Made by a program: the position numbers and the translations under genes. A stretch of 64,000 nucleotides of DNA, taken from assembly GCA_017506865.1 (NCBI GenBank), contig JAFCMP010000113.1, forward strand, positions 992,001 to 1,056,000, given 5' to 3'. Every line of letters begins with the position of its first letter. Position 1 is the first letter of the stretch. This document shows positions 1-64,000 of this stretch, piece by piece. The notes below the pieces were generated by a model. That model searched no databases. It was not told where the DNA came from and was given only the letters and a program-made list of their open reading frames with translations. This DNA is from Tribonema minus. Taxonomy: Eukaryota > Sar > Xanthophyceae > Tribonematales > Tribonemataceae.

Positions 1-1558
1 GATCGCGCTGCAGGCTCTCGAAGATGGAGCCTTCGAACGCCGCCGCGCTGTCGTGCGCCTCGAGATCAGCCCTCGCGAAAGCGGGCGCGGCGGCGGCGGG
101 AGTTGAAGATCGCGCTGCCGCGTGCTGAGCTCGCGCTTTGCGCAGCTCCACCAGCCTGGCGACGGCACACGGGGTAACAGGGAAGTGTGGTCAACGACCT
201 CAGTGCTCAGTGCTCAAATTTATGTTACAGTAGGCATCGTGATGTCACGTGCTGATGACTCGTCGTGACGACAGGAGCTAGCACACGCGACCTACTCTGG
301 ACGTTGCAGCCTAGATCCGTGTCATATGTGATGGTTGCTGTACAGTCACGACACGGAGCCCCCTGCACCTGGTATGCCATCATCGTTATATGCACATCTA
401 GTACTTAAGCACAGACCATGAAGTTGTGATGCTTCACAGACGCACTCAGAAACTCGCAGCGCGTGCGGCAAAACCGCCACTGCTGATCATCACCACCTCC
501 ATCAAAAAGCCTGACCGGTAGTACTCACAAAAGCCCACTCAGTGGCTCGTTGCTTCGACCAATGTGCACGGCACAACAATCGCTGCCGCTGATCATCACG
601 ACCGTCATCACCTGCAGTGCGCGGGGCCCTCGGCGCAGGCGACGGCGCTATTGCCGTGCGCCGCGCCGTGCGGCATGAACTCGCTGGGCTTGTACACGTA
701 GCGCGTGATCCTGGGCTGCAGCGTCTTGTGCAACGTGTGCGCCACAGTTGCGGTTTCATCGCTGGGCGTCTCATCTGAGAACAGCGAGCTGAAGCCCTGT
801 GCCCAGGACTCCATGTCGATGGTCTTGGCGTCGTGGAATATGGCGTCTTGCGCATCGGCGCGCTCCTTTTCTCTGCAGCGCGCAGCAGGCGCAGTTGCTT
901 TGGTCGGCGGCTGCAAGAACGGTGTGTGTGTGGGGGATTGCGTGGTGCGCAGGAGCGAGGGCTGTAGTGCTGTGGCAACTTTAGTAACGTTACGTTACCT
1001 GCAAAAAGGGTTGTTGGTGTGCAGGCAGGCGGCACGTGCGCATGTCCAAGGCGGCTCCTCATAGACACATAATGCTACATCGTGCAAGGCAGTTTATTGA
1101 AAGGAATTGGTCACAGGATTGGTCACAGGTCGTCATGCTTTTTCAGGATCAGGTGTGGCATGCATGCGCTGCGCTGCACACCTTGTCTCCTTCCTGGACT
1201 GCGCTGCTCTCGCGAGGTTGCTCGTGTCCCTCAACCTGTTCTCCACCTGGGTGTCCAGCACTGGTATGAAGTACCCATGTGCACCCAACGGAGCCATCTC
1301 CGGCACCGCCATGCCGCCATCTGGCAGCTCCAGCAGTCCGAGCCCTCGTTCCCGGTGCCGCCGCCGCCGTCTCGCTATATAATGGTCCTCCATCTTGCGA
1401 TAAGCCTCTCGTTGGGCCTCGCAGTACTTCGACAACCAGCGTTGAAAATGATCATCGCGATTGTGGGTGCCAAGGTTTTTGGGCGGAGTGTAGTTGAATT
1501 CCTCATCCTCCTTCTTCTCCCTCGCTCGAGCCTCGCTGCCTTGAGCGTAGTAGGTCAT
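1..1558 (-). CDS. Unknown multi-exon gene, 5' part (continues off the left edge)
   Basis: I do not recognise this protein. Three coding blocks read leftwards. Block A (1558-1182) starts at an ATG and ends at a good donor (AAG/gtgtgc). It encodes a charged, Arg/Lys/Glu-rich segment with a run of five arginines. Block B (910-612) follows a clear pyrimidine-rich acceptor (ttcttgcag), ends at CAG/gtgatg, and carries the motifs MESWAQGFSSLF and RYVYKPSEF. Block C (155-1) has acceptor gtcgccag, joins B in perfect phase, and encodes an Ala/Arg/Glu-rich, probably helical stretch running off the window. The A-to-B join is out of phase by two bases with the splice sites I can see, so a small exon or another donor (for example CAG/gtggag near 1245) is missing from this model. 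Blocks B and C are confidently one gene; A belonging to it is inference from strand and spacing. Confidence 0.55.
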
Positions 1559-1823
1559 GATGTTCTGCTAGGCCTGCATCAGACCGAGGAGGGGGCTCAT
1601 GATCGAATAAACGTCAAACATTGAACAGTTATTTACAGATTGAAATTTGAAGTCCTGAACATTTGAACTTTCAACGTCAACCTTCGAGCTAGCGCTCAGC
1701 CGTGTGGGCTGAGTGTAGGTGCAAAGGAGTGGGAGGAGTGGGCAGCATTGATTCAGCTAGGATCTAGCTCCCTTGCGGCTCGTGGAACTTGTGGGGGAGT
1801 GTCTGGCGTGGCACAGCCAAAAC
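1559..1823. promoter_or_regulatory. Putative bidirectional promoter between divergent genes
   Basis: These 265 bases separate the ATG of the leftward unknown gene (1558) from the ATG of the rightward VOC gene (1824). No open reading frame of note crosses it. It contains AT-richer patches around 1605-1690 with repeats related to TTGAA/CAACTT, but no recognisable TATA box at a fixed spacing. The promoter role is inferred only from the divergent arrangement. Confidence 0.35.
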
Positions 1824-4048
1824 ATGCTCCTGACAAGGCGAGCGCTCTGCGTCGTGACGGTGCTGCACTGCTGCGCCGGATTTGTGCCTGGCCCTGCTCG
1901 CTTGCTGAGGCATAGCGTATGCTGGTCTGCTACGGAGAGCGTGGACGAGGCGCCTGTGTTTGGAGGACTGCAGCATGCGGGCGTTCTTTGCTCAAATACG
2001 GAGGCATCGCTGGTGAGCATACAGACGAAAACATTGGTATTGTCACCAGCTCCATGACCCTGGCTGGACTGGTGCTGCACTGCCGATTGTGCTCAAACCT
2101 GTCGGCTGCAAGGAAAATGCGACGTGGCGCACCATGCACAACATGCACACAAGATGCGGCAGCAGAGCCAAGCACTGCTGTGAGTGGATCATGTTGCTGG
2201 TATGGAGGAAGCATGCGTATCAGATTGTGGTTCATACTGTGCAAGTTATCCATCAATGCAAGCGGGATGCAGCAAGTAAGTGCAGGCAGATGTCAATGTC
2301 GTTCACTGCCTGGGTTCAGGCTTGCACCATTCGAGTGCGCAGCTTTTTATTGCCCAGAGCGCCCCATGGCACTCACCCCGTTGAGTTGTTTTGCTGGCCA
2401 TGCCTGCCTGCATTGCATTACCAGGCCTTTTATACTGAAGTTTTGGGCTTCCAGGATGAAACCGAGTTGCGACCAAACCTGCCCTTCAAGGGAGCATTTG
2501 TCAGAGCTGGCGGCCAGCAGGTGAGCCACCGCGTTCATACGATCCTCAGCTTCCGTTGCTAGGTGCTTGAAACTCGTGGCCACACTTAATTTGATCCGCC
2601 CTTCAAAGTGCCATCAGAACTTCATAGTGCCCAGCGACATGGCAACAGGGTGTCGTGGACCATGTCATCTGTTGCAAATGCCCCTTTTGACCCCTAACTG
2701 TCCATATGGATTGTTGGCCGCTTGTGTAGCTTGCACAATTCTCTCTGCTGAAAGCGAGTTTGAGCTGAGCATTATGCCTAAATGGCCCTTGCGCACTCCA
2801 CGCCTGATTGGCAGATGCATTTTTGCGTGATCCCAGAAGACCCATCTACGCCCCAGCCTCACCTTAAACCTAGCCCTTTTCCAGTCCACGATGGGTACAT
2901 GCATGACACGCGTGATTCATGGAGATGCTATAGATGCTGTGCCTACGTGCGACATACATAATCTACATGCATACATACCCAAGAGACCATCACAGAGCTC
3001 AGCAACGGCACTGGCCTCTTGAGCACACACGAGATGCGCATGCGTGCAGCAACTGCCCTCGATGATGACATTGTACGCTGCTTCCTTGGCTCACACCGTG
3101 ATGACGCTTGTGCCCTGCCATATGTGACAGACAACGGCTAGGATCAGGGTTCGCGCTCGCTGATGCTCGCAGTACGCGTAGTGTGCGGCAACTCTATTAG
3201 TACATACTTACCTGCCATGAGAGGCATTGCTCAGGCAGACGTGACGCTGCGGTCAGATTGCGTGGTGCCAAGCTTTGCAGTGGAGACTGTACTGTATTGA
3301 GACAGTACGTGCTGCGTGACTTTGGGCCAACTCTCACTGCAATTTCAAGCGATCCAAGGAAGTGACGTGCTTCTCTATGGCACCGCTCAACACGCAACAG
3401 CACGCACTGGTACTGGTGTACACCGACAGTTATAGGAATATTGAAGTATGAAGTACTTCCAAGTATAGGTATACCAAACATGAAGATGCTCGAAGGCTTT
3501 CAGACCAACAGAAAGAGGGAAGACCGGGCGCTGCTTGGAGCCGTTCCAATGCCGGCGAGGTGCAGGTTGCTCACCAGAGTTGTGTTGCGCGAACGCGCAT
3601 TCTCCTTCAACAGTCAATATTGAAGCTGCCTGGCACAAAACGCGCAACGCGCACACAAGCCCACCGCGCCAGACATCTCTACAACTCCAGACGCTGCCGT
3701 ATCCCCCTGCCCCCCCCCCCCCAAGCAGATACACCTGCTGGAGCTGGAATACCCAGACCCGTCTCTACAAATTCAGACGTTGCATGAGTATCCCCCCCCC
3801 CCTCCCCTCCTCCCCCCACCCTGCAGATACACCTAATGGAGCTGGAAAATCCAGACCCGGTGGACGGGCGCCCAGAGCACGGCGGCAGGGACCGCCATCT
3901 GGCCTTCACCATCCGGTCGCTGGCGCCGCTCGAAGCAGCGCTCAAGCGGCACGGCCGCACGTACACGCGCAGCAAGAGCGGGCGCGCAGCGATCTTCACA
4001 AGGGACCCCGATGGCAACGCATTTGAGTTCCTGGAGGCGGACGTGTAG
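1824..4048 (+). CDS. VOC/glyoxalase I-family protein, probably organelle-targeted
   Basis: Three exons (1824-2012, 2425-2520, 3827-4048), all joined in phase 0, give 168 residues. The mature part reads as a single vicinal-oxygen-chelate domain of the plant glyoxalase I-like type: GLQHAGVLCSN at the start, FYTEVLGF, then MELENPDP, GRPEHGGRDRH, and RAAIFTRDPDGNAFEF near the C-terminus. His and Glu residues at the positions typical of metal ligands are present. Substrate cannot be read from sequence; relatives act on methylglyoxal or similar small electrophiles. The first ~30 residues form a hydrophobic signal-like segment ending AGFVPGPARLLRHS. A Phe just after the likely cleavage site, then a basic stretch, resembles plastid leaders of secondary algae. 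The start at 1824 is the first ATG in frame before this leader. Intron 2 carries a duplicated acceptor-exon block and decayed 3'-end copies follow the stop (separate entries). Confidence 0.85.
3681..3826 (+). repeat. Duplicated acceptor-exon junction in VOC intron 2
   Basis: The end of intron 2 and the first 33 bases of exon 3 are repeated about 98 bases upstream. The copy at 3729-3761 matches the true exon start at 3827-3859 with four differences, and is preceded by its own poly-C tract and CAG. The intronic parts (CTCTACAA..CAGACG..GC..GTATCCCCC) also match. A remnant of a third copy (CCAGACAT then CTCTACAA) is visible near 3673-3688. Using the copied acceptor would run into a stop, so it is probably not a productive exon. 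Confidence 0.8.
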
Positions 4049-4400
4049 CATGCGCGCACGCAGCACCGCTCAGCATGCGCAACAGCAGCGCTCGAGTGTG
4101 GCACGGCCGCGCCTGCGCAAGGAGTGAGGGCGCGCTTGCGCGGCGACATTCACCTTCGAAAGTGTGGAAGCGGATGTGCAGCGTGCACGCAGCGGTGCTC
4201 AGCGCGCATGTGTTGGGGGGAGGGGGCGGGGGCAGCGAGCGCTGCTCAAACGGCACGGCGGCGCGCACTCGAGGAACCGGGTTGCGTGTGCGGCGACATT
4301 CACATCGAAGTTTCTGGGAGTGGACGTGTAGGCAGCGGCAGAGCCCCAGCGAGCGTGAGTGGGGGGGGGGGGCGGAGGGGGAGAAGTTCAAAAGGTGGTC
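4049..4400 (+). repeat. Decayed tandem copies of the VOC gene 3' end
   Basis: After the stop codon the DNA repeats the last ~125 bases of the VOC coding exon at least twice with heavy divergence, at a spacing of roughly 140-150 bases. Landmarks recur in order: GCAGCGCTC.A, GGCACGGC, then a TTCGAAAGTGTGGAAGCGG-like or TCGAAGTTTCTGGGAGTGG-like version of TTTGAGTTCCTGGAGGCGG, then GACGTGTAG. The copies no longer hold an open frame. They are best read as tandem duplications of the gene end that have decayed. Confidence 0.6.
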
Positions 4401-6229
4401 CCAGCGCTCCACGGCTCGTGTACGTAGCAGCGCTCAGTTATCAGCTTCCGGACGGCATCTCATTAGCACTCACAGCTGGTAGTGAGCGGCACGGCAACAG
4501 CACTCAGCAACTTGCACGGCGCTTTGCTTCAGTCAACCGGAGTATTACTCGCAGTTTACATGACCACTCAGATATCCTTACAGCATTTGGTGCATTTCAG
4601 CGAAGCCTGTCTGCCGCCGCGTCACAAAGCTCACGTACTTGGTTTTCTTGCCACAAAGCGACTGCCGCGCTGGCGGTTGTACTGTAGTCGGAGGCGCATC
4701 AATAACACATCCTTTTGACGCGTATTCAACAAGTTTTGAATGCATTTGCCGCAATGGTGCTTTGCACAACCACGCTTGCGTCTTGGCTTACTGTCTGCTT
4801 ACCCTCAGCAGCACCTAGTATGCCCTCCACATTCCTGAATGGCAGATGCTCACACCGCTTGCTTTAGCACCACAACTTCTCTTAGATATGCGCGTGTGTA
4901 ACTAGTGAAAAAAATGTTACTCAGTAAGAAATTGCAAGCCTCAATTACGGGCGCTGCCACAGAGCCTACCACATGAGCCTGCCATTGTTTTCTTGTGGCA
5001 ACAAGGCAGCTTCTAACCCCACATATAACAATGCCAAAACAGAAAACCTGCATAGTGCCAAAAGAGGTCTCCAAGCACTTCATTGCAAGACAGAAATACA
5101 CAAGATATCTTAATACACGTCATTCCAAGGACAGGCACACAACTGGGATTCTGACGCTCACATATGAAAGCGCGCATGTCAGTAAGCTCATTTTGCAAGC
5201 AAGCACATTGGTACCATTCAAAAAGCCTGGAAAAATGAGTGAGAACGCAGCAGTGCAGAGAGTGTGATATATATGCCGTATATTGGATACGCGCGCGCGT
5301 GCACGTGCAGAGTGTAGCGGGAGGCAGGGGGGCTTGCGTTGCGTGTAGTCGGAGCGAGTTTGTCCGACGCAGAGGCAAGCGATCTCACCCACTGTTGCGT
5401 AGACTAGCATCCCTCGAGCTCTTTCTTAATATTACATCCTTCGGGCGCCTGTGGAAAGGCGACGGGGCTATGCACTAGGCACACACTGCTGACGGCATTC
5501 ATCCTCAAGGGGATACTCTGCCCCCTACTAGGGTTGGTCTAGGGTTGGCCTGCGCCTAACCCTAGATGAAGCCCAGACACATCGCGGCTCAGGAACGCCA
5601 GCGGAATGCTTGTGGAGCGCCGTGAACTACACGCAAGAGAACATATGAAAAATGCACATACCCACACGCAAATACAAAGTGTCAAGGCTTCACTATCGCT
5701 GCAGTAAATACCCTCCACGCACAAGTCGTCAGCACCTCCTCCCTCGTCAGCGGTGCTTTCGCATTTAGAGCAGCCCTTCCGGACTACTCTCGGACATGGC
5801 GCCTCGAGATATCTACCCCCCCAAGTTGCAGTAGCCCCCCCCTCGTAAACCCCGCCTTCAGTGCCAACAGGCTAGTACATGACTCCTCAGGCTGCCAGCG
5901 CCCACTGCGGCAAGTGCCACAGCAGGGTCTGACGTCTTGAAGACAAGTAAAAAAGGGGGCGGGGTAAGGGGGGCCTTGGTAGTGGGGGGGGGGGGGTGGT
6001 CAGTGCGCCTCGCAGTGTGGCGGCGGCGCTTTCGGGTGACCCAGAGGACCCCACATAAAACCGCTTGTGTGCAGGCTATGCGCAGCTGCCGCTAGGTGCT
6101 GCCACCGTGTGCTGTTGGCCGCTGCTGCGCAGTCGATCCAAGGGAGCGCCGCACTCGCTCCCGCTGCTAGTTTTTTTTTATGGAAAGGGGGGGGGGGCGG
6201 CTAAGGTTGAGCGCCGCTGCAGCGTGGAG
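4401..6229. other. Convergent intergenic region, no gene recognised
   Basis: This lies between the 3' end of the VOC gene and the 3' end of the leftward cellulose-synthase-like gene. Open frames here are short, lack convincing splice-site pairs and match nothing I know. It holds a poly-G tract (around 5984-5998) and purine- and pyrimidine-rich stretches. 3' untranslated regions and polyadenylation signals of both genes should lie here, but I cannot place them. Confidence 0.5.
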
Positions 6230-9200
6230 TTACGCTTCCCCGGCCTTGGCGGCCCGCGCCGCCTTGTGCGTGTTGTAGGCGGTGATGGCGTAAAGCCTGA
6301 AGCGGTGCAACAGAGCAGGCAGGCAAGATGGTGGGTAGGGTTAGTAAGGGTCAACCGGGAGAGGATAGATGATGCTATGAGGTGGATGTGTGGTGGTACA
6401 CGCACTGACTTTCTTTTTCGTATGTGGCGCGGGCAACGGCGGCAGAGGTATGTCTTCGATGCAATTCATCATTCATGAAAATGATGCGCACACTGACAAT
6501 CCTGCAGTTGCAAACGGCATGCACGTAACCAAAAATGTGCAGATATTGGCTAACATGGACCTAGCCATCCCCCTGTCACCGAACAACATGCAAACGCGAA
6601 CCTCCACATTTTTTGATGTTCACAACGATGTTCAACTCGCACCTGAACATGGGCCAGATGAGGTGAAGTGACGCTCCCGCTGCCAGCGCGCACATGAGGC
6701 CCCTCTCGTCGCCGTGCACAAGCCACGCCCACGCGCTCTGCATTGGTGGAGAGCAACGCGCCGAAGTCAAAGAAGCACGTTAGCCATGGCATTCATGATG
6801 GGAAAAATGCACAACAATTAAGTATCAGCACTGGTGTTGTATTCAACTGTGTCATGTCAAGCTTTGCTGGGGAAGAGACTTTATGCCATGTAATGTGGGG
6901 GGTGGACTGTGGGGGGTGGACAATGGCAATCTATGACACACGGTGCCCATTCTGTGCACACGGTTGAGCGCAAAACGGATGACACGCTGCTGAGAGGCTG
7001 GTCCACTCGGCAGTTACTCTGGCAGCATTGCGACAGCACGTTAGGAAGCTGCAACACAAGAGAGAAACCTGACAAAAGGGAATATCTCTACATGGCGACC
7101 AAGTTTGAATGGTCAATTCCACACCAAGACAAGTGCAACCAGCGGGCAGCAACCCTCCTCATGGTACCTTAATGCTGCACGGCACCTATCCTGATGCAAA
7201 TCATCACACAGCACGACGACTGACACTACAGGAAAGCGTCAGCAGCAAGACAGCAGTGCTCAAACACACTGTAAAGCAGCAGCAGTGCTCAGCAGCAGGC
7301 AGCAGTGCTCACCGACAGCATTGCGACGGCCTCCAGCGCAAACGTGGCGGGCAGGGGCCAGCAGGGGCAGGGGGAGTGCCAGTTGACGCACGCGACTGGC
7401 TTCTTCTCGCACGCAAACGTAAGCCTCTTCTGCAGCGCGAGGAAAAAAGAGAGTATGGAAAGCGAGTCAGTGCACAGCGTGCAGGTGGCGAAGCAAGTTC
7501 AGGAATGCGCAGCGGGTATGCATCAAGGGCGGAAAATATCGCGCTACTCTACTGCAGAGCTCCAGGCTACTCCACTGCAGAGCTCCAAGGCTTGGGTAGC
7601 ATGAACCAGAAGTACACAGGAGGACGTAGGGGAGGACCCCGAGATGCCATTTGGCGGCGGCGGCGTTTGAGTGGTTGTCGTTGCGACACTTTCAGACTGT
7701 CATACGACATGTAGATTCCTTACAGCTAGATGCCAATCATCTGGGCTTTTTCGCGCCCTGAGCGAGAATGAATAAAAAGTACACAGTGCACGACACGATC
7801 GTGAGAGTACAGTGTACGCAGTTCACTGGACTGAGCCAATGCGCATACACCAACAAGCCATATGAAAAGAGATGGGCCTACACCAGCGTCGAAAGTCAGC
7901 CCTTCAAGGGGCCACTGGTTGTGCACAGCAAAGTATCACACATTTCAGTGCATGTGATGCAGAAGGCTGAAAATCTGAAAGTGTACACGTACGGTATAGT
8001 ACACACCTGAACCTCGCCGATGATGGTCTGCACAATGCTGAAGACCTCCACAAAGGCAGAGGCGGCAAAGAACTGCATCTCGGTGAAGACGCGCTTGCGG
8101 TCCGTCTTCTTCCATTCGCTGGCTGCAAAGTTTTGGAAGGCGGCACATGCAAGTAGGGGTAGATAGGGTTAGGATTAGTTTGTAATCCCTAGTTTGTAAC
8201 ATCAATTGAGGCATCTCACACGTGAACAGGGCAGGAAACACATTGGGATGCTTTGATAGCAAACACTTGCCAGCAATCTCAACTCTCCACATGGCATCAA
8301 CCCTGTTGCCATCGCTTGCCCAAAAACTTCGATTCACGAAGCGGAGCTGTGTAGGGGCCAGGCTGTTTAGCACTTGCATGCAGGTAGAGAACACACAGTG
8401 CTCATGCGATCATACTTCAAGTACATTGTTGCGAAGCACATTGATGTGATGATTTCGCTCACCTATGGCTGTGGCCAGGCCGCACGTCATCACGTAGGGT
8501 GCCAGGTAGTACACCACCTCAGGCCAGTGGGTCTGCAGGCGTGAGGAACAGTAGGAGGAGCATGAGATGAGTGTTTTAACTCTGGCATAGCGCACTCGCA
8601 TGCGCTAGGTCGCCATTGTTGTACATGTGCCGTGTGATACACCAGCAGTACACGTGCACACACGCACACACAGGCCAACGAGTCTGGCGGAAGAGAATTA
8701 ACTGCACAAGGCAAAGTGGTGGATATGCGCAACAAAAACTACATACAGTTTGCAAGATATTTCACGTTGTGCAACAGTGACCCCACAACCAAACCATGTG
8801 ACACAGCCCTAAGCTTGCCTGCTGCCCTACACACCGTCAAAAATCTTCTTCCCGTGCTTGCAACGCGACATACTTCCACGACCAAGCTATGAAACTCAGA
8901 GCAGCAGCTTAACGCACGCACCTCGTAGGGGAAGATGCCAAAGATGCTGTAGACTACGGGCACGGTCATGACGGCGAGAGCTCCAAAGCCCCTGAAGTAG
9001 TACATCAGGCTGCAGCAGGACACGATGCGAGCAGTCACCAAATTGCGCAGATGTCAGCATGCATGTATGACACATGTATATATGATGAGCCTCAGCCAGC
9101 GTCCGCTGGAGTATGTGCGCCTACGCTCAAATGTGCATGTGGATGCAGGAATACGCTGCCATGTGACCATACTTCAAGTGCAAGTTGAAGAGGAAATGCT

Positions 9201-10313
9201 ACCCGTAACAGGGGCACATTGTGGCCCTACTGCGAGCTGAAGTGGAAGGTGAATGCTTGAATGCTCCTGTTGAACGACCACGCTGAAGCACATGGGTGCA
9301 GCATGGAGGCAAGCGCCCCCCACTGCAAGTGCAAGTTAAAGAAGAGACGCACCTGTTGAAGAGGAAGACCCTGTGCCACAGGTTGGGCCACATGCCGCTG
9401 TTGGGGTCGAGGAGGAACCACAGACCCCTCTGGAAGAGGGTCACGACGCCGCCGACGTGCCACCTGTAGATCTGCCTCAGGCGCCACTGGACGGTGTCGG
9501 GCGCTTGCGAACACAGAGACAGAAACTGGAGAGGTAGGCGGCAGAGAGAAAGAAAAGGGGCGAAGGGCGGGGGTCAGAGCTGCTATAGTAGATGGTAAGG
9601 TCTAGCACCAGACTTCGTCGCAAAAGGGAGTTGCAAGCCTGGCCATCTGTGCTTGATGTGTCAGTCATGAAGTGTCAACCCTGTGCAGCAGACCAGCTGC
9701 ACTTTGCATATGACACGCCACTGCAATCTACTTGCTGGCACGTGATCCGTCAAGATATGAGGCCTCATCCTGCACACATCCACCGATCACCAGCTTTTTC
9801 ATCTGCGGTGAATTCCCCGTATAAAAGATGATTCATCAGCAACGCAGAAGAGAAAATATACCAACACTGCAAGCGCGCGTTCCTCTCACCTCATCTGGCT
9901 CGAGCACGTACGCGCTCTTCCAGCCCAGCTTGAACAGCTCCAGGGAGGTCACCATGTCCTCGATCGGCGTGTCGGAGCGGAAGCCAAACTGCGACAGCGC
10001 ATACAATGCATGCACCACAGAGCATGACATGTGTGAGGCTGCAGTCCTCGGGGAATGCAGGTATTGGGGTCAAGCATGGTAGGTATGTGATGCCGTGCGC
10101 CCAGGGGTAGGTAGGTAGTGGGGTCAGAATGGCAACTGCGGCGGGCATGCGAAAGGCCACTCAGCTTTGGGCAGTGGGTAGTGGGTATGGCGATCAGCAG
10201 GGGGTACTCACGTCAAGGCCGCGGCGCAGGTGGTCGCGCTTGCACGCCTCGCCGCGGCAGGCACACTCAACGCTATTGCCTTGAAGTATACGCTTCTGTA
10301 CTCGACGCGCGTG

Positions 10314-10345
<32 letters not shown>

Positions 10346-13300
10346 ACATGTATTTGCGAAGACAAACTCACGTCAAGGCCGCAGCGCGGGTGGTCGCGCT
10401 TGTACACCTCGCCGCGGCGCAGCAGGCGCGCACACTTTCTTTGAATTCAAACGGTCCCCCATTATCCACAATATTGCGTACTTCGAAGTACATGATGAGA
10501 CATCCAGGTCTGCAACAGATGCGTCACACATGACCTACCTATCCTAGGTAAGCATCAGCAGCAGGTAAGCATCAGCAGGCACTCACGTCAAGGCCGCGGA
10601 GCGGGTGGTCGCGCTTGTACGCCTCGCCGCGGCGCAGCAGGTGCGCGCTTTTCTTGCATGTAGATGTACTTCAAAGTCTGCAACAGACAGGGATGAGATA
10701 TTCACGCGCGTGACATACCTATCCCAAGTAAGCATGAGCAGTGGCACTCACATCAAGGCCGCGGCGCGGGTGGTCGCGCTTGTACGCCTCGCCACGGCGC
10801 AGCAGGCGCGCGCCGTCCGCGCGCATGCCCGACAGCGCGTCGACTCGCCACACGGAGCCCTGGCCGCAGCTGGTGACGGCGCCCGCGCCGTCCTTGCCGA
10901 TGTTGGTGATGTTGAACTTGACGGTGCCCCAGTTGGCCAGGGGGTCGCCGATGCCATCGTCCTGGGGGGTATGTATGTATAGGGGGAAGGGTTAGCATCA
11001 ATGATAAAGTTGTGGAAAAAAGGCATATGCCTGACTTGGTGCATGGCCTGCTCTGAGTTGCAGTTAGGCATGCACGCGCTTCACGCCGCTTCTTTTAAAT
11101 CTGCAATGAGGCTCACGCTCGCTTGCAGTCGTTCACCCACTTGCAAAGTGGACTGCCTGAGAGTGATCAGCTGCTTGGGCTCCTTCGGCACTGTCGCGCC
11201 TCAGGTGCTGCGCGTATCGCTGAAGTGCCGCTCCAATTTTTGCAAAGATACACATGTCGCTGTCGACATATGACTTGTAGGATAAGAGGCTCATCATTGA
11301 ATCCTGAGAAATCACCGATGAATCAACACACATCTGCAGCACGGGTCTTAGGGCTAGGCTCACCTTGAACCTCTGCGGCGTCTGCACAAAGCAGACCTTG
11401 CCCCACTGGTAGCTCATGCCATCGGGCGCGAGCTCAAACAGGTACGGCATGGTCCTCTGCACGTAGGGGCAGACAGGGAGCAGCGGAGCAACGCACCATG
11501 GTTAAACTCACGAACACAAGACGTACGCACGCGAGCGGTGGTCAGGATGGGTCAAGCAAGGAGCAATGCTGCCTGGCGGCATTGCCTCTGCCGCATCCCT
11601 CCCTGGTGTGCCAGTCATCATTCGGGTGCGTAAGTTCAATGGAGCATGCATGCAGAGCGACATCACAAAACATGACCCGCGTGTATGTATATGCCGGGCA
11701 AGCCGCCGTATGAGCTGACAGCGGTGACAAGGGTCCTGAGGATCAACGCGCAAGGAAATGACGCCTTCTTCACACCGACAGCATAGATGCGCACCATGCA
11801 GGCGTGTAGCACACCGCCGAAGCAACATCTGCCATAGCGACGTCAGGCGCATGTGCTTTCGGGTGCTTGGCGTCAAAACTACTAATAGCTTCGGCAAAGC
11901 TGCATACGCGCCCCGATGAAGCGCATCAACTTCGTGTAGATGTGTGCATATGAAAGCTTGCAGTAACACAAACTCGCATTTGGCAAAGGCAGTTACATCA
12001 CCTCACAGCGCCTGGATACAGTGACCCACATGACAACTAGCAAGGCACCCGAACATTGCAATCACCTGCAGGAAGTTGGGTAGGAGGTAGTGGCGAGCGT
12101 CGTTTACGAGCACTGCCTTGGCCTCGCCTATCAGGGGCAGCCCAGTGTCTGGGCGCAGGTCGTAGATGGCCGCGTTGAGGTTGCCCGCCTGAGCGATGCA
12201 GCGGAGAGCCAGCAAGTCAGCGCTCCGCTTGAAGTTGAGGTGCGTGCATGCACTTCAACGTTGGCAAATGAGGGTGCTGCTTCTGGCGACTGTACGTTGT
12301 GAAATGCAGCAGCGCAAATGTCAACTAAACGCTGTGCCGACAGCTGTGGTCGAAAAAAGCGCTGTTGCAACTGGCGGTGCTCGATACGACTTGCGCCGCA
12401 AACATCGCCGACGCTTTGCTCAGAGCTGCAACTAGCATTAGCGGCACTGCAATGGGCACTGATGATTTATAGGCAGGCACGGAGCCAAATCGCTGCGCAA
12501 ACGCCAGCTTTGCAACACTATAGCTTCCGCGCCTGTCTGCGCCTGCAAAATCTGCAAAGTTCAACACCTCACAAAGTTGAGGTACATTCATACCTTGGGG
12601 CTGATGGTGGGCTGGCCGGCGTTCTCGCGCGTGTGGTAGACGAGAGCGGGCAGGTCACCGCGCTCCAGGAACTCGGACACGTGGCCCGGCTCAACCTGCG
12701 TGAACGGCGAGCGGTGCTGGCACTTGAACACGCGTAGTTGCAGTTGTTGCGGATTCAGGCAGCTGGCTAGGGTTGCTGATGCGAAGTTGAAGTGCTACAG
12801 GTCTGAAGCAACTCGAAGTAAGCAACAGCACTCTTCTGCCACTGGGCTCAGAGACTTGGCTGACCTGCTTCAACGAAGGCAACGCGGCCTCCCCGACAGA
12901 TCACTGGTGCTGACAATGGCATCTGTATATGCATATCTTCACACACGGAGCACGTGAGTTCACGCATTTGCAGTGGGCGAACCACAGAGGCCACGTGGTC
13001 TCACTGCCAGCATCTGCGCGCTGCCAGTCGACACCAATGTACCGACAACTGTGACCAATGTACTGACAACTGTGATACCAGCACACCTGTACACACTTGC
13101 TGACCTGCTCAAAGCTGCATATGCATCATCTGCACAAGCACATCTTTGTATTTTCAAGTCCCCGAGTTCATGCATTTGCAGTGGCATACCAAGGCGGGCA
13201 TGTGGTCTCGCCACCGGGTCATGTGCGCCGCCAGGTCAACACCATGGTGCAAACAACCGCGACGCCATCACAAATGTTCATGCCGCTGACCTTCTCAAAG

Positions 13301-16300
13301 GACACTGTGTCCCCCCCCACAATGGGGCTCGCGCTGGCAACGAGCTGCTGGACGTCGGCCATGGTGGTCAGAAAGGCCTTGAACGCGCGCCCCACCGCAG
13401 TTGGCCCTGGAAAGTTGAATAGCAGTTGGGTGGTTGATTGAGCAAATGAGTTCGGAGTGTCAGCAGCGGGGCGCAAAGGAAGAAGCTGGTCACAAGCTGA
13501 CGCCAAGACTGCACGGCGACGAAAATGTGAATGCATTCACATGTGGATAAGAAGGCTTTCACATGTGAATGTGAAATCATTTCATTGCATAACTAGTACT
13601 GACATCCAGTGTCTAGCAAGAAAATCAAGTCTCCATGCATCACTGGGCAGTAGTAGCGTCCGTAGCGTGCGTTCATAGTGTGAAGCACTGCTCATTGTAC
13701 CTCTATGTCCAGGCCAAAGGGAGCACAATAGTGGAATCACAAGGGCGAGTGCAAGCCCGGAACACTGCTGCTCGGCGATTACTACAAGGCTGAGGTAGGG
13801 CTAGGTGGGAGCACTCACCGCTGTAGTTCTTGTTGGGCATGTCGGTGGTGAGCATGGCAAACTTGTCCCAGACGTCGAGCAGGCAGCATGCGGCCATGGC
13901 GCGCGCCGTCTTCATGTCGATCGGCATGTCCTCCTCGTTGTCGGTCGAGCCGCCCGCCTCGTCAGCGCTGCTCAGCACGAAGGCGCACAAGTAGGCAGCG
14001 CAGCAGCAGAGTCAGCAATGTGCGTTGCGAGCATTGACTGGCAGCATCTGTTTGTTGATCAAAAACTGCAGTAGGTGAGCGGCGCTTGAATCGTACGCGT
14101 ACATACAGCCAGACAGTGCAGCTGCGTCAGCAAGGGCACTAACGGTGTACACGCGGCGACCAAGCTGCAAGTCATCAACTTCAAATGAGCGGAACGCCAA
14201 TGCTGAGAACTGCGCGTGATGACGCACACGGCGCCGCCAATGGTATGCGGGCCAGCCGCAAGTGATCAACTTCAAGTTTCAACTTCAAGTGAGCGGAGCG
14301 CCGATGTTGAGCACTGCGCGTGATGACACGCGGCGCCAATGGTATGCGGGCCAGCCGCAAGTTATCAACTTCAACATCAACTTCAAATGAGCATAGCGCC
14401 GATGAGCACTGTGCGTGATGACGCACCCGGCGCCAACGGTGTACGCGGGGGCCAGCTGCTGGATCTTGGCGGCGGCGAGGTGCTGCTGCACCGCGCGCTG
14501 CGCCTCGCGGAAGTGACGAGCCAGCGCGTACATGAGCGTGCACAGCTGCAGCAGCTCGCCGCGCCTGCGCTCGTCGAGGACCTGTGGGGTGGAGATAAAT
14601 AGGGGCAGAGAAGTAGGGCTGAGCGTAGTGCATGGCGGGTGGTTTAGGACGATCGTTTGTGCCGTTGTCGCCAGCGTGAAATTGTCGCCAGCGTGAGATG
14701 GGCAGGTGGCAGCGGCGTGCACCGCCTGTCCGACCTGCCAGCATCGTCGCTCAATTTGAACATTGCTACACACTTGCTCAGCAGCACAGTCCTGCAGGCA
14801 CTGCCGGCGCGACAATGGACCACGTACTCAGCGCCCTCTACCAGCAAGACCAACAAAGCTGAAGTTGACTCACCACAATCCTGAGCTGCTCGCGTTCGCC
14901 GAGGGTGACGCCATCGATGGTGGGGGGCTCCCAGAGCTGCAGCACGGCGCAGAGAGCAGACAGTGGTGGCACGTGAAACCTTGCAGTACAGCTTTACACA
15001 AGAACAACATGATACAAGGTAGTGGCGACAATGACAAGAAACAGATGAGCTGTGGCGCAGCTGGAGGGGTTTGTCAGGAGCCAGTGATGAGCAGCAACTG
15101 AGAAGGAACAACAGCTCTTACCCTCATGCTGACCCTAACCCTAACCCTGACCTTATCGTAACTGAATCCTTTTCTGATTAAAACCATGATTATGATCCTA
15201 AGCGTAATCCTAGGCCAAATCCTAACCCGGCTCGTGAACCTCATCCTATCCAATCAGACCTAACCCCTACTTGATTACTTCAAGCAGGAAGCGAACCATA
15301 GCCCCTGAAAGAGCAACTGTGCATGGGAAAAAAGCCTTACAATTTGTGTAAACCTAATTTTTCCAGTTGTGTCGCAACAGCTGAGAGAGAAGCTGTTGCT
15401 AGTTTTCAAGATTTAAACGGGCAACAATCCACAGGCTGAGGCGAGGTTAAAACCACTGCGCATCTGCCTTGTCGCTCATGCTCAACCTGCGTTTGTAGGC
15501 CACCCAAGAAAGTGCCTCATTGTCCTGTAAAGCTACTCTGAGAAATGCCAGCCATGTGAATTTCATGTGAACTTCAACTGTCATCAAATGTGCGCGTACT
15601 TGTGCACAGTTCACCTGCACTCGATCTGTACCCTCGCTTGGACTTGAACTTGAACTAAGGACTCAGGGACCCCCGCCCTGGCTATCGAGGCAGTGCTCAG
15701 TGCAACCCTGTACACATGTGAGCGTATACTGCAGAAGGCCCGCTTATGTGAGAGGGCGAGCGAGGCAACTGATACAGTTTCAACTTCTTGAAACGCCGTA
15801 CGACCGTAGCTACTAGCTACATAACACTATTGGCTTCTAAACAGAACTGAGATGTGCTGGAAGTAGTCGCGCAACTGACTGCGTGCTGTAGATCTACTAA
15901 TAGGCCCAAAGACTTGCCAAGACTGGCGGCCTTCATGGCCTCACATTTGCCACTCACTCTGAGTGCCTTGCAGTGACAGTAGTGGTCGAGCAGCATGGCC
16001 TATTTTCAATTGCTGTCACAAAATTAGCACCAGTATCAAAAACTTCAGCTGCTAGAAAGGTTGAAGTTTGAGGCAGGTCACATATTGTGTGTCAAGCTGG
16101 CCACAACTGTATAAGCTTGAACTTCATTTGACCTACCATTCAACACAAACCATACCCTCATCTGCACCGTCCCCTCTAACCTAGCTCGCCCTACTCCAAC
16201 AACAACTACTGAGAAGCGTGGCTAAACTTCACAGTCAAAGTGACGTCTACACGGAAGCACGAGGCCTTCAGTTTCTACCGCAGCTGTGGTCATGAAGCTT

Positions 16301-18035
16301 TGACCTCTCTGGCCCCTTTCATGTCGCCGAACAAGTTCTTGCTGTCGCTCAACAAGTACTTCACAATCGCCAACAAGTACTTTACAACTGTGGCCGCCGC
16401 TGCACCGACGCACGCATGTCTCATGCATGCGGAAACATACCCATGATGCAACGCCTACATACATACCTTCTGGCTGAAGCAGCCCAGCAGCGCGTGCAGC
16501 AGCATGGGCAGGCCCTCGCCGGCGGTGGGCACCAGGATGGCCACACGCGCCTCTTCGGCGATGTCGATGGGGGTGGGCAGCATGCCAGAGGTGTTGACGA
16601 AGCAGCCGCTACCGGGCAGCCTGAGGGGGTGTGGTGAGACGGGGGAGGGGGGGGGGGGGGGATGAGGTCAGGGCAATATACATGTACATTGGCAATTCAT
16701 TTCAAGGAAGGCGGGCCTACACTTGGGGCATTTCTGCGCAGAAACCTGGTATCGATTCAAGCGCGAAGAGGTGCCGCGTGGCAACATATACATCCACGCT
16801 GAGCACTGCTACTACACCAATACATATACGCACCTCGTCTCCAGCTTGGGGGCCGCGGTCTGCTTGCGCCAGTCGGCGAGCGCCTTGGCCGCGGCAACGA
16901 GGTCGTCGACGCGGATGACGGGGCGCACCGCGGGCAGCAGGCGCGTGCAGTGCGACATCCAGATGCTGACGACGAGGATGACCTGCGCGCGGGGTGATAG
17001 GGAGCAGCAGCGAGCAGCAGCAGCAGCAGCAGCAGCAGTGCTCAGCAACGGAAAATGATGAAGGCGGGGTAGAGGCTGGGCGCTGCCAGGGCGTCAAGTG
17101 TGCCAGCGAGCAGCAGAAGCTTCAGCAGCAGCAGCAGCTCAGCAGCAGCAGTGCTCAGCAGCAGTAGCGATCAACAGGGTGTATGACGCTCTGATTCACT
17201 GCAACAGTGACGCACCTCGCAGATGAGGTAGAGGTAGGCATAGCCTGTGGCCACGGGCGAGGCGCCCTCCAGGGGCAGGGACTTGGTGCAGCGCCAGACG
17301 AGGTAGCGCGCCCCAAGAACCAGGTTGCAGGCGCTGTGGTGCAGGGCGGGCACAGGGAGCAGAAGGGGGGTGGGGGGTCAGCAAAGGTTACCGTGTGCGG
17401 ATTTGAAAGAGGGCGCGCATGCTAAATATGGAGGAATCTGCTGTTGTGAGGGCAAAAGTCCACCGCAAAGCTGGAACTGGTGCAGGATGTCACGCGCTGC
17501 CATGGTGCCACTGCAGGCAGGCGCACAATACGTGCCTGACTGACGTTGCAGACCTGAACAGCAAAACAGAGTGTCTCTCTCCAGCACTCGGGCGCACTCA
17601 CAAGATTGCGCGGATCACGATGGCGGTGGGATGCATGGTGACTTGCGCCGGGTCGGGGGCGCGGATCTCCAGCTTGCCGGTGCTGCTCGCTGCTGCCACC
17701 ACCGCCGCGCCGCGTTTGGGCTGCTTCGGTACATCCAGAACCATCTGCTCCGCCAATAGTGTCGACATTTTCCCCATGCCCAGCGATTTTCGCTGCGGCT
17801 GCTGCGGCTGCTGCTGCTGCTGCGGCGGCGGCAGCTGCCGCGGCTGCTGCTGCGGGTGCGGCTCGTTGGCGACGCTGGTGGAGGGAATGGATCTGGGGGC
17901 GGATGCTGAGGCGCGGAGCGTTGTGCTATTGGAAGCGTGGCATCGATTGCTGGTGGAGAAAGGGGCTGAGTCGAATTGCAGCGCGCTGCTGTCTGCACCT
18001 GCACCGGGTGGCATGTAACTGGAGGCAGCGGGCAT
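6230..18035 (-). CDS. Cellulose synthase-like GT2 glycosyltransferase
   Basis: Nineteen exons joined in consistent phase encode 862 residues: 18035-17602, 17333-17216, 16982-16834, 16620-16467, 14936-14874, 14581-14427, 13967-13819, 13406-13291, ~12716-12594, 12188-12066, 11456-11364, 10961-10752, 9988-9890, 9525-9353, 9009-8922, 8532-8463, 8122-8013, 6737-6643, 6296-6230. After a Gln/Pro-rich N-terminus come two or three membrane segments (~145-220), then the GT2 domain opening with VAILVPTAGEG (~262). Next are ALVYHTREN and KAGNLNAA, then FVQTPQRF, GQGSVWRVDAL, the IED pair (E639, D640) and QIYRW (Q680, R683, W684), followed by several C-terminal membrane helices. Order and spacing fit processive CesA/BcsA-type enzymes making a beta-glucan at the plasma membrane from a sugar nucleotide. 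The DxD-like site reads D517-A-R519, lacking the second acid. Cellulose is the likely product but not proven. Exon 9 may start at 12716 or 12722 (adjacent AGs), and the last two exons are short. Introns 6 and 12 contain junction duplications; intron 17 holds a retroposon. Confidence 0.88.
7535..7590. repeat. Short tandem duplication
   Basis: The block CTACTCYACTGCAGAGCTCCA occurs twice in a row within intron 17 of the cellulose-synthase-like gene, differing at one or two bases. Confidence 0.7.
7611..7786 (+). mobile_element. Short retroposon copy A (SINE-like) with target duplication
   Basis: A ~158-base insert (7620-7777) is bounded by the direct repeat agtacacag at 7611-7619 and 7778-7786. 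Its last part, 7659-7769, is the same length as and differs at one position from 24253-24363. It ends in an A-rich tail (aataaaa). Target duplication plus A-rich tail plus a 5'-shortened second copy suggest retroposition. I see no clear RNA polymerase III A and B boxes, so calling it a SINE rather than a LINE 3' fragment is uncertain. It sits in intron 17 of the cellulose-synthase-like gene. Confidence 0.7.
10205..10751 (-). repeat. Three intronic copies of exon-12 end plus donor (GT2 gene)
   Basis: The last ~65 bases of exon 12 (coding RLLRRGEAYKRDHPRRGLD) and its donor (gtgagt) recur three times downstream in the intron, with donor-like ends near 10585, 10371 and 10211. The copies keep the coding frame and an intact GTGAG donor, and share flanking intron sequence (GGTAAGCATCAGCAG-like blocks). 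Unit length is about 160-215 bases. A (CA)n tract interrupts the copy ending at 10371. Confidence 0.85.
10313..10341. repeat. (CA)n microsatellite
   Basis: About 14 CA dinucleotides in a row, inside the junction-duplication array of intron 12 of the cellulose-synthase-like gene. Confidence 0.95.
14090..14440 (-). repeat. Tandem copies of exon-6 end plus donor (GT2 gene)
   Basis: Downstream of exon 6 of the cellulose-synthase-like gene, a ~105-base unit is repeated about three times with decreasing similarity. Each contains the exon end (GCCAGC.GC..G.ATACC..TGGCGCC) and the start of the intron (GGTGCGTCATCACGC), joined by AACTTGAAGTT-type linkers. The unit edges are at about 14410, 14305, 14198 and 14100. 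Splicing at the outermost copy (14427) keeps phase with exon 7. Confidence 0.8.
15124..15160. repeat. Interstitial telomere-like repeat
   Basis: Degenerate CCCTAA units (accctaaccctaaccctgacc) inside intron 4 of the cellulose-synthase-like gene. Confidence 0.85.
17010..17167. repeat. CAG/AGC trinucleotide-rich stretch
   Basis: Runs of CAG interspersed with the motif CAGTGCTCAGCA lie in intron 2 of the cellulose-synthase-like gene, the longest being about eight CAG units at 17015-17038. Confidence 0.85.
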
Positions 18036-21000
18036 GAGGCGAGCAGCAGCAGCAGCAGTATGTAGGCCTGGGTGAGATAGCTGAGAGTAGTTGACCGATC
18101 TGTGAGGAATCTTGCCATCTTGATGAAATTAAGCACTGCTCACATGGCATATGGTGATTGGGCTGCAAGTGTGCAAGAATCAAGCAGTCTGCACGCCAGT
18201 GCGCACATATGTATGCTTTTGGAGGTTGCAGCCACCAGCAACGGTCCGCAGCGTCTGCTGCGACGTATCAGTACACGCGGATGCTCTTGGTTTCTGGAAC
18301 TCTACAGGAAAGCTCCATTGAGCGTTCCACATGCTGCCTGTGCATCCAGTGTTGGGTGATCAACAGCACACCTGCCTCTGCGAACAGAAGGCCTGCACAA
18401 AGCTTTACACACAATCCGCCTGGAACTTCAACCATGTTCTTTGTGCCTTCGATCGCGCACCATTGCATGCGGTGCAACAGTGTTCAGCTTTCGAGAGAGC
18501 TATCACCAGAATGCAGGGCAGCCATGTCGCACAGAACATGAACTCGGCAGCAGCAAGGTCGAACACTCGCCCGGTGTAGAACAAAACAATAGCGATGAAT
18601 TACGCACGAGTACGCAGCAGTCCCATTAGATCTGCCCGCTCTGATGCACAACTGGTGCTCGTCGCGCCTGCCATTCCATCAAGAATATGGGCCTGGCTGC
18701 AGGCAGCCTGCGAATCTGGGGTTTCCAGCGAGAGCGGTGCGCGTCGATGATCTCGAAAAAGCAGCCGCTGTGCATTCAGGCTGCGAGGCGCGCTGCGCTC
18801 ACCTTTGTCGCCGTGCGGTGCTAACTTGTAGAGGGTGTGCAGGTGGAAGGTCTCTGTGCTACAGTAGTGGCAATTGCTCGGTTCGTCGTCGCTGGTTTCG
18901 ATTGTCTTCTGGAGTGTGCTCCTCGCTGGGTGATGGAACACGCACAGAGTTTTTGAAGCGGTGAAAGGGCACAGGGGGGATTTCGGGTTTTTTGTAGGTG
19001 TGTCACCAGCCAGGAAAGAGCCTATTTGGAGAGCCTTGGAGTGGTCTTTGAAGTGATCTATTTTTGAGTGGTCTCTTTCATCATATACTTCACACTCCGC
19101 ATTTGCATGTAGCTTTGCTCTGTATGCTGTCCACAAATCTCCTACGGCTACTCGCGGTCAACACCGTTGTGGACGTACAGGCCAGTGGAAAACTTGATAT
19201 ATTGATGCTTCATCACTATCGCATGATGTACAATCAATAGATGCTAAAGCATGGCAAGCTCTGTTTCAGTAGCTGCAGGTGCAACAAGACGCATGCTTGA
19301 CGCATTTGCATCGTCGGAATGTTTGCAAGGTCGGGTTTGGGCAAGATGTGCCATGATGGCAGTCGTTGTCATGCCGCTTGCCAGGACATGACACTCATAC
19401 AAGGCGTATGAAGAACGCATCCGCGGCTCATTGTGGTAGCCTGGCAGAAATACTGAGATTGCAGCATAGATGAGCAATGTTTGTATCACTGCCTCACAAA
19501 CTTCAGTGCTTAGTAAGTACGCGCATGCCCCCTCGCATGACGCATTTGACGCACACCAGTTTGCGCACGCGCCTTCTGCAGCTAAACCAAGCCCCAATGC
19601 TGCTGTGATTGTCGTTGCCACAACATGCCTGACCGCTGCTAAGGTGAGCCCAGATATAGTGGGCGCTGACTGCTGTACGGTGCCAGTAGGATAGAGGCTT
19701 CCCCAGGATTGGGCTGGTGCCTGTCGTTTGGCGTCGCTTCACTTTTGAAGTATCATCATGCAGCAAGGAATGCCAGGAAGTTGGGCAAACTTGTTGAGCT
19801 GCATGGCGCCATGAGAATGTCGATGCACAACGTGGGCAATTGCTTAAGAGTTGATCAAGGTGCCAGTAGAAGTTGATGAGGGGTCATCAGCTCTTGAAGG
19901 TCACGGTGAAAACACAAGCATGAAGGAAAGGAGGCAGCCATCACTAGCCGTGCAACATCACATGTTGCATTCAGGGTCGTCATGACGGGTATGCGGGTTG
20001 TGGGAATCTCATGTATGCATGCACTGCCGCAGACGATTGTATGGTATGAAACACGATGCCGACAATGTTAGCAGACCTGCAAATGTGAAGCTGGCTCCAC
20101 CCCAACACTGCAAGCAGCCTCAAATGACACTTCGCACCTTTGCATGCAAGGAGAGAGGCACAATCAACATGAAGATCATTGCCAACCAACAGTACTATGC
20201 AGCATGCGGACTCAATGAGTGCGGCAGTATATCGGGAAGGAACATGACAAGGCGTTTGTGGATCAGGCTAGCTAGGGCAAGTGCCTGGCTGATTTTGCTT
20301 TAAACACAGTAATTCAATTTCACAAAGTGGTTAAGGCCAAGAGCAGCAGTCGACTGTATTGATTGTGCATTTTGTGTCTTACAGCATTGTTTCATCGGAC
20401 GCTTTCAATATTTGAAGCGCCAAGCCAGCTACTTTTTCTAATGGCAGCAGGGTCCAATGCGTACCAACATCTCTGAGATGACAATTCTTGATGACATGAT
20501 TTGCTGCAATGAAAAGTTTCAGATCATATTCGCTGTCGTCTTCACTTGCGCTGAGCACGTGCCTGGCGAAGGATAGCAACAAACAACACACCTCGTCAAG
20601 GAGTGCTTGCTGGTGGTCTGGTCTTACATGTGTGTGAGAGCGAAGTGAGTGTGTGTGGTGTATGGTTCATCACCGGTTGTTCACAGCCCATTGCAGCCTC
20701 CCCCAGCACCTGAGTGGCCCGAGTTAATGCCCACGGGAGAGTGGGCTGTAGAGGTAGTGACCAGCAAGTTCTGTTGCATTCAGGATTTGCCGCAGATGTA
20801 ACCTCTGGAAGTTGTAGAGATCATCTGTCTGAGGCCCTGCGCCTGCTGCGGAACTGGCACAGCGCCGCCATTGGAGCGTCACGGCAACATCAAGCCGGCC
20901 CACAGGGCAATTCGTGCTTGCCCAAGCCCAAGCACTCGGGGTGCCGACACACTAAAGCGGGCGGCGGGGATGATGGAAAGAACTGTGCTGCGAACGGGGC

Positions 21001-21916
21001 ACTTGTGCTGACACTATAGCCAACACCAGTCAGCACCGCATGTATCACCCCAGGTAGGTACGTCCTGCATAGCTGCTGTTTGAGGTACCGGCAGGCTACT
21101 TTCGTTGGTACTATAGCGCCGCTGCTTGACGGGCTCAGGATGTAGCCCGTATGCCACGCTCGGCGCACCGTGAAGTGCCTCAGCGCCTGCCCTTGCTGCT
21201 TGAAAGTGCCTGTAATGCTGCGGCTCTGGCTGGCCTTGTGCTGTCATTCGGATGGTATTGGATGTCGTCGTGAAGTTTTGTAGGCGAAGATCGAGCAGCT
21301 CCAAAACCTGGAATTTAGAGCCTGTACTGTTGCTAGCTACCGCTGTGTGCATCCTCCTTGCTAAGTTGCGCTGCCTCCTGCCGGTAGGCCCCAGGTGTCC
21401 AACACAAGTGTTGACTTTGATGTTCATCCAGAACTTGAAGTTTTCATCGGGGCTTGGTTTGCGTTGGGAGCTCTCTCTGCCACCAATGCGGCTACAGTCG
21501 CAGTTGCGCGGCACGAGGTGCCTTGTCGATGCACGCATGCATTGCATGTATTGCAAGGTCAGTGTGTAAAATTGAGGCCTCCTCTCCAAGCGGGCCCGCT
21601 TTGCGCGTATACCCCGGACAGCTGCCTGCATCATCATTTTGTGCAGCTGCCATTTGGGGACGTGCGTTGTCGAACAAACAGGCAGCACAGCAGTGGCGGA
21701 CACAACAGACACCCCGGTAGCACCCCAAGTGGGCCTCGGCGTGCTGCTGCTGTGACAAGGGGGACACACAGCACAGCGCAAGCCGTGCAGCGCGCCTGGG
21801 AGCTCTCGGCTGGACAGTGTGATTGCTGCTGGGAGAGGCGCAGCATGCACGTTCTGGTCCCCCACAAGCGGCGTTGGCAAAGGTGATGCAGCGACGTTCT
21901 CTGCCTCGCCCACACC
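18036..21916. other. 3.9-kb region without a convincing gene
   Basis: This separates the start of the leftward cellulose-synthase-like gene from the rightward orphan gene. Several open frames exist on the minus strand (21913-21014, 299 codons; 19136-18600; 19621-19244; 20591-20379), but most begin at GTG/TTG rather than ATG, contain no domain I know and show no clean chain of splice sites. The 20591-20379 stretch (SEYDLKLFIAANHVIKNC, ALQILKASDETML) is the most protein-like and could be an exon of an unrecognised minus-strand gene. Both flanking promoters should lie within this region. Confidence 0.45.
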
Positions 21917-23109
21917 ATGACAGCGCTAGCCTCGGCGATGCAGCGCCACGCACGCGGGGTCTCTTCTTTGCTGGGCAAAGTTGCAGCCAGACGGACGGCA
22001 TGTTGCAGCGTGACCCTTTGCACAGAGTTTGGCGAGGTCTTGCGCGGTCCTACGCTAGGTTGCGTGAAGATTGCGCTAAATGTCGACTTCAGGCATCGGT
22101 CTCACGCACTATCCACGCGCCTCTCTCTCTCTGCTTGCTTGTTTCGCAGGTCTTGCATCAAACCGACAACACCCGCTTGTTGGAGGCAAGTAGAGCCACC
22201 AGGCGTTGGGGCGGTGCTTCAGGGCTTGTTGAATGCTCTGAACACTGCAGCTGCAGCAGCCGGCAAAGATCTTGAGATCTCGACGCACACCCCTCCGACA
22301 GGCTCCCCCAACCCAGCAGCTTCCAAAAAGCGAAGCGTGAGCTGGAATGAGGCTGTCAAGGTTATTTACGTGGAGCCGTTGCACCCCCATGAGCTCCTCA
22401 GCCCTGAGCTTATGATAGAGGGACTGGTGCTAGAGATCTCTCAGCTAGCCCGGGACGCTGGCATGCTCGCGCTTTGCCGCCAGCTAGCGACGACGAAGAG
22501 GGAGATGGGCTTCAGGATAGCTCGCTTCTCCAACGCCAATTCCTACAATCTGGAAGGCCATGAGAAGGTGAGAACGACGGCTCACGACCGCGCATGATGC
22601 TTACTCCGCCTGCCTGGACGTCCCGTGCCACATGCCCCGATGCTATACGCTATCATGTCGTTCTTACAGTAACAGCTGCACTGCGAGTCCGACAGCTCCT
22701 CTCAGATTTGACAATCTTTATTGTGCATGCACTGATACAGGAGCGGACTCGCAATGTCCCTGGGTGCAACCTGACACAACTGCTGCCCAGATTAGCGCAC
22801 GCACATCACACACCCTGCTTACACACGTCCACCCCACCCCCCCCCCAGGTCTGGGACACGATCGTCCTCAACCAGCGCCTCCTGCTGCTGCAGAGCGACC
22901 TCGACGTGCGCGTGCGCGCCAGCGTGCTCGCGCGCGAGCTGCAGACGTGCCCCGACGCCCACCGCCGCTTCGCCTCGCTCAAGGCGCGCTACGGCGCCGC
23001 GCGCGTGTGCATGGAGGGCGGCGGCGACTGCGGCGGCGCCGCCGACAGCAGCGGCGGCGCGGCGGACGGCAGCGGCGGCGAGCGCGCCCGGCAGCACTCC
23101 GCGCCCTGA
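21917..23109 (+). CDS. Orphan protein, 303 residues, possibly mitochondrial
   Basis: Two exons (21917-22567 and 22849-23109) join in phase 0 across an intron with donor AAG/gtgaga and a poly-C acceptor (ccccccccag). The first ~40 residues are Arg-, Ala- and Ser-rich with few acids (MTALASAMQRHARG, KVAARRTACC), as in mitochondrial presequences. The central part (VSWNEAVKVIYVEPLHPHEL, LEISQLARDAGMLALCRQL) and the start of exon 2 (VWDTIVLNQRLLLLQSDLDV) look like a helical folded domain. The last ~35 residues are low-complexity Gly/Ala/Ser. An acceptor-like site at 22149 (gtttcgcag) could mark an alternative first intron, but I find no matching in-phase donor. I do not recognise the family. Confidence 0.65.
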
Positions 23110-24848
23110 TCCGCCGCGCCGGTTGCGAGCGCGCCGCTGTCCTGTTGATTGTGCGCGTGCAAGCTGCGTGCGGCAGCGCTCCACGTCCGTCACACGCGCC
23201 GAGGTTTACGGTGGGGTGGCGCCCCCCTTGGGCGCCTGCCACAGGCTGCGCGCGTCGCCGCCGGTTCGCGTGCGGCGCGCGCGCGTTTTGGTGGTGGCGC
23301 GTGCGCAGCCGTCCTGCAACTCCAGCCACCACACATTATAAGTAGTGCACACGACACCCGCCCCGGGGGCCCCTACGGCACAGCAACAGCGTCGACATAG
23401 CCGACGCAGGCGCACGCTCTGCGCGCGCATGCCTGCAGCAGGTAGACGAGTCAGACTGTCACCATAGAGCCATAGAGACAGCAGACAGCCGCTGAAGCTC
23501 AGCGACGCTCGAGTTGAGTACAATAATCCCCCCCTCTCCCCCCCCCCTCCGCCAACTGGCCGTGAATGGTGTCAGTTGTGCTGTGCCGTCGGGACATTGG
23601 TGCACTGTCTCAGTGCCGCGGCGTTTCCTGACAAACCATCTTTACATACAAAGCGTACAGGCCAGCACCCCGCATCCACCAGCAATGCATTTATTTATTT
23701 GCCAGCGGAGTTCTTTGTGTCTTACCTCATGTGCTGTCCGTGCTGCCGCAAAGGCTTGCTTCCATACACTTCGAAAATAATCCTGCCCATTACCTATGTA
23801 CTTTTATAAATTAATATCGCTTCGCAAGGGGCGCGAAAAGCCCTATCTTTGGATGTGCACTCAATGCAACATTCCTTCTCCGAAGAGAGACTCAAACGCA
23901 AACAGGCTTCCCCCTCTTCACACTACCATTAACACCCCACGACCAAACCCTACCTGTGTACCTGCACCGCGCTCCTGCATCATGTCACGAGTTGCCCGCA
24001 GCTGCTGCCAGGTGCATCACCAATCTTCTCGGGGAATGCATTCAATGTTGCCTCTGTCAATGCAAGGATAAAACTTGGATCTTCAGGCTGAAACTCACAA
24101 AAAAGACCGTCCGCAGAAGGCAACAACGCCCGTAGGAGGCATCGTGCATGTGAGCGGCATGATGCACTGCTGCACTTGGGTGCGTCTGTCACTTTCTCCG
24201 GCATGTTGTGTATTCATCTGACCCAAAAAAACATAACCTATGTACACTAGGTGGCGGCGTTTGAGTGGTTGTCGTTGCGACACTTTCAGACTGTCATACG
24301 ACATGTAGATTCCTTACAGCTAGATGCCAATCATCTGGGCTTTCTCGCGCCCTGAGCGAGAATTAATATAAGTACACTAGGTGGATCCAACCAGAGGTGG
24401 ATGGGTGGATCCAACCCTAGTACGCATGTAGGATACAAAAAGAGGACACGGACGCTGTCAAGGGTTAGGTTATGACACTTTTCATGTGGGCGTTCTCTTC
24501 GTCCAATGAGTGCGCATGGACTGACCATGAACTGATATACTGAACTGACACGCATTGCTCAGCCATTTCGATCCCCAGCAAAAATCGCAGAACGCCAGCC
24601 AGCACGAGCGCACCACTTGCCCTTCGTTGCACCAAAGCTCACGCTCAACGTGGTGCTCAGTGCTGTGCGGCGAACGCGTGTGTGCGAACAAACCACAGGG
24701 AAGTTCAGCGGCAGAGATCTGGATTTGAACAAACTGCCGCCGGCCATAACACATCGCCACATATAGCAGAGGTGGCAAAGTGCGTGGTGCATGCTGTCAT
24801 TGCGCAGCACCGCGCTGCGACCGCTGCAACAGTGAGAGCTAGCGAGTA
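23110..24848. other. Intergenic region with retroposon copy B; no gene recognised
   Basis: The first ~250 bases are GC-rich 3' flank of the orphan gene. A pyrimidine run (23526-23552), an AT-rich part (23680-23830) and a 117-base retroposon copy (separate entry) follow. Open frames are short and unsupported. The last few hundred bases should include the PP1 promoter. Confidence 0.5.
24242..24384 (+). mobile_element. Short retroposon copy B (5'-shortened) with target duplication
   Basis: A ~117-base insert (24255-24371) is bounded by the 13-base direct repeat gtacactaggtgg (24242-24254 and 24372-24384). It shares 111 aligned bases with copy A at 7659-7769 with one visible difference. It lacks the first ~40 bases of copy A, as expected for 5' truncation. 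Both copies inserted at a target containing GTACAC. Confidence 0.75.
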
Positions 24849-27800
24849 ATGGACATCAGCGACGATCCGGTTGTTTTGGCGAAGGAGCTTGATGATTGCA
24901 TCACGAAGCTGCTGTCTGCGAAGAACCAGAGGCCGGGGACGGAGGTGCAGCTGCCGGAGCTGGATATACACAAGATAGTAAGGCGAAGCAGAGCGCTGTT
25001 TCTGGAGCAGCCAATGTTGCTGGAGGTTCGAGCCCCCATCAACATATGCGGAGACACACATGGGCAATATCACGATCTATTGCGGTTGTTCGAGCTGGGG
25101 GGGTTCCCGCCAACAGCCAACTACGTATTCCTGGGAGACTATGTGAGTGCCTGGTGATGGTTTACTGGTTGCGCAATGAGATTGAGGCATAGCGAACGGC
25201 ACAAGCTTCAACTGCAGCACAAATGACTTGCTGAAAACCATCGTGCTGCATGAACCTCAGCAGTTTCCATCCACCTAGGTTGCAAAATGCATGCAAACAG
25301 TACAGGCGGCAGCATGCAGTGCATCAACCAGGAGCAGTCGTGCACCTATTCTATGAACAGGCAAGCAATCCCAGTTGCATTCGCAATCTGGTGTGTGGCT
25401 AGACAAGTACTCTTACTACATGCAGACTCAGGTGCGCAGGCTGGAAAATGTCGCCAACCACTGCATCTTCCCTCAGCGACAATCAATCATCCCGTTCATT
25501 CATCCTGCTGAGCTTGTGCAACAGTTAATATTGTCGTGCAACTGTGACGCACCGGTGCTGTGCCCTACTTGGTGCGACATGCGTGCCGCTTCAGGCGCTG
25601 CAGTCTTTGCTGCGCTGTGCAGGGTCCGCGTGCACTACCGCTGCTGCTGCAGCCTGTGCTACACATATGCGCGATTAGATCGCAGGCTAGCGTATGACGA
25701 CTGTATCGCTATGAAAGAACCATTTCATAGTGCCCAATGTGGGGTGGCATCAAAGTTGTTGCGACGGATAATGCAACCGATCATTTACATTCTTGTAGGC
25801 ATTGCGATCAACAAAATGCTACACCTAGCCCTAGGGTCTGATGCTTTGCTGAGACCTGAAGCACTAGTGGTCTCGCCAGTCACTCTGCTGCCGTTTGTGC
25901 AACTTCAAGTGTTGCAGCTTCTCACGCAGTGCTGCACTGCATGTACTACCCATTCCGCTGCTGCTGCTGCTACCACTGTCAGGTGGATCGTGCGAAGCAA
26001 AGCATGGAGACAATAGTTCTGCTGCTCTGCTACAAGCTCAAATACCCGGAAAGCTTCTTTTTGCTACGGGGCAATCACGAGTGCGCGAGCTTGAACCGTA
26101 TCTACGGCTTTTACGACGAATGTGAGTCCCGGGTTCGGCAAATGCGACAGCAGACAGGGCTCGTCACAAATGATGCTGCCAGTTACGCACTTCATTGTAG
26201 AACATCACAATTTCCCTCAAATTGGACAGTTTTGAGATTGCCCTCTGCTGCAGCTGGCCGTTTGATGTGCGAAGCTAACAGCGTGCAACCCCATCAGTCG
26301 CTGTTGACATTCAATGATTGAAGTATGCTCGGAGCTTAATGGGGTTTCTCATGAGGACACTTCCTGGGCCTGCAACGCCTGTGACCGGCACTACTTATTA
26401 CGATCAGCACCGCGGGCGCGACTGCCCGTGGTATCTGCCACAGCAGCGCTCAGCGCGAGGCTACAATGCAGATCTGGTGGGGCCTTCAAAAACGGCTGGT
26501 TGCCTGTGGTGGCCATCACTCTGGGCGCTGCATTGCAGGAATATTTGAGCACTGTCCTACTTTGCATTGAGCACTAGTGGCAGGAAGCAGCTGAGCACTG
26601 TGTGTCTGTTACGCTGAGCAGCGGCATGCAGCAGCTGACTGTTGTCTCAACCTGCGTTGAGCACTGTGGCAGGCAGTAGCTGAGCACTGTCTTGGTGGCT
26701 CCAATGCTAGCAACGACAGCGCGCCTGCATGCTGGCAACATTTGCTTATTTGCAGGTCACTGCTGAGCACTGTGTTGAACCATTTAAGCACTGCTGCCGA
26801 ACGCGCCACCACATGCACACAAAGGGCACGGCAACAATGTTACCCATTCGCTGCGCAAGATACATGTATGCACCTGATCTCTGCCTTAGCGCAGAGCCAA
26901 GGCCGTGGGAGCAATGGCATTAAAGCGTGCAAATGCACGGCATTATAATGTGACTGATGTGAGGCACCAACACGATGCGCTGCTCTGGCAGTCCCGCGCG
27001 GCCGCGACGCGGGGGCTGCAGCCCCATTTACGCCGTCCCGCCACCATGGCGTGACCATGCGGTGGTGATGCTTACCCTCGCACCTCTGCGCACACACACC
27101 CATGCTGCGTCTGCCGCCTGTGACTCCCCCCCCACAGGCAAGCGGCGCTACAGCGTCAAGCTGTGGCGCATGTTCAGCGACTGCTTCAACTGCATGCCCG
27201 TCGCCGCCGTCGTCGAGGACAAGATCCTCTGCATGCACGGCGGCATCAGCCCGGAGCTGCAGCGCCTCGGCCAGGTGCTCGAGATTCCGCGGCCGATTGA
27301 CGTGCCCGATGAGGGCCTGCTGTGCGACCTGCTGTGGAGCGATCCGGAGCCGAATATCTGCGGGTGGGGGCGCAATCCGCGCGGCGTGAGCTACACGTTC
27401 GGCCACGACGTGATTGAGGAGTTCCTGCAGAAGCACGACCTCGACCTCATCTGCCGCGCGCACCAGGCGAGTACAGTACACTTCTGGTACACTGTAGTAC
27501 GCTCGGGGTACACTTGGACACTTGAACTCGCCGATCATCTGCCGCGCGCACCAGGCGAGTACACTCTGGGGTACGCTGTAGTACGCTCGGGGTACACTCT
27601 GCACACTTGAACTCGCTGATCATCTGCCGCGCTCACCAGGCGAGTACACCGTGCGGTACGCTATAGTACGCTCGGGGTACACTCTGCACACTTGACCTCG
27701 ATGATCATCTGCTGCGCGTACCAGGCAAGTACACTTTGGGGTACACTGTAGTCCGCTCAGGATACGCTCAGACCCGTAGAACTCACTTACTCTGGACTTG

Positions 27801-29313
27801 TGAACTCGTCGAGTCAAGTACCCTACAGGCTAGTAGTGTCACCATGTGCAGGGATACCAATTCCTGAACACTGCAAGTAAACTTCTTCAAGCAGAAATAA
27901 TGCTTTGAAGCATTGTACTACACTACAGTTGTGGCGATGCGCCACACCTGCTACAAATACACCGACTTGATGACACTGCACACAGGGAGCACAACACGGG
28001 GGATGTCGTGCAGCGACAACGATGCTCCCAAGGTAGGCATGCGTCATTACTGCTGGAGTGTATGCACATGGGCGGTGTGCTACTGCTGCAAAGTCGGCCA
28101 CACGGTCAGTGAGGAAAGTTCTCCAGCATGTAGTATATGGGTTGCATCAGCTGCGCAACGGGCATTGTTGAGGAAGCTGCTGCTGTTGTTGAAGTGCGGC
28201 CACAGCCTCTCATGGGCCACAACAACGGCCCAATGGCACTTCATGAGCATCTTGAAGTGGAGGAACTACCGCCGCGGTCACTAATGAATGGCTTTGTGCT
28301 GTCTGCCCTGCAGGTCGTAGAAGACGGGTACGAGTTCCAAGCGCAACGGCAACTGGTGACGCTCTTTTCCGCGCCAAACTACTGCGGCGAGTTCGACAAC
28401 GCTGGGGCGATGATGGTTATCAATGAGGTGAGCGCAGTTGATGATTCATGACATGCACTTGAAGTTTTGCGGTTGAAGCACTTCCGCATATGTTGAGTGC
28501 AAGATATTCAGGGTTGTGCCTCCAGGGGTCGTTTGCATGGTGCCATGGTTGCTGTACTCTGATTTCTGTACCTTATATTTAAGTCTGCCCATCACGCATG
28601 CACTGCACCAAGTAGTGTGACCTGATCGTGCTTCCCAAATGCTGCACTGTTCTGTTAAGTTGAAAATGTATTCCTTGTTAAGCAGCAATGCCTGTTCGCA
28701 ATATCATTTGGCAGCGTCTACGGTTTCGCGATGCAGAAGCGCCATCTCGCTGTGCCAACGTGTTGTGCGTGTCGCAGTGGCTTATGTTTCAGCTCGTTGT
28801 TGCTTGGTGGCAGAGCGATTTGGGTCTTCTCGCAGAGACTTGCTTGTTGAGCATCCACACACCACCTAGCCCCATCACCAATAGCTGTTCTGCTACATTG
28901 GGAAGTCCGGCAGCTAATGCAGTCGCCATTGACTGTTTTCTGAATGCCTGGTGTCACATTCATGTGCGGCAAAGTCACCGCTCCCACATACCTACTATGA
29001 TCTCCTCGCTTGAGGCTCGATAGAGCCGAGACACTCAGCATGCTATTTGCTGCAAGGTGTCCTTGCCTTGTCGCACGATCTTACAATGCTCAGGCATGCT
29101 CAAGCACATCGCCACACAGCGTCAATGGCGTACTTGTCTGTGTCAGTTGACACTACGCTTCTACAAATCAGACGTATTGTTTTTTTGTTTTAAGAACGCC
29201 TGCTTTCTCCTCTTTTTCTTGTTCTACGTTTGCTCTCTCAGAATCTGGTCTGCAGCTTCCGGGTACTGCGGCCGGCGTCGCACAAGCGCGCCCTGGATCG
29301 AATGGCCATCTGA
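24849..29313 (+). CDS. Serine/threonine protein phosphatase PP1 catalytic subunit
   Basis: Five exons (24849-25142, 25983-26121, 27138-27466, 28314-28427, 29242-29313) give 315 residues, close to the usual ~320-330 of PP1. The metal-binding and catalytic motifs are present in order: GDTHGQ (68-73), GDYVDR (96-101), RGNHEC (127-132), [20 protein letters not shown] and [16 protein letters not shown] (the beta12-13 loop of PP1). PP1 dephosphorylates Ser/Thr in many complexes chosen by RVxF-type regulatory subunits. The protein ends soon after [14 protein letters not shown], so the long C-terminal tail of animal isoforms is missing. GDYVDRAKQS has Ala where most PP1s have Gly. Intron 3 starts with GC (CAG/gcgagt) and carries three further copies of that junction. 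Confidence 0.95.
26580..26800. repeat. Dispersed TTGAGCACTG motif cluster
   Basis: Several copies of TGAGCACTG occur within about 200 bases of PP1 intron 2, linked by GTGGCAGGCAGTAGC-like spacers. The reverse complement CAGTGCTCA recurs in other introns and intergenic DNA of the window (for example 200-215, 7255-7312, 17036, 24655). Confidence 0.6.
27440..27780 (+). repeat. Tandem array of PP1 exon-3 end plus GC donor
   Basis: A ~84-base unit is present four times. The first contains the true exon end (LDLICRAHQ codons, then gcgagtac at 27467). Copies follow at about 27530-27566, 27610-27650 and 27693-27735, each with CTCG.TGATCATCTGCCGCGC.CACCAG then GCGAGTAC (GCAAGTAC in the last), and the intronic block CTGTAGTACGCTCGGGGTACAC. 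The GC donor is present in three of the four units, so it predates the amplification. Confidence 0.9.
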
Positions 29314-30068
29314 TCCTCATGACCCCGTGTGTGCAGGCGGAGGCGTTGCGATGCTCAGCAAGCCTCCTGCGCGCATACGAAAACATTATCTGTTGCAATG
29401 CTTGTAGTGCACGCGCGGGCGCGATCCGCAGCGGCAGGTAGCACATTGGCAATGCATCTGTGTTCCTTTTTTGCGCCTGTTCTCGTAATTTGTGCTGCAC
29501 ATGCCTGTGTGCATTGCTCGTTGTGTGCGCTTGGTTGCAAGTGTTGGCGTGTGCTATGCATGTTGTGGAATGACAAGTGGCTGAGTTTGTAGACTTTGTC
29601 TGATTGATCATCCATCTCCGTCCGTGGCTGAAATATGAGCATACGAGCAACTTCAATCTTCTTATAAATGGCTCCTTTTTGTTTGTCTTGGGTTGCTTGC
29701 GGACGCTGCTGCAGGCGCAGCGGCAGCCGCGGCACGTGCGTCACTCGCAGGCGCCGTGGCAGCAACGGCTGAGGCAGCGGCGGCGGCAGCTGCACTCGCG
29801 CCACTTTCCAGAGTAACTTCAATGATAACTTGAAGATCCGGGCCTGCCTCAGGGAGAGCAACCTGAGCGTTATCGCAGACAAAGCCCGAGTTGATCATCA
29901 CAGTGAGTGTTTGAAACCAAAAAGGACAGTACGGTATCGAAGGCAACATCACTCTCACAGTCACCGCGGCGTTGAACCTTCACCGGGGGCTGGCCGCGGC
30001 AGTAGTACTAACAGCAGCAATCCTGTGTGTAGCAGTAGCTGAGCAGGCAGACACTCGGCGTAGCAAGC
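29314..30068. other. Intergenic region carrying a stray Ala-rich coding fragment
   Basis: No gene is recognised between PP1 and RPC5. Bases ~29702-29808 closely match 35123-35227, part of the Ala-rich last exon of the PDZ protein gene. In the matching frame (minus strand) both read ASAAAAAAASA..AAAAP.SDARAAAAAAPAAAS. The frame continues upstream into EVTLESG and VALPEAGPDLQVIIE without known homology. This is either a duplicated fragment or an exon of an unseen gene. Confidence 0.55.
29702..29808 (-). repeat. Duplicated fragment of the PDZ-protein last exon
   Basis: About 105 bases are nearly the same as 35123-35227 on the same strand, ~5.4 kb away, differing at roughly ten positions and lacking three bases (GGC of GCGGCGCC) near one end. 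The shared DNA includes CTGCTGCAGGCGCAGCGGC and GCAGCTGCACTCGCG blocks. Confidence 0.8.
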
Positions 30069-33000
30069 ATGCAAGAGGAGGCGATGGACGATTACGACCC
30101 TGACCCCGTCATCCGTGAGCTGGACGTGTTCGTGAGCAAGGGGCTCCAGGACGAGCTGTTTGTCCTGCAGTACCCCATGAGACCCTTGGATCGGCCGCTG
30201 CCAGACCCGATCAGCGCCAAAATCAAGCCCCTGAACAGGCTGCTCGAGATAAAACACGAGATCAAGCAGGCGGGGAAGAACTTCGATCCCGCCGCACCCG
30301 AGCACCTGCTCTTGGAGGAGCTCACCCACGCAGCGGCGGCGGTGCCGGCGGCGACCAACTACGCCATAGGCGTGGTGCGCGACAACGAGCTTCATCTGAC
30401 GCCGCTGTCGGGCATACTGCAGATGCGGCCGGCGTTTCGCCACGTGGACATTCAGGCTGCGATTGAAGAGCCCGATGACGACGACAGGGCGGCTGCGGAG
30501 AAGCCAGTTGCGGGGGAGCCGCGCCAGGTGAGAAGTACAAGCGGGTACAGTGAACTCATGATGTATTGGGGCCTACTTCAGGGCATGTGCAGCGTGACGG
30601 TAGTTGCAGTGGCTTGTCGCAAGCCAAGTGATGTCTCGCAAACAACCATCGCGCTGGTGCGATAAGTGGCCTGTCCATCCAACGGGGCGTCTGTAGGTTT
30701 GCACATCCAATGTCACACTCCATTGCAAGTGCCCCGCACAGCGCTCAAAGCAATGGCAACAGTCCAGCAGACTTTTGCGGGAAGCTGCTGGATGTGTGCC
30801 GTGCGTTGCCGTATTGCGCCGCATTAGAGTGCTGCACGTGACGGCGATGACCCTCATCATGACATGCATGGGCGTCGTACTCGCAGCCTGTGTGTGACGG
30901 CAAAAGGCTGAAGCTGCTGATGTTCAGAGCAAGGCTGCAGCGGACAACGTGGAAGGACATTGCCATTTGCATGCCAGCATTGATGCTGTACGGGCGTTGC
31001 CGCCGACGTCACTGTGTCATGCCTGGTAGCAGTCCTCCCGCCGCCGCTGCTACCTTGAAAGCATCATAGCACAGGGATGCTTGATGACGATTGACCAAGC
31101 GTGTCATCAAACAGTGTCAGTGCAGGCCTAGTCTAGCATCCCAGTGTGACTGCAAGCAGTGGTCAGAAGGCGCGGACAGATGGGCAGTATTGATGGAATG
31201 CATGCCTGACACACACACAAACGCGCACACACACATCTTCACGCGCATGTTGAACTGCAATGCATATGTGCAACGCCGCGACGACCATTGCTGCGGGAGT
31301 TGCACCCTGCAGTCTAGCTAATGCTTGCTTGCATTGCATATAGGGGTATGTGTATATGACGTGCCGAGCAGGAGTGTATCTCAGCATGCAGATTGCGGCG
31401 TCGACGAGAATACATGCAGACCATCAGCGAACATCGCCTCGCCAGTGCGTTGTGCAGTCCTACTACTTGATGCTCGCTGACATGTTGACTTGTAGTTTGC
31501 CCGCCGTTCACTACCAAGGCAGATTGAGCAACCGCCGAAGGTCATTTTTGTGTACATGTGCACCTCATTGTATGGTACATCAGGTTCATGACCTGAAGCC
31601 CTCCATTTTCCGGCCCGGGGCCTGGAGCGCGCGCTTTCGGAAAGATCTCTCTTTCAAGCTTACGAACTCTAACATGTCAGTGATCATTGGGAATGCGCCT
31701 GCTGAGGTTAGTACTGAACGTATAGATACATGTGTGAGGTAGGTACATGGACACCATATACATCCACCTCACCGGAGCCGCCGACGACACACGCTGCGCG
31801 CAGGTCATGTTCAAGCGCAAGGAGACGGAGCGCGCGACGCAGGCGCGGCAGCGCTCGTACGCGTACAAGCGCGACCGCGAGGACGCTGAGCGCTGGGTCG
31901 ATCTCGCCGTGCACGACGCCGCGTCCGCGCACGCGCGCGACGAGTTCGAGAACATGTTCTGCGGCGATCGCGCGCGCCCCATCTGCTTCCTGCCTGGCCC
32001 CGCCGCCTACCTGCGCCGCCTCGACCACCTGCACCCCGGCGCGGACGCCGCGGCGCTGCCGGCCGGCACCGGCGACAGCGCGGCGCCGCTGGACCTGGCG
32101 GCGGCGGACGGCGGCGCGGCGCCGGCAGCAGCGGCGGCGGCGCTGAATGGCGGCGGCACCGGCGCCAGTTATGGCGTTGGTCACGCGGCGCCGCTGCCCG
32201 TGGACCAGCTGAGCGCGCTCAAGGGCGTGGGCGCGCTGCGCGCGTACGTGCGCGCGGCGGTCGTCATCACGCACGACATGCTGAAAGAGGTGGCGGAGGT
32301 CGCGAGCGACGCCGCCGTCGCGCGCGAGCTGAGCGGCTTCGCCGTGCCGGTGCGCGGCGCGTGGGTGCTGCGCAGCGAGCGGCTGCTGCCGGCGACGGCG
32401 GCGGGCGGCGGCGGCGGCGCGGCAACGGCGGCGGCGCGCGCGCGCGACGCCGCGCTCGCGCTGCTGCACGCGCACGGCGGAGTCTCGCGCGCGGCGCTGC
32501 AGCGCCGGTTTGAGATCGTTCCCGGCGCCACGCTCAAGACCGTTCTCGAGGGCGTCGCGGCGCTCGACCGCGGCCTCCAGTGCTGGGAGCTCAAGGTGGA
32601 GGACACGTTCGACCTCGCGCTCGCGCTGCCGGGCGTCGCCGCGGCGGCGGACGCGGAGTGGCGGGCAGCGCTGGCGGCGCTGGCGGCGGAGTGGGGCGGG
32701 GCGGAGGCCGTGCAGGCGTGCGCGGTGACCGTGCGGCCGCCGTACGCGCAGCGCTGCGCCGCGCACCTGTCGGGGCGCTTCTATCACGGCGGCGGCGGCG
32801 AAAACGGCGCTGGCGGCGGTGGCGGCGGAGATCACGGGGGCAGCAGAGGAGGGTTTGGTGACACCGACAGTGCAGCATTTGGCCTTGGCTTCGGCCCTGC
32901 GTCCCCTGGCGACGGCAGCGCTGGCGCAAGAGGCCGCCGCGGCGGCGGCGGCGGCAGCGCCAGCGGCAGCGCTGCAAGTGCTGGCGGCGCGCGGGAAGTC

Positions 33001-33222
33001 GCTGCTGGGCACGATGCTGCTGCTGCCGATGCAACACACCAATCAGCCTCACGTCAAGCAGACTCCATGATGGTGGACGATGAAAGCGCGGCGGCGGCGG
33101 AGGCGGCGGCGGCGGAAGCTGCTGCTGCGGCGGCGGCAGCAGCGGCAAGTGGCGGTGGCGCTGCAAGGCCAGCTGGCTCTCAACGGCCTAGGCCGAAGCC
33201 ACGGCCCAAGAAGAAATCATGA
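30069..33222 (+). CDS. RNA polymerase III subunit RPC5 (POLR3E/Sin family)
   Basis: Exon 1 (30069-30527) and the last exon (31804-33222) join in phase 0 to give 625 residues (human RPC5 is about 700). The N-terminal part has the family hallmarks DPVIRELDVFVSKGL, FVLQYPMRPLDRP, NYAIGVVRDNELHLTPL and GILQMRPAF. After the intron come VMFKRKETERATQARQRSYAY and WVDLAVHD, again typical. RPC5 pairs with RPC4 on Pol III and helps initiation and termination at tRNA and 5S genes. The C-terminal half is Ala-rich with winged-helix-like pieces (AALALLHAHGGVSRAALQRRF) and ends in a Gly/Ala/Ser region and a basic tail (RPRPKPRPKKKS). A block at 31584-31706 with plausible splice sites and a length of exactly 41 codons could be an optional in-frame exon (PSIFRPGAWSARFRKDLSF). 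Confidence 0.88.
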
Positions 33223-34471
33223 CACAGATTTGAACTTGAACCATGCGCGTTTATGCGGCGTGTCTGCTGCTGGCCCTAGGAATTGTTGTGGCAGTCAGTG
33301 TCTATGTTGATACTGTGAGTGCTCTCCAGTGGTGTGCTGTTGACTCAGAAATGCAATGCAACATCATGACCTGCCTTTGCGTCTGAGCAGATTTATGCGC
33401 TTGCGCGGTGTGAGGGTCAAGGATGAGTCTCATGGGCACCTGGGCCTCAGGCCTTTCACTTCGGTGTACACATTAGAAGTTCAAGGAGTAATTCAATTCA
33501 CGACATGGCACATGGCGCTCATTCGAAATGCGCCAGTGCGGTGAATCGGTGACAGTTGCCATTTTTTAGTGTTTGACATCTGCACTTGCTGCATGCAAGC
33601 TTCATACCGCATGGCCAACAATGTATGCAGGCAGCAGGGGTACGCCATGGCAAGCAAACACAACAGACAAGAAGCATCAATGTCTTTTGCATTGTCCACA
33701 GGATGACAGAATTCAGTGCCAACGGTCACAGACCCTGATGAATGGCGTATTGTGTAGCAACAAGACGACAGTCCCATGCGCTGGCTGCAACACACGCCAC
33801 ATACGCCCAAGCCCGGCTTTTCAAAAGCGCTGAACTCCAAATGGTCAATTGTGTGCGTCTCAGCATCACTACTTTCCACGTAACTCGTCATGTGTGCTGC
33901 AATCATCCCACACAGTGCAATGCGCATCATTTTCCAAGCCGTGCTTGTTAATGTTGTTGACTGCTGTCTCGCTTGCTTGAAGCAGCACCACCATCACTCC
34001 CCAATCAGTGGCACAATCCCCTACCCGCCCCCCTTGCTGATGATTGAGTCCTGCTGCTTGTGTTTGTGTGCTTTCTGTAAAGGCAGCCATACATTCGTGC
34101 TCATGACCTGCTAAACGTCTCGCGATGCAGTGCAGGTGTGGTCGGCTCTTGCAGCCTGTGCACTTTGCGCTCCAATTCTCTTCGCTTCTCAGCGTGTCCC
34201 TGTTGCCATGGCATACGCAACGCAGGCGCATGTGCCTTGCGTCCACAGTGCCGGCCGCGCTTACATAGGAATGTGCATATCCAGCATGCGCCACCTTGCG
34301 CTGAGCCTGATCACTGCCGCACGCGCTGCTGCCACGTGACACCGACCCCAGTCCCTATGTTATGCGGCAATAGCAGTACCATGAATCGACCTCTAAGCAT
34401 CCGCTTGTGCCCACCAATCAGTCCCTAATGGCATGCAGCTGTGGCAGCATCGCCGCTGCCACTCTGCGTCT
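33223..34471. other. Convergent intergenic region, no gene recognised
   Basis: This is the 3' flank of both RPC5 (+) and the PDZ-containing gene (-). Open frames on either strand (for example 33930-33493) have no recognisable domain and no splice support. I see no repeats of note. Confidence 0.5.
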
Positions 34472-37400
34472 CTACACTGGCGCTGCCGCTGGAGCATCCG
34501 CAGCAGGTGCCGCGGCGGCAGCGGCTGCGGCATCAGGCGCGGCAGGCTTGGGCTTGGCAGCCTTGGCAGGCCTGCGCTTCTTTGCTGGTGCCGCTGCCGC
34601 CGCCGCCGCTGTGTCAACCGGCGCTGCGTCAGGGGAAGCGGCAGCAGCGTCGGCAGCAGCAGCAGCAGCGGCAGCAGGCTTGGCAGTCTTGGGAGGCCTG
34701 CCGCCGCGCTTCTTCGCCGGCGCTGCGGCAGCACCACTTGGCGCCACTGCAGGGTCTGTAGGCGGTGCTGCGGGCGCCGCGCCAGCAGCAGCGGCGCTTG
34801 CAGTCTTCGGCTTCTTGACCGCCTTGCGCGGCTTGGCAGGCGCAGCTGCTGCAGCGGCTGCGGCTGCGGCCGGAGCGGTTGCGGCGGCAGCGGCAGCAGG
34901 AGGAATGGCTGTGCCGCCGCTGCCTGCGCCGCCTGACGCTGCAGCAGAGGCGGCGGCGGCAGCACCGCCTTCTGCTGCCGCAGGCAGCACGGCGGGGTCA
35001 GCTGGGCTCGTGTCGGCGGCTGCCTTGGCTGTCTTGCTCGCTGCTGGCTTGGTCTTCTTGGTTGTCTTCTTGGTTGTCTTGGGCTGCTTGAAGGGCACGG
35101 CGGCAGGAGAAACCGACACGGACGCTGCTGCAGGCGCAGCGGCAGCCGCGGCGCGTGCGTCACTCGTAGGCGCCGCGGCAGCAGCGGCCGAGGCAGCGGC
35201 GGCGGCAGCTGCACTCGCGGCGCCACTGGCAGCAGCGGCATTGCCATCTGCCGCTGCCTTGGGCTGCGACGCCTCCGCAGAGCTAGGAGCAGGGGCGGCT
35301 GTAGGTGTGCCGGTGCTGGTAGCTGCTGCGGCAGTGGCGCAGGCGCCATGTATAGCGGCGCGCGCAGCATCTGCAGCAGCGCACGTGCTGCTGGAGCTGG
35401 CTGCGTCGACAGTCGCCTCAACCGCGGCAGGCGGAACGGCCGCAGCGGCAGCAGCACCGGCGGCGGGGGTGGCAGAAGTAGTAGTGGTAGTGCTTGCAGG
35501 TGCCGGTGCCACCTTCGTGAGCTTGATCGCACTTGATCTCGGTTTACCCGCCGCTTGTTTCGCTCCCTTGCCGCCCGCTGCCTTTGTCGCCTTGCCCGCC
35601 CCTGGCTTCGCAGGCCTGGGTTTCTTGGCGGCTGCGCCAGCGGGCGCAGCGGCAGCGTCGCCTCCAGCAGCCGCTGCTGCGCCTGCGCCGTCACCGGCAG
35701 CAGCGGCGCCGGCACCGCCGCCCTCCGCCTTCCGCTTACCGATCGCGAACCCGACGGTGAGCGGGCGCGCTTTGAGCAGCTTCACAATGTTTTCCATTGA
35801 CATTTGCTTGACGGCGACGCCGTTGACGACAGCCACCCGCGACCCTACGGGCACGTGCTCTCCGGGCGTTCCCGGCGCCGCTCCCCCCACCGCCAGGCTC
35901 CCCAGCTCGTCCGGCTGCAGCGCCATGTTCAGCGTTGCCGCCTCCTCCCCCCACGTAACCTCTAGCAGCTCCATCTCGCTGACGTCGCAGCCGCCGCCGC
36001 CCGCCGCCGCCGTCGCTGCGGAGCCCGGGCCCCCCGCCTCCCTGTCCGTGCGCGCGGCCTTATTGCCGGACTGCGCCGCCGCGGGCTTGCGAGCGCGCTT
36101 CTTGTTGGCGGGCGCTGCCGCGGACTTGCCGTCCTTCTCCGATGCGTCGTCTGCTACGAAGTCGTCGTCGTCGTCGTCCGCAGACTCCGCCTTCGCGTCT
36201 CCGATCACGTCCGGCGACCACTCCGAGTCCGAACCCGCCGCCGCTGCCGCTGCCGCCGCGGTGGGCTTCGCCGCCGCTGCGCTGCTTGCTGCGGCGGCAG
36301 CGGCGGCAGGTTTGGGCTTCGCCGCGGCTGCCTTCTTCTTGGTGGCTTTGGGTTTAGGCGGCTCTGGCTTGGCTCGCAGCACCGAGTCTTCGAGTTCGGC
36401 GCGCTCCACTTCAATTTCGACGGGGTCGCCATCGGCGTCGTCGGCGACGTGCAGCTTGACGTAGTCGCGCATGCCGTTGCGCGGGTCCACCACCACGGCG
36501 TAGCGCCAGCGGCCGCCGTGACGCGCCGCCACCTGAGACGCGCATCATAAATTCAACTTCAAATCGTGCTTCAAATGCTTCATATGGTACATGCAAAAGT
36601 GGTTGGTGAACAGGAGGCGATTGCTGCCATTCACAGTTGACACTAGGTGTGTCATATGCAGGCTCACGCACTGCATTTTTTTATGTACATGTCATCTGCA
36701 CCAATATCCCATTGATATGAAGCTTGCAGCGCAGCAACATCACCATTGCGCCGTCTGCAACGGCAGCATAGACCTGACCAATGTTACGTAACCACCTGTG
36801 CACGCATGATGTGTGGATGCGCGCAATCATACCACGTAAGCAGCCTCAAAGTGTTGTGCATGTTGCCGGCGGTGGCCCTGTGTCATCCGCAGTTGTGGTG
36901 ATGCAGATGTGTTCATCCTGCACTGCAACTGCGACAGGTGTCATTCTGGCAGCGCCCAGGTGGCACTAGAGTGTCCTGACCAGCAAAAGAATGCTTGTCA
37001 AAAGATGTCAGCGCTCCTACACGGGGCAGCGCGCACCCAGCACCTGACAAATGAGCAGATTGTACTCATCTATATGATCCTGGCATAGCATCCGTGTGCA
37101 GTGACCCATGCCTGCCGTATGTGCGGCCAACAGAGTGAACTGCGACAACTCCTGCCAAAGCCACAAACTCATAGCTGGACCGCAAGCACTGGCACATGAC
37201 CACCACGTTGTCGCCCCACCTTTTCGCCCATGTCCAGCTTGGCATCCCCCCGCACGCTCACGAACATCTTGCGCCGATTCTCCGGCGACACCAAGCCGCC
37301 CACATGGAACCCCTCCTCGGCAGCGCCACCACTGCCATCCCCTGCGCCCGCCTGCACGCGCACCGCCGTCAGCGCCGCCGTGTGCTCCCGCGCCGCCGCC

Positions 37401-40400
37401 GCCGCCGCCTGCGCCGCCGCCGCCCCCGCCTCCGCACTGACCTGCTGCGCTGCCGCCGCTGCCGCCGCTGCTGCCGGCGCTGGCGGCTCCGCGCCGCCGT
37501 CGAGCTTGCGCATGGGCAGCCTGCGCACCAGCTGCTGCTGCCCGCGCGAGTTGGCGCGCGCGACGGCGGGCGGCGCCGGCACGCCCAGCCGCCTCCCGGG
37601 CTGCAGTACGATGCGCTTCTTGACCACGGGCGGCGCCTCTGCTGCCGCTGGCGTCGCCGCCGCCTCCGCCGCCGCCGCTGCCGCCGCCGCTGCGGCAGCA
37701 GGGCTCATCGGCTCGAGCTCGTCGTCGCCGTGGCACGCTTGATCGTCGGTCGCCGCGCGCTGCGCACCTCTGGACGGCGTAGCGTGCGCGGCCGACGGCA
37801 GCGTGGCGGGCGGCGTGGTGAACGCGGCGGCGGCGACGAGCTGGCGACGCGCCATGCGTTCGGCGTGTGCGCGAGCCTGCACACAGCAGTCGTGCGCGGG
37901 GGGGATAGCCTGAGTGAGCACCAATGCCGGCCATATGGGTTGGACTGTAGATGTTCAGCACGATGCCCACGGGTCAGGCCTGGCACTGCTATCAACTAAG
38001 TACCGAGCCAATGCATCAAGTGGTAAGCGGCGGCAGCCGCATCCTGCGTATTGCAACCCAAACACTTATATCTAGGGTCGCAAAAAAAGCGTATTTTGAA
38101 GTTTATTTTGGAGTTCAAGTGCCCCTTTCGTGGCAGACTGTATGCTCGGAATTGAGCAGACTCACCGCATGCCCCACAAATACGCCCTTCACGCAGCGTA
38201 ATATCATGTTGAAGTTTGCTCACGACTTATTCCTGGTTGCCAAATACGTCCCAAATACGCCGTATTTGTGTGGCCAAATACGTTTTTTTGCAACCCTACT
38301 TATATCAGCCCTCAACTTGATATAGCCATCACATATGCAAACTTGAGGTCATTGTACTTCAAAATCAAACTTGAGCGGTCATTGTACTTCAAAATAGCAG
38401 TACTTCACAAAGCAGCTTGGAGCATGGATGATGCCAGTGTCTGCTGCATGTACACAATGCTTTGATGACTGTGTCACAGAAAATGCATGTCACATGCGTT
38501 GACGTCATTTTTACCATCTTCAACAGCACAGTGACTTCAACAGCACAGTGACGACTGACAAAGCATGCACCTCAGAGCTTGGACAATTCATGAACACCCT
38601 TCAAGAAAACGTACTGCGGGTTAATGCTGTACACCGGCAGCACCGCAAGCAAATACTCAGTGCCGCATTCATACGGGGCAGACACGAAGATGTCACTGTA
38701 TGTACATGCACGAGAAGCCGCCTCAACAAGAACCGTGTGACACTCCTTGCCAGTACTTCAACTCCCCACCGGCGGTGCACTGACAAACAAAGTCACGATT
38801 TTTTTCAGTATGATGTTCAAAGGGCATGGGCAGTCTGCGTCAATCTTGATGATACTTTAACAACACCACAGAAGCAACATCGCCTGGTGACTCACCAGTG
38901 CCGTCGGCGGCGTCTCATCCACCCCCACTATCGCCCCCTTCCCCGTGCGGAACAGGAGTCCGCCGGGGGTCGCGCAGGGCAGCGCCGCAGCAGCCGCAGT
39001 GGCGGGGACCGGGTTCATTGGAGGCACCACCAGCACCTTGACGCGCGGCATGGAGTCCAGCGTGTCGACGAAGCTACGCAGGATGACGGTGTGCTTGGCG
39101 TGGGAAGCAGCGGGTACCTGTTGCGGGCAAGCGGGGACATCACTGGATTGCATTGGTGCGGTTGTTTTGAGCGCATGTGGTGTTGGTGAGCTTGGCTATG
39201 TCGCTGGAGTGCGCCGTGCGTGCATGGCTCAGTAAATGGGCGGTGCATCCTAGCCCCCAGCTCTGAGCGGCTTGCTGCTTCGCGGCCGTGACGGCAGTCA
39301 TGCATGGGTGTGATTGTCAGCTGTTGTCTGCACTGATGGCCTTTGGTCTGTTATCGCCTTCAACACATGCATGGTGCTTGGTTCATACAATTGGTGCTTC
39401 AAGAGCAGAGCCTGGTACATGCTCTTCACAATGGCCACAACGGCTAGTCCATTCTCAAGCACAACAATATCCGCGCTTGTTGCAGGGAGCTAACACAGTC
39501 AGTTTTGATTGACTGCCAGTCATAGCGTAACATAGATTACCTTCGCGTCATGGCCGCAAGAGGTTGCATGCTCAGCAATTGATGGCAACACCTGGGGTGG
39601 AAATTTGATGCAAGCGCGGCCTCAATGTGTGAACCTGCAGAGGTGGACTTCACTACCACCATATCTGCAGGCAAGGCATGCAATGCAGCACTACTCTCTG
39701 AGTTGAACATGCACTTGAAGCAACGGGCTTGCTGTTGAGCACTGATCACCGCAGCACAGGCGCAAAAAGTTGGTCTCAGTAGTAACTTGCAGCGCAGTAC
39801 CTAATCATTTCAGAGTCACGACCCGCTGCACATCCACCAACATACCTATCGCCTCTCCTGATCTGAACTTCAACGGTTACAGAAAGCGCGTACCTCGCAG
39901 ACGTCCTGCATGACGGCGCAGCCTGGGTAGGTAAGGCACTGGCCGTCGATGACCACCTTGACAAAGTGGAAGTTGGGCGGCAGGTCTAGCAGGTGCGTCT
40001 GCGACGAAACCAGGGGAGAAAAGGAACATGGCAGAAGTTGAAGTGTATGAGGTTGAAGTTGCTTCTGCCCGATTTTTTTATTTTGTGTTTCAGTTGGCTC
40101 TACAACGCACAGCGAGCTTGTGCGTTTGCTGAGACATGGCGCTACTGCCCATCAAATATCTCGATTTCTCCGCAGTATAAGCACACACTGATGCTTTGAA
40201 AGAGTCACCCGTGTGTTGTAGCAGCAAACTGCCGCGAACAATTTACGCGTGCCTGCCGCCCTCGTCCTCTGATAAAACCCTCTCAAACTGTTGGGCAGGA
40301 GGTCACTAAACAGACAACATTCGACCAGCAAAGCAGCCGAGGAAATTTAGATTCTGCACGAATGCCGATTTGCTGGCTGTACATGCATACTTTCAAGCAA

Positions 40401-42040
40401 CAGATTTAGGCGCCTCAGCGTCATGTGGCAACCCAATCGCGCACCAGGCATCATGCGGCAGCCCGATGGTGCACCAGAATACATGATGTTCGCATGAATG
40501 TATGAAGAGGTGAGTTTCAGACAGATGCGAGTCGGTAGGCACCCCTGTTCAGAGAGAACGTTTGGCAGACCGCCGCCGCCGCCGCGACGCACCTGCCTCC
40601 AGAAGGCGCGCGTGTCGTCGGCGTCGCGCGGCCCCGTCAGGTAGCCGCGCGCGCGGCTCGCGCGGTCCAGCGGCGTCATCTCAAAGTCGTGGCGCGAGAC
40701 GTCGCGGATGAGCGCCGCCGTGAGGCGCGGCAGCACCTTCACCTGCAGCAGCTCCGCGACCTCCTCCTCGCCGAGGCCGCAGCCGTCCAGCAGCAGGCGC
40801 GGCGCAGCAGCGTCGTCGCCGTCTGCAATGCCAGTGTCGCGCGCCCCCCCCCCTCTAACTTCTTCAAGTTGAAGTTGGTCCTTGAGCTCCAGCACGCGCG
40901 TCGTGTCGGCGGGCAGGAAGCGGTGGACCGCGGGGACGACCTGGAGCCAGACGTCCCACGTGCCGGAGGCGAGGGCGGCGGGGTCCGTGGTCGCGAGGCG
41001 CAGGTCGAGGCGCACGCCGTCGAAGGTGCGCTGGCTGGCGCGGCCGTGCCTGGCGCAGCCGCGAGAGAGAGGAAAGAAAATCAGGTGGAAAAGTGAAGAA
41101 AAGCACACAATTTGACAGATTTTTTGCACAAACAACTGAATGTCGGCCGCACGGTGATTGTGTGTGTGCTCTCGTTTTTCCAACTGAATTCTGACCTACG
41201 AACTGTCTTCAAGGCCGAGCCTGGCTGAGTCGCTGAGTGAGTGGAGCATTGCCATAGGATATTTTGAAAGCATGCATCTTGGCCCGTAAGTAACCAGAAT
41301 CAATAGTTTACCCAGCAGAGCGTTTGGCTCCAAGATGCAGCGGTGCAAGGTCCACATGGATGTCTTGGCAGTGACCCAATCCTGACGCAACGTTGCCGTC
41401 AGCAAGCCGTGCAAAGCGGCATCGCTGCAAGCGCAGGCAAAGGCGCCAATCGCTGCCATGCCACTCACCAGAGCTCGTGGTGGAGGTGCTGTCCAGCCTG
41501 GTACCAGTACGCCTTGCTGAGTCGCAGCTTGAGCACAGCTTTGGCCACCTCTTGAGCATGGGAGAACAGAGCATCTAGGGAGTCGCTCTTGCCCTGGCTG
41601 TGGACGAAGCTCACGGTGACGGCGATGTTGATGGCCTTTGCCTGGGCCTCTATATCCTGCACTGCGGCCATCTGCAGCCTAGGCTTGCGGGGCACGACGA
41701 CGTGAACGCAGGCGCTGTTCTCCTCGAAGCAGAGCATGTGTGCTTCTTCCAGGAGGCAGTTGACGAGTTGGGTGGCGCTGTAGGCGTGCCTGTCTCCCGT
41801 GATGCGGAGCTGAGCCAGGACGTGGTCTGCTGGTGAGAGCTTGCCCCCTGACTCCAGCATCGTCAGCGCCAGCTTCACAGCAGGTTGCCTGTTGACTTCA
41901 TGAGCGAGCTTCTTGCGGCGTGAAGATCTGCTGGTGTTCTCGATGGCCTCATCGCTGTCGGACTCGGCTGTGTCAGGATCGGCATAGTTGACGCCCTCAG
42001 TGGCTCTCCGGCGCTTCCTCTCGCTACTGTCCTCGTCCAT
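34472..42040 (-). CDS. Large PDZ-domain protein with Lys/Ala/Pro-rich tail, probably nuclear
   Basis: Six exons (42040-41469, 41049-40593, 39998-39894, 39117-38896, 37876-37220, 36532-34472) join in phase and encode 1357 residues. The N-terminus is acidic and basic with likely nuclear signals (SERKRRRATEG, SRRKKLAHE), then a folded region (VKLALTMLESGGKLSPADHVLAQL, AQEVAKAVLKLRLSKAYW). Exon 2 has beta-rich segments (GVRLDLRLATTDPAALASGTWDVWL is one). Exon 6 opens with GGRWRYAVVVDPRNGMRDYVKLHV, an acidic DDDDDDF run, and a PDZ-like domain at ~859-936 (PVGSRVAVVNGVAVKQMSMENIVKLL). The last ~400 residues are Ala/Lys/Pro-rich with KKPK and AKKR clusters, like linker-histone tails. A chromatin-associated scaffold is a guess from composition. 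The 41049-40593 exon contains a pyrimidine-rich stretch near 40850 that could hide a very short intron. The ATG at 42040 is the first clear one. Confidence 0.72.
38065..38306. mobile_element. hAT-like MITE, 226 bp, with perfect 8-bp target duplication
   Basis: The element spans 38073-38298 and lies in intron 4 of the PDZ-protein gene. It begins TAGGGTCGCAAAAAAAGCG and ends with the inverted form (CGTTTTTTTGCAACCCTA), giving ~23-bp imperfect terminal inverted repeats. It is flanked by cttatatc on both sides (38065-38072 and 38299-38306). The TAGGGTYGC ends and 8-bp duplication are typical of the hAT superfamily. There is no coding capacity. The interior contains several AAATACG.C repeats close to the right end. 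Confidence 0.9.
38336..38398. repeat. Short tandem duplication
   Basis: The ~31-base unit AACTTGAG.GGTCATTGTACTTCAAAAT occurs twice in tandem with few differences, just right of the hAT-like MITE. Confidence 0.75.
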
Positions 42041-42289
42041 TCTGCGAGGCAACAACGCACACCTCTGCTCAGAGCTTCAACTTCAGCTGCAACTTCAAGG
42101 CATTTGTGAACCGGTTTTTTGCTCCTGGTTCAACTAGCTTCTAGCTTTGCCACAGCAGCTGTTGAGGACAAAGGGAAGGCAGGCAGCAAGCGCCACCAGA
42201 AGAATGGAGTGCCCGATGCTGCTGGCGGTTCGTTCTGGGCAGCCTGAGGGCTGAAGGCTCAGGATCAAACCAAGACGTGCCGAATAGTA
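42041..42289. promoter_or_regulatory. Putative bidirectional promoter
   Basis: These 249 bases separate divergent start codons of the PDZ-protein gene (42040, -) and the J-domain gene (42290, +). The region has a CTTCAACTTCAGCTGCAACTT block at about 42067-42095, a motif type common in introns here. Promoter function is inferred only from gene arrangement. Confidence 0.35.
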
Positions 42290-44911
42290 ATGATCGAGGT
42301 GCTGGATCGACGGCGATGTGGCTCTCGCACTGGTGTGAGAATGCTGAAGCGTGCAGTTCTGATGGCCCTACTTTGCAACCCATGCTGCTCGGGTGGGCAA
42401 AGCACAACAGAGTGCGAAAGACGGTCTCCCGCCTTCATCAGCACCTGCCAGAGGCACCAGCTGTGTGGGAACTCCACCACTGCCGCCCCTGCAGAGTGTG
42501 CCATCCTCGCACGAAGTGCCAGACAACTGTCAACAGACCTGATCCTCGACCTCTGCGAAGGAGCAGCCACAAGTGGGCCAGCCACGTGTGTAACAGCCAT
42601 CCCCGCCAAGCTCATCAAGAGCATGCCTGCAGCGCTGCAAGTGGAGCTGTGTAGGGGGGAGCATTCCGCCGCCGTCGTAGACTGTGTGCACGCCTTTCAA
42701 GAAAGCGGTGGCGCAGCAGCTGGGGGGGCGACCAGCAAGGCTCAGGTTGAAACCTGCAAAGGTGGTAATTCCATCATCCCTGCGGAGTGCTACAGGGCCA
42801 TGCCAGCCTGGGTGCCGCAGGCCGCAAAGCTGTCGCTGTGCAAGGCCGCCGCCAGCGCCGCCCCAGCACAGTGCGCGGCAGCGCTCGCCCGCCGAGTCTC
42901 TCCCGGCGTTGCGGCAGACGCTGTCGCGCGCCTGTGCCGTGGCGCGCAGACCGAAGCTCCCGCTGCGTGCTTCGTGCATGGCGTGTCGGGAGTGGTGGGG
43001 CGCACGCTTGGAAAAGCGGACACGGCAGACCTCTGCAGGGGCGCAGACTCAGAGGAGCCCGTGAAGTGCTTCGCCGCCATCACCGACAGGACCATCACGG
43101 CAGAGAGCAAGGTGGCGCTGTGCTGCGGCGCCGGCGGCGCGGCGCGCGCGCAGTGCGTGCGCGCCGCCACCCACCGCCTCGCGCCGCCGCAGAAGCTCGC
43201 GCTCTGCGCGGCGGCGCGCGGCGACGCGCCGACGGCGCCGCTGGCGTGCTTCACCGCAGCGCCTGCCACCCTGCCCGATGACCTCAGAATACGCCTCTGC
43301 AGCGGCGCTGCGTCGAACGCGCCGGCGGACTGCGCCAAGGCCGCGCCGGCCGCGCTGCCGCCGCAGCACCGCGCGGAGCTGTGCCGCGGCGCCGCGTCCG
43401 CCGCGCCGGGCCTGTGCGCGCGCGCAATGCCCATACAGGCGGCGCCGAGCGTTACGGTTGACGTGTGCAGGGACGCTGCCTCCGCGGCGCCCGCGCAGTG
43501 CTTCGCCGCCTGCGACGGCGCCGTGCCCGCGGCGCTCGCCGTGGCGCTCTGCCGCGGCGCCGCGTCGACGGCGCCCGCGGAGTGCGCCGCCGCCGCCGTC
43601 CCCCGCTCCCGCGAGGCCGCCAGCAATGCTCAGTGCCCGCTTAAGGGCGCGTCCGGTCAGCCACGGCGCATCGTGCCCATGGCGCTCGCGGTGGAGCTCT
43701 GCCGCGCCTCCGGCAACGACGCGGCGGCGGTCGGCTGCGCGGCGACCGCGCCGCACGGCTTCTCCGACGCCGACCTGCTGCGCCTGTGCAGCGGCGGCGG
43801 CGGCGGCGCGGACGGCGCGGGCGCGGTGCGCTGCGCGGCGGCGGCGCCGCGGCGGCTGCCGGCGGCGGCACGCGCGGAGCTGTGCCGCGGCGCCGCCGGC
43901 GTGCAGCCCGCGGCGTGCGCGGATGCGATGCACTACTCGCGCGGCGTCAAGGAGGTGGTGGCAACGTGCCGTGGAGCGCTGACTACGACGCCTGCGTACT
44001 GCGTCAACGCGCTGCACCACGCGCCCGGCGGAGGCGCGACGGCGCGGCAGATCGAGGACTGCCGCGGCGCGGCGCCCGTGCACACGAGCATTGGCGTGCG
44101 CGAGCTCAAGCACGCGGGCGAGGGCGGCGTGCTGTACACGGGCGCGCGCGTGGAGGCGGTGCTCGAGGTGAAGGACCAGTGGGGGCGCTTCATGGAGTGG
44201 GACAGCGGCACGTACGTGCGCGCGAGCCTCGCGCCGCGCGGCTCCAACGGCGCCTTCATCGGCGGCGCGGGGCGCGTCAATGCGACCGTCGACGGCGTCG
44301 TCCGCTTCTCGCACCTCACCTTCTCCGCGCCCGGCAACCTCACGCTGCGCTTCGACGTCGGCGGCGCGCACCTCGCGAGCGCGCTGCTGCGCGTGGTCGA
44401 GACGAAGGAGGCGGCGTTCGCGCGCGCGTGCGGCGCCGTCGTGCGCGCGCTGCGCTGCCCCTCCGACGCCGCCGCCGCGCGCCGCGCTGCTGCCGCGGAG
44501 CTTAACGCCGCCGACGAGATCTTCGCGCTCGTGCCGCCGCCGCTGAGCTGGAACGCCATCGTCTGCGGCGGCGCGCTGCGCAACCAGGGGTTCCGCGTCG
44601 CGCCGGGCTGGCGGCGCGCGGCGTGGGTCTGGTACACGCCCGCAGTGGAGGCGCTGGCGACGGGGAGGGGGGTGCCGACCCCCCTGATGACGGCGCTCGA
44701 GCGGCTGGGGCTGGGGGAGGGGGCGAGCGGGGGGGACGTGCGCCGCGCGTACTACCGGGAGAGCCTCAGGTGGCACCCGGATCGGTGGGCGCGGCACCCG
44801 GCGCTGGCGGAGCGCGCGCAGGCGGTGTTTGAGCTGGTGAGCGAGGCGTACGCGGAGCTGCGCGCGGGCGCCAAGCTGGCGGCGACGGGGCAGGAGAGCG
44901 CGGCGGTGTAA
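42290..44911 (+). CDS. Cys-repeat protein with Ig-like and C-terminal J domain, likely ER/secretory
   Basis: One uninterrupted exon encodes 873 residues. ATG 42290 or the in-frame ATG 42341 may be used; the latter puts a hydrophobic signal segment (LKRAVLMALL) at the very N-terminus. Residues ~55-600 are a tandem array of ~12-14 degenerate units of 35-45 residues, each with the pattern ELCRGA(x)SxAPAxCxxA, so two cysteines per unit. Residues ~605-715 resemble an Ig/filamin-like beta fold (GARVEAVLEVKDQWGRFMEW, FSAPGNLTLRFDV). Residues ~798-860 are a J domain with helix II, the HPD motif (RWHPDRW, ~829-831) and helix III (VFELVSEAYAELR). J domains stimulate Hsp70 ATPase. A signal peptide with paired cysteines suggests an ER-lumen chaperone partner of BiP. 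That location is inference. No KDEL-type end is present (ends QESAAV). Confidence 0.82.
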   Translation: MIEVLDRRRCGSRTGVRMLKRAVLMALLCNPCCSGGQSTTECERRSPAFISTCQRHQLCGNSTTAAPAECAILARSARQLSTDLILDLCEGAATSGPATCVTAIPAKLIKSMPAALQVELCRGEHSAAVVDCVHAFQESGGAAAGGATSKAQVETCKGGNSIIPAECYRAMPAWVPQAAKLSLCKAAASAAPAQCAAALARRVSPGVAADAVARLCRGAQTEAPAACFVHGVSGVVGRTLGKADTADLCRGADSEEPVKCFAAITDRTITAESKVALCCGAGGAARAQCVRAATHRLAPPQKLALCAAARGDAPTAPLACFTAAPATLPDDLRIRLCSGAASNAPADCAKAAPAALPPQHRAELCRGAASAAPGLCARAMPIQAAPSVTVDVCRDAASAAPAQCFAACDGAVPAALAVALCRGAASTAPAECAAAAVPRSREAASNAQCPLKGASGQPRRIVPMALAVELCRASGNDAAAVGCAATAPHGFSDADLLRLCSGGGGGADGAGAVRCAAAAPRRLPAAARAELCRGAAGVQPAACADAMHYSRGVKEVVATCRGALTTTPAYCVNALHHAPGGGATARQIEDCRGAAPVHTSIGVRELKHAGEGGVLYTGARVEAVLEVKDQWGRFMEWDSGTYVRASLAPRGSNGAFIGGAGRVNATVDGVVRFSHLTFSAPGNLTLRFDVGGAHLASALLRVVETKEAAFARACGAVVRALRCPSDAAAARRAAAAELNAADEIFALVPPPLSWNAIVCGGALRNQGFRVAPGWRRAAWVWYTPAVEALATGRGVPTPLMTALERLGLGEGASGGDVRRAYYRESLRWHPDRWARHPALAERAQAVFELVSEAYAELRAGAKLAATGQESAAV

Positions 44912-45963
44912 ATAGAGCACAGACAATTGAATCCTAACACATCAATACAGCTTCTTTGGCGCGTATCGCGATTTATGTACAGCAGGGAGGGTGTTGTGCC
45001 GGCGTGTCTGCTCGCGAACGCTTTATGTGGTCCGTTGCTGCTTGTGCCGCAACGTGAGGGTGCGGTGCGTAGGCTGCTGGTCTGTTTCAGGACTTTCAGT
45101 AATCGCTTGGGCATGCAGTTGCTTGGCGCTGAGGCATGTCAGTTTACAAAGTCATCGTGCATCACAAGCATTGTAGAGCTGTACCTCTTGACAACATCCA
45201 CATTTGATTGTGGTTTACATGAGTGCCCGCGCATTTGCCCTGGCCCTAATGCAGCCTTGCAGCCACATGTAGGGGAATCTCAGCCGACTTGCAACATGAC
45301 CATGACGTGTCCATGATGATCAAGTTTTTTCAATCCGCCACTACATTGGCAATGAGTTGCATGCATGCTCGGGCTTCTTGCACCTTTTACTTCTGGTCTA
45401 TTCATGGGATCTATGGCGCCAACGATACAAGGTGCAAAACCCTCATGGGTTGGGACATGAGCCACCAATGAACACATTCATGATAGTGCTTGCACTGTTA
45501 AGTATAGCATCACAGAGAAGCAACAAGTTTGACAAACAGCGGACATGGAAGCAAACTGGTGCAGCATAGCCAGTGTCAGAGGGCATGCTCCCAAGGAGCA
45601 GCCACAGATTTTCTCAAGTGACTTGGCAAACTTGGCAAACTAATTTCAAAGCGTGCCTAGCGGTGTTGCAAAGCTAAAGCTTTGCACTGTTATGTCTTCA
45701 GCGGCTCGTAGGCGGTCAGTGCTGCAGCGCGCGCTTCAAAGCTGTAGAATAGAAGAATAGAACCAACGTCGGCGTCAAAAGTTCAACTTCAACCAGACTA
45801 AACAATTCCCCATCAAGTTTTGACATGCCCAGTGCGCGCCTTACCTCGCCGTAGGCGCTGCTCATCACCTCCTCGTCAGGCAGAGGTCTCGCTGCGTTTC
45901 ACCCTCAGCAGCAGCAGCAGCTTCTGCTGAGTCCGCACAGGAGTTTTCAAAAACAACGTTGAC
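44912..45963. other. Intergenic region, no gene recognised
   Basis: About 1 kb between two rightward genes, AT-richer than the flanking exons. Open frames are short and without splice support. It should hold the 3' end of the J-domain gene and the promoter of the ART-like gene. Confidence 0.5.
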
Positions 45964-47497
45964 ATGATGTCGTCCGCGAAGCCGGCTGACAGGCGGTGTG
46001 CTGCAGGGCGGGCAACGCAACGCATTGCAAGTACCAACACGCCTACAACCTCCTGGCGTCAGGCTCTGTGTGCGGGGGCTCTGGTGGATGTACGAGACTT
46101 TGAGGGCCCCTGCTTTGAAAGCGTTATCTTGAGTGTATCTGGGTCCAAGGTGAGGCGCTGCGCCACGCAAGCTGGTGAGCGGCTCGCCGCCATTCGCTCA
46201 TGGTATTGTTATATTGAAATAAACGTAATTAGTAAGATAATGAATGTTTCCAATTGTCTCAAAGCAACCCTCGTGCTTGCATGTACAGGTGACCGTGCAT
46301 TTCATTGGGTGGAGTAGCAAGTGGGACTTGAGCATGTCGATCGACGCTGCCGGGCTTCAGCCTCTCCACATGCACACGAGAGACTGGCGAAGCGAGCTCA
46401 CTGTGGGCAGCCACTTGGACTTCAAGGCACTGGAGGCAAGGCCCCAAAGGCCTGGCGCTCACAGCGATGTGCCGCTGGTAGGCATGACGACTAAAGCGAG
46501 GTGGTTTACTGCAACAGTGCAGGCCACACAAGGCAAGTGCTGGCCAGTGACATGCGTGGCTCCTTGCATAGTTCCGCCTTCTCTTGTTGAGCAGCAATGC
46601 ATCTGCCTGGCTTCAGAGGCGTCGTGTTGCGCACCTGGCAGGGCATGGACCGCTCGTGCTCAAGCGCTGTGATGGCACCAATTGCAGTTTCTATGGTTTT
46701 TCTACTCCGTGATTTTGAACCTTGTCCTGTGCTCTCCCTGCCACATCACCCTTGTGTGCAGCTGGCGGCTGGATCCTGGTGCGTGCCCACGCCGGGATAG
46801 GAGCCGTCCTCAGCGTCCCGCACGCAGCGGCGAGCTGGGTCCACATTCACTCTGAGGACATCATGCCCCTGCACACTTACACACCTGCTGCGCGAGCGAC
46901 CACGGCAGATGCGCGAGGAGGTTGTGTGGGGCCCTGAGCGCTGCCACGGATACGCGGTGACGGCAAAGGAACGCTTTGTAGGGCGCTGCGACGCGCGAAG
47001 CGGTGGAGTACAGTAGGGTATGCGCGCGCTTCTGCAGCCTGACGCGCGCTCGCGCGCGCGACGTCACGGAGGTGCACGCGTACGAGTGCGGCGCGGCCGT
47101 AACGGACAGCTTCAACGCGAAGAAAAGCGAGCTGCAGAGCGCGGGCAAGAGCACGGACGAGGCGTGGGTGTTCCACGCCACGCACAGAGACAACATCCCC
47201 GCCATCATGTGCACGGGGTTCAGAGTCTGCGGCAGCGGCGCGGCGTTCCCCGTTCTGAACGGCAGCGCGCACGGGTACGGTGTTTACGCGGCCAGCGGGC
47301 CGCCTTCCATCAATGTGTACGCAAATGAGGTGGACGGCACGAAGGCGGTGATACTGGCGCGCGCGCTCAAGGGGCAGGAGGGGGAGAGGGGGCAGGGGGA
47401 CAGGTGGGGGGCGGGCGGCAACTGGCGTGTGTTCCGCAGCGGCGCGCAGCTGCTGCCGTGCTACGTCGTATACTATGTTGCGGACGCCGCTCCCTGA
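45964..47497 (+). CDS. Tudor-like plus ART/PARP-like protein, exon joins unresolved
   Basis: Exon 1 (45964-46149) and exon 2 (46289-46477) join in phase 0 and encode a Tudor/chromo-like barrel: ALVDVRDFEGPCFESVILSV then VTVHFIGWSSKWDLSMSI. A third block near 46762-46935 reads WILVRAHAGIGAVLSV and ASWVHIHSEDIMPL, and a last block (~47000-47497) carries an ADP-ribosyltransferase fold: AWVFHATHRDNIPAIMCTGF (His), HGYGVYAASGPPSINVYA (Tyr), KAVILARALKG, and LLPCYVVYYV at the end. In active PARPs the last strand supplies a Glu; here Cys sits near that place, so mono-ADP-ribosyl transfer or no activity is expected. The three downstream frames do not join with visible splice sites (each shifts by one base), so introns are missed, the sequence has errors, or the gene is broken. 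Note that the C-terminal frame stays open for 160 codons. Confidence 0.55.
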
Positions 47498-48473
47498 GCT
47501 GCGCAACAGTGCTCAGGCAATGGCACAGCCTGTGCACATGAGAGTACCTCCGTCGGAGCCGTAGATAGCATCATGCCTCGGAGGACGGGTGTTGAAGCGT
47601 TTGTTGAACCACTTGCATCAAAGCAGAGATGAGCTGCAAGATCAGACATTGACTGTCAAAATGGAGAACAGTCATTGCTCAGCAAGCAAGAGTTGGCCAG
47701 TGGTGATTCTTGGTTCAGTCCTCCAATGTCAATGTTCACGATCTGAGTCTTTGGTGGCGCTGTATGCGGTGCGTAACCCAACCCCAACTCTACTCACTCA
47801 GTTCAATCCTCTTCCTCGTCCTCATTCTCAACCTGAAGGTTCAATTGAGACACCGTAGTTTGCTCCATGCCATTGGTGTGATTTCACAGCAGCCAGGAAA
47901 GGCCATCGATGACCAAGGGCACGTACGCCTGCAGCAGTATACCATGTTTGCGCTGGGCTTGCAAGCGATGCCCAATGAAGAGCAATGCAGCTGAGGTGGA
48001 TACGTGTTGAACAATCAGGCCTTGGCCGTTGTTGGCGATACTTCTGGCATGCAATAAAGTCCGCCTACTCTGATTCGAAAATATGAATTTAATTCTCTTT
48101 GAAAAATTGATGTGCATGGCTGGCTTGTTTTACAATGATAGTAAAGGCGTCGATGCAAAATCAAAACACCATGCGCGTGCGCAGTGTCAAGGCTCCAGAG
48201 CATACACATACCTTGCAACAGCGCTGTGCACAGTGCTCAGCCTGATGATACCCACCCACCCCCGCCCCCCAGAGGCGAACCAAACCATAAAGACCAGCAG
48301 AGTCCGAGCAACAACAGATAGAGAGAGAAACAAGTGACAACATAAAGAATCAACCAGGCGCCGCACTTCATTGAGTGGACGGCCCGCTGCCTCCGCACCT
48401 GACAGCGCAGGGTCACGCTGGGCGCTGCCGCCGCCGCTTAACAGCAGGCTCCGCCGCCGACTAAAGGCGTGCA
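47498..48473. other. Convergent intergenic region, no gene recognised
   Basis: Nearly 1 kb between the ART-like gene (+) and the CAF1 gene (-), holding both 3' flanks. It is comparatively AT-rich in its middle (48040-48150). No gene or notable repeat was seen. Confidence 0.5.
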
Positions 48474-51400
48474 CTAATACGCGTCCTCCCCCTCTTCGAT
48501 GGGCACGGGGGGGAGCAGGATATCGTCCGGCAACGGCGCGTTTGCGTACGCGCCCGCGCCGTTGGACATGGACACGACGCCGTTCGCCGCAAAGGCAGCG
48601 CTCAGGTTGGCGGCGCCGTTGGAGTTGGCCGTGATGGTGTAGGAGACGGCGGCTTTTGTCGGCGTTGAGGTGACGTTCTGGCCGGGCCGGTAGACCGTGT
48701 TGTTGTTGCCGTAGCCGAACAGCTCGCTGTTGTACTTCTCGCGGCTGAGGTTGGACATGCCGTTGAACTTGGTCTCCACGATCTTGAAGAAGACCTGCGC
48801 CGTCAGCAGGGAGTCGCTGCCCGCCTGGTGCTTCTGGCCGATTCGTTCGACCTGACGGTATGGGGGCACACGAGTGATGCGGGGTGTCAGCGCGCACATC
48901 ATATCGCGTTGGGTGTCAGCGCAGTCAAGTTGATGCGTGATGCAAGCGCAAAAATCAAATGGCGCTGCAGTTCAGGTTGATGGTGACGAAAGCGCAAGAA
49001 GCGAACTGCGCTAGATGTCAGTACAGTTCAGATTGTCGGCACAGTTCAGATTAATGCGTGAGGAAGGCGATTGAATGATGTTAGGAGTCAGCGCAACGAG
49101 CGAATTGTGCTAGACGTCAGCACAATAGCTATTGTGTGCGGCACGAAGCGGCAACCGCTTGTGTACTTCTGCAGAAAGTGACCTCTGTAGTACTTTGGCA
49201 ATGTGCAGCACCAATGCGGCAATGCTGGCTTATAATCAAGGTTAGGGTCAGGCGCTGACACGATCGTTCCCTTCCATACAGAAAGCAACATTCCTGAACA
49301 AGCAACCGCAAGTGCTGTGCACATGTGCGCACATTATGCTGTTTACGGAGTGCGCAGCGTGCTGTTGAGCACAAGTGAATGTGTCAACACGTGCGCTGCA
49401 GAGTGCCGACGACTCACAAATACACATTAAGGCATGGCGATTTCAACTAAAGCAGTGCCTTGCCGGGCCCGCATGCGTTGTTGATGCACTGTCACTAACC
49501 TTCCCCTATCGCTAAACCTAAACCTGCCATCCCTGGTTTCAGACTTGACAGCTGCACAGGTCAAACCTGACAAGGGGGCAATTGACTAACCAAAACCCAT
49601 CTCCTGACCTCAACCCTCACCCAACTCCTACTTGTGCTGATTGTGCATACCGAGAGGTCGTCGCCAAGCTTGTTGAGGCCCCCGTGGAAGCCATCTTGGC
49701 TGGCCATTAGGTATTTGATATCATACAGGCGCGGGAAGTACAGCTTGAGCAGGTGGAAGAACTCCTTCTCCTGCCCCGGCAATGCGCACGACGTCAGCAC
49801 CTTGAGAAGATAGCCAAAATCATAACCGCTGCGTGTGCGGGCGAGCGCAATCAGACGCGCACGTCACGTCAGAGGACCGTGTGAGTGAGGGTCGGACTGT
49901 GAGTGACGTGGTCAGACAACAGCAGAGTAAGGTCTTCCGGTTCGGGTTGGGTCAGCAGCAGAAGGCCGACACTTCAGGTACTTAAGTCGTAACCGCTGCA
50001 TGTGCGGGCGAGTGCAACCAGACATACGTCAAAGGGCCGTGTGAATAAGAGTTGAAGTTTGGGTGACGTGGTCAGGCATCGCAGGTGAACAGAGAATTGG
50101 GATTAGGATTGGGAATAGGGTTAGGGTTCAGGTTAGGTTAGCAGCAAACAGCCCGGCACTTCTCGAGTGGCGGTGATAGTGGGGGGCACAACAACTGTGC
50201 TGCTACTGAACTGACTCGTGCACTTAAACTTGGGGCTGTGGAGGTGACACTCCGCTTACGTATACACAGGAGCTCACGTAGCTTGGTTGCCTAAACAAAT
50301 TAGAAGCGCCTTTGCCAGCGTCTCTCACTGCACGATGAACTGCGCTCAGGTGCGTTTTTTCCCCGAAATGTCATGGAAGAGCGCGCAGCCAACAGCGCGC
50401 ACTTAAGGGAGGCATGGTGGTTGTATGGTATATGTTTGTGCAATGAGTCGCGAGCACGGCAGTTGCCGTGACGTACGCGACACGCAACAGAGGTCCGCCT
50501 TTGCGAAGCACGTGACTGTGACATGAGTAAAAGAGGTGCACATAATCAGGCGATATGTCATCACCACAGCTAACCCTGACCCTAGACTAAGCTGACTCTA
50601 GTCCTGAGCATCCAGCGAGTGGCAAAGGGCCCGGCTTCACCCGGCAAAAAAATATGAGACGAGTACAAGAGTCAGAGTACAAGAGTCAGGGTCATACTGA
50701 CGTGCACATGTTTGGAACGGGTGCATTGGAGCCAGCAATATTCGTATGACCCGCGCGTCAACCAGTATGTAGTATGTAGTACTAATACGCGTGCACACCG
50801 CGCAGCAGCGCCAACATCTGACCCTAACAATCGCCATCGCAGCGCTGAAGGCCAAGGAGGCATTGTGTTGTGTTGTCAGGGCAGCGGGGAAAAAAAAAAA
50901 ACGCTTGCTGTGTGAGGCACGCGTACAAAGATGGCGCAAGTTTGTGCTGCAGAAGACGGCTTCCTCAGGCGCTCATGGAATGAAGTCTCATCCCAACCCT
51001 AACCCTAACTCTAACTTTAACTAACCTTAACTCTACCCCTAACCCAACCGCCAGTGCTCGGATTGCCGTGCTGCTCCACACATACTGCACCATCGTGCGC
51101 GCCAGGCGGCGTCAGCATATGTGCAGTGCGCACAGTCTACATGCACCCCACGTCTTGTTGCTTGCGCTGCTGCAGCGGCGCACCAGTGCGGCAAAACGCC
51201 GCAGCAACAATCCTACTTCCCGCCACTATGTAGAAAGGAAAGGTACAGTAGGTAGCACACGCCTCCTGCTGTCCAATAATACCTCCAGATGCGGCAAGAG
51301 GCCAGCAGCAGCTGCAGTAGCGCTGACTGATGGCGGCAGGCAACTACCACCGAACGCCGACCGTCACCCTCACCCTGACAGCAGGGAGGTTCGGTGCCAT

Positions 51401-54400
51401 GGAGCGTGCGCTGTTGCGTCAAGTCAGACCGTGTCCGCACATGTGCAGTACGTGCCGCTATTTGCAACTTGAGGTCCTCCAGCCTCGCACCAAGACTAAG
51501 ATAAGAGGTGCAGCGCTCTCAAGAACTTTGCACACTTTAATTCGCAATGGGTTATGGCACGCAAGCCATGAATCATGGCTTCTCCTCAAAGTTGAGGTTG
51601 GAAAAACTTGGCGAATCTACTGCAACTGCTGAAAGCTTACCGAACAACAACTGGCAGGTATTTTCATTTTGCGGAGTTCACTAGTCAAGATGAAGGGATG
51701 TAAACGAACAGTCTCTTTGCTGTCGATCATGTCAAAACGACGCTAGTAGCTCACCTGTGGAAGGAGACCCACGTCACATTGTCCACCAGCACCAGCCCGC
51801 TCGTCATGAGCAGCTCCCCAAACTCCAGCACGTCTATCCCCCGCGCCTCGTGCTGGTCAAAGTTGATGCCGCTCTGCTTGAGCAGGTCGATGGAGTCCTG
51901 CGCGTACATGTCCTCGCCCAGCGAGAACTTGAAGTTGAACTGCCAGCAGCAGCACCCCTCCGCAAACTCCCCCTTCTCATTGGCAAAGCTCAGTCCGAGC
52001 TGTATGATCTTGAGCAGGTCTACGTTACAGCGCAGCGTCTGGTACTGGTAGTCGCTCTGTCCAAAGTCGCCGATGGGCCTCGCGACAACGCCTGTGCGCA
52101 CGATCGTTTGGGGGGGGGGGTCGTGTGTGAGTGTTGTAGTGGTATGGGGGTGCCGCATTGTGAGCTGAGTGTGCATGCATCTTGCAACAACACATGCTCT
52201 TTGTCAGTGGAAGGGAGAGGGGGGGGGGGGGAAGGCTTGCGCGTTGTAAATAGTTTGTCATGAGGGGGAAGTAGGTAGAGGTGTAAAGGTACAGGTACGT
52301 TTACTCTGTGCTGCCTTTTTCAAGGCGTTCGTATTTCGCGGAACCAACGTCTGCTTGTCATAGTCACGAGGGAAGTAGCTGATGCAGTGGCGCACAAGTT
52401 CCAGGGCAGGTCTGTATCAATAATGAGTTAAAGGGCGTGATCACGCAATGACCAGTACTGGAAGTTGTTACTTCCGCAGCCGCAACTGCCCGTCACCACC
52501 AAAGGGGGGTGGGGTTGAAATTTTAAAACTGGCTTGATGTAGAAAGAAAAGGGGTCCACTGGGGTACGTGTGTGCATGTTTGTGTGTGTGCATGTAGGTA
52601 CAGGCAGTTACAGGGACCACCTTCAAGATTGCAGTTACAGTGGCAGAGCTGTAACTTGTGACTGCACACACATGTCTTCACTGTGCCACCCTTCCGTCTA
52701 CGAGACCGCACCTGCAAGGATACGCTGCTTGCTGACCCGCGTGACTGTGGCGAATTGCTGGATTGGAATTACTTCGGTACACTTCAATGTTGAAGTACGC
52801 ATTATCGCTGAGGACTCATGTGGTAAGATGCTAGGATGCATCTGCCTCACAGAGCAGGCGTGCAAATAAACTACGTCCAGTACTGCCCGGCACAAAAGCC
52901 AGTGCAAAGCAGCGATATGATAGCCGATGAATTTGAAAGTACAGCTGGAGCATCCTGTGACTAGTGACATAAGAAAAAGAGGCGCAGCCAATTTTTCGCA
53001 GTTGTTTTGTTTGAACGTTAGCTGCAGCAGGTTGCTCCTGTCATCATACGAGCCAGTGCCAGTCGGTCTAGAAGCAACCATTGTAGTCGCAGCAACACAC
53101 GGTGCAGCAAGAAAACTATTGTCACCACTCGCCCACAGTTGCTGGCTCCGCAAGTGTATGAACAGCCATTGGGACAGCGCAGCGGCCTGACGGTGAGGTG
53201 TTGGGAACTTAACCCTCACCCTAGGGTACGGGTTTATAACCCAACCCTAACCCTACCCAGGCTGTGATGCGTGTCACTGCTGCTTTGCAGCACTCGGCCA
53301 AGAGTGTCATATAACCATTGGCTGCTGGCGCTGTAGCTGAATGTTGTGTTGGCTGTAAAGCCGTTGCTAGACAGGGTGAGGGGTAGGCAGCGTGTTTGCC
53401 TCACTTTGGCGCCATTCTGTCAAAGCAGCTGGCCTTGTTTTGAGCAGGCGCGCGTATGCACGTCAAGTGAGCTGAAAAGCGGAATCACGATGGACACATG
53501 CAGCGCGCGGCCGTTTCGATTTGATTTCTGATACTTCAATGGGTTGATTACAATCCCACTGCAGGCACAAATGGCCCTTGACTGCAGCAGCAGGCCATAT
53601 GTACTGCGGAGCGATCTAAGACTCGCTGATGTAGGTACGAGCACTGTCCAGGCGTACTTCAACTTTAAGTGCCACGTCTTTCCCAAGAAAGAGACGCGTT
53701 GATGCGTGGTGTCCTTGTACATGATCCTGACCTCAACCCAGACACTAGCCCTACTTAAGTGTGTGTCTTAATGGCATCATGACACCACTGTGGGGGCAGC
53801 ACTGAACTGATGCAACGCGACTGCGCCGCGCACGCGTGCGCTGTCGTAAATCCCCGCTTATGCGCTTCACGTTTGTATACCTATTCTCGCAAGTACATGT
53901 GTATGTATGCACATAGATGCATGCCCACCTCTCACCTGGGAACTCTGTATCCATGGCTACGTAAGGATATGTTTCCACCACCTCCCGTATCTGTACTCCC
54001 GCCGGGCCCACAGCAGCACGCCAGACCCGCCAGCCAGTCCAAGCAGGGCCATAAGTAAACACGGTGCATGTCAGAAGTTGAAGTTGTACAGATGGCAACT
54101 CACAAAGCCCGCGGCGCAAGCTCGCAGCGACTGCCAACAAGTGTTGAAGATGCTGAAGCTGATATGACATGCCTGCACTTCCCCAGTCTTTGGAAGGGGC
54201 ATTGTGGAGTCATCAGATACAGATCTGGTGTGCGTTGGCGGTGTTTATGTTGGCAAACAGCTTACGCCTCTGCGACCGTCTGTGCTTGTCTGGTCAGCAC
54301 ATAGGGTGCTGCTCTGACAGGCGACTGTTGTGTTCAGCAGTTTGGCAGGATGGTCTGCATAGCCAGCAGCCTGCTCATTTCATCGACACATGAACCGCCG

Positions 54401-54900
54401 AATTTGCGATGTTACATCTACTGGCACATGCCACCATGCTGCTGCAGTTGCACTGGGTTCCACAGTGCCTGCGACAACACTTGAGGTCATGTAACCGAAC
54501 AAGCTGCTGCACTGTGCCATACGCTCTCATGTGCTAATTCCTGCATTGCTGCTAGCGAAAGAAGATCTTGAGAGTAGCAAGCTGTGGTTCATGACATGTC
54601 AACAACCAATATACCATACATGCGATGAGTTCTCACCTTGGCCATTTCCTCCTCCAAGTTGTCCACCCACACGTTGCGTATTTCCAAATACTTCCCATCT
54701 GGCCCCGTATATCTGCCCGCCACTGCCCAACCATCGCCGACGCACGACGCAACACCAGCAGAGACGCATTGGAGCATCGAGTATGAGACAGCGATCCCTG
54801 GCAAACATCAAGCAAGAGACCAGCAGCCAAGTGCACACTTACCAGCATCGTCGGCGCCATTTTGACCGCTATCGAAAGCGTTCCCCCCTGGGCCGTCCAT
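48474..54900 (-). CDS. CCR4-NOT deadenylase subunit CAF1/CNOT7 (POP2)
   Basis: Six exons (54900-54843, 54698-54637, 53990-53936, 52091-51755, 49828-49651, 48851-48474) join in phase and give 355 residues. The DEDD nuclease core is easily recognised: LEIRNVWVDNLEEEMAKI, YPYVAMDTEFPG with the first acidic pair, FGQSDYQYQTLRCNVDLLK, LGEDMYAQDSIDLL, VLEFGELLMTSGL, WVSFHSGYDFGYLLK with its Asp, YFPRLYDIKYLM, GGLNKLGDDL and QKHQAGSDSLLT with the last Asp. CAF1 removes mRNA poly(A) tails in the cytoplasmic CCR4-NOT complex. The ~75-residue C-terminal tail is Ala/Asn/Ser-rich and ends in an acidic EEGEDAY. Exon 2 is fixed by phase: the acceptor ggggccag at 54699 is used rather than the nearer-looking upstream AG. 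Intron 4 holds a copy of the exon-5 acceptor junction and telomere-like tracts. Confidence 0.93.
49815..50070 (-). repeat. Duplicated acceptor-exon junction in CAF1 intron 4
   Basis: The acceptor of exon 5 plus the first coding bases (CCCGCACACGCAG then CGGTTATGAT) recur about 155 bases upstream in the intron (near 49985-50015: CCCGCACATGCAG then CGGTTACGACTTAAG). Intronic blocks (GTGACGTGGTCAG, GGGCCGTGTGA) recur at the same spacing, so a unit of roughly 155-165 bases was duplicated. Confidence 0.8.
50099..50140. repeat. Interstitial telomere-like repeat
   Basis: Degenerate TTAGGG units (attgggattaggattgggaa, then tagggttagggttcaggtta) in CAF1 intron 4. Confidence 0.75.
50993..51052. repeat. 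Interstitial telomere-like repeat
   Basis: A ~60-base tract of degenerate CCCTAA units (cccaaccctaaccctaactc, then looser variants) in CAF1 intron 4, decaying towards its right end. Confidence 0.85.
53210..53260. repeat. Interstitial telomere-like repeats, both orientations
   Basis: CCCTAA-like units on both sides of a short CCCTAGGGTACGGGTT segment in CAF1 intron 3, so forward and reverse telomere-like motifs face each other. Confidence 0.7.
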
Positions 54901-55323
54901 CCCAATGAGTAATGATTGCGCAGCAGCAGTGAGACTATCGCATCAAGCCTGCCGCCCCTGTGATTTCAGCAGCAAATTCAACTGCACACGCCCCGTCTCC
55001 TCGCACTGCGCCTCAGGTACACCAGGCTACTCTCCTCCTCGCTGCACCACACCTTACCACCCTGCGTTGACTGGCGTTGACTTCCAGGCCTGGACAGAGA
55101 CTGCAAGACTTTTTGCTTCACCATGATGCGCGACTCGACTCGACTCGACTCTCATCCTCGAGTAGTGCTCAACGCTTTACAAAAACACAAATGTGTGTGA
55201 TGCTGCGCGCATCATCACATCAGAAGATAATGCCATGTTATTATTGTGTATAGGCCAGTGAAGAGCTTCACACGGAGCACGAGAGGAACAGCGGTAGCTG
55301 CCGACACAAAACTTGCTGTACAC

Positions 55324-55372
<49 letters not shown>

Positions 55373-55396
55373 ACCCAGCGCGCGGCGCGGCAAGTG
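54901..55396. other. Intergenic region between dynein and CAF1 with (CCG)n tract
   Basis: About 500 bases separate the dynein stop codon from the CAF1 start; both genes read leftwards, so this holds the dynein 3' flank and the CAF1 promoter. It contains five CGACT pentamers at 55130-55152 and an uninterrupted CCG/GCC trinucleotide run at 55323-55371 (about 16 units). Confidence 0.7.
55323..55371. repeat. (GCC)n trinucleotide microsatellite
   Basis: About 16 consecutive GCC/CCG units, 26 bases beyond the stop codon of the dynein heavy chain gene and so probably in its 3' untranslated region. Confidence 0.95.
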
Positions 55397-58300
55397 CTAT
55401 GAAGCAATGCTCAGCAGCAGCGCGACGCCGCGCTTCGTCCAGAACTCCGGCGTCGCCTTGCCGGCCCTGAGCTCCGCGGCGATGACGAAGCTCGGGCGCT
55501 CGCGCGTCCCCGTGCGCACGGGGTACATGTACACGGGGCACACGTACACGCCCTTGGGCGCCTTCTTCTTGGCCTCCACGGGCTTAAAGTGGATCACCGG
55601 CATCTCGTGGTACAGCTGCATCGGCTCCGGCTCCACGAGGCACCCGTCGATCTTGCTCCAGCGCGCGCCCTCGAGGAACAGGCCGTCGCAGTACGCGCCC
55701 TCCTTGGGCGCGGCGGGGACCTCCGCGGCGCCGACGCCCAGCACCGCAAACTCCCACGACAGCGTGTCTATCGCGATGCCGTTGCGGCGCGCGCTCGTCT
55801 GCAGCAGCGCCGTGAGAAACCCCGTCGGGTAGGTCAGCCCCGGCAGCCAGAAGCACTTGGGCATCGACTCGAACGCCCAGCGCGCGATCTGCGCGACGCG
55901 CGCCGCGAGGTCGCGCACCCACGCCCCCAGCGGCTTGACGCTCGGGTAGCAGAAGCCCCATGCGGGGGGGACGCGGAACCCCGCGAGGCACTCCATTGCC
56001 GCCTCGAGCTCCGGTGTGACGATGACGAGGCCCTGCACGGCGCGCTGTATCGTCGCGAGGTCCGCGCGCACGCGCTCCAGCAGCGCGTCGTAGCGCGCCG
56101 CCTCCTGCGCGAGGACGGTTTTGAGGGGGTCGGGATCGCTGCTGCGCGCGGCGATGGCGTCCGCGACGCGCCGCGCGCCGAGCGGCGCCGGCACGAGCTC
56201 CAGCAGCTCGCCCGCCTGGCGCAGCAGCGCCGCGCCCGCGCCGCCGCCACCGCCCGCCGCCGCTGCGCGCGGCTGCAGCGAGATGAGCGTCGCGAGCAGG
56301 TTGCCCGTGTCCTCGATGAGCGACGCGATGTCGGCGTTCGGGTGCTGGCCGAAGGCCTCCGGGTGGTCGCTCTTGGGCAGCGTGAGGACAAAGTCCTTGT
56401 AGCTCGCGAGGTCGCCGTCGGGCGGTATGTAGTACTCCTTGAGCGCCGAGAGGTGGTAGTTGGGCTCCTCCACGGCCGCCTCGCACACAAACTGGCGCAT
56501 GTACACGTTGACGAGGCGGCGGTCCCACTCGTCCGTCACGCGCCCCCCGTAGTTGGCCTCCGCGATGAGGTAGCAGATGGCGTCGAAGGGGGTCCTGTCG
56601 GGGTACTCATCCAGGAAGACGATGATGAGGTCGTGGCAGATGGAGAAGTCGCTCTCGTTGAACTCGTACGGGACGTTGAAGCCCAGCGACTTGAACTGCG
56701 GCGCGCGGCGGCGGCAGCAGCGGCAAATGTAGCATGGAGCAAATGGTGAGATGGTGATGGGAAGATGTGAGCTGCAGTACATGCTGAAATTCAAACGATA
56801 GTCCTGAGCCTTGTGACAAGCTCGCAGCTTAGAGTTGCGGTTTGGGGTAGGGATAGGGTTAGGGTAGGCAGCTTATGCCACCCCTTTCGCTCATACTAAA
56901 GTCACATGATGCGAAAAAGCAGTGAGGTTAATTATAAAGTCTAACCCCAAGCCAATACGTAAAGCACTTGCTGGCAATGTCAAAGGGGTGTGAGCGCTGA
57001 CAAGGCTGCAAGGCAGCATTGCTCCATAACTCAGTGTCGATGCTGACTAGTGCTACTTACAGCGTGAAGTGCACAGCTGCCATAACGCTAAAAACAAAGA
57101 AACGTTTAATTCAGACAACTGGAGTGTTCAGATCACAAGGTGCTGTACTGCTCTTGGAAGTCAAAAAAAGTGCTGCAGAATTGACCATGACAGCAACATT
57201 TGACGTCAGACCGAATTTGCAAGGGGGATGATGCATCATGTGCATACGGTCATGCAGACGTGGCAGGTAGTACATGTTTATAGGCAAAGCTGTTTGTTAG
57301 GCGTCAGAATCTATGAGAGTACTTGTGAAGTATGAAATCATGGCGTTTCAAGTAGTACACGCGTCTTCAAACCACCTGTGCTCAAACAGCAGTGTGAAGA
57401 TATCAGTGCTTGCCTACCAGTACACTACAGGCAACAGCACTTTCGATACCCACAACTCGCATGTGTGCACGATACGCAAGCCAATGGGCCTCACAGTACT
57501 GAAAGTTGTACGCATTTGGCAAGATGCAATACCACTCATCTGCAACAGCTTAGGGTTAGGGTTTGAAGTGAATACCAATTGTAAAGCCCCAGCTCAACGC
57601 GTACATGCCCGATCAGAAGCTAAGCGTCGCGGCCTAGGGCTGGTTTGGGCTAGGGTTAAATAGCGTGCGCGGCACCCACCTTCCTCCGCTCCAGCAGCAC
57701 GGCGTGGAACCAGCACAGCGCGAAGAGCAGCTTCCGGTAGCGCGCGGGCTGGCCGCACTCGGCAAACTTCTCGGGCGTCACCGTGTTGTACAGTGTCGCA
57801 ATGTTGGCGCGCAGCCCCGACGGCGGCTCCGTCGTCATCTTGATGCCGCGCTGCAGGATCGCAATGGGGAACTTGGGGTTCGGCGCGGAGCTCAGCCACA
57901 GGCGGAAGCCGGGGTGCAGCCCCGGGCCATCTAGCAGCGCGCCGACCGCCTTCTCCAGCTCCGGCATCCAGCTCAGCATGAGGTGGCAGTTGGCGAGGAA
58001 CGCCCAGCGCCCCTCGCGCGCCGCCTCCTGCAGCAGCGCGAGCGCCGTCGGCGCCTGCCCCTGGCCGAGCGCGACCGTGTCGAGCCGCGCGCCGAGCGAC
58101 GCCGCGAGCGCCTGCACCTGCGCCGTCGGGTCGACGCCGGGCGACAGCACGAAGACGAGCGGCGTCGCCGCGGCGGAGCCCGCGTAGACGGCGCGCAGGT
58201 TGAAGGGCGGCGGGTCCGCGAACGCCGCGCCGAGGTTCGCCGCGACGAACGCCGCAGCGCCGAAGAGCACGCGGTCCGCGCGCAGCGCGCGCAGCACGCA

Positions 58301-61300
58301 CAGCCGCTGCAGGTCGCTGAGGCGCGCGTCCCACTCGCCGGGCAGCGGCGCAGCCTCGGGCTTTGCCGACAGGAACCACGCGCGCCAGTCGCGCGGCGCC
58401 TGCTCGAAGCTCGCCGCGAGCCCGCCGAATGCCGCGCCGACGCCCCTGTCGAGCTCCGTCACGCTGTCCCACGCGGCCGTGTCGATCCAGTCGCGCGCGG
58501 GGTTGGCGCGCTGCGCGGCGCGGTCCGCGACGGCGCCGCCGCCGTGCAGGAAGAAGGCAAACTCCTCCGGCGGCACCTTGCCCGCGCGCGCGAGGATGCG
58601 CAGGCACAGCTGCAGCGCAAAGAGCAGCTTGTGCTGCTCGAACAGGCCGCGGCACGTGTACTGGTACACGGCAAGCGTGTGGTGCTTGTTGATGACCTGG
58701 CAGCGCTCGCGCACGTCGTCATCTTCCGGCGCCACCGCCGCCGCCGCCGCCGCAGCCGCCGCCGCCGCCGCCGCCGCCCCCGTGCGCGCCCCCGCCGCGC
58801 CGCCGCCGCCGCCGCCCGCCGCGGCGCCGCCGCCGCCGCCGCCCGCCGCCGCGCCGCCGCCGCGGCTCTGCTGTATGCTCGCGTTGAAGAGGTCGACGTA
58901 CGCGTCGAGGGAGAACTGGTACATGGGGTCGACGCGCGCGAGGTCGTTGAGGACGAAGAAGGCGACGCTCGCGCGCACGGCGGCGGGGCGGTACGCCTCG
59001 CGCGCGGCGTCGATCTTGAGCGCCGTCTCCTGCGCGACGCGCAGCCCGAGCGTGACCTCCTCGCTCGTCGTCTTGGACTGCTGCAGCGTCGCGACGAGGT
59101 TCAGGTCGTCGAGCAGCGAGCCCGTGGACTCCGCGAGGAGGCGCAGGATGGTGTTCTCGAGGTCCACGAGCTTCTTGGTGCCCGCCGCGACGCGCACGGT
59201 GAGCTCCGAGGACTGCTCCTCCAGCGCGGGGCGCTCGCGCTGCACGACGATGCCCAGCAGCTGCGCCTCGAGGCCCTCCTGCTTGACGCCAAAGTTCACG
59301 ACGACCGTCTTGGACGACACCTCGGGCGTGTAGTGCGGGTTGCCAAGCTTGGTCGTGATGTACAGGCGGAAGTCGGGCGACCAGTCGATCTCCTTGTCGC
59401 CGAGGCGGATCGTCTCGCGCGAGCCCTGGCGGATCGTGGCGCGGCTCAGCACGGGCTCCAGCGCGGGGTCGAGCTCCTCCAGGACGTCCTGCAGGAGGCA
59501 CGGCGCGCCGTACGCGATGCACGCCGCGACCGTGCGCAGGCAATCGCGCATGTTGAGGTCGACGACGCGCAGCCGCGCCGCGCCCTCCATTGCGCGCACC
59601 CAGCGGTTCGCCTGCCCTTGCGGGTCTATCATGAGCGGCCAGCGCTGGCGCGCCGCCGTGACCATGACGCCGTTCTCCGCGGAGAAGTCGTCGCGCGGGA
59701 GGCCCTGCAGGTTCCACGCGCGCACGTCCGTCGGCGCCGCGAGGAACGCCGCGAAGGAGAACGCGTCCGTGTGCGGCAGCGCCGCGCCGCGCACGAGCGC
59801 GCTCCAGCGCGCCACCAGCGCGCCGCGGTACGCCGCGTCGAAGGGCCCCGCGTACGACAGGAACGCCGCAGCGACGAGCGCGTCGCCCGCGAGCCGCGTC
59901 ATCTGCGCGCCGTACACCGCGATCGACTCCTGCCAGCGCACGTACTCGCCCGCGAGGCCGCTCACGAGGCGGTCCGCGCGCTCGAGGCGCTCCGCGAGCA
60001 GCCGCGACTCCTCGGTGAGCGCGTTCTTCTGCGCGACGCTGGCGTCGTAGCGCGCGCGCAGCGCGTCCACGCGCGCGACCACTTCCGCCAGCGCCGCGCG
60101 CGCCGCCGCGAGCCCCGCGCGCTTGTGCGCGAGCGCATCCTCCGCGTCGCGCAGGCGCGCGCGCTTGGGCGCGACGTCGCGCGCCACGCTCGCGTAGATG
60201 TACACGGCGTGCACCCAAATGCACAGCGCGGACGCCGCGCCGCTCACCTTGGCGACCGCCTCGGGGGTGAACCCGGGGTCCGACACATACTTCTTGACCT
60301 GCCAGAGGGGGGGGGGGGGGGGGGGGGGCGGGGGTAGAGTGAGGCTCGGTGGGGGGGGGCACGGGGGGGGAGTCTGATCAGTGTTGCTTGGTGACGCTTC
60401 CAGTAGGGTGCCATGGCTGATTTGAACGACGATGCCAGGTTGGGTGCGGCCTTAATAAGGGCCAGGGACCCGGTTGGGGTTTGGTTTGCGCAGCTGGTAA
60501 GTGCCGCTTAGGGTTAGGGTTAGACGGCATTTGCATGAACAACATGTTGGGCTGTAGCAGGTTTAAGGTCAGGGTTAGAATCAGGGTTTCACCGTCGCCG
60601 CTGGCGCTCCAGGCGCGGTTACAAGCTGTGTTGTAACCAGCACTCACTGTTTGATTTTGATGAGCATGTGTATACCTCGTCAAAACATGGTCAACGACTG
60701 CTTGTAGTTGTCAACATCATAATGGTCAATGACTCCTGCAGACAGTACAGAAACGGTCGCCCTCTTCAGCGTGGGGTTCACAACTCGACTGCGTATGCGC
60801 GCGCGCACCTTGTTCATAAGCGCGCTGCTGACGTTGTCCTTGTCGTACCCCTTGATGCTCTGCAGGAAGTCGCTGCGCCCGAGCACCTGCTTCGCCGTCG
60901 CCCAGTCCGTGCTCTTCCCAAACAGCACCATCACCGCCGCGAGCACCGTCTCGACGAGCGGCGGCGGCTTGGTGTACGCCTTGACCTCCGTGATGGCGTT
61001 CTTGTCAAGCTTGTCGACTTCGGACAGCGCCTTCTCTAGCGCGGGCAGCGCGACGGCGAGATCTGCCTGAGCATCATCGGCGATGGCCTTGCACTGCGCC
61101 TCCTCGCGCGCGATGCGCTCCGACTCGGCCTCCACCTGCTTCTTCTGCTCCTCGGCCGCGCGGCGCTCGCTGACGATCTCGACGAGCAGGTCCTCGCAGT
61201 CTTTCTGCGCGGCCGCCACGACGACCTGCGTGCGTACATATGTACAGCAGCATATTGTTTATCAGCACCAGGTCTTGGTTGCAGTAGGATGAGATTTAGG

Positions 61301-64000
61301 GTTAGCTCACAATCTCCACTAGCAGATCTTCGCAGTCTTTCTGCGCCTGACCCTAACCCTAACGTAACCCTAACCCTAACCCTAACCCTTCTGCGCCACC
61401 ACGACCTGCGAGCCAAAGTGCGTACAGTATCATGTTCACTAACAGCACCAGGTCTGGGTTGCAGTTAGGGTTCGAGTTATGGTTAGGGTCAGCTTACGCT
61501 TTTGGCGAGCAGATCCTTGCAATACTTCTGTGCGGCCGCCACAAGGACATGCGCACCAGCGGCGGATATGGTCGTAATGCGTGTTCATCAGCACCAGCCA
61601 GGTCTTGGTTGACGGTTCCAACGAGCAGTGATTTGCATGGCCGCCGTGATGATCTGCGGACCAGCGGCAAATGTGGCCGTAGCAGCATACGGTTTAGTAG
61701 CAAATCGTGCTTATTTCCGGTGTTGTTGTATACTGTAAAAAAGATACAGTTGAGCGATACAAAACAAAATAGGGCCCGCTCTGAATGCAACTACTAACTG
61801 TTCTGTCCCTGCCGCCTCCACCGCTTGAAGACTCTCATTCTAAGCCCAACCCAGAGCAAAGCGCGTGAGCAATACGATTTAGTGTTGAGTCAGCAAGAGC
61901 AAACCATCATTTTGACTGCGCACACCACCGCCACAAGAAAAACTAGCCATGCAGGTGAACGTTTGAACCCTAACCCTAACCCTAATACCACTCTTGGGGT
62001 ATCAGACGCATGGGAGTCGTGCAGGCGCAACAAGCATGCCTGACCCTAGCATTAACCACTCACCCTACCCATCTCTTACTCAATGCTCAGCTCGAGGCGG
62101 ACTGCTTAAACTACAAGGTGCTCTTAACAGAAAGCATTCATGTCCACTGGTACAGGGACGGCTACGATATAAGAGCGCTCGATATAAGAGCGGTCACGGT
62201 ATAAGAGCGGTCTGACGGCTGAACACGGATCTGGTCGACATAAGAGCGGTTTGGTGCTGCTCGGGGCTGACCGCTCTTATATCGTGTCCACCTACCACTA
62301 GCCGCCTCAAGAACGATGCCTGAACAGCGGCTTTTGCATGATATTCAAAAACGCTCAAGCGCGCATCGACCAGTCACAGAGTATAGCGCACTGCGCGGTT
62401 GCTTTCCGGCTTGATTCGCAGCCAACTTCAACTGGTGGCACACTAACCCTACCTAAATACTTCAAACCCTAGGTTTAGGGTTAGGGTTAGACTAGGGTTA
62501 GGGCTAACCCTACTTAAGCACAAAGGACGATATAGGAGCGGTCACGGTATAAGAGCGGTGAAGTTGGCGGGACGGACCCGCTCTTATATCGTGACCCCCC
62601 CTGTAGCACAGTGTCGCTCGCGCTTGGTACCCTTAGTGCGGTTTCTGTTCTTGCCATAGACTAAGTCTCCGTTTTTCATTTGCGACTTTGCACGTAGACT
62701 AGGCTCTCCTCGAATGCACCTGGTCAACCGTTCCACACGCTTCGGTTTAAAGCTAGGTTTAGGGTTGGGGCTGGGGTTAGGGCAAGCGCACGCCGCCATA
62801 AAACGGCACTCAGAAGCTATGCAGAGAAAGGTAATGTGCGTGGCGTGTCACCTTCTTCTTCTCCAGCTCCGCGGACATGACTTCAACTTGCTGCCGCGCC
62901 TGCTCGAGCTTGGTGAGGCCGTTGCCGAGCTTGCTGCAGGACTCGCTGAGCGACCCGCGCCTCTCCTCGAGCACTGACTTGTAGCCCTTGACCAGCTCTA
63001 GGTAGTTGGTGGGCGTCACGTAGTTGTGGCGCTTGAGCTGTGGAGCGGTGAGTGCAGAAGGCACAAGCAGGATGTATGTGTCAACTCTGAGGCGTCGCGC
63101 GGTTGTGGCGCATAAGCTCTTCAGCATCAAATGCAGAAGGCACAAGCAGAACATGAGTGTCAACACTGAGGCGTCATGTAGTTGTGGCGCTTGAGCTGTC
63201 AAGCGGAGAGTGCAGAATGGCGCAAAGAAGATGTTGCATCCAAGTCTGTAGGGAGTGTTGTCAGTGTTGCGGAAAAAGAAAAAAAAGCAGTGCACCTGAC
63301 TCACAGAGTATGGTGGCTCACAATACATGCACATGAACAGGTACATATGTGTACTTCTGCTGAAGTAAGTGTCTGCAATGGCGTGCAGCGCGGAAACAAG
63401 GATTGAGGCTCTTCAATTTGTTTTGTGGTGAGCTCAGGACAACAAATTGTAGGGTATGAACTTGCAGCGCTTGGCGAGGAAGCGCAGCCGTGATGTGTAC
63501 CTTGCACCGGCATGCGGCCATACGCATGTATGCAAGGCATGTGCATGTATCACACATACCCCACGTCGTTCAGCATCAGCAGCTACTCCTGCGCACATGG
63601 CTTGACAAAAACGGTGATTTTCGCGCATGGCACGGGTCCACACAAAGCAAAAATCAAACTCTTAGACCTGCACCTACGGCAGTAGTGGTCCATGCGCACA
63701 CAGCATAACTCTTTCATCGGTGAGGGTTAGGGTAAGGGGGTCAAAGTTAGGGTTGGAATCAGTGCTAGGGCGTAGCACCGCCTCGGCCACAGCAGTGACA
63801 CTGCTCAGCAAGTGACAAAGTCGAGCACACCGAGCTGCTCAAATACAGTATTGTACACAACAGCAGGGCCCAGCCCCTACTAGAAGACAACAACAACGCA
63901 CCTCCTCCTGCATGCGCGCGCTCGCGTCGATGACGCTCGTGTGCATGTCGCTGAAGATGCCGGCGATCTTGGGCCGTGACCCCGCATCGTCCAGTTTGAC
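55397..64000 (-). CDS. Axonemal dynein heavy chain, C-terminal ~1539 residues (partial)
   Basis: Five visible exons (64000-63902, 63037-62852, 61225-60809, 60298-57680, 56695-55397) join in phase 0. The N-terminal two thirds lie off the right edge. In order: the end of AAA4 with HNYVTPTNYLELVKGY, a coiled-coil stalk and microtubule-binding region (RRAAEEQKKQVEAESERIA; GYDKDNV then YVSDPGFTPEAVAKVSGA), the returning stalk, AAA5 (NGVMVTAARQRWPLMIDPQGQA; QDVLEELDPALEPVL), AAA6 (GQAPTALALLQEA; ANCHLMLSWMPELEKAV; FRLWLSSAPNPKFP), and the C-terminal domain ending VYMYPVRTGTRERPSFVI and PEFWTKRGVALLLS. This is a flagellar/ciliary motor chain; the C-terminal sequence is nearest in feel to single-headed inner-arm types (DNAH1/3/7/12 group), which I infer only loosely. 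Long Gly/Ala homopolymer linkers interrupt the protein around 58720-58870 and near 56240-56280, unusual for dyneins. Confidence 0.95.
56838..56867. repeat. Interstitial telomere-like repeat
   Basis: Short TTAGGG-type tract (gggatagggttagggtaggc) in the last dynein intron. Confidence 0.75.
57548..57568. repeat. Interstitial telomere-like repeat
   Basis: Short tract (gcttagggttagggtttg) in the last dynein intron; another loose unit follows at 57630-57660 next to the exon donor. Confidence 0.7.
58728..58866. repeat. Coding (GCC)n/(CCG)n tract in the dynein gene
   Basis: About 140 bases of nearly pure CCG/GCC repeat inside the largest dynein exon encode runs of Gly and Ala between VDLFNASIQQSR and the segment starting RCQVINKHHTLAVYQYT. 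The frame is kept throughout. Confidence 0.9.
60306..60327. repeat. Poly-G (poly-C on the minus strand) tract at a dynein acceptor
   Basis: A run of about 20 G on the plus strand is the polypyrimidine tract of the acceptor at 60299 when read on the coding strand. A second G run lies at 60350-60370. Confidence 0.9.
60505..60527. repeat. Interstitial telomere-like repeat
   Basis: Tract gcttagggttagggttag in a dynein intron; a looser unit follows at 60566-60590. Confidence 0.8.
61180..61680 (-). repeat. Tandem copies of a dynein acceptor-exon junction
   Basis: The acceptor and first ~45 coding bases of the exon starting at 61225 (GCGGCCGCGCAGAAAGACTG) recur at least three times upstream in the intron, near 61322-61410, 61507-61560 and 61625-61665, with increasing divergence. 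The intronic block AGCACCAGGTCTTGGTTGCAG and relatives recur at the same spacing (~110-190 bases). The first copy is split by a telomere-like tract. Confidence 0.85.
61339..61397. repeat. Telomere-like tract inserted in a junction copy, with 9-bp flanking duplication
   Basis: The 41 bases 61348-61388 are CCCTAA repeats (with one variant unit) and are flanked on both sides by ttctgcgcc (61339-61347 and 61389-61397). Without the insert the flanks form the dynein junction copy. This looks like addition of telomeric repeats at a healed break. Confidence 0.8.
61964..61988. repeat. Interstitial telomere-like repeat
   Basis: Three clean CCCTAA units (gaaccctaaccctaacccta) in a dynein intron. Confidence 0.9.
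62149..62607. mobile_element. TA-flanked MITE, ~455 bp, with repeated GATATAAGAGCGG palindrome arms
   Basis: The left end (62151, TACAGGGACGGCTACGATATA) and right end (62605, reverse complement TACAGGGGGGGTCACGATATA) are imperfect inverted repeats, with TA at both borders as in Tc1/mariner-type insertions. Inside each end, copies of RTATAAGAGCGGTCACGG occur in both orientations, so long hairpins can form. The middle has a telomere-like segment in both orientations (62463-62516). No coding capacity. It lies in a dynein intron. Family assignment rests only on the TA borders and CAGGG ends. Confidence 0.7.
62463..62516. repeat. Telomere-like repeats in inverted orientation inside the TA-flanked MITE
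   Basis: The segment AAACCCTAGGTTTAGGGTTA continues with further TTAGGG-like units, then CTAACCCTAC, so units in both orientations alternate within ~50 bases. Confidence 0.75.
62750..62785. repeat. Interstitial telomere-like repeat
   Basis: Degenerate GGGTTAG/GGGGTT units (ggtttagggttggggctggg) about 70 bases from a dynein donor. Confidence 0.65.
63010..63232 (-). repeat. Tandem copies of a second dynein acceptor-exon junction
   Basis: The acceptor and first ~25 coding bases of the exon starting at 63037 (CTCAAGCGCCACAACTACGT) recur twice upstream in the intron, near 63088-63114 and 63172-63200, with shared intron blocks (GCAGAAGGCACAAGCAG, TGTCAAC.CTGAGGCGTC). Unit length is about 75-84 bases. 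The outer copy is the more similar to the true exon in its coding part. Confidence 0.88.
63718..63760. repeat. Interstitial telomere-like repeat
   Basis: Degenerate tract (ggtgagggttagggtaaggg) in the rightmost dynein intron. Confidence 0.75.

Follow-up and report, generated by a model that had tools for sequence, protein, structure and literature searches.

The window, by which we mean the whole 64-kb stretch of DNA analysed here, contains no N and consists of intron-rich eukaryotic DNA with a GC content of 52-75% in 2-kb bins. We built models of six genes by hand: a VOC protein (glyoxalase fold), part of a cellulose synthase (CESA), PP1, RPC5, CAF1 and an axonemal dynein of the DNAH2 / 1-beta type. 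The models comprise 25 introns and 19,637 intron nt (the intron numbers, such as CESA_i8, are our own), with 24 GT-AG introns and a single GC-AG intron, PP1_i3. Pfam matches support VOC (7.1e-10, Glyoxalase, spliced protein), CESA (2.6e-16), CAF1 (3.7e-24) and RPC5 (1.7e-33). Searching the CESA region against Pfam in three frames with stops masked gave no match, presumably because its exons are split among frames. Rfam returned no match at the gathering score, and a search for relatives with the dynein protein as query found no match in viral_contigs.

Eight of the modelled introns, spread over five genes, carry at one splice junction an array of real direct tandem repeats, that is two to four copies side by side, and one further array lies over the VOC stop codon (Table 1). 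The arrays were detected by self-BLAST, by ungapped diagonals and by gapped self-alignment with shuffled controls, for which each modelled intron was taken with up to 100 nt of flanking exon per side. An earlier sequence-only reading had named seven arrays and proposed intron self-alignment against shuffles; all seven were recovered by the three methods, and CESA_i4 and the VOC stop-codon array, which it had overlooked, were added. The eight junction-array introns scored 42-100, against maxima of 15-22 across 25 shuffles of each. In six of the eight arrays the top-scoring pair of the gapped self-alignment spans the junction; in CESA_i2 and CESA_i4 the top pair is intronic and the exon part is visible only in the copy alignments.

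Table 1. Repeat arrays and related features of the window, with their functional (real) and spare splice sites.
Feature	Position	Strand	Copies and unit	Coding part	Sites	Support or remark
VOC_i2 acceptor array	3676..3859	+	2 copies, unit 86-98 nt	33 nt exon	exon starts: 3827 real, 3729 spare	self-alignment; Pfam Glyoxalase across junction
VOC stop-codon array	4026..4424	+	3 copies, second from 4150, third from 4300			
CESA_i8 donor array	10195..10813	-	4 copies	≤62 nt exon end + GTGAGT	donors: 10751 real; 10586, 10371, 10211 spare	self-BLAST, diagonals, gapped self-alignment
CESA_i4 donor array	12920..13300	-	2 copies, shift 186-208 nt	~10 nt exon	donors: 13290 real, 13104 spare	possible decayed third copy, uncertain
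CESA_i2 donor array	14156..14456	-	3 copies + partial fourth, unit ~99 nt	~30 nt exon per unit	donor: 14426 real	
PP1_i2 intron-internal repeat	26563..26718	+	shift 90			score 30
PP1_i3 donor array	27439..27787	+	4 copies, unit ~86 nt	20-28 nt exon	donor: 27467 real	
CAF1_i4 acceptor array	49817..50084	-	2 copies, unit ~165 nt	12 clear nt of exon, perhaps 25	exon starts: 49828 real, 49995 spare	self-alignment; gene matches Pfam CAF1
DYN_i2 acceptor array	61169..61681	-	4 copies, shifts 105-180 nt	~50 nt exon	61225 real; 61405; 61548 (AG lost); 61653 partial	gap-free dynein alignment
Telomere-type (TTAGGG)n insert	61346..61389	-				inside DYN_i2 exon copy at 61405
DYN_i1 acceptor array	63012..63248	-	3 copies, unit 79 nt	26 nt exon	exon starts: 63037 real; 63116, 63195 spare	gap-free dynein alignment

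Four arrays lie on the donor side (PP1_i3, CESA_i8, CESA_i2 and CESA_i4) and four on the acceptor side (VOC_i2, CAF1_i4, DYN_i1 and DYN_i2), bearing out the claim that both kinds of junction are copied recurrently. Units of ~79-215 nt agree with the ~75-215 proposed. A coding part is present as had been said, although its range is 10-62 nt rather than 15-65 nt, the shortest being those of CESA_i4 and CAF1. The possible third copy of CESA_i4 and the partial fourth copy of CESA_i2 are omitted from all counts.

Best repeats scoring at least 21 occur in 12 of the 25 introns, eight of them placed at a junction. The other four are PP1_i2, the clearest tandem repeat free of exon contact, and the weak repeats of CAF1_i5 (25), PP1_i1 (22) and CESA_i10 (21), the last two scoring about at noise level, as the top shuffled score was 22 (in another intron). 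Both of these were counted as internal: the CESA_i10 pair reaches 23 nt into the exon with a copy alignment that does not support the exon part, and the PP1_i1 pair, which at a shift of 314 is not truly tandem, ends near the acceptor with an unconvincing exon part. Scanning the whole window for matches between segments at most 450 nt from the cut point gave 32 rows, 20 of them at a score of at least 30 (in shuffled 2-kb tiles the 95th percentile was 23 and the highest score in 60 was 32). We classed ten of the 20 as tandem arrays whose sequence is non-coding or mixed. Nine of these touch a coding edge, namely the VOC stop codon and the eight splice junctions, and the tenth is PP1_i2. The other ten comprise eight in long ORFs or exons of repetitive or skewed composition, one CAG repeat and one 32-nt pair, 348 nt apart inside DYN_i2 (score 30). 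Beyond the modelled exons and introns (~30 kb), the VOC stop-codon array is the sole non-low-complexity match at a score of at least 30. Tandem Repeats Finder reported short-period repeats away from junctions, including one of period 46 within CAF1_i5.

At the VOC stop codon each copy includes ~17-23 nt of coding tail, and no splice site is involved. The best pair of the whole-window scan begins 52 nt past the stop; the coding part rests on a separate alignment, in which the coding tail by itself scores 11 against a shuffled 99% value of 10.

In all eight junction arrays the functional site is the exon-proximal copy, a consequence of geometry. The arrays contribute 16 spare copies, and the stretches from each real site to its most distant copy add up to 2,034 of the 19,637 modelled intron nt (10%), in agreement with the proposal that splice sites are multiplied and introns lengthened. 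The GT/GC or AG dinucleotide is intact in 15 of the 16 spare copies (donors 9/9, acceptors 6/7); the acceptor at 61548, which has lost its AG, was left out of the test of coding consequences. PP1_i3 carries GC donors in all four copies (three GCGAGT and one GCAAGT). This intron (27467-27730), the sole GC-AG intron among the 25, carries an all-GC donor array. Use of the 15 intact spare sites is predicted to shift the frame in ten cases and, in the remaining five, where the extension is a multiple of three, to run into an in-phase stop; 12 of the 15 extensions meet a stop. With all 15 sites expected to break the protein, the spare copies are predicted to be decoys unless their use is regulated.

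A single copy is enough for each protein. The dynein model aligns gap-free to a DNAH2 chain over 224 residues spanning both array-bearing junctions, and the PP1 model aligns gap-free to a solved homologue over 280 residues spanning its array. Pfam matches, together with the reading frame, cover the array junctions of VOC and CESA_i8. The CAF1_i4, CESA_i2 and CESA_i4 junctions lie outside the best Pfam stretches, and the models there rest on reading frame. The earlier claim that one copy suffices therefore holds for dynein and PP1 by alignment, for VOC and CESA_i8 by frame and Pfam, and for the other three by frame only.

These results bear on whether the copies could be true extra exons, tandem or mutually exclusive, or duplications turned into new introns as in the potato RdRp gene. 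In DYN_i2, the exon copy at 61405 ends in GTGAGC and that at 61548 in GTAAGC, both donor-like, so that GTRAGC stands at the copy junction; in the VOC and CESA_i8 copies the reading frame stays open across the exon part. Both features would fit such exons. However, each copy has only one exon end, most spare-site extensions hit a stop, and dynein and PP1 match their homologues with a single copy, and we give this explanation very little credence. Tandem exon duplication in the usual sense, with a whole exon and both splice sites, was considered and set aside, the GTRAGC-ended copies of DYN_i2 being its nearest approach. Nor did we find introners within the window: self-BLAST gave nine distant pairs above 70 bits, of which seven are GC-rich triplet repeats and two are dispersed repeats, neither of these two lying in an array.

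Some other repeats of the window are described here in their own right. A dispersed 129-bp direct repeat, 96% identical, occurs at 7656-7784 and 24250-24377; an AATAAA lies close to the end of the 7656 copy, and the 24250 copy has a repeated GTACACTAGG on its flanks that resembles a target-site duplication. A 101-bp copy, 95% identical, links 29700-29800 with 35119-35219, ~5.4 kb away; its source is an alanine-rich stretch of a long ORF at 34.5-36.5 kb, and the copy at 29700-29800 lies upstream of the modelled RPC5 exon. Within the dynein intron DYN_i2, at 62140-62620, the motif ACGATATAAGAGCGGTC is repeated and inverted; as a 17-mer query it had no exact match in viral_contigs. A single long ORF at 42248-44911 contains internally repeated segments and has a DnaJ domain near its end.

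The arrays differ in age, as had been claimed. The first and second PP1 copies mismatch at 0/26 exon and 3/52 intron positions, whereas the intron parts of the CAF1 and CESA_i4 copies mismatch at 26/119 and 27/149. Up to four copies of unequal divergence, one of them holding a telomere-type insert, in a window without N are hardly what collapsed haplotypes or misjoined reads would produce, and we regard an assembly artefact as very improbable. In CESA_i8 (10203-10811), mismatches between spare copies number 19/179 in exon parts and 89/254 in intron parts. Simple decay does not account for this difference; the exon parts may owe their conservation to unequal events or to conversion by the constrained exon. 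Five changes set the CESA_i8 spare copies apart from their consensus within the final 54 nt (42 for the fourth copy), and all five, by eye, alter an amino acid. Summed over all spare-spare pairs, which are not independent, mismatches are 49/358 in exon and 170/632 in intron parts. We rejected general selection on spare exon parts, since this contrast is driven by CESA_i8; the other arrays give 30/179 against 81/378 (sub-sums made by hand, with an exon figure for DYN_i2 that takes in the telomere-type insert).

The same data speak to the idea that the spare sites are selected, either as decoys for unproductive splicing through frameshift or nonsense-mediated decay, or as aids to exon recognition. 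The intact dinucleotides, the uniformly disruptive outcome of using them and the conserved exon parts of CESA_i8 are what it would predict. Yet retention in 15/16 copies is not decisive as a sign of selection on the dinucleotides, as it is not clearly above a neutral expectation (P ~0.02-0.16, a rough estimate by hand), random extensions usually give a frameshift or stop anyway, the five changes in CESA_i8 all alter the protein, and the array at the VOC stop codon involves no splice site. We consider selection of this kind improbable.

We then asked whether coding edges are special, using two placement nulls, own-intron and any-intron, with intron lengths taken minus the copies; a placement counted as junctional when it overlapped the exon by 10-70 nt. 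That range, like the unit lengths and copy numbers, was chosen by hand, the versions with n=13 reuse rounded values, and the sample is one window with six genes. Among repeats scoring at least 21, 8/12 lie at junctions, against 3.83 expected under the own-intron null (P = 0.0046) and 2.25 under the any-intron null (P = 0.00036). At a score of at least 30 the count is 8/9 (P = 2.9e-5 and 9.3e-6, respectively). Adding the 32-nt DYN_i2 pair gives 8/13 (P = 0.0075 own-intron, 0.0008 any-intron) and, at a score of at least 30, 8/10 (P = 1e-4). When CESA_i4 and CAF1_i4, with their 10-12 clear exon nt, are not counted, 6/12 remain (P = 0.11 own-intron, 0.014 any-intron), or 6/13 with the DYN_i2 pair added (P = 0.13 and 0.022). 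The enrichment at edges is significant under most of these ways of counting but not under all.

The units themselves are lopsided: their coding share is at most 0.36 in all eight arrays (P = 0.0003 if uniform, a post hoc test), and they are therefore mostly intronic with a short exon tail. A detection bias, in which slower-decaying exon parts would keep junction arrays visible for longer, was rejected because the intron parts alone score 24-48 in all eight arrays, against shuffled maxima of 11-19.

The main challenge to an edge preference is that replication slippage or unequal exchange acted at any non-coding place, and that the junction excess reflects geometry and small-sample luck. A long unit in a short intron can hardly avoid an edge; freed of their copies, the CESA_i8 and CESA_i2 introns are short, and a random unit would reach an edge with p 0.73 and 0.66. 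The own-intron test loses significance when only six junction arrays are counted, and repeats away from junctions do exist, both inside introns and in the Tandem Repeats Finder output. On the other side, the own-intron null is rejected when all eight are counted, most strongly at scores of at least 30, and the ~30 kb outside the models yields only the VOC stop-codon array. We find this account doubtful, though it deserves to be taken seriously. The excess at edges may stem from more frequent breakage there or from small-sample chance, and we put a true mutational bias behind the excess slightly on the probable side. The proposal of a junction-tied process survives in its recurrence at junctions, and its splice specificity is weakened by the stop-codon array and the intron-internal repeats.

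A further feature of the window is its runs of TTAGGG/CCCTAA, of which there are 22; nine permuted classes gave 0-4 apiece, 13 in total. Nineteen lie between 50103 and 63738, in CAF1 and dynein introns (8 sense, 11 antisense), and the others are at 8164, 15132 and 15197; none occurs in PP1, VOC or modelled CESA introns. They may mark a region near a chromosome end or be linked to introns, two possibilities that are confounded here. One of them forms the insert within a DYN_i2 exon copy and has the 8-nt GCGCAGAA repeated on both flanks. In mammals, telomerase is described as mediating insertions at breaks, some of them accompanied by duplication of the target (PMC2246262). The telomere-type inserts are likely repair scars separate from the arrays, and we infer a link between the two.

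On balance we lean towards local tandem duplication at the DNA level, arising from break repair, tolerated, and over-represented at coding edges. A segment of ~79-215 nt spanning a coding edge was copied head to tail, once or repeatedly, the likely route being fill-in and end joining at staggered breaks or paired nicks, which would give a small tandem duplication. The duplication would be tolerated, as the exon-proximal copy still splices and the exon frame is kept; the remaining copies would decay as intronic decoys, and the intron would grow from its edge. The arrays are head-to-tail direct copies, as tandem duplication during break repair would give. Unit ends were inspected for short homology or filler: those of VOC share the hexamer CCAGAC, with weaker cases in other arrays (judged by eye, with no null). 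Several observations temper this reading of break repair: the array duplications themselves bear no direct sign of breaks, 19/22 telomere-type runs are confined to CAF1 and dynein introns, the CESA_i8 contrast exceeds simple decay, and units longer than 100 nt in four of the eight junction arrays go beyond the class of under 100 bp described for CST-Pol alpha. The edge preference, in turn, is tempered by the own-intron result with CESA_i4 and CAF1_i4 removed and by intron-internal repeats, PP1_i2 most clearly.

The sequence-only reading held that no named system matches, which proved too strong, as two published cases come close. In potato RdRp, a tandem duplication over an intron-exon boundary made an intron (Ma, Lan, Niu 2016, PMC4974935). 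As in the arrays described here, the unit spans one intron-exon boundary and the copy brings splice signals; the donor activated there belongs to the exon portion of the upstream copy, and the GTRAGC ends of DYN_i2 resemble it. The potato case is one event in one gene, with the new intron proven by RNA-Seq, whereas we describe, from genomic sequence, 8/25 introns and a stop codon, up to four copies, and donor as well as acceptor sides. In Daphnia, young introns are described as growing passively through one small duplication after another, with staggered double-strand breaks given as the cause, and internal repeats are found in 55/90 new introns and 100/617 other introns (PMC4202315). There, too, intron length grows by direct repeats, but the accessible account places them inside introns and makes no mention of copied coding-exon ends, the feature seen here.

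Three other systems are more distant. The model of intron gain by AGGT proto-splice-site duplication (Rogers 1989, Hellsten 2011, as cited in PMC4974935), with cases in Drosophila (PMC2891723), likewise multiplies splice signals by tandem duplication of coding sequence; in that model a duplication internal to an exon gives one new intron, whereas here existing junctions are copied together with an intron part. We set this model aside, as the copies pile up on a single border with intron sequence included. Small tandem duplications are produced in mammalian cells by CST-Pol alpha fill-in and end joining (PMC8355091). These are also head-to-tail copies, arise at staggered breaks and are common in genomes; the insertions spoken of there are under 100 bp, and the portion of the paper available does not connect them with exon edges. 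Break repair has also been invoked for direct repeats near splice sites (Rogers and Bendich 2025, PMC11782384). These repeats share with our arrays their place at intron borders, but they are 4-30 bp long and pair the 5' with the 3' border, whereas ours are long copies at a single border.

Recurrent junction arrays were absent from the titles and abstract beginnings of the matches listed in our literature search, in which subscription journals are mostly missing. Known, then, are junction-crossing duplication and young introns lengthened by repeats; new is the recurrence at coding edges and, relative to the available parts of the papers compared, the stacking to four copies and the stop-codon case. 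A broader and more tentative proposal is that in this genome coding edges (the stop codon as well as splice junctions) act as hot spots of duplication, where introns grow edgewise and gather decoy sites. This would be a mutational habit of the whole lineage, and it may be tied to transcription and to telomere-type end processing at breaks.

Among the papers compared, junction-crossing duplication appears as one case, that of potato RdRp. If about a third of introns hold such arrays genome-wide, as 8/25 do here, intron lengthening and splice-site multiplication would become directly observable. Such a genome would show how the spliceosome chooses among near-identical adjacent sites, and would let the question be asked of whether exon edges are hot spots of duplication.
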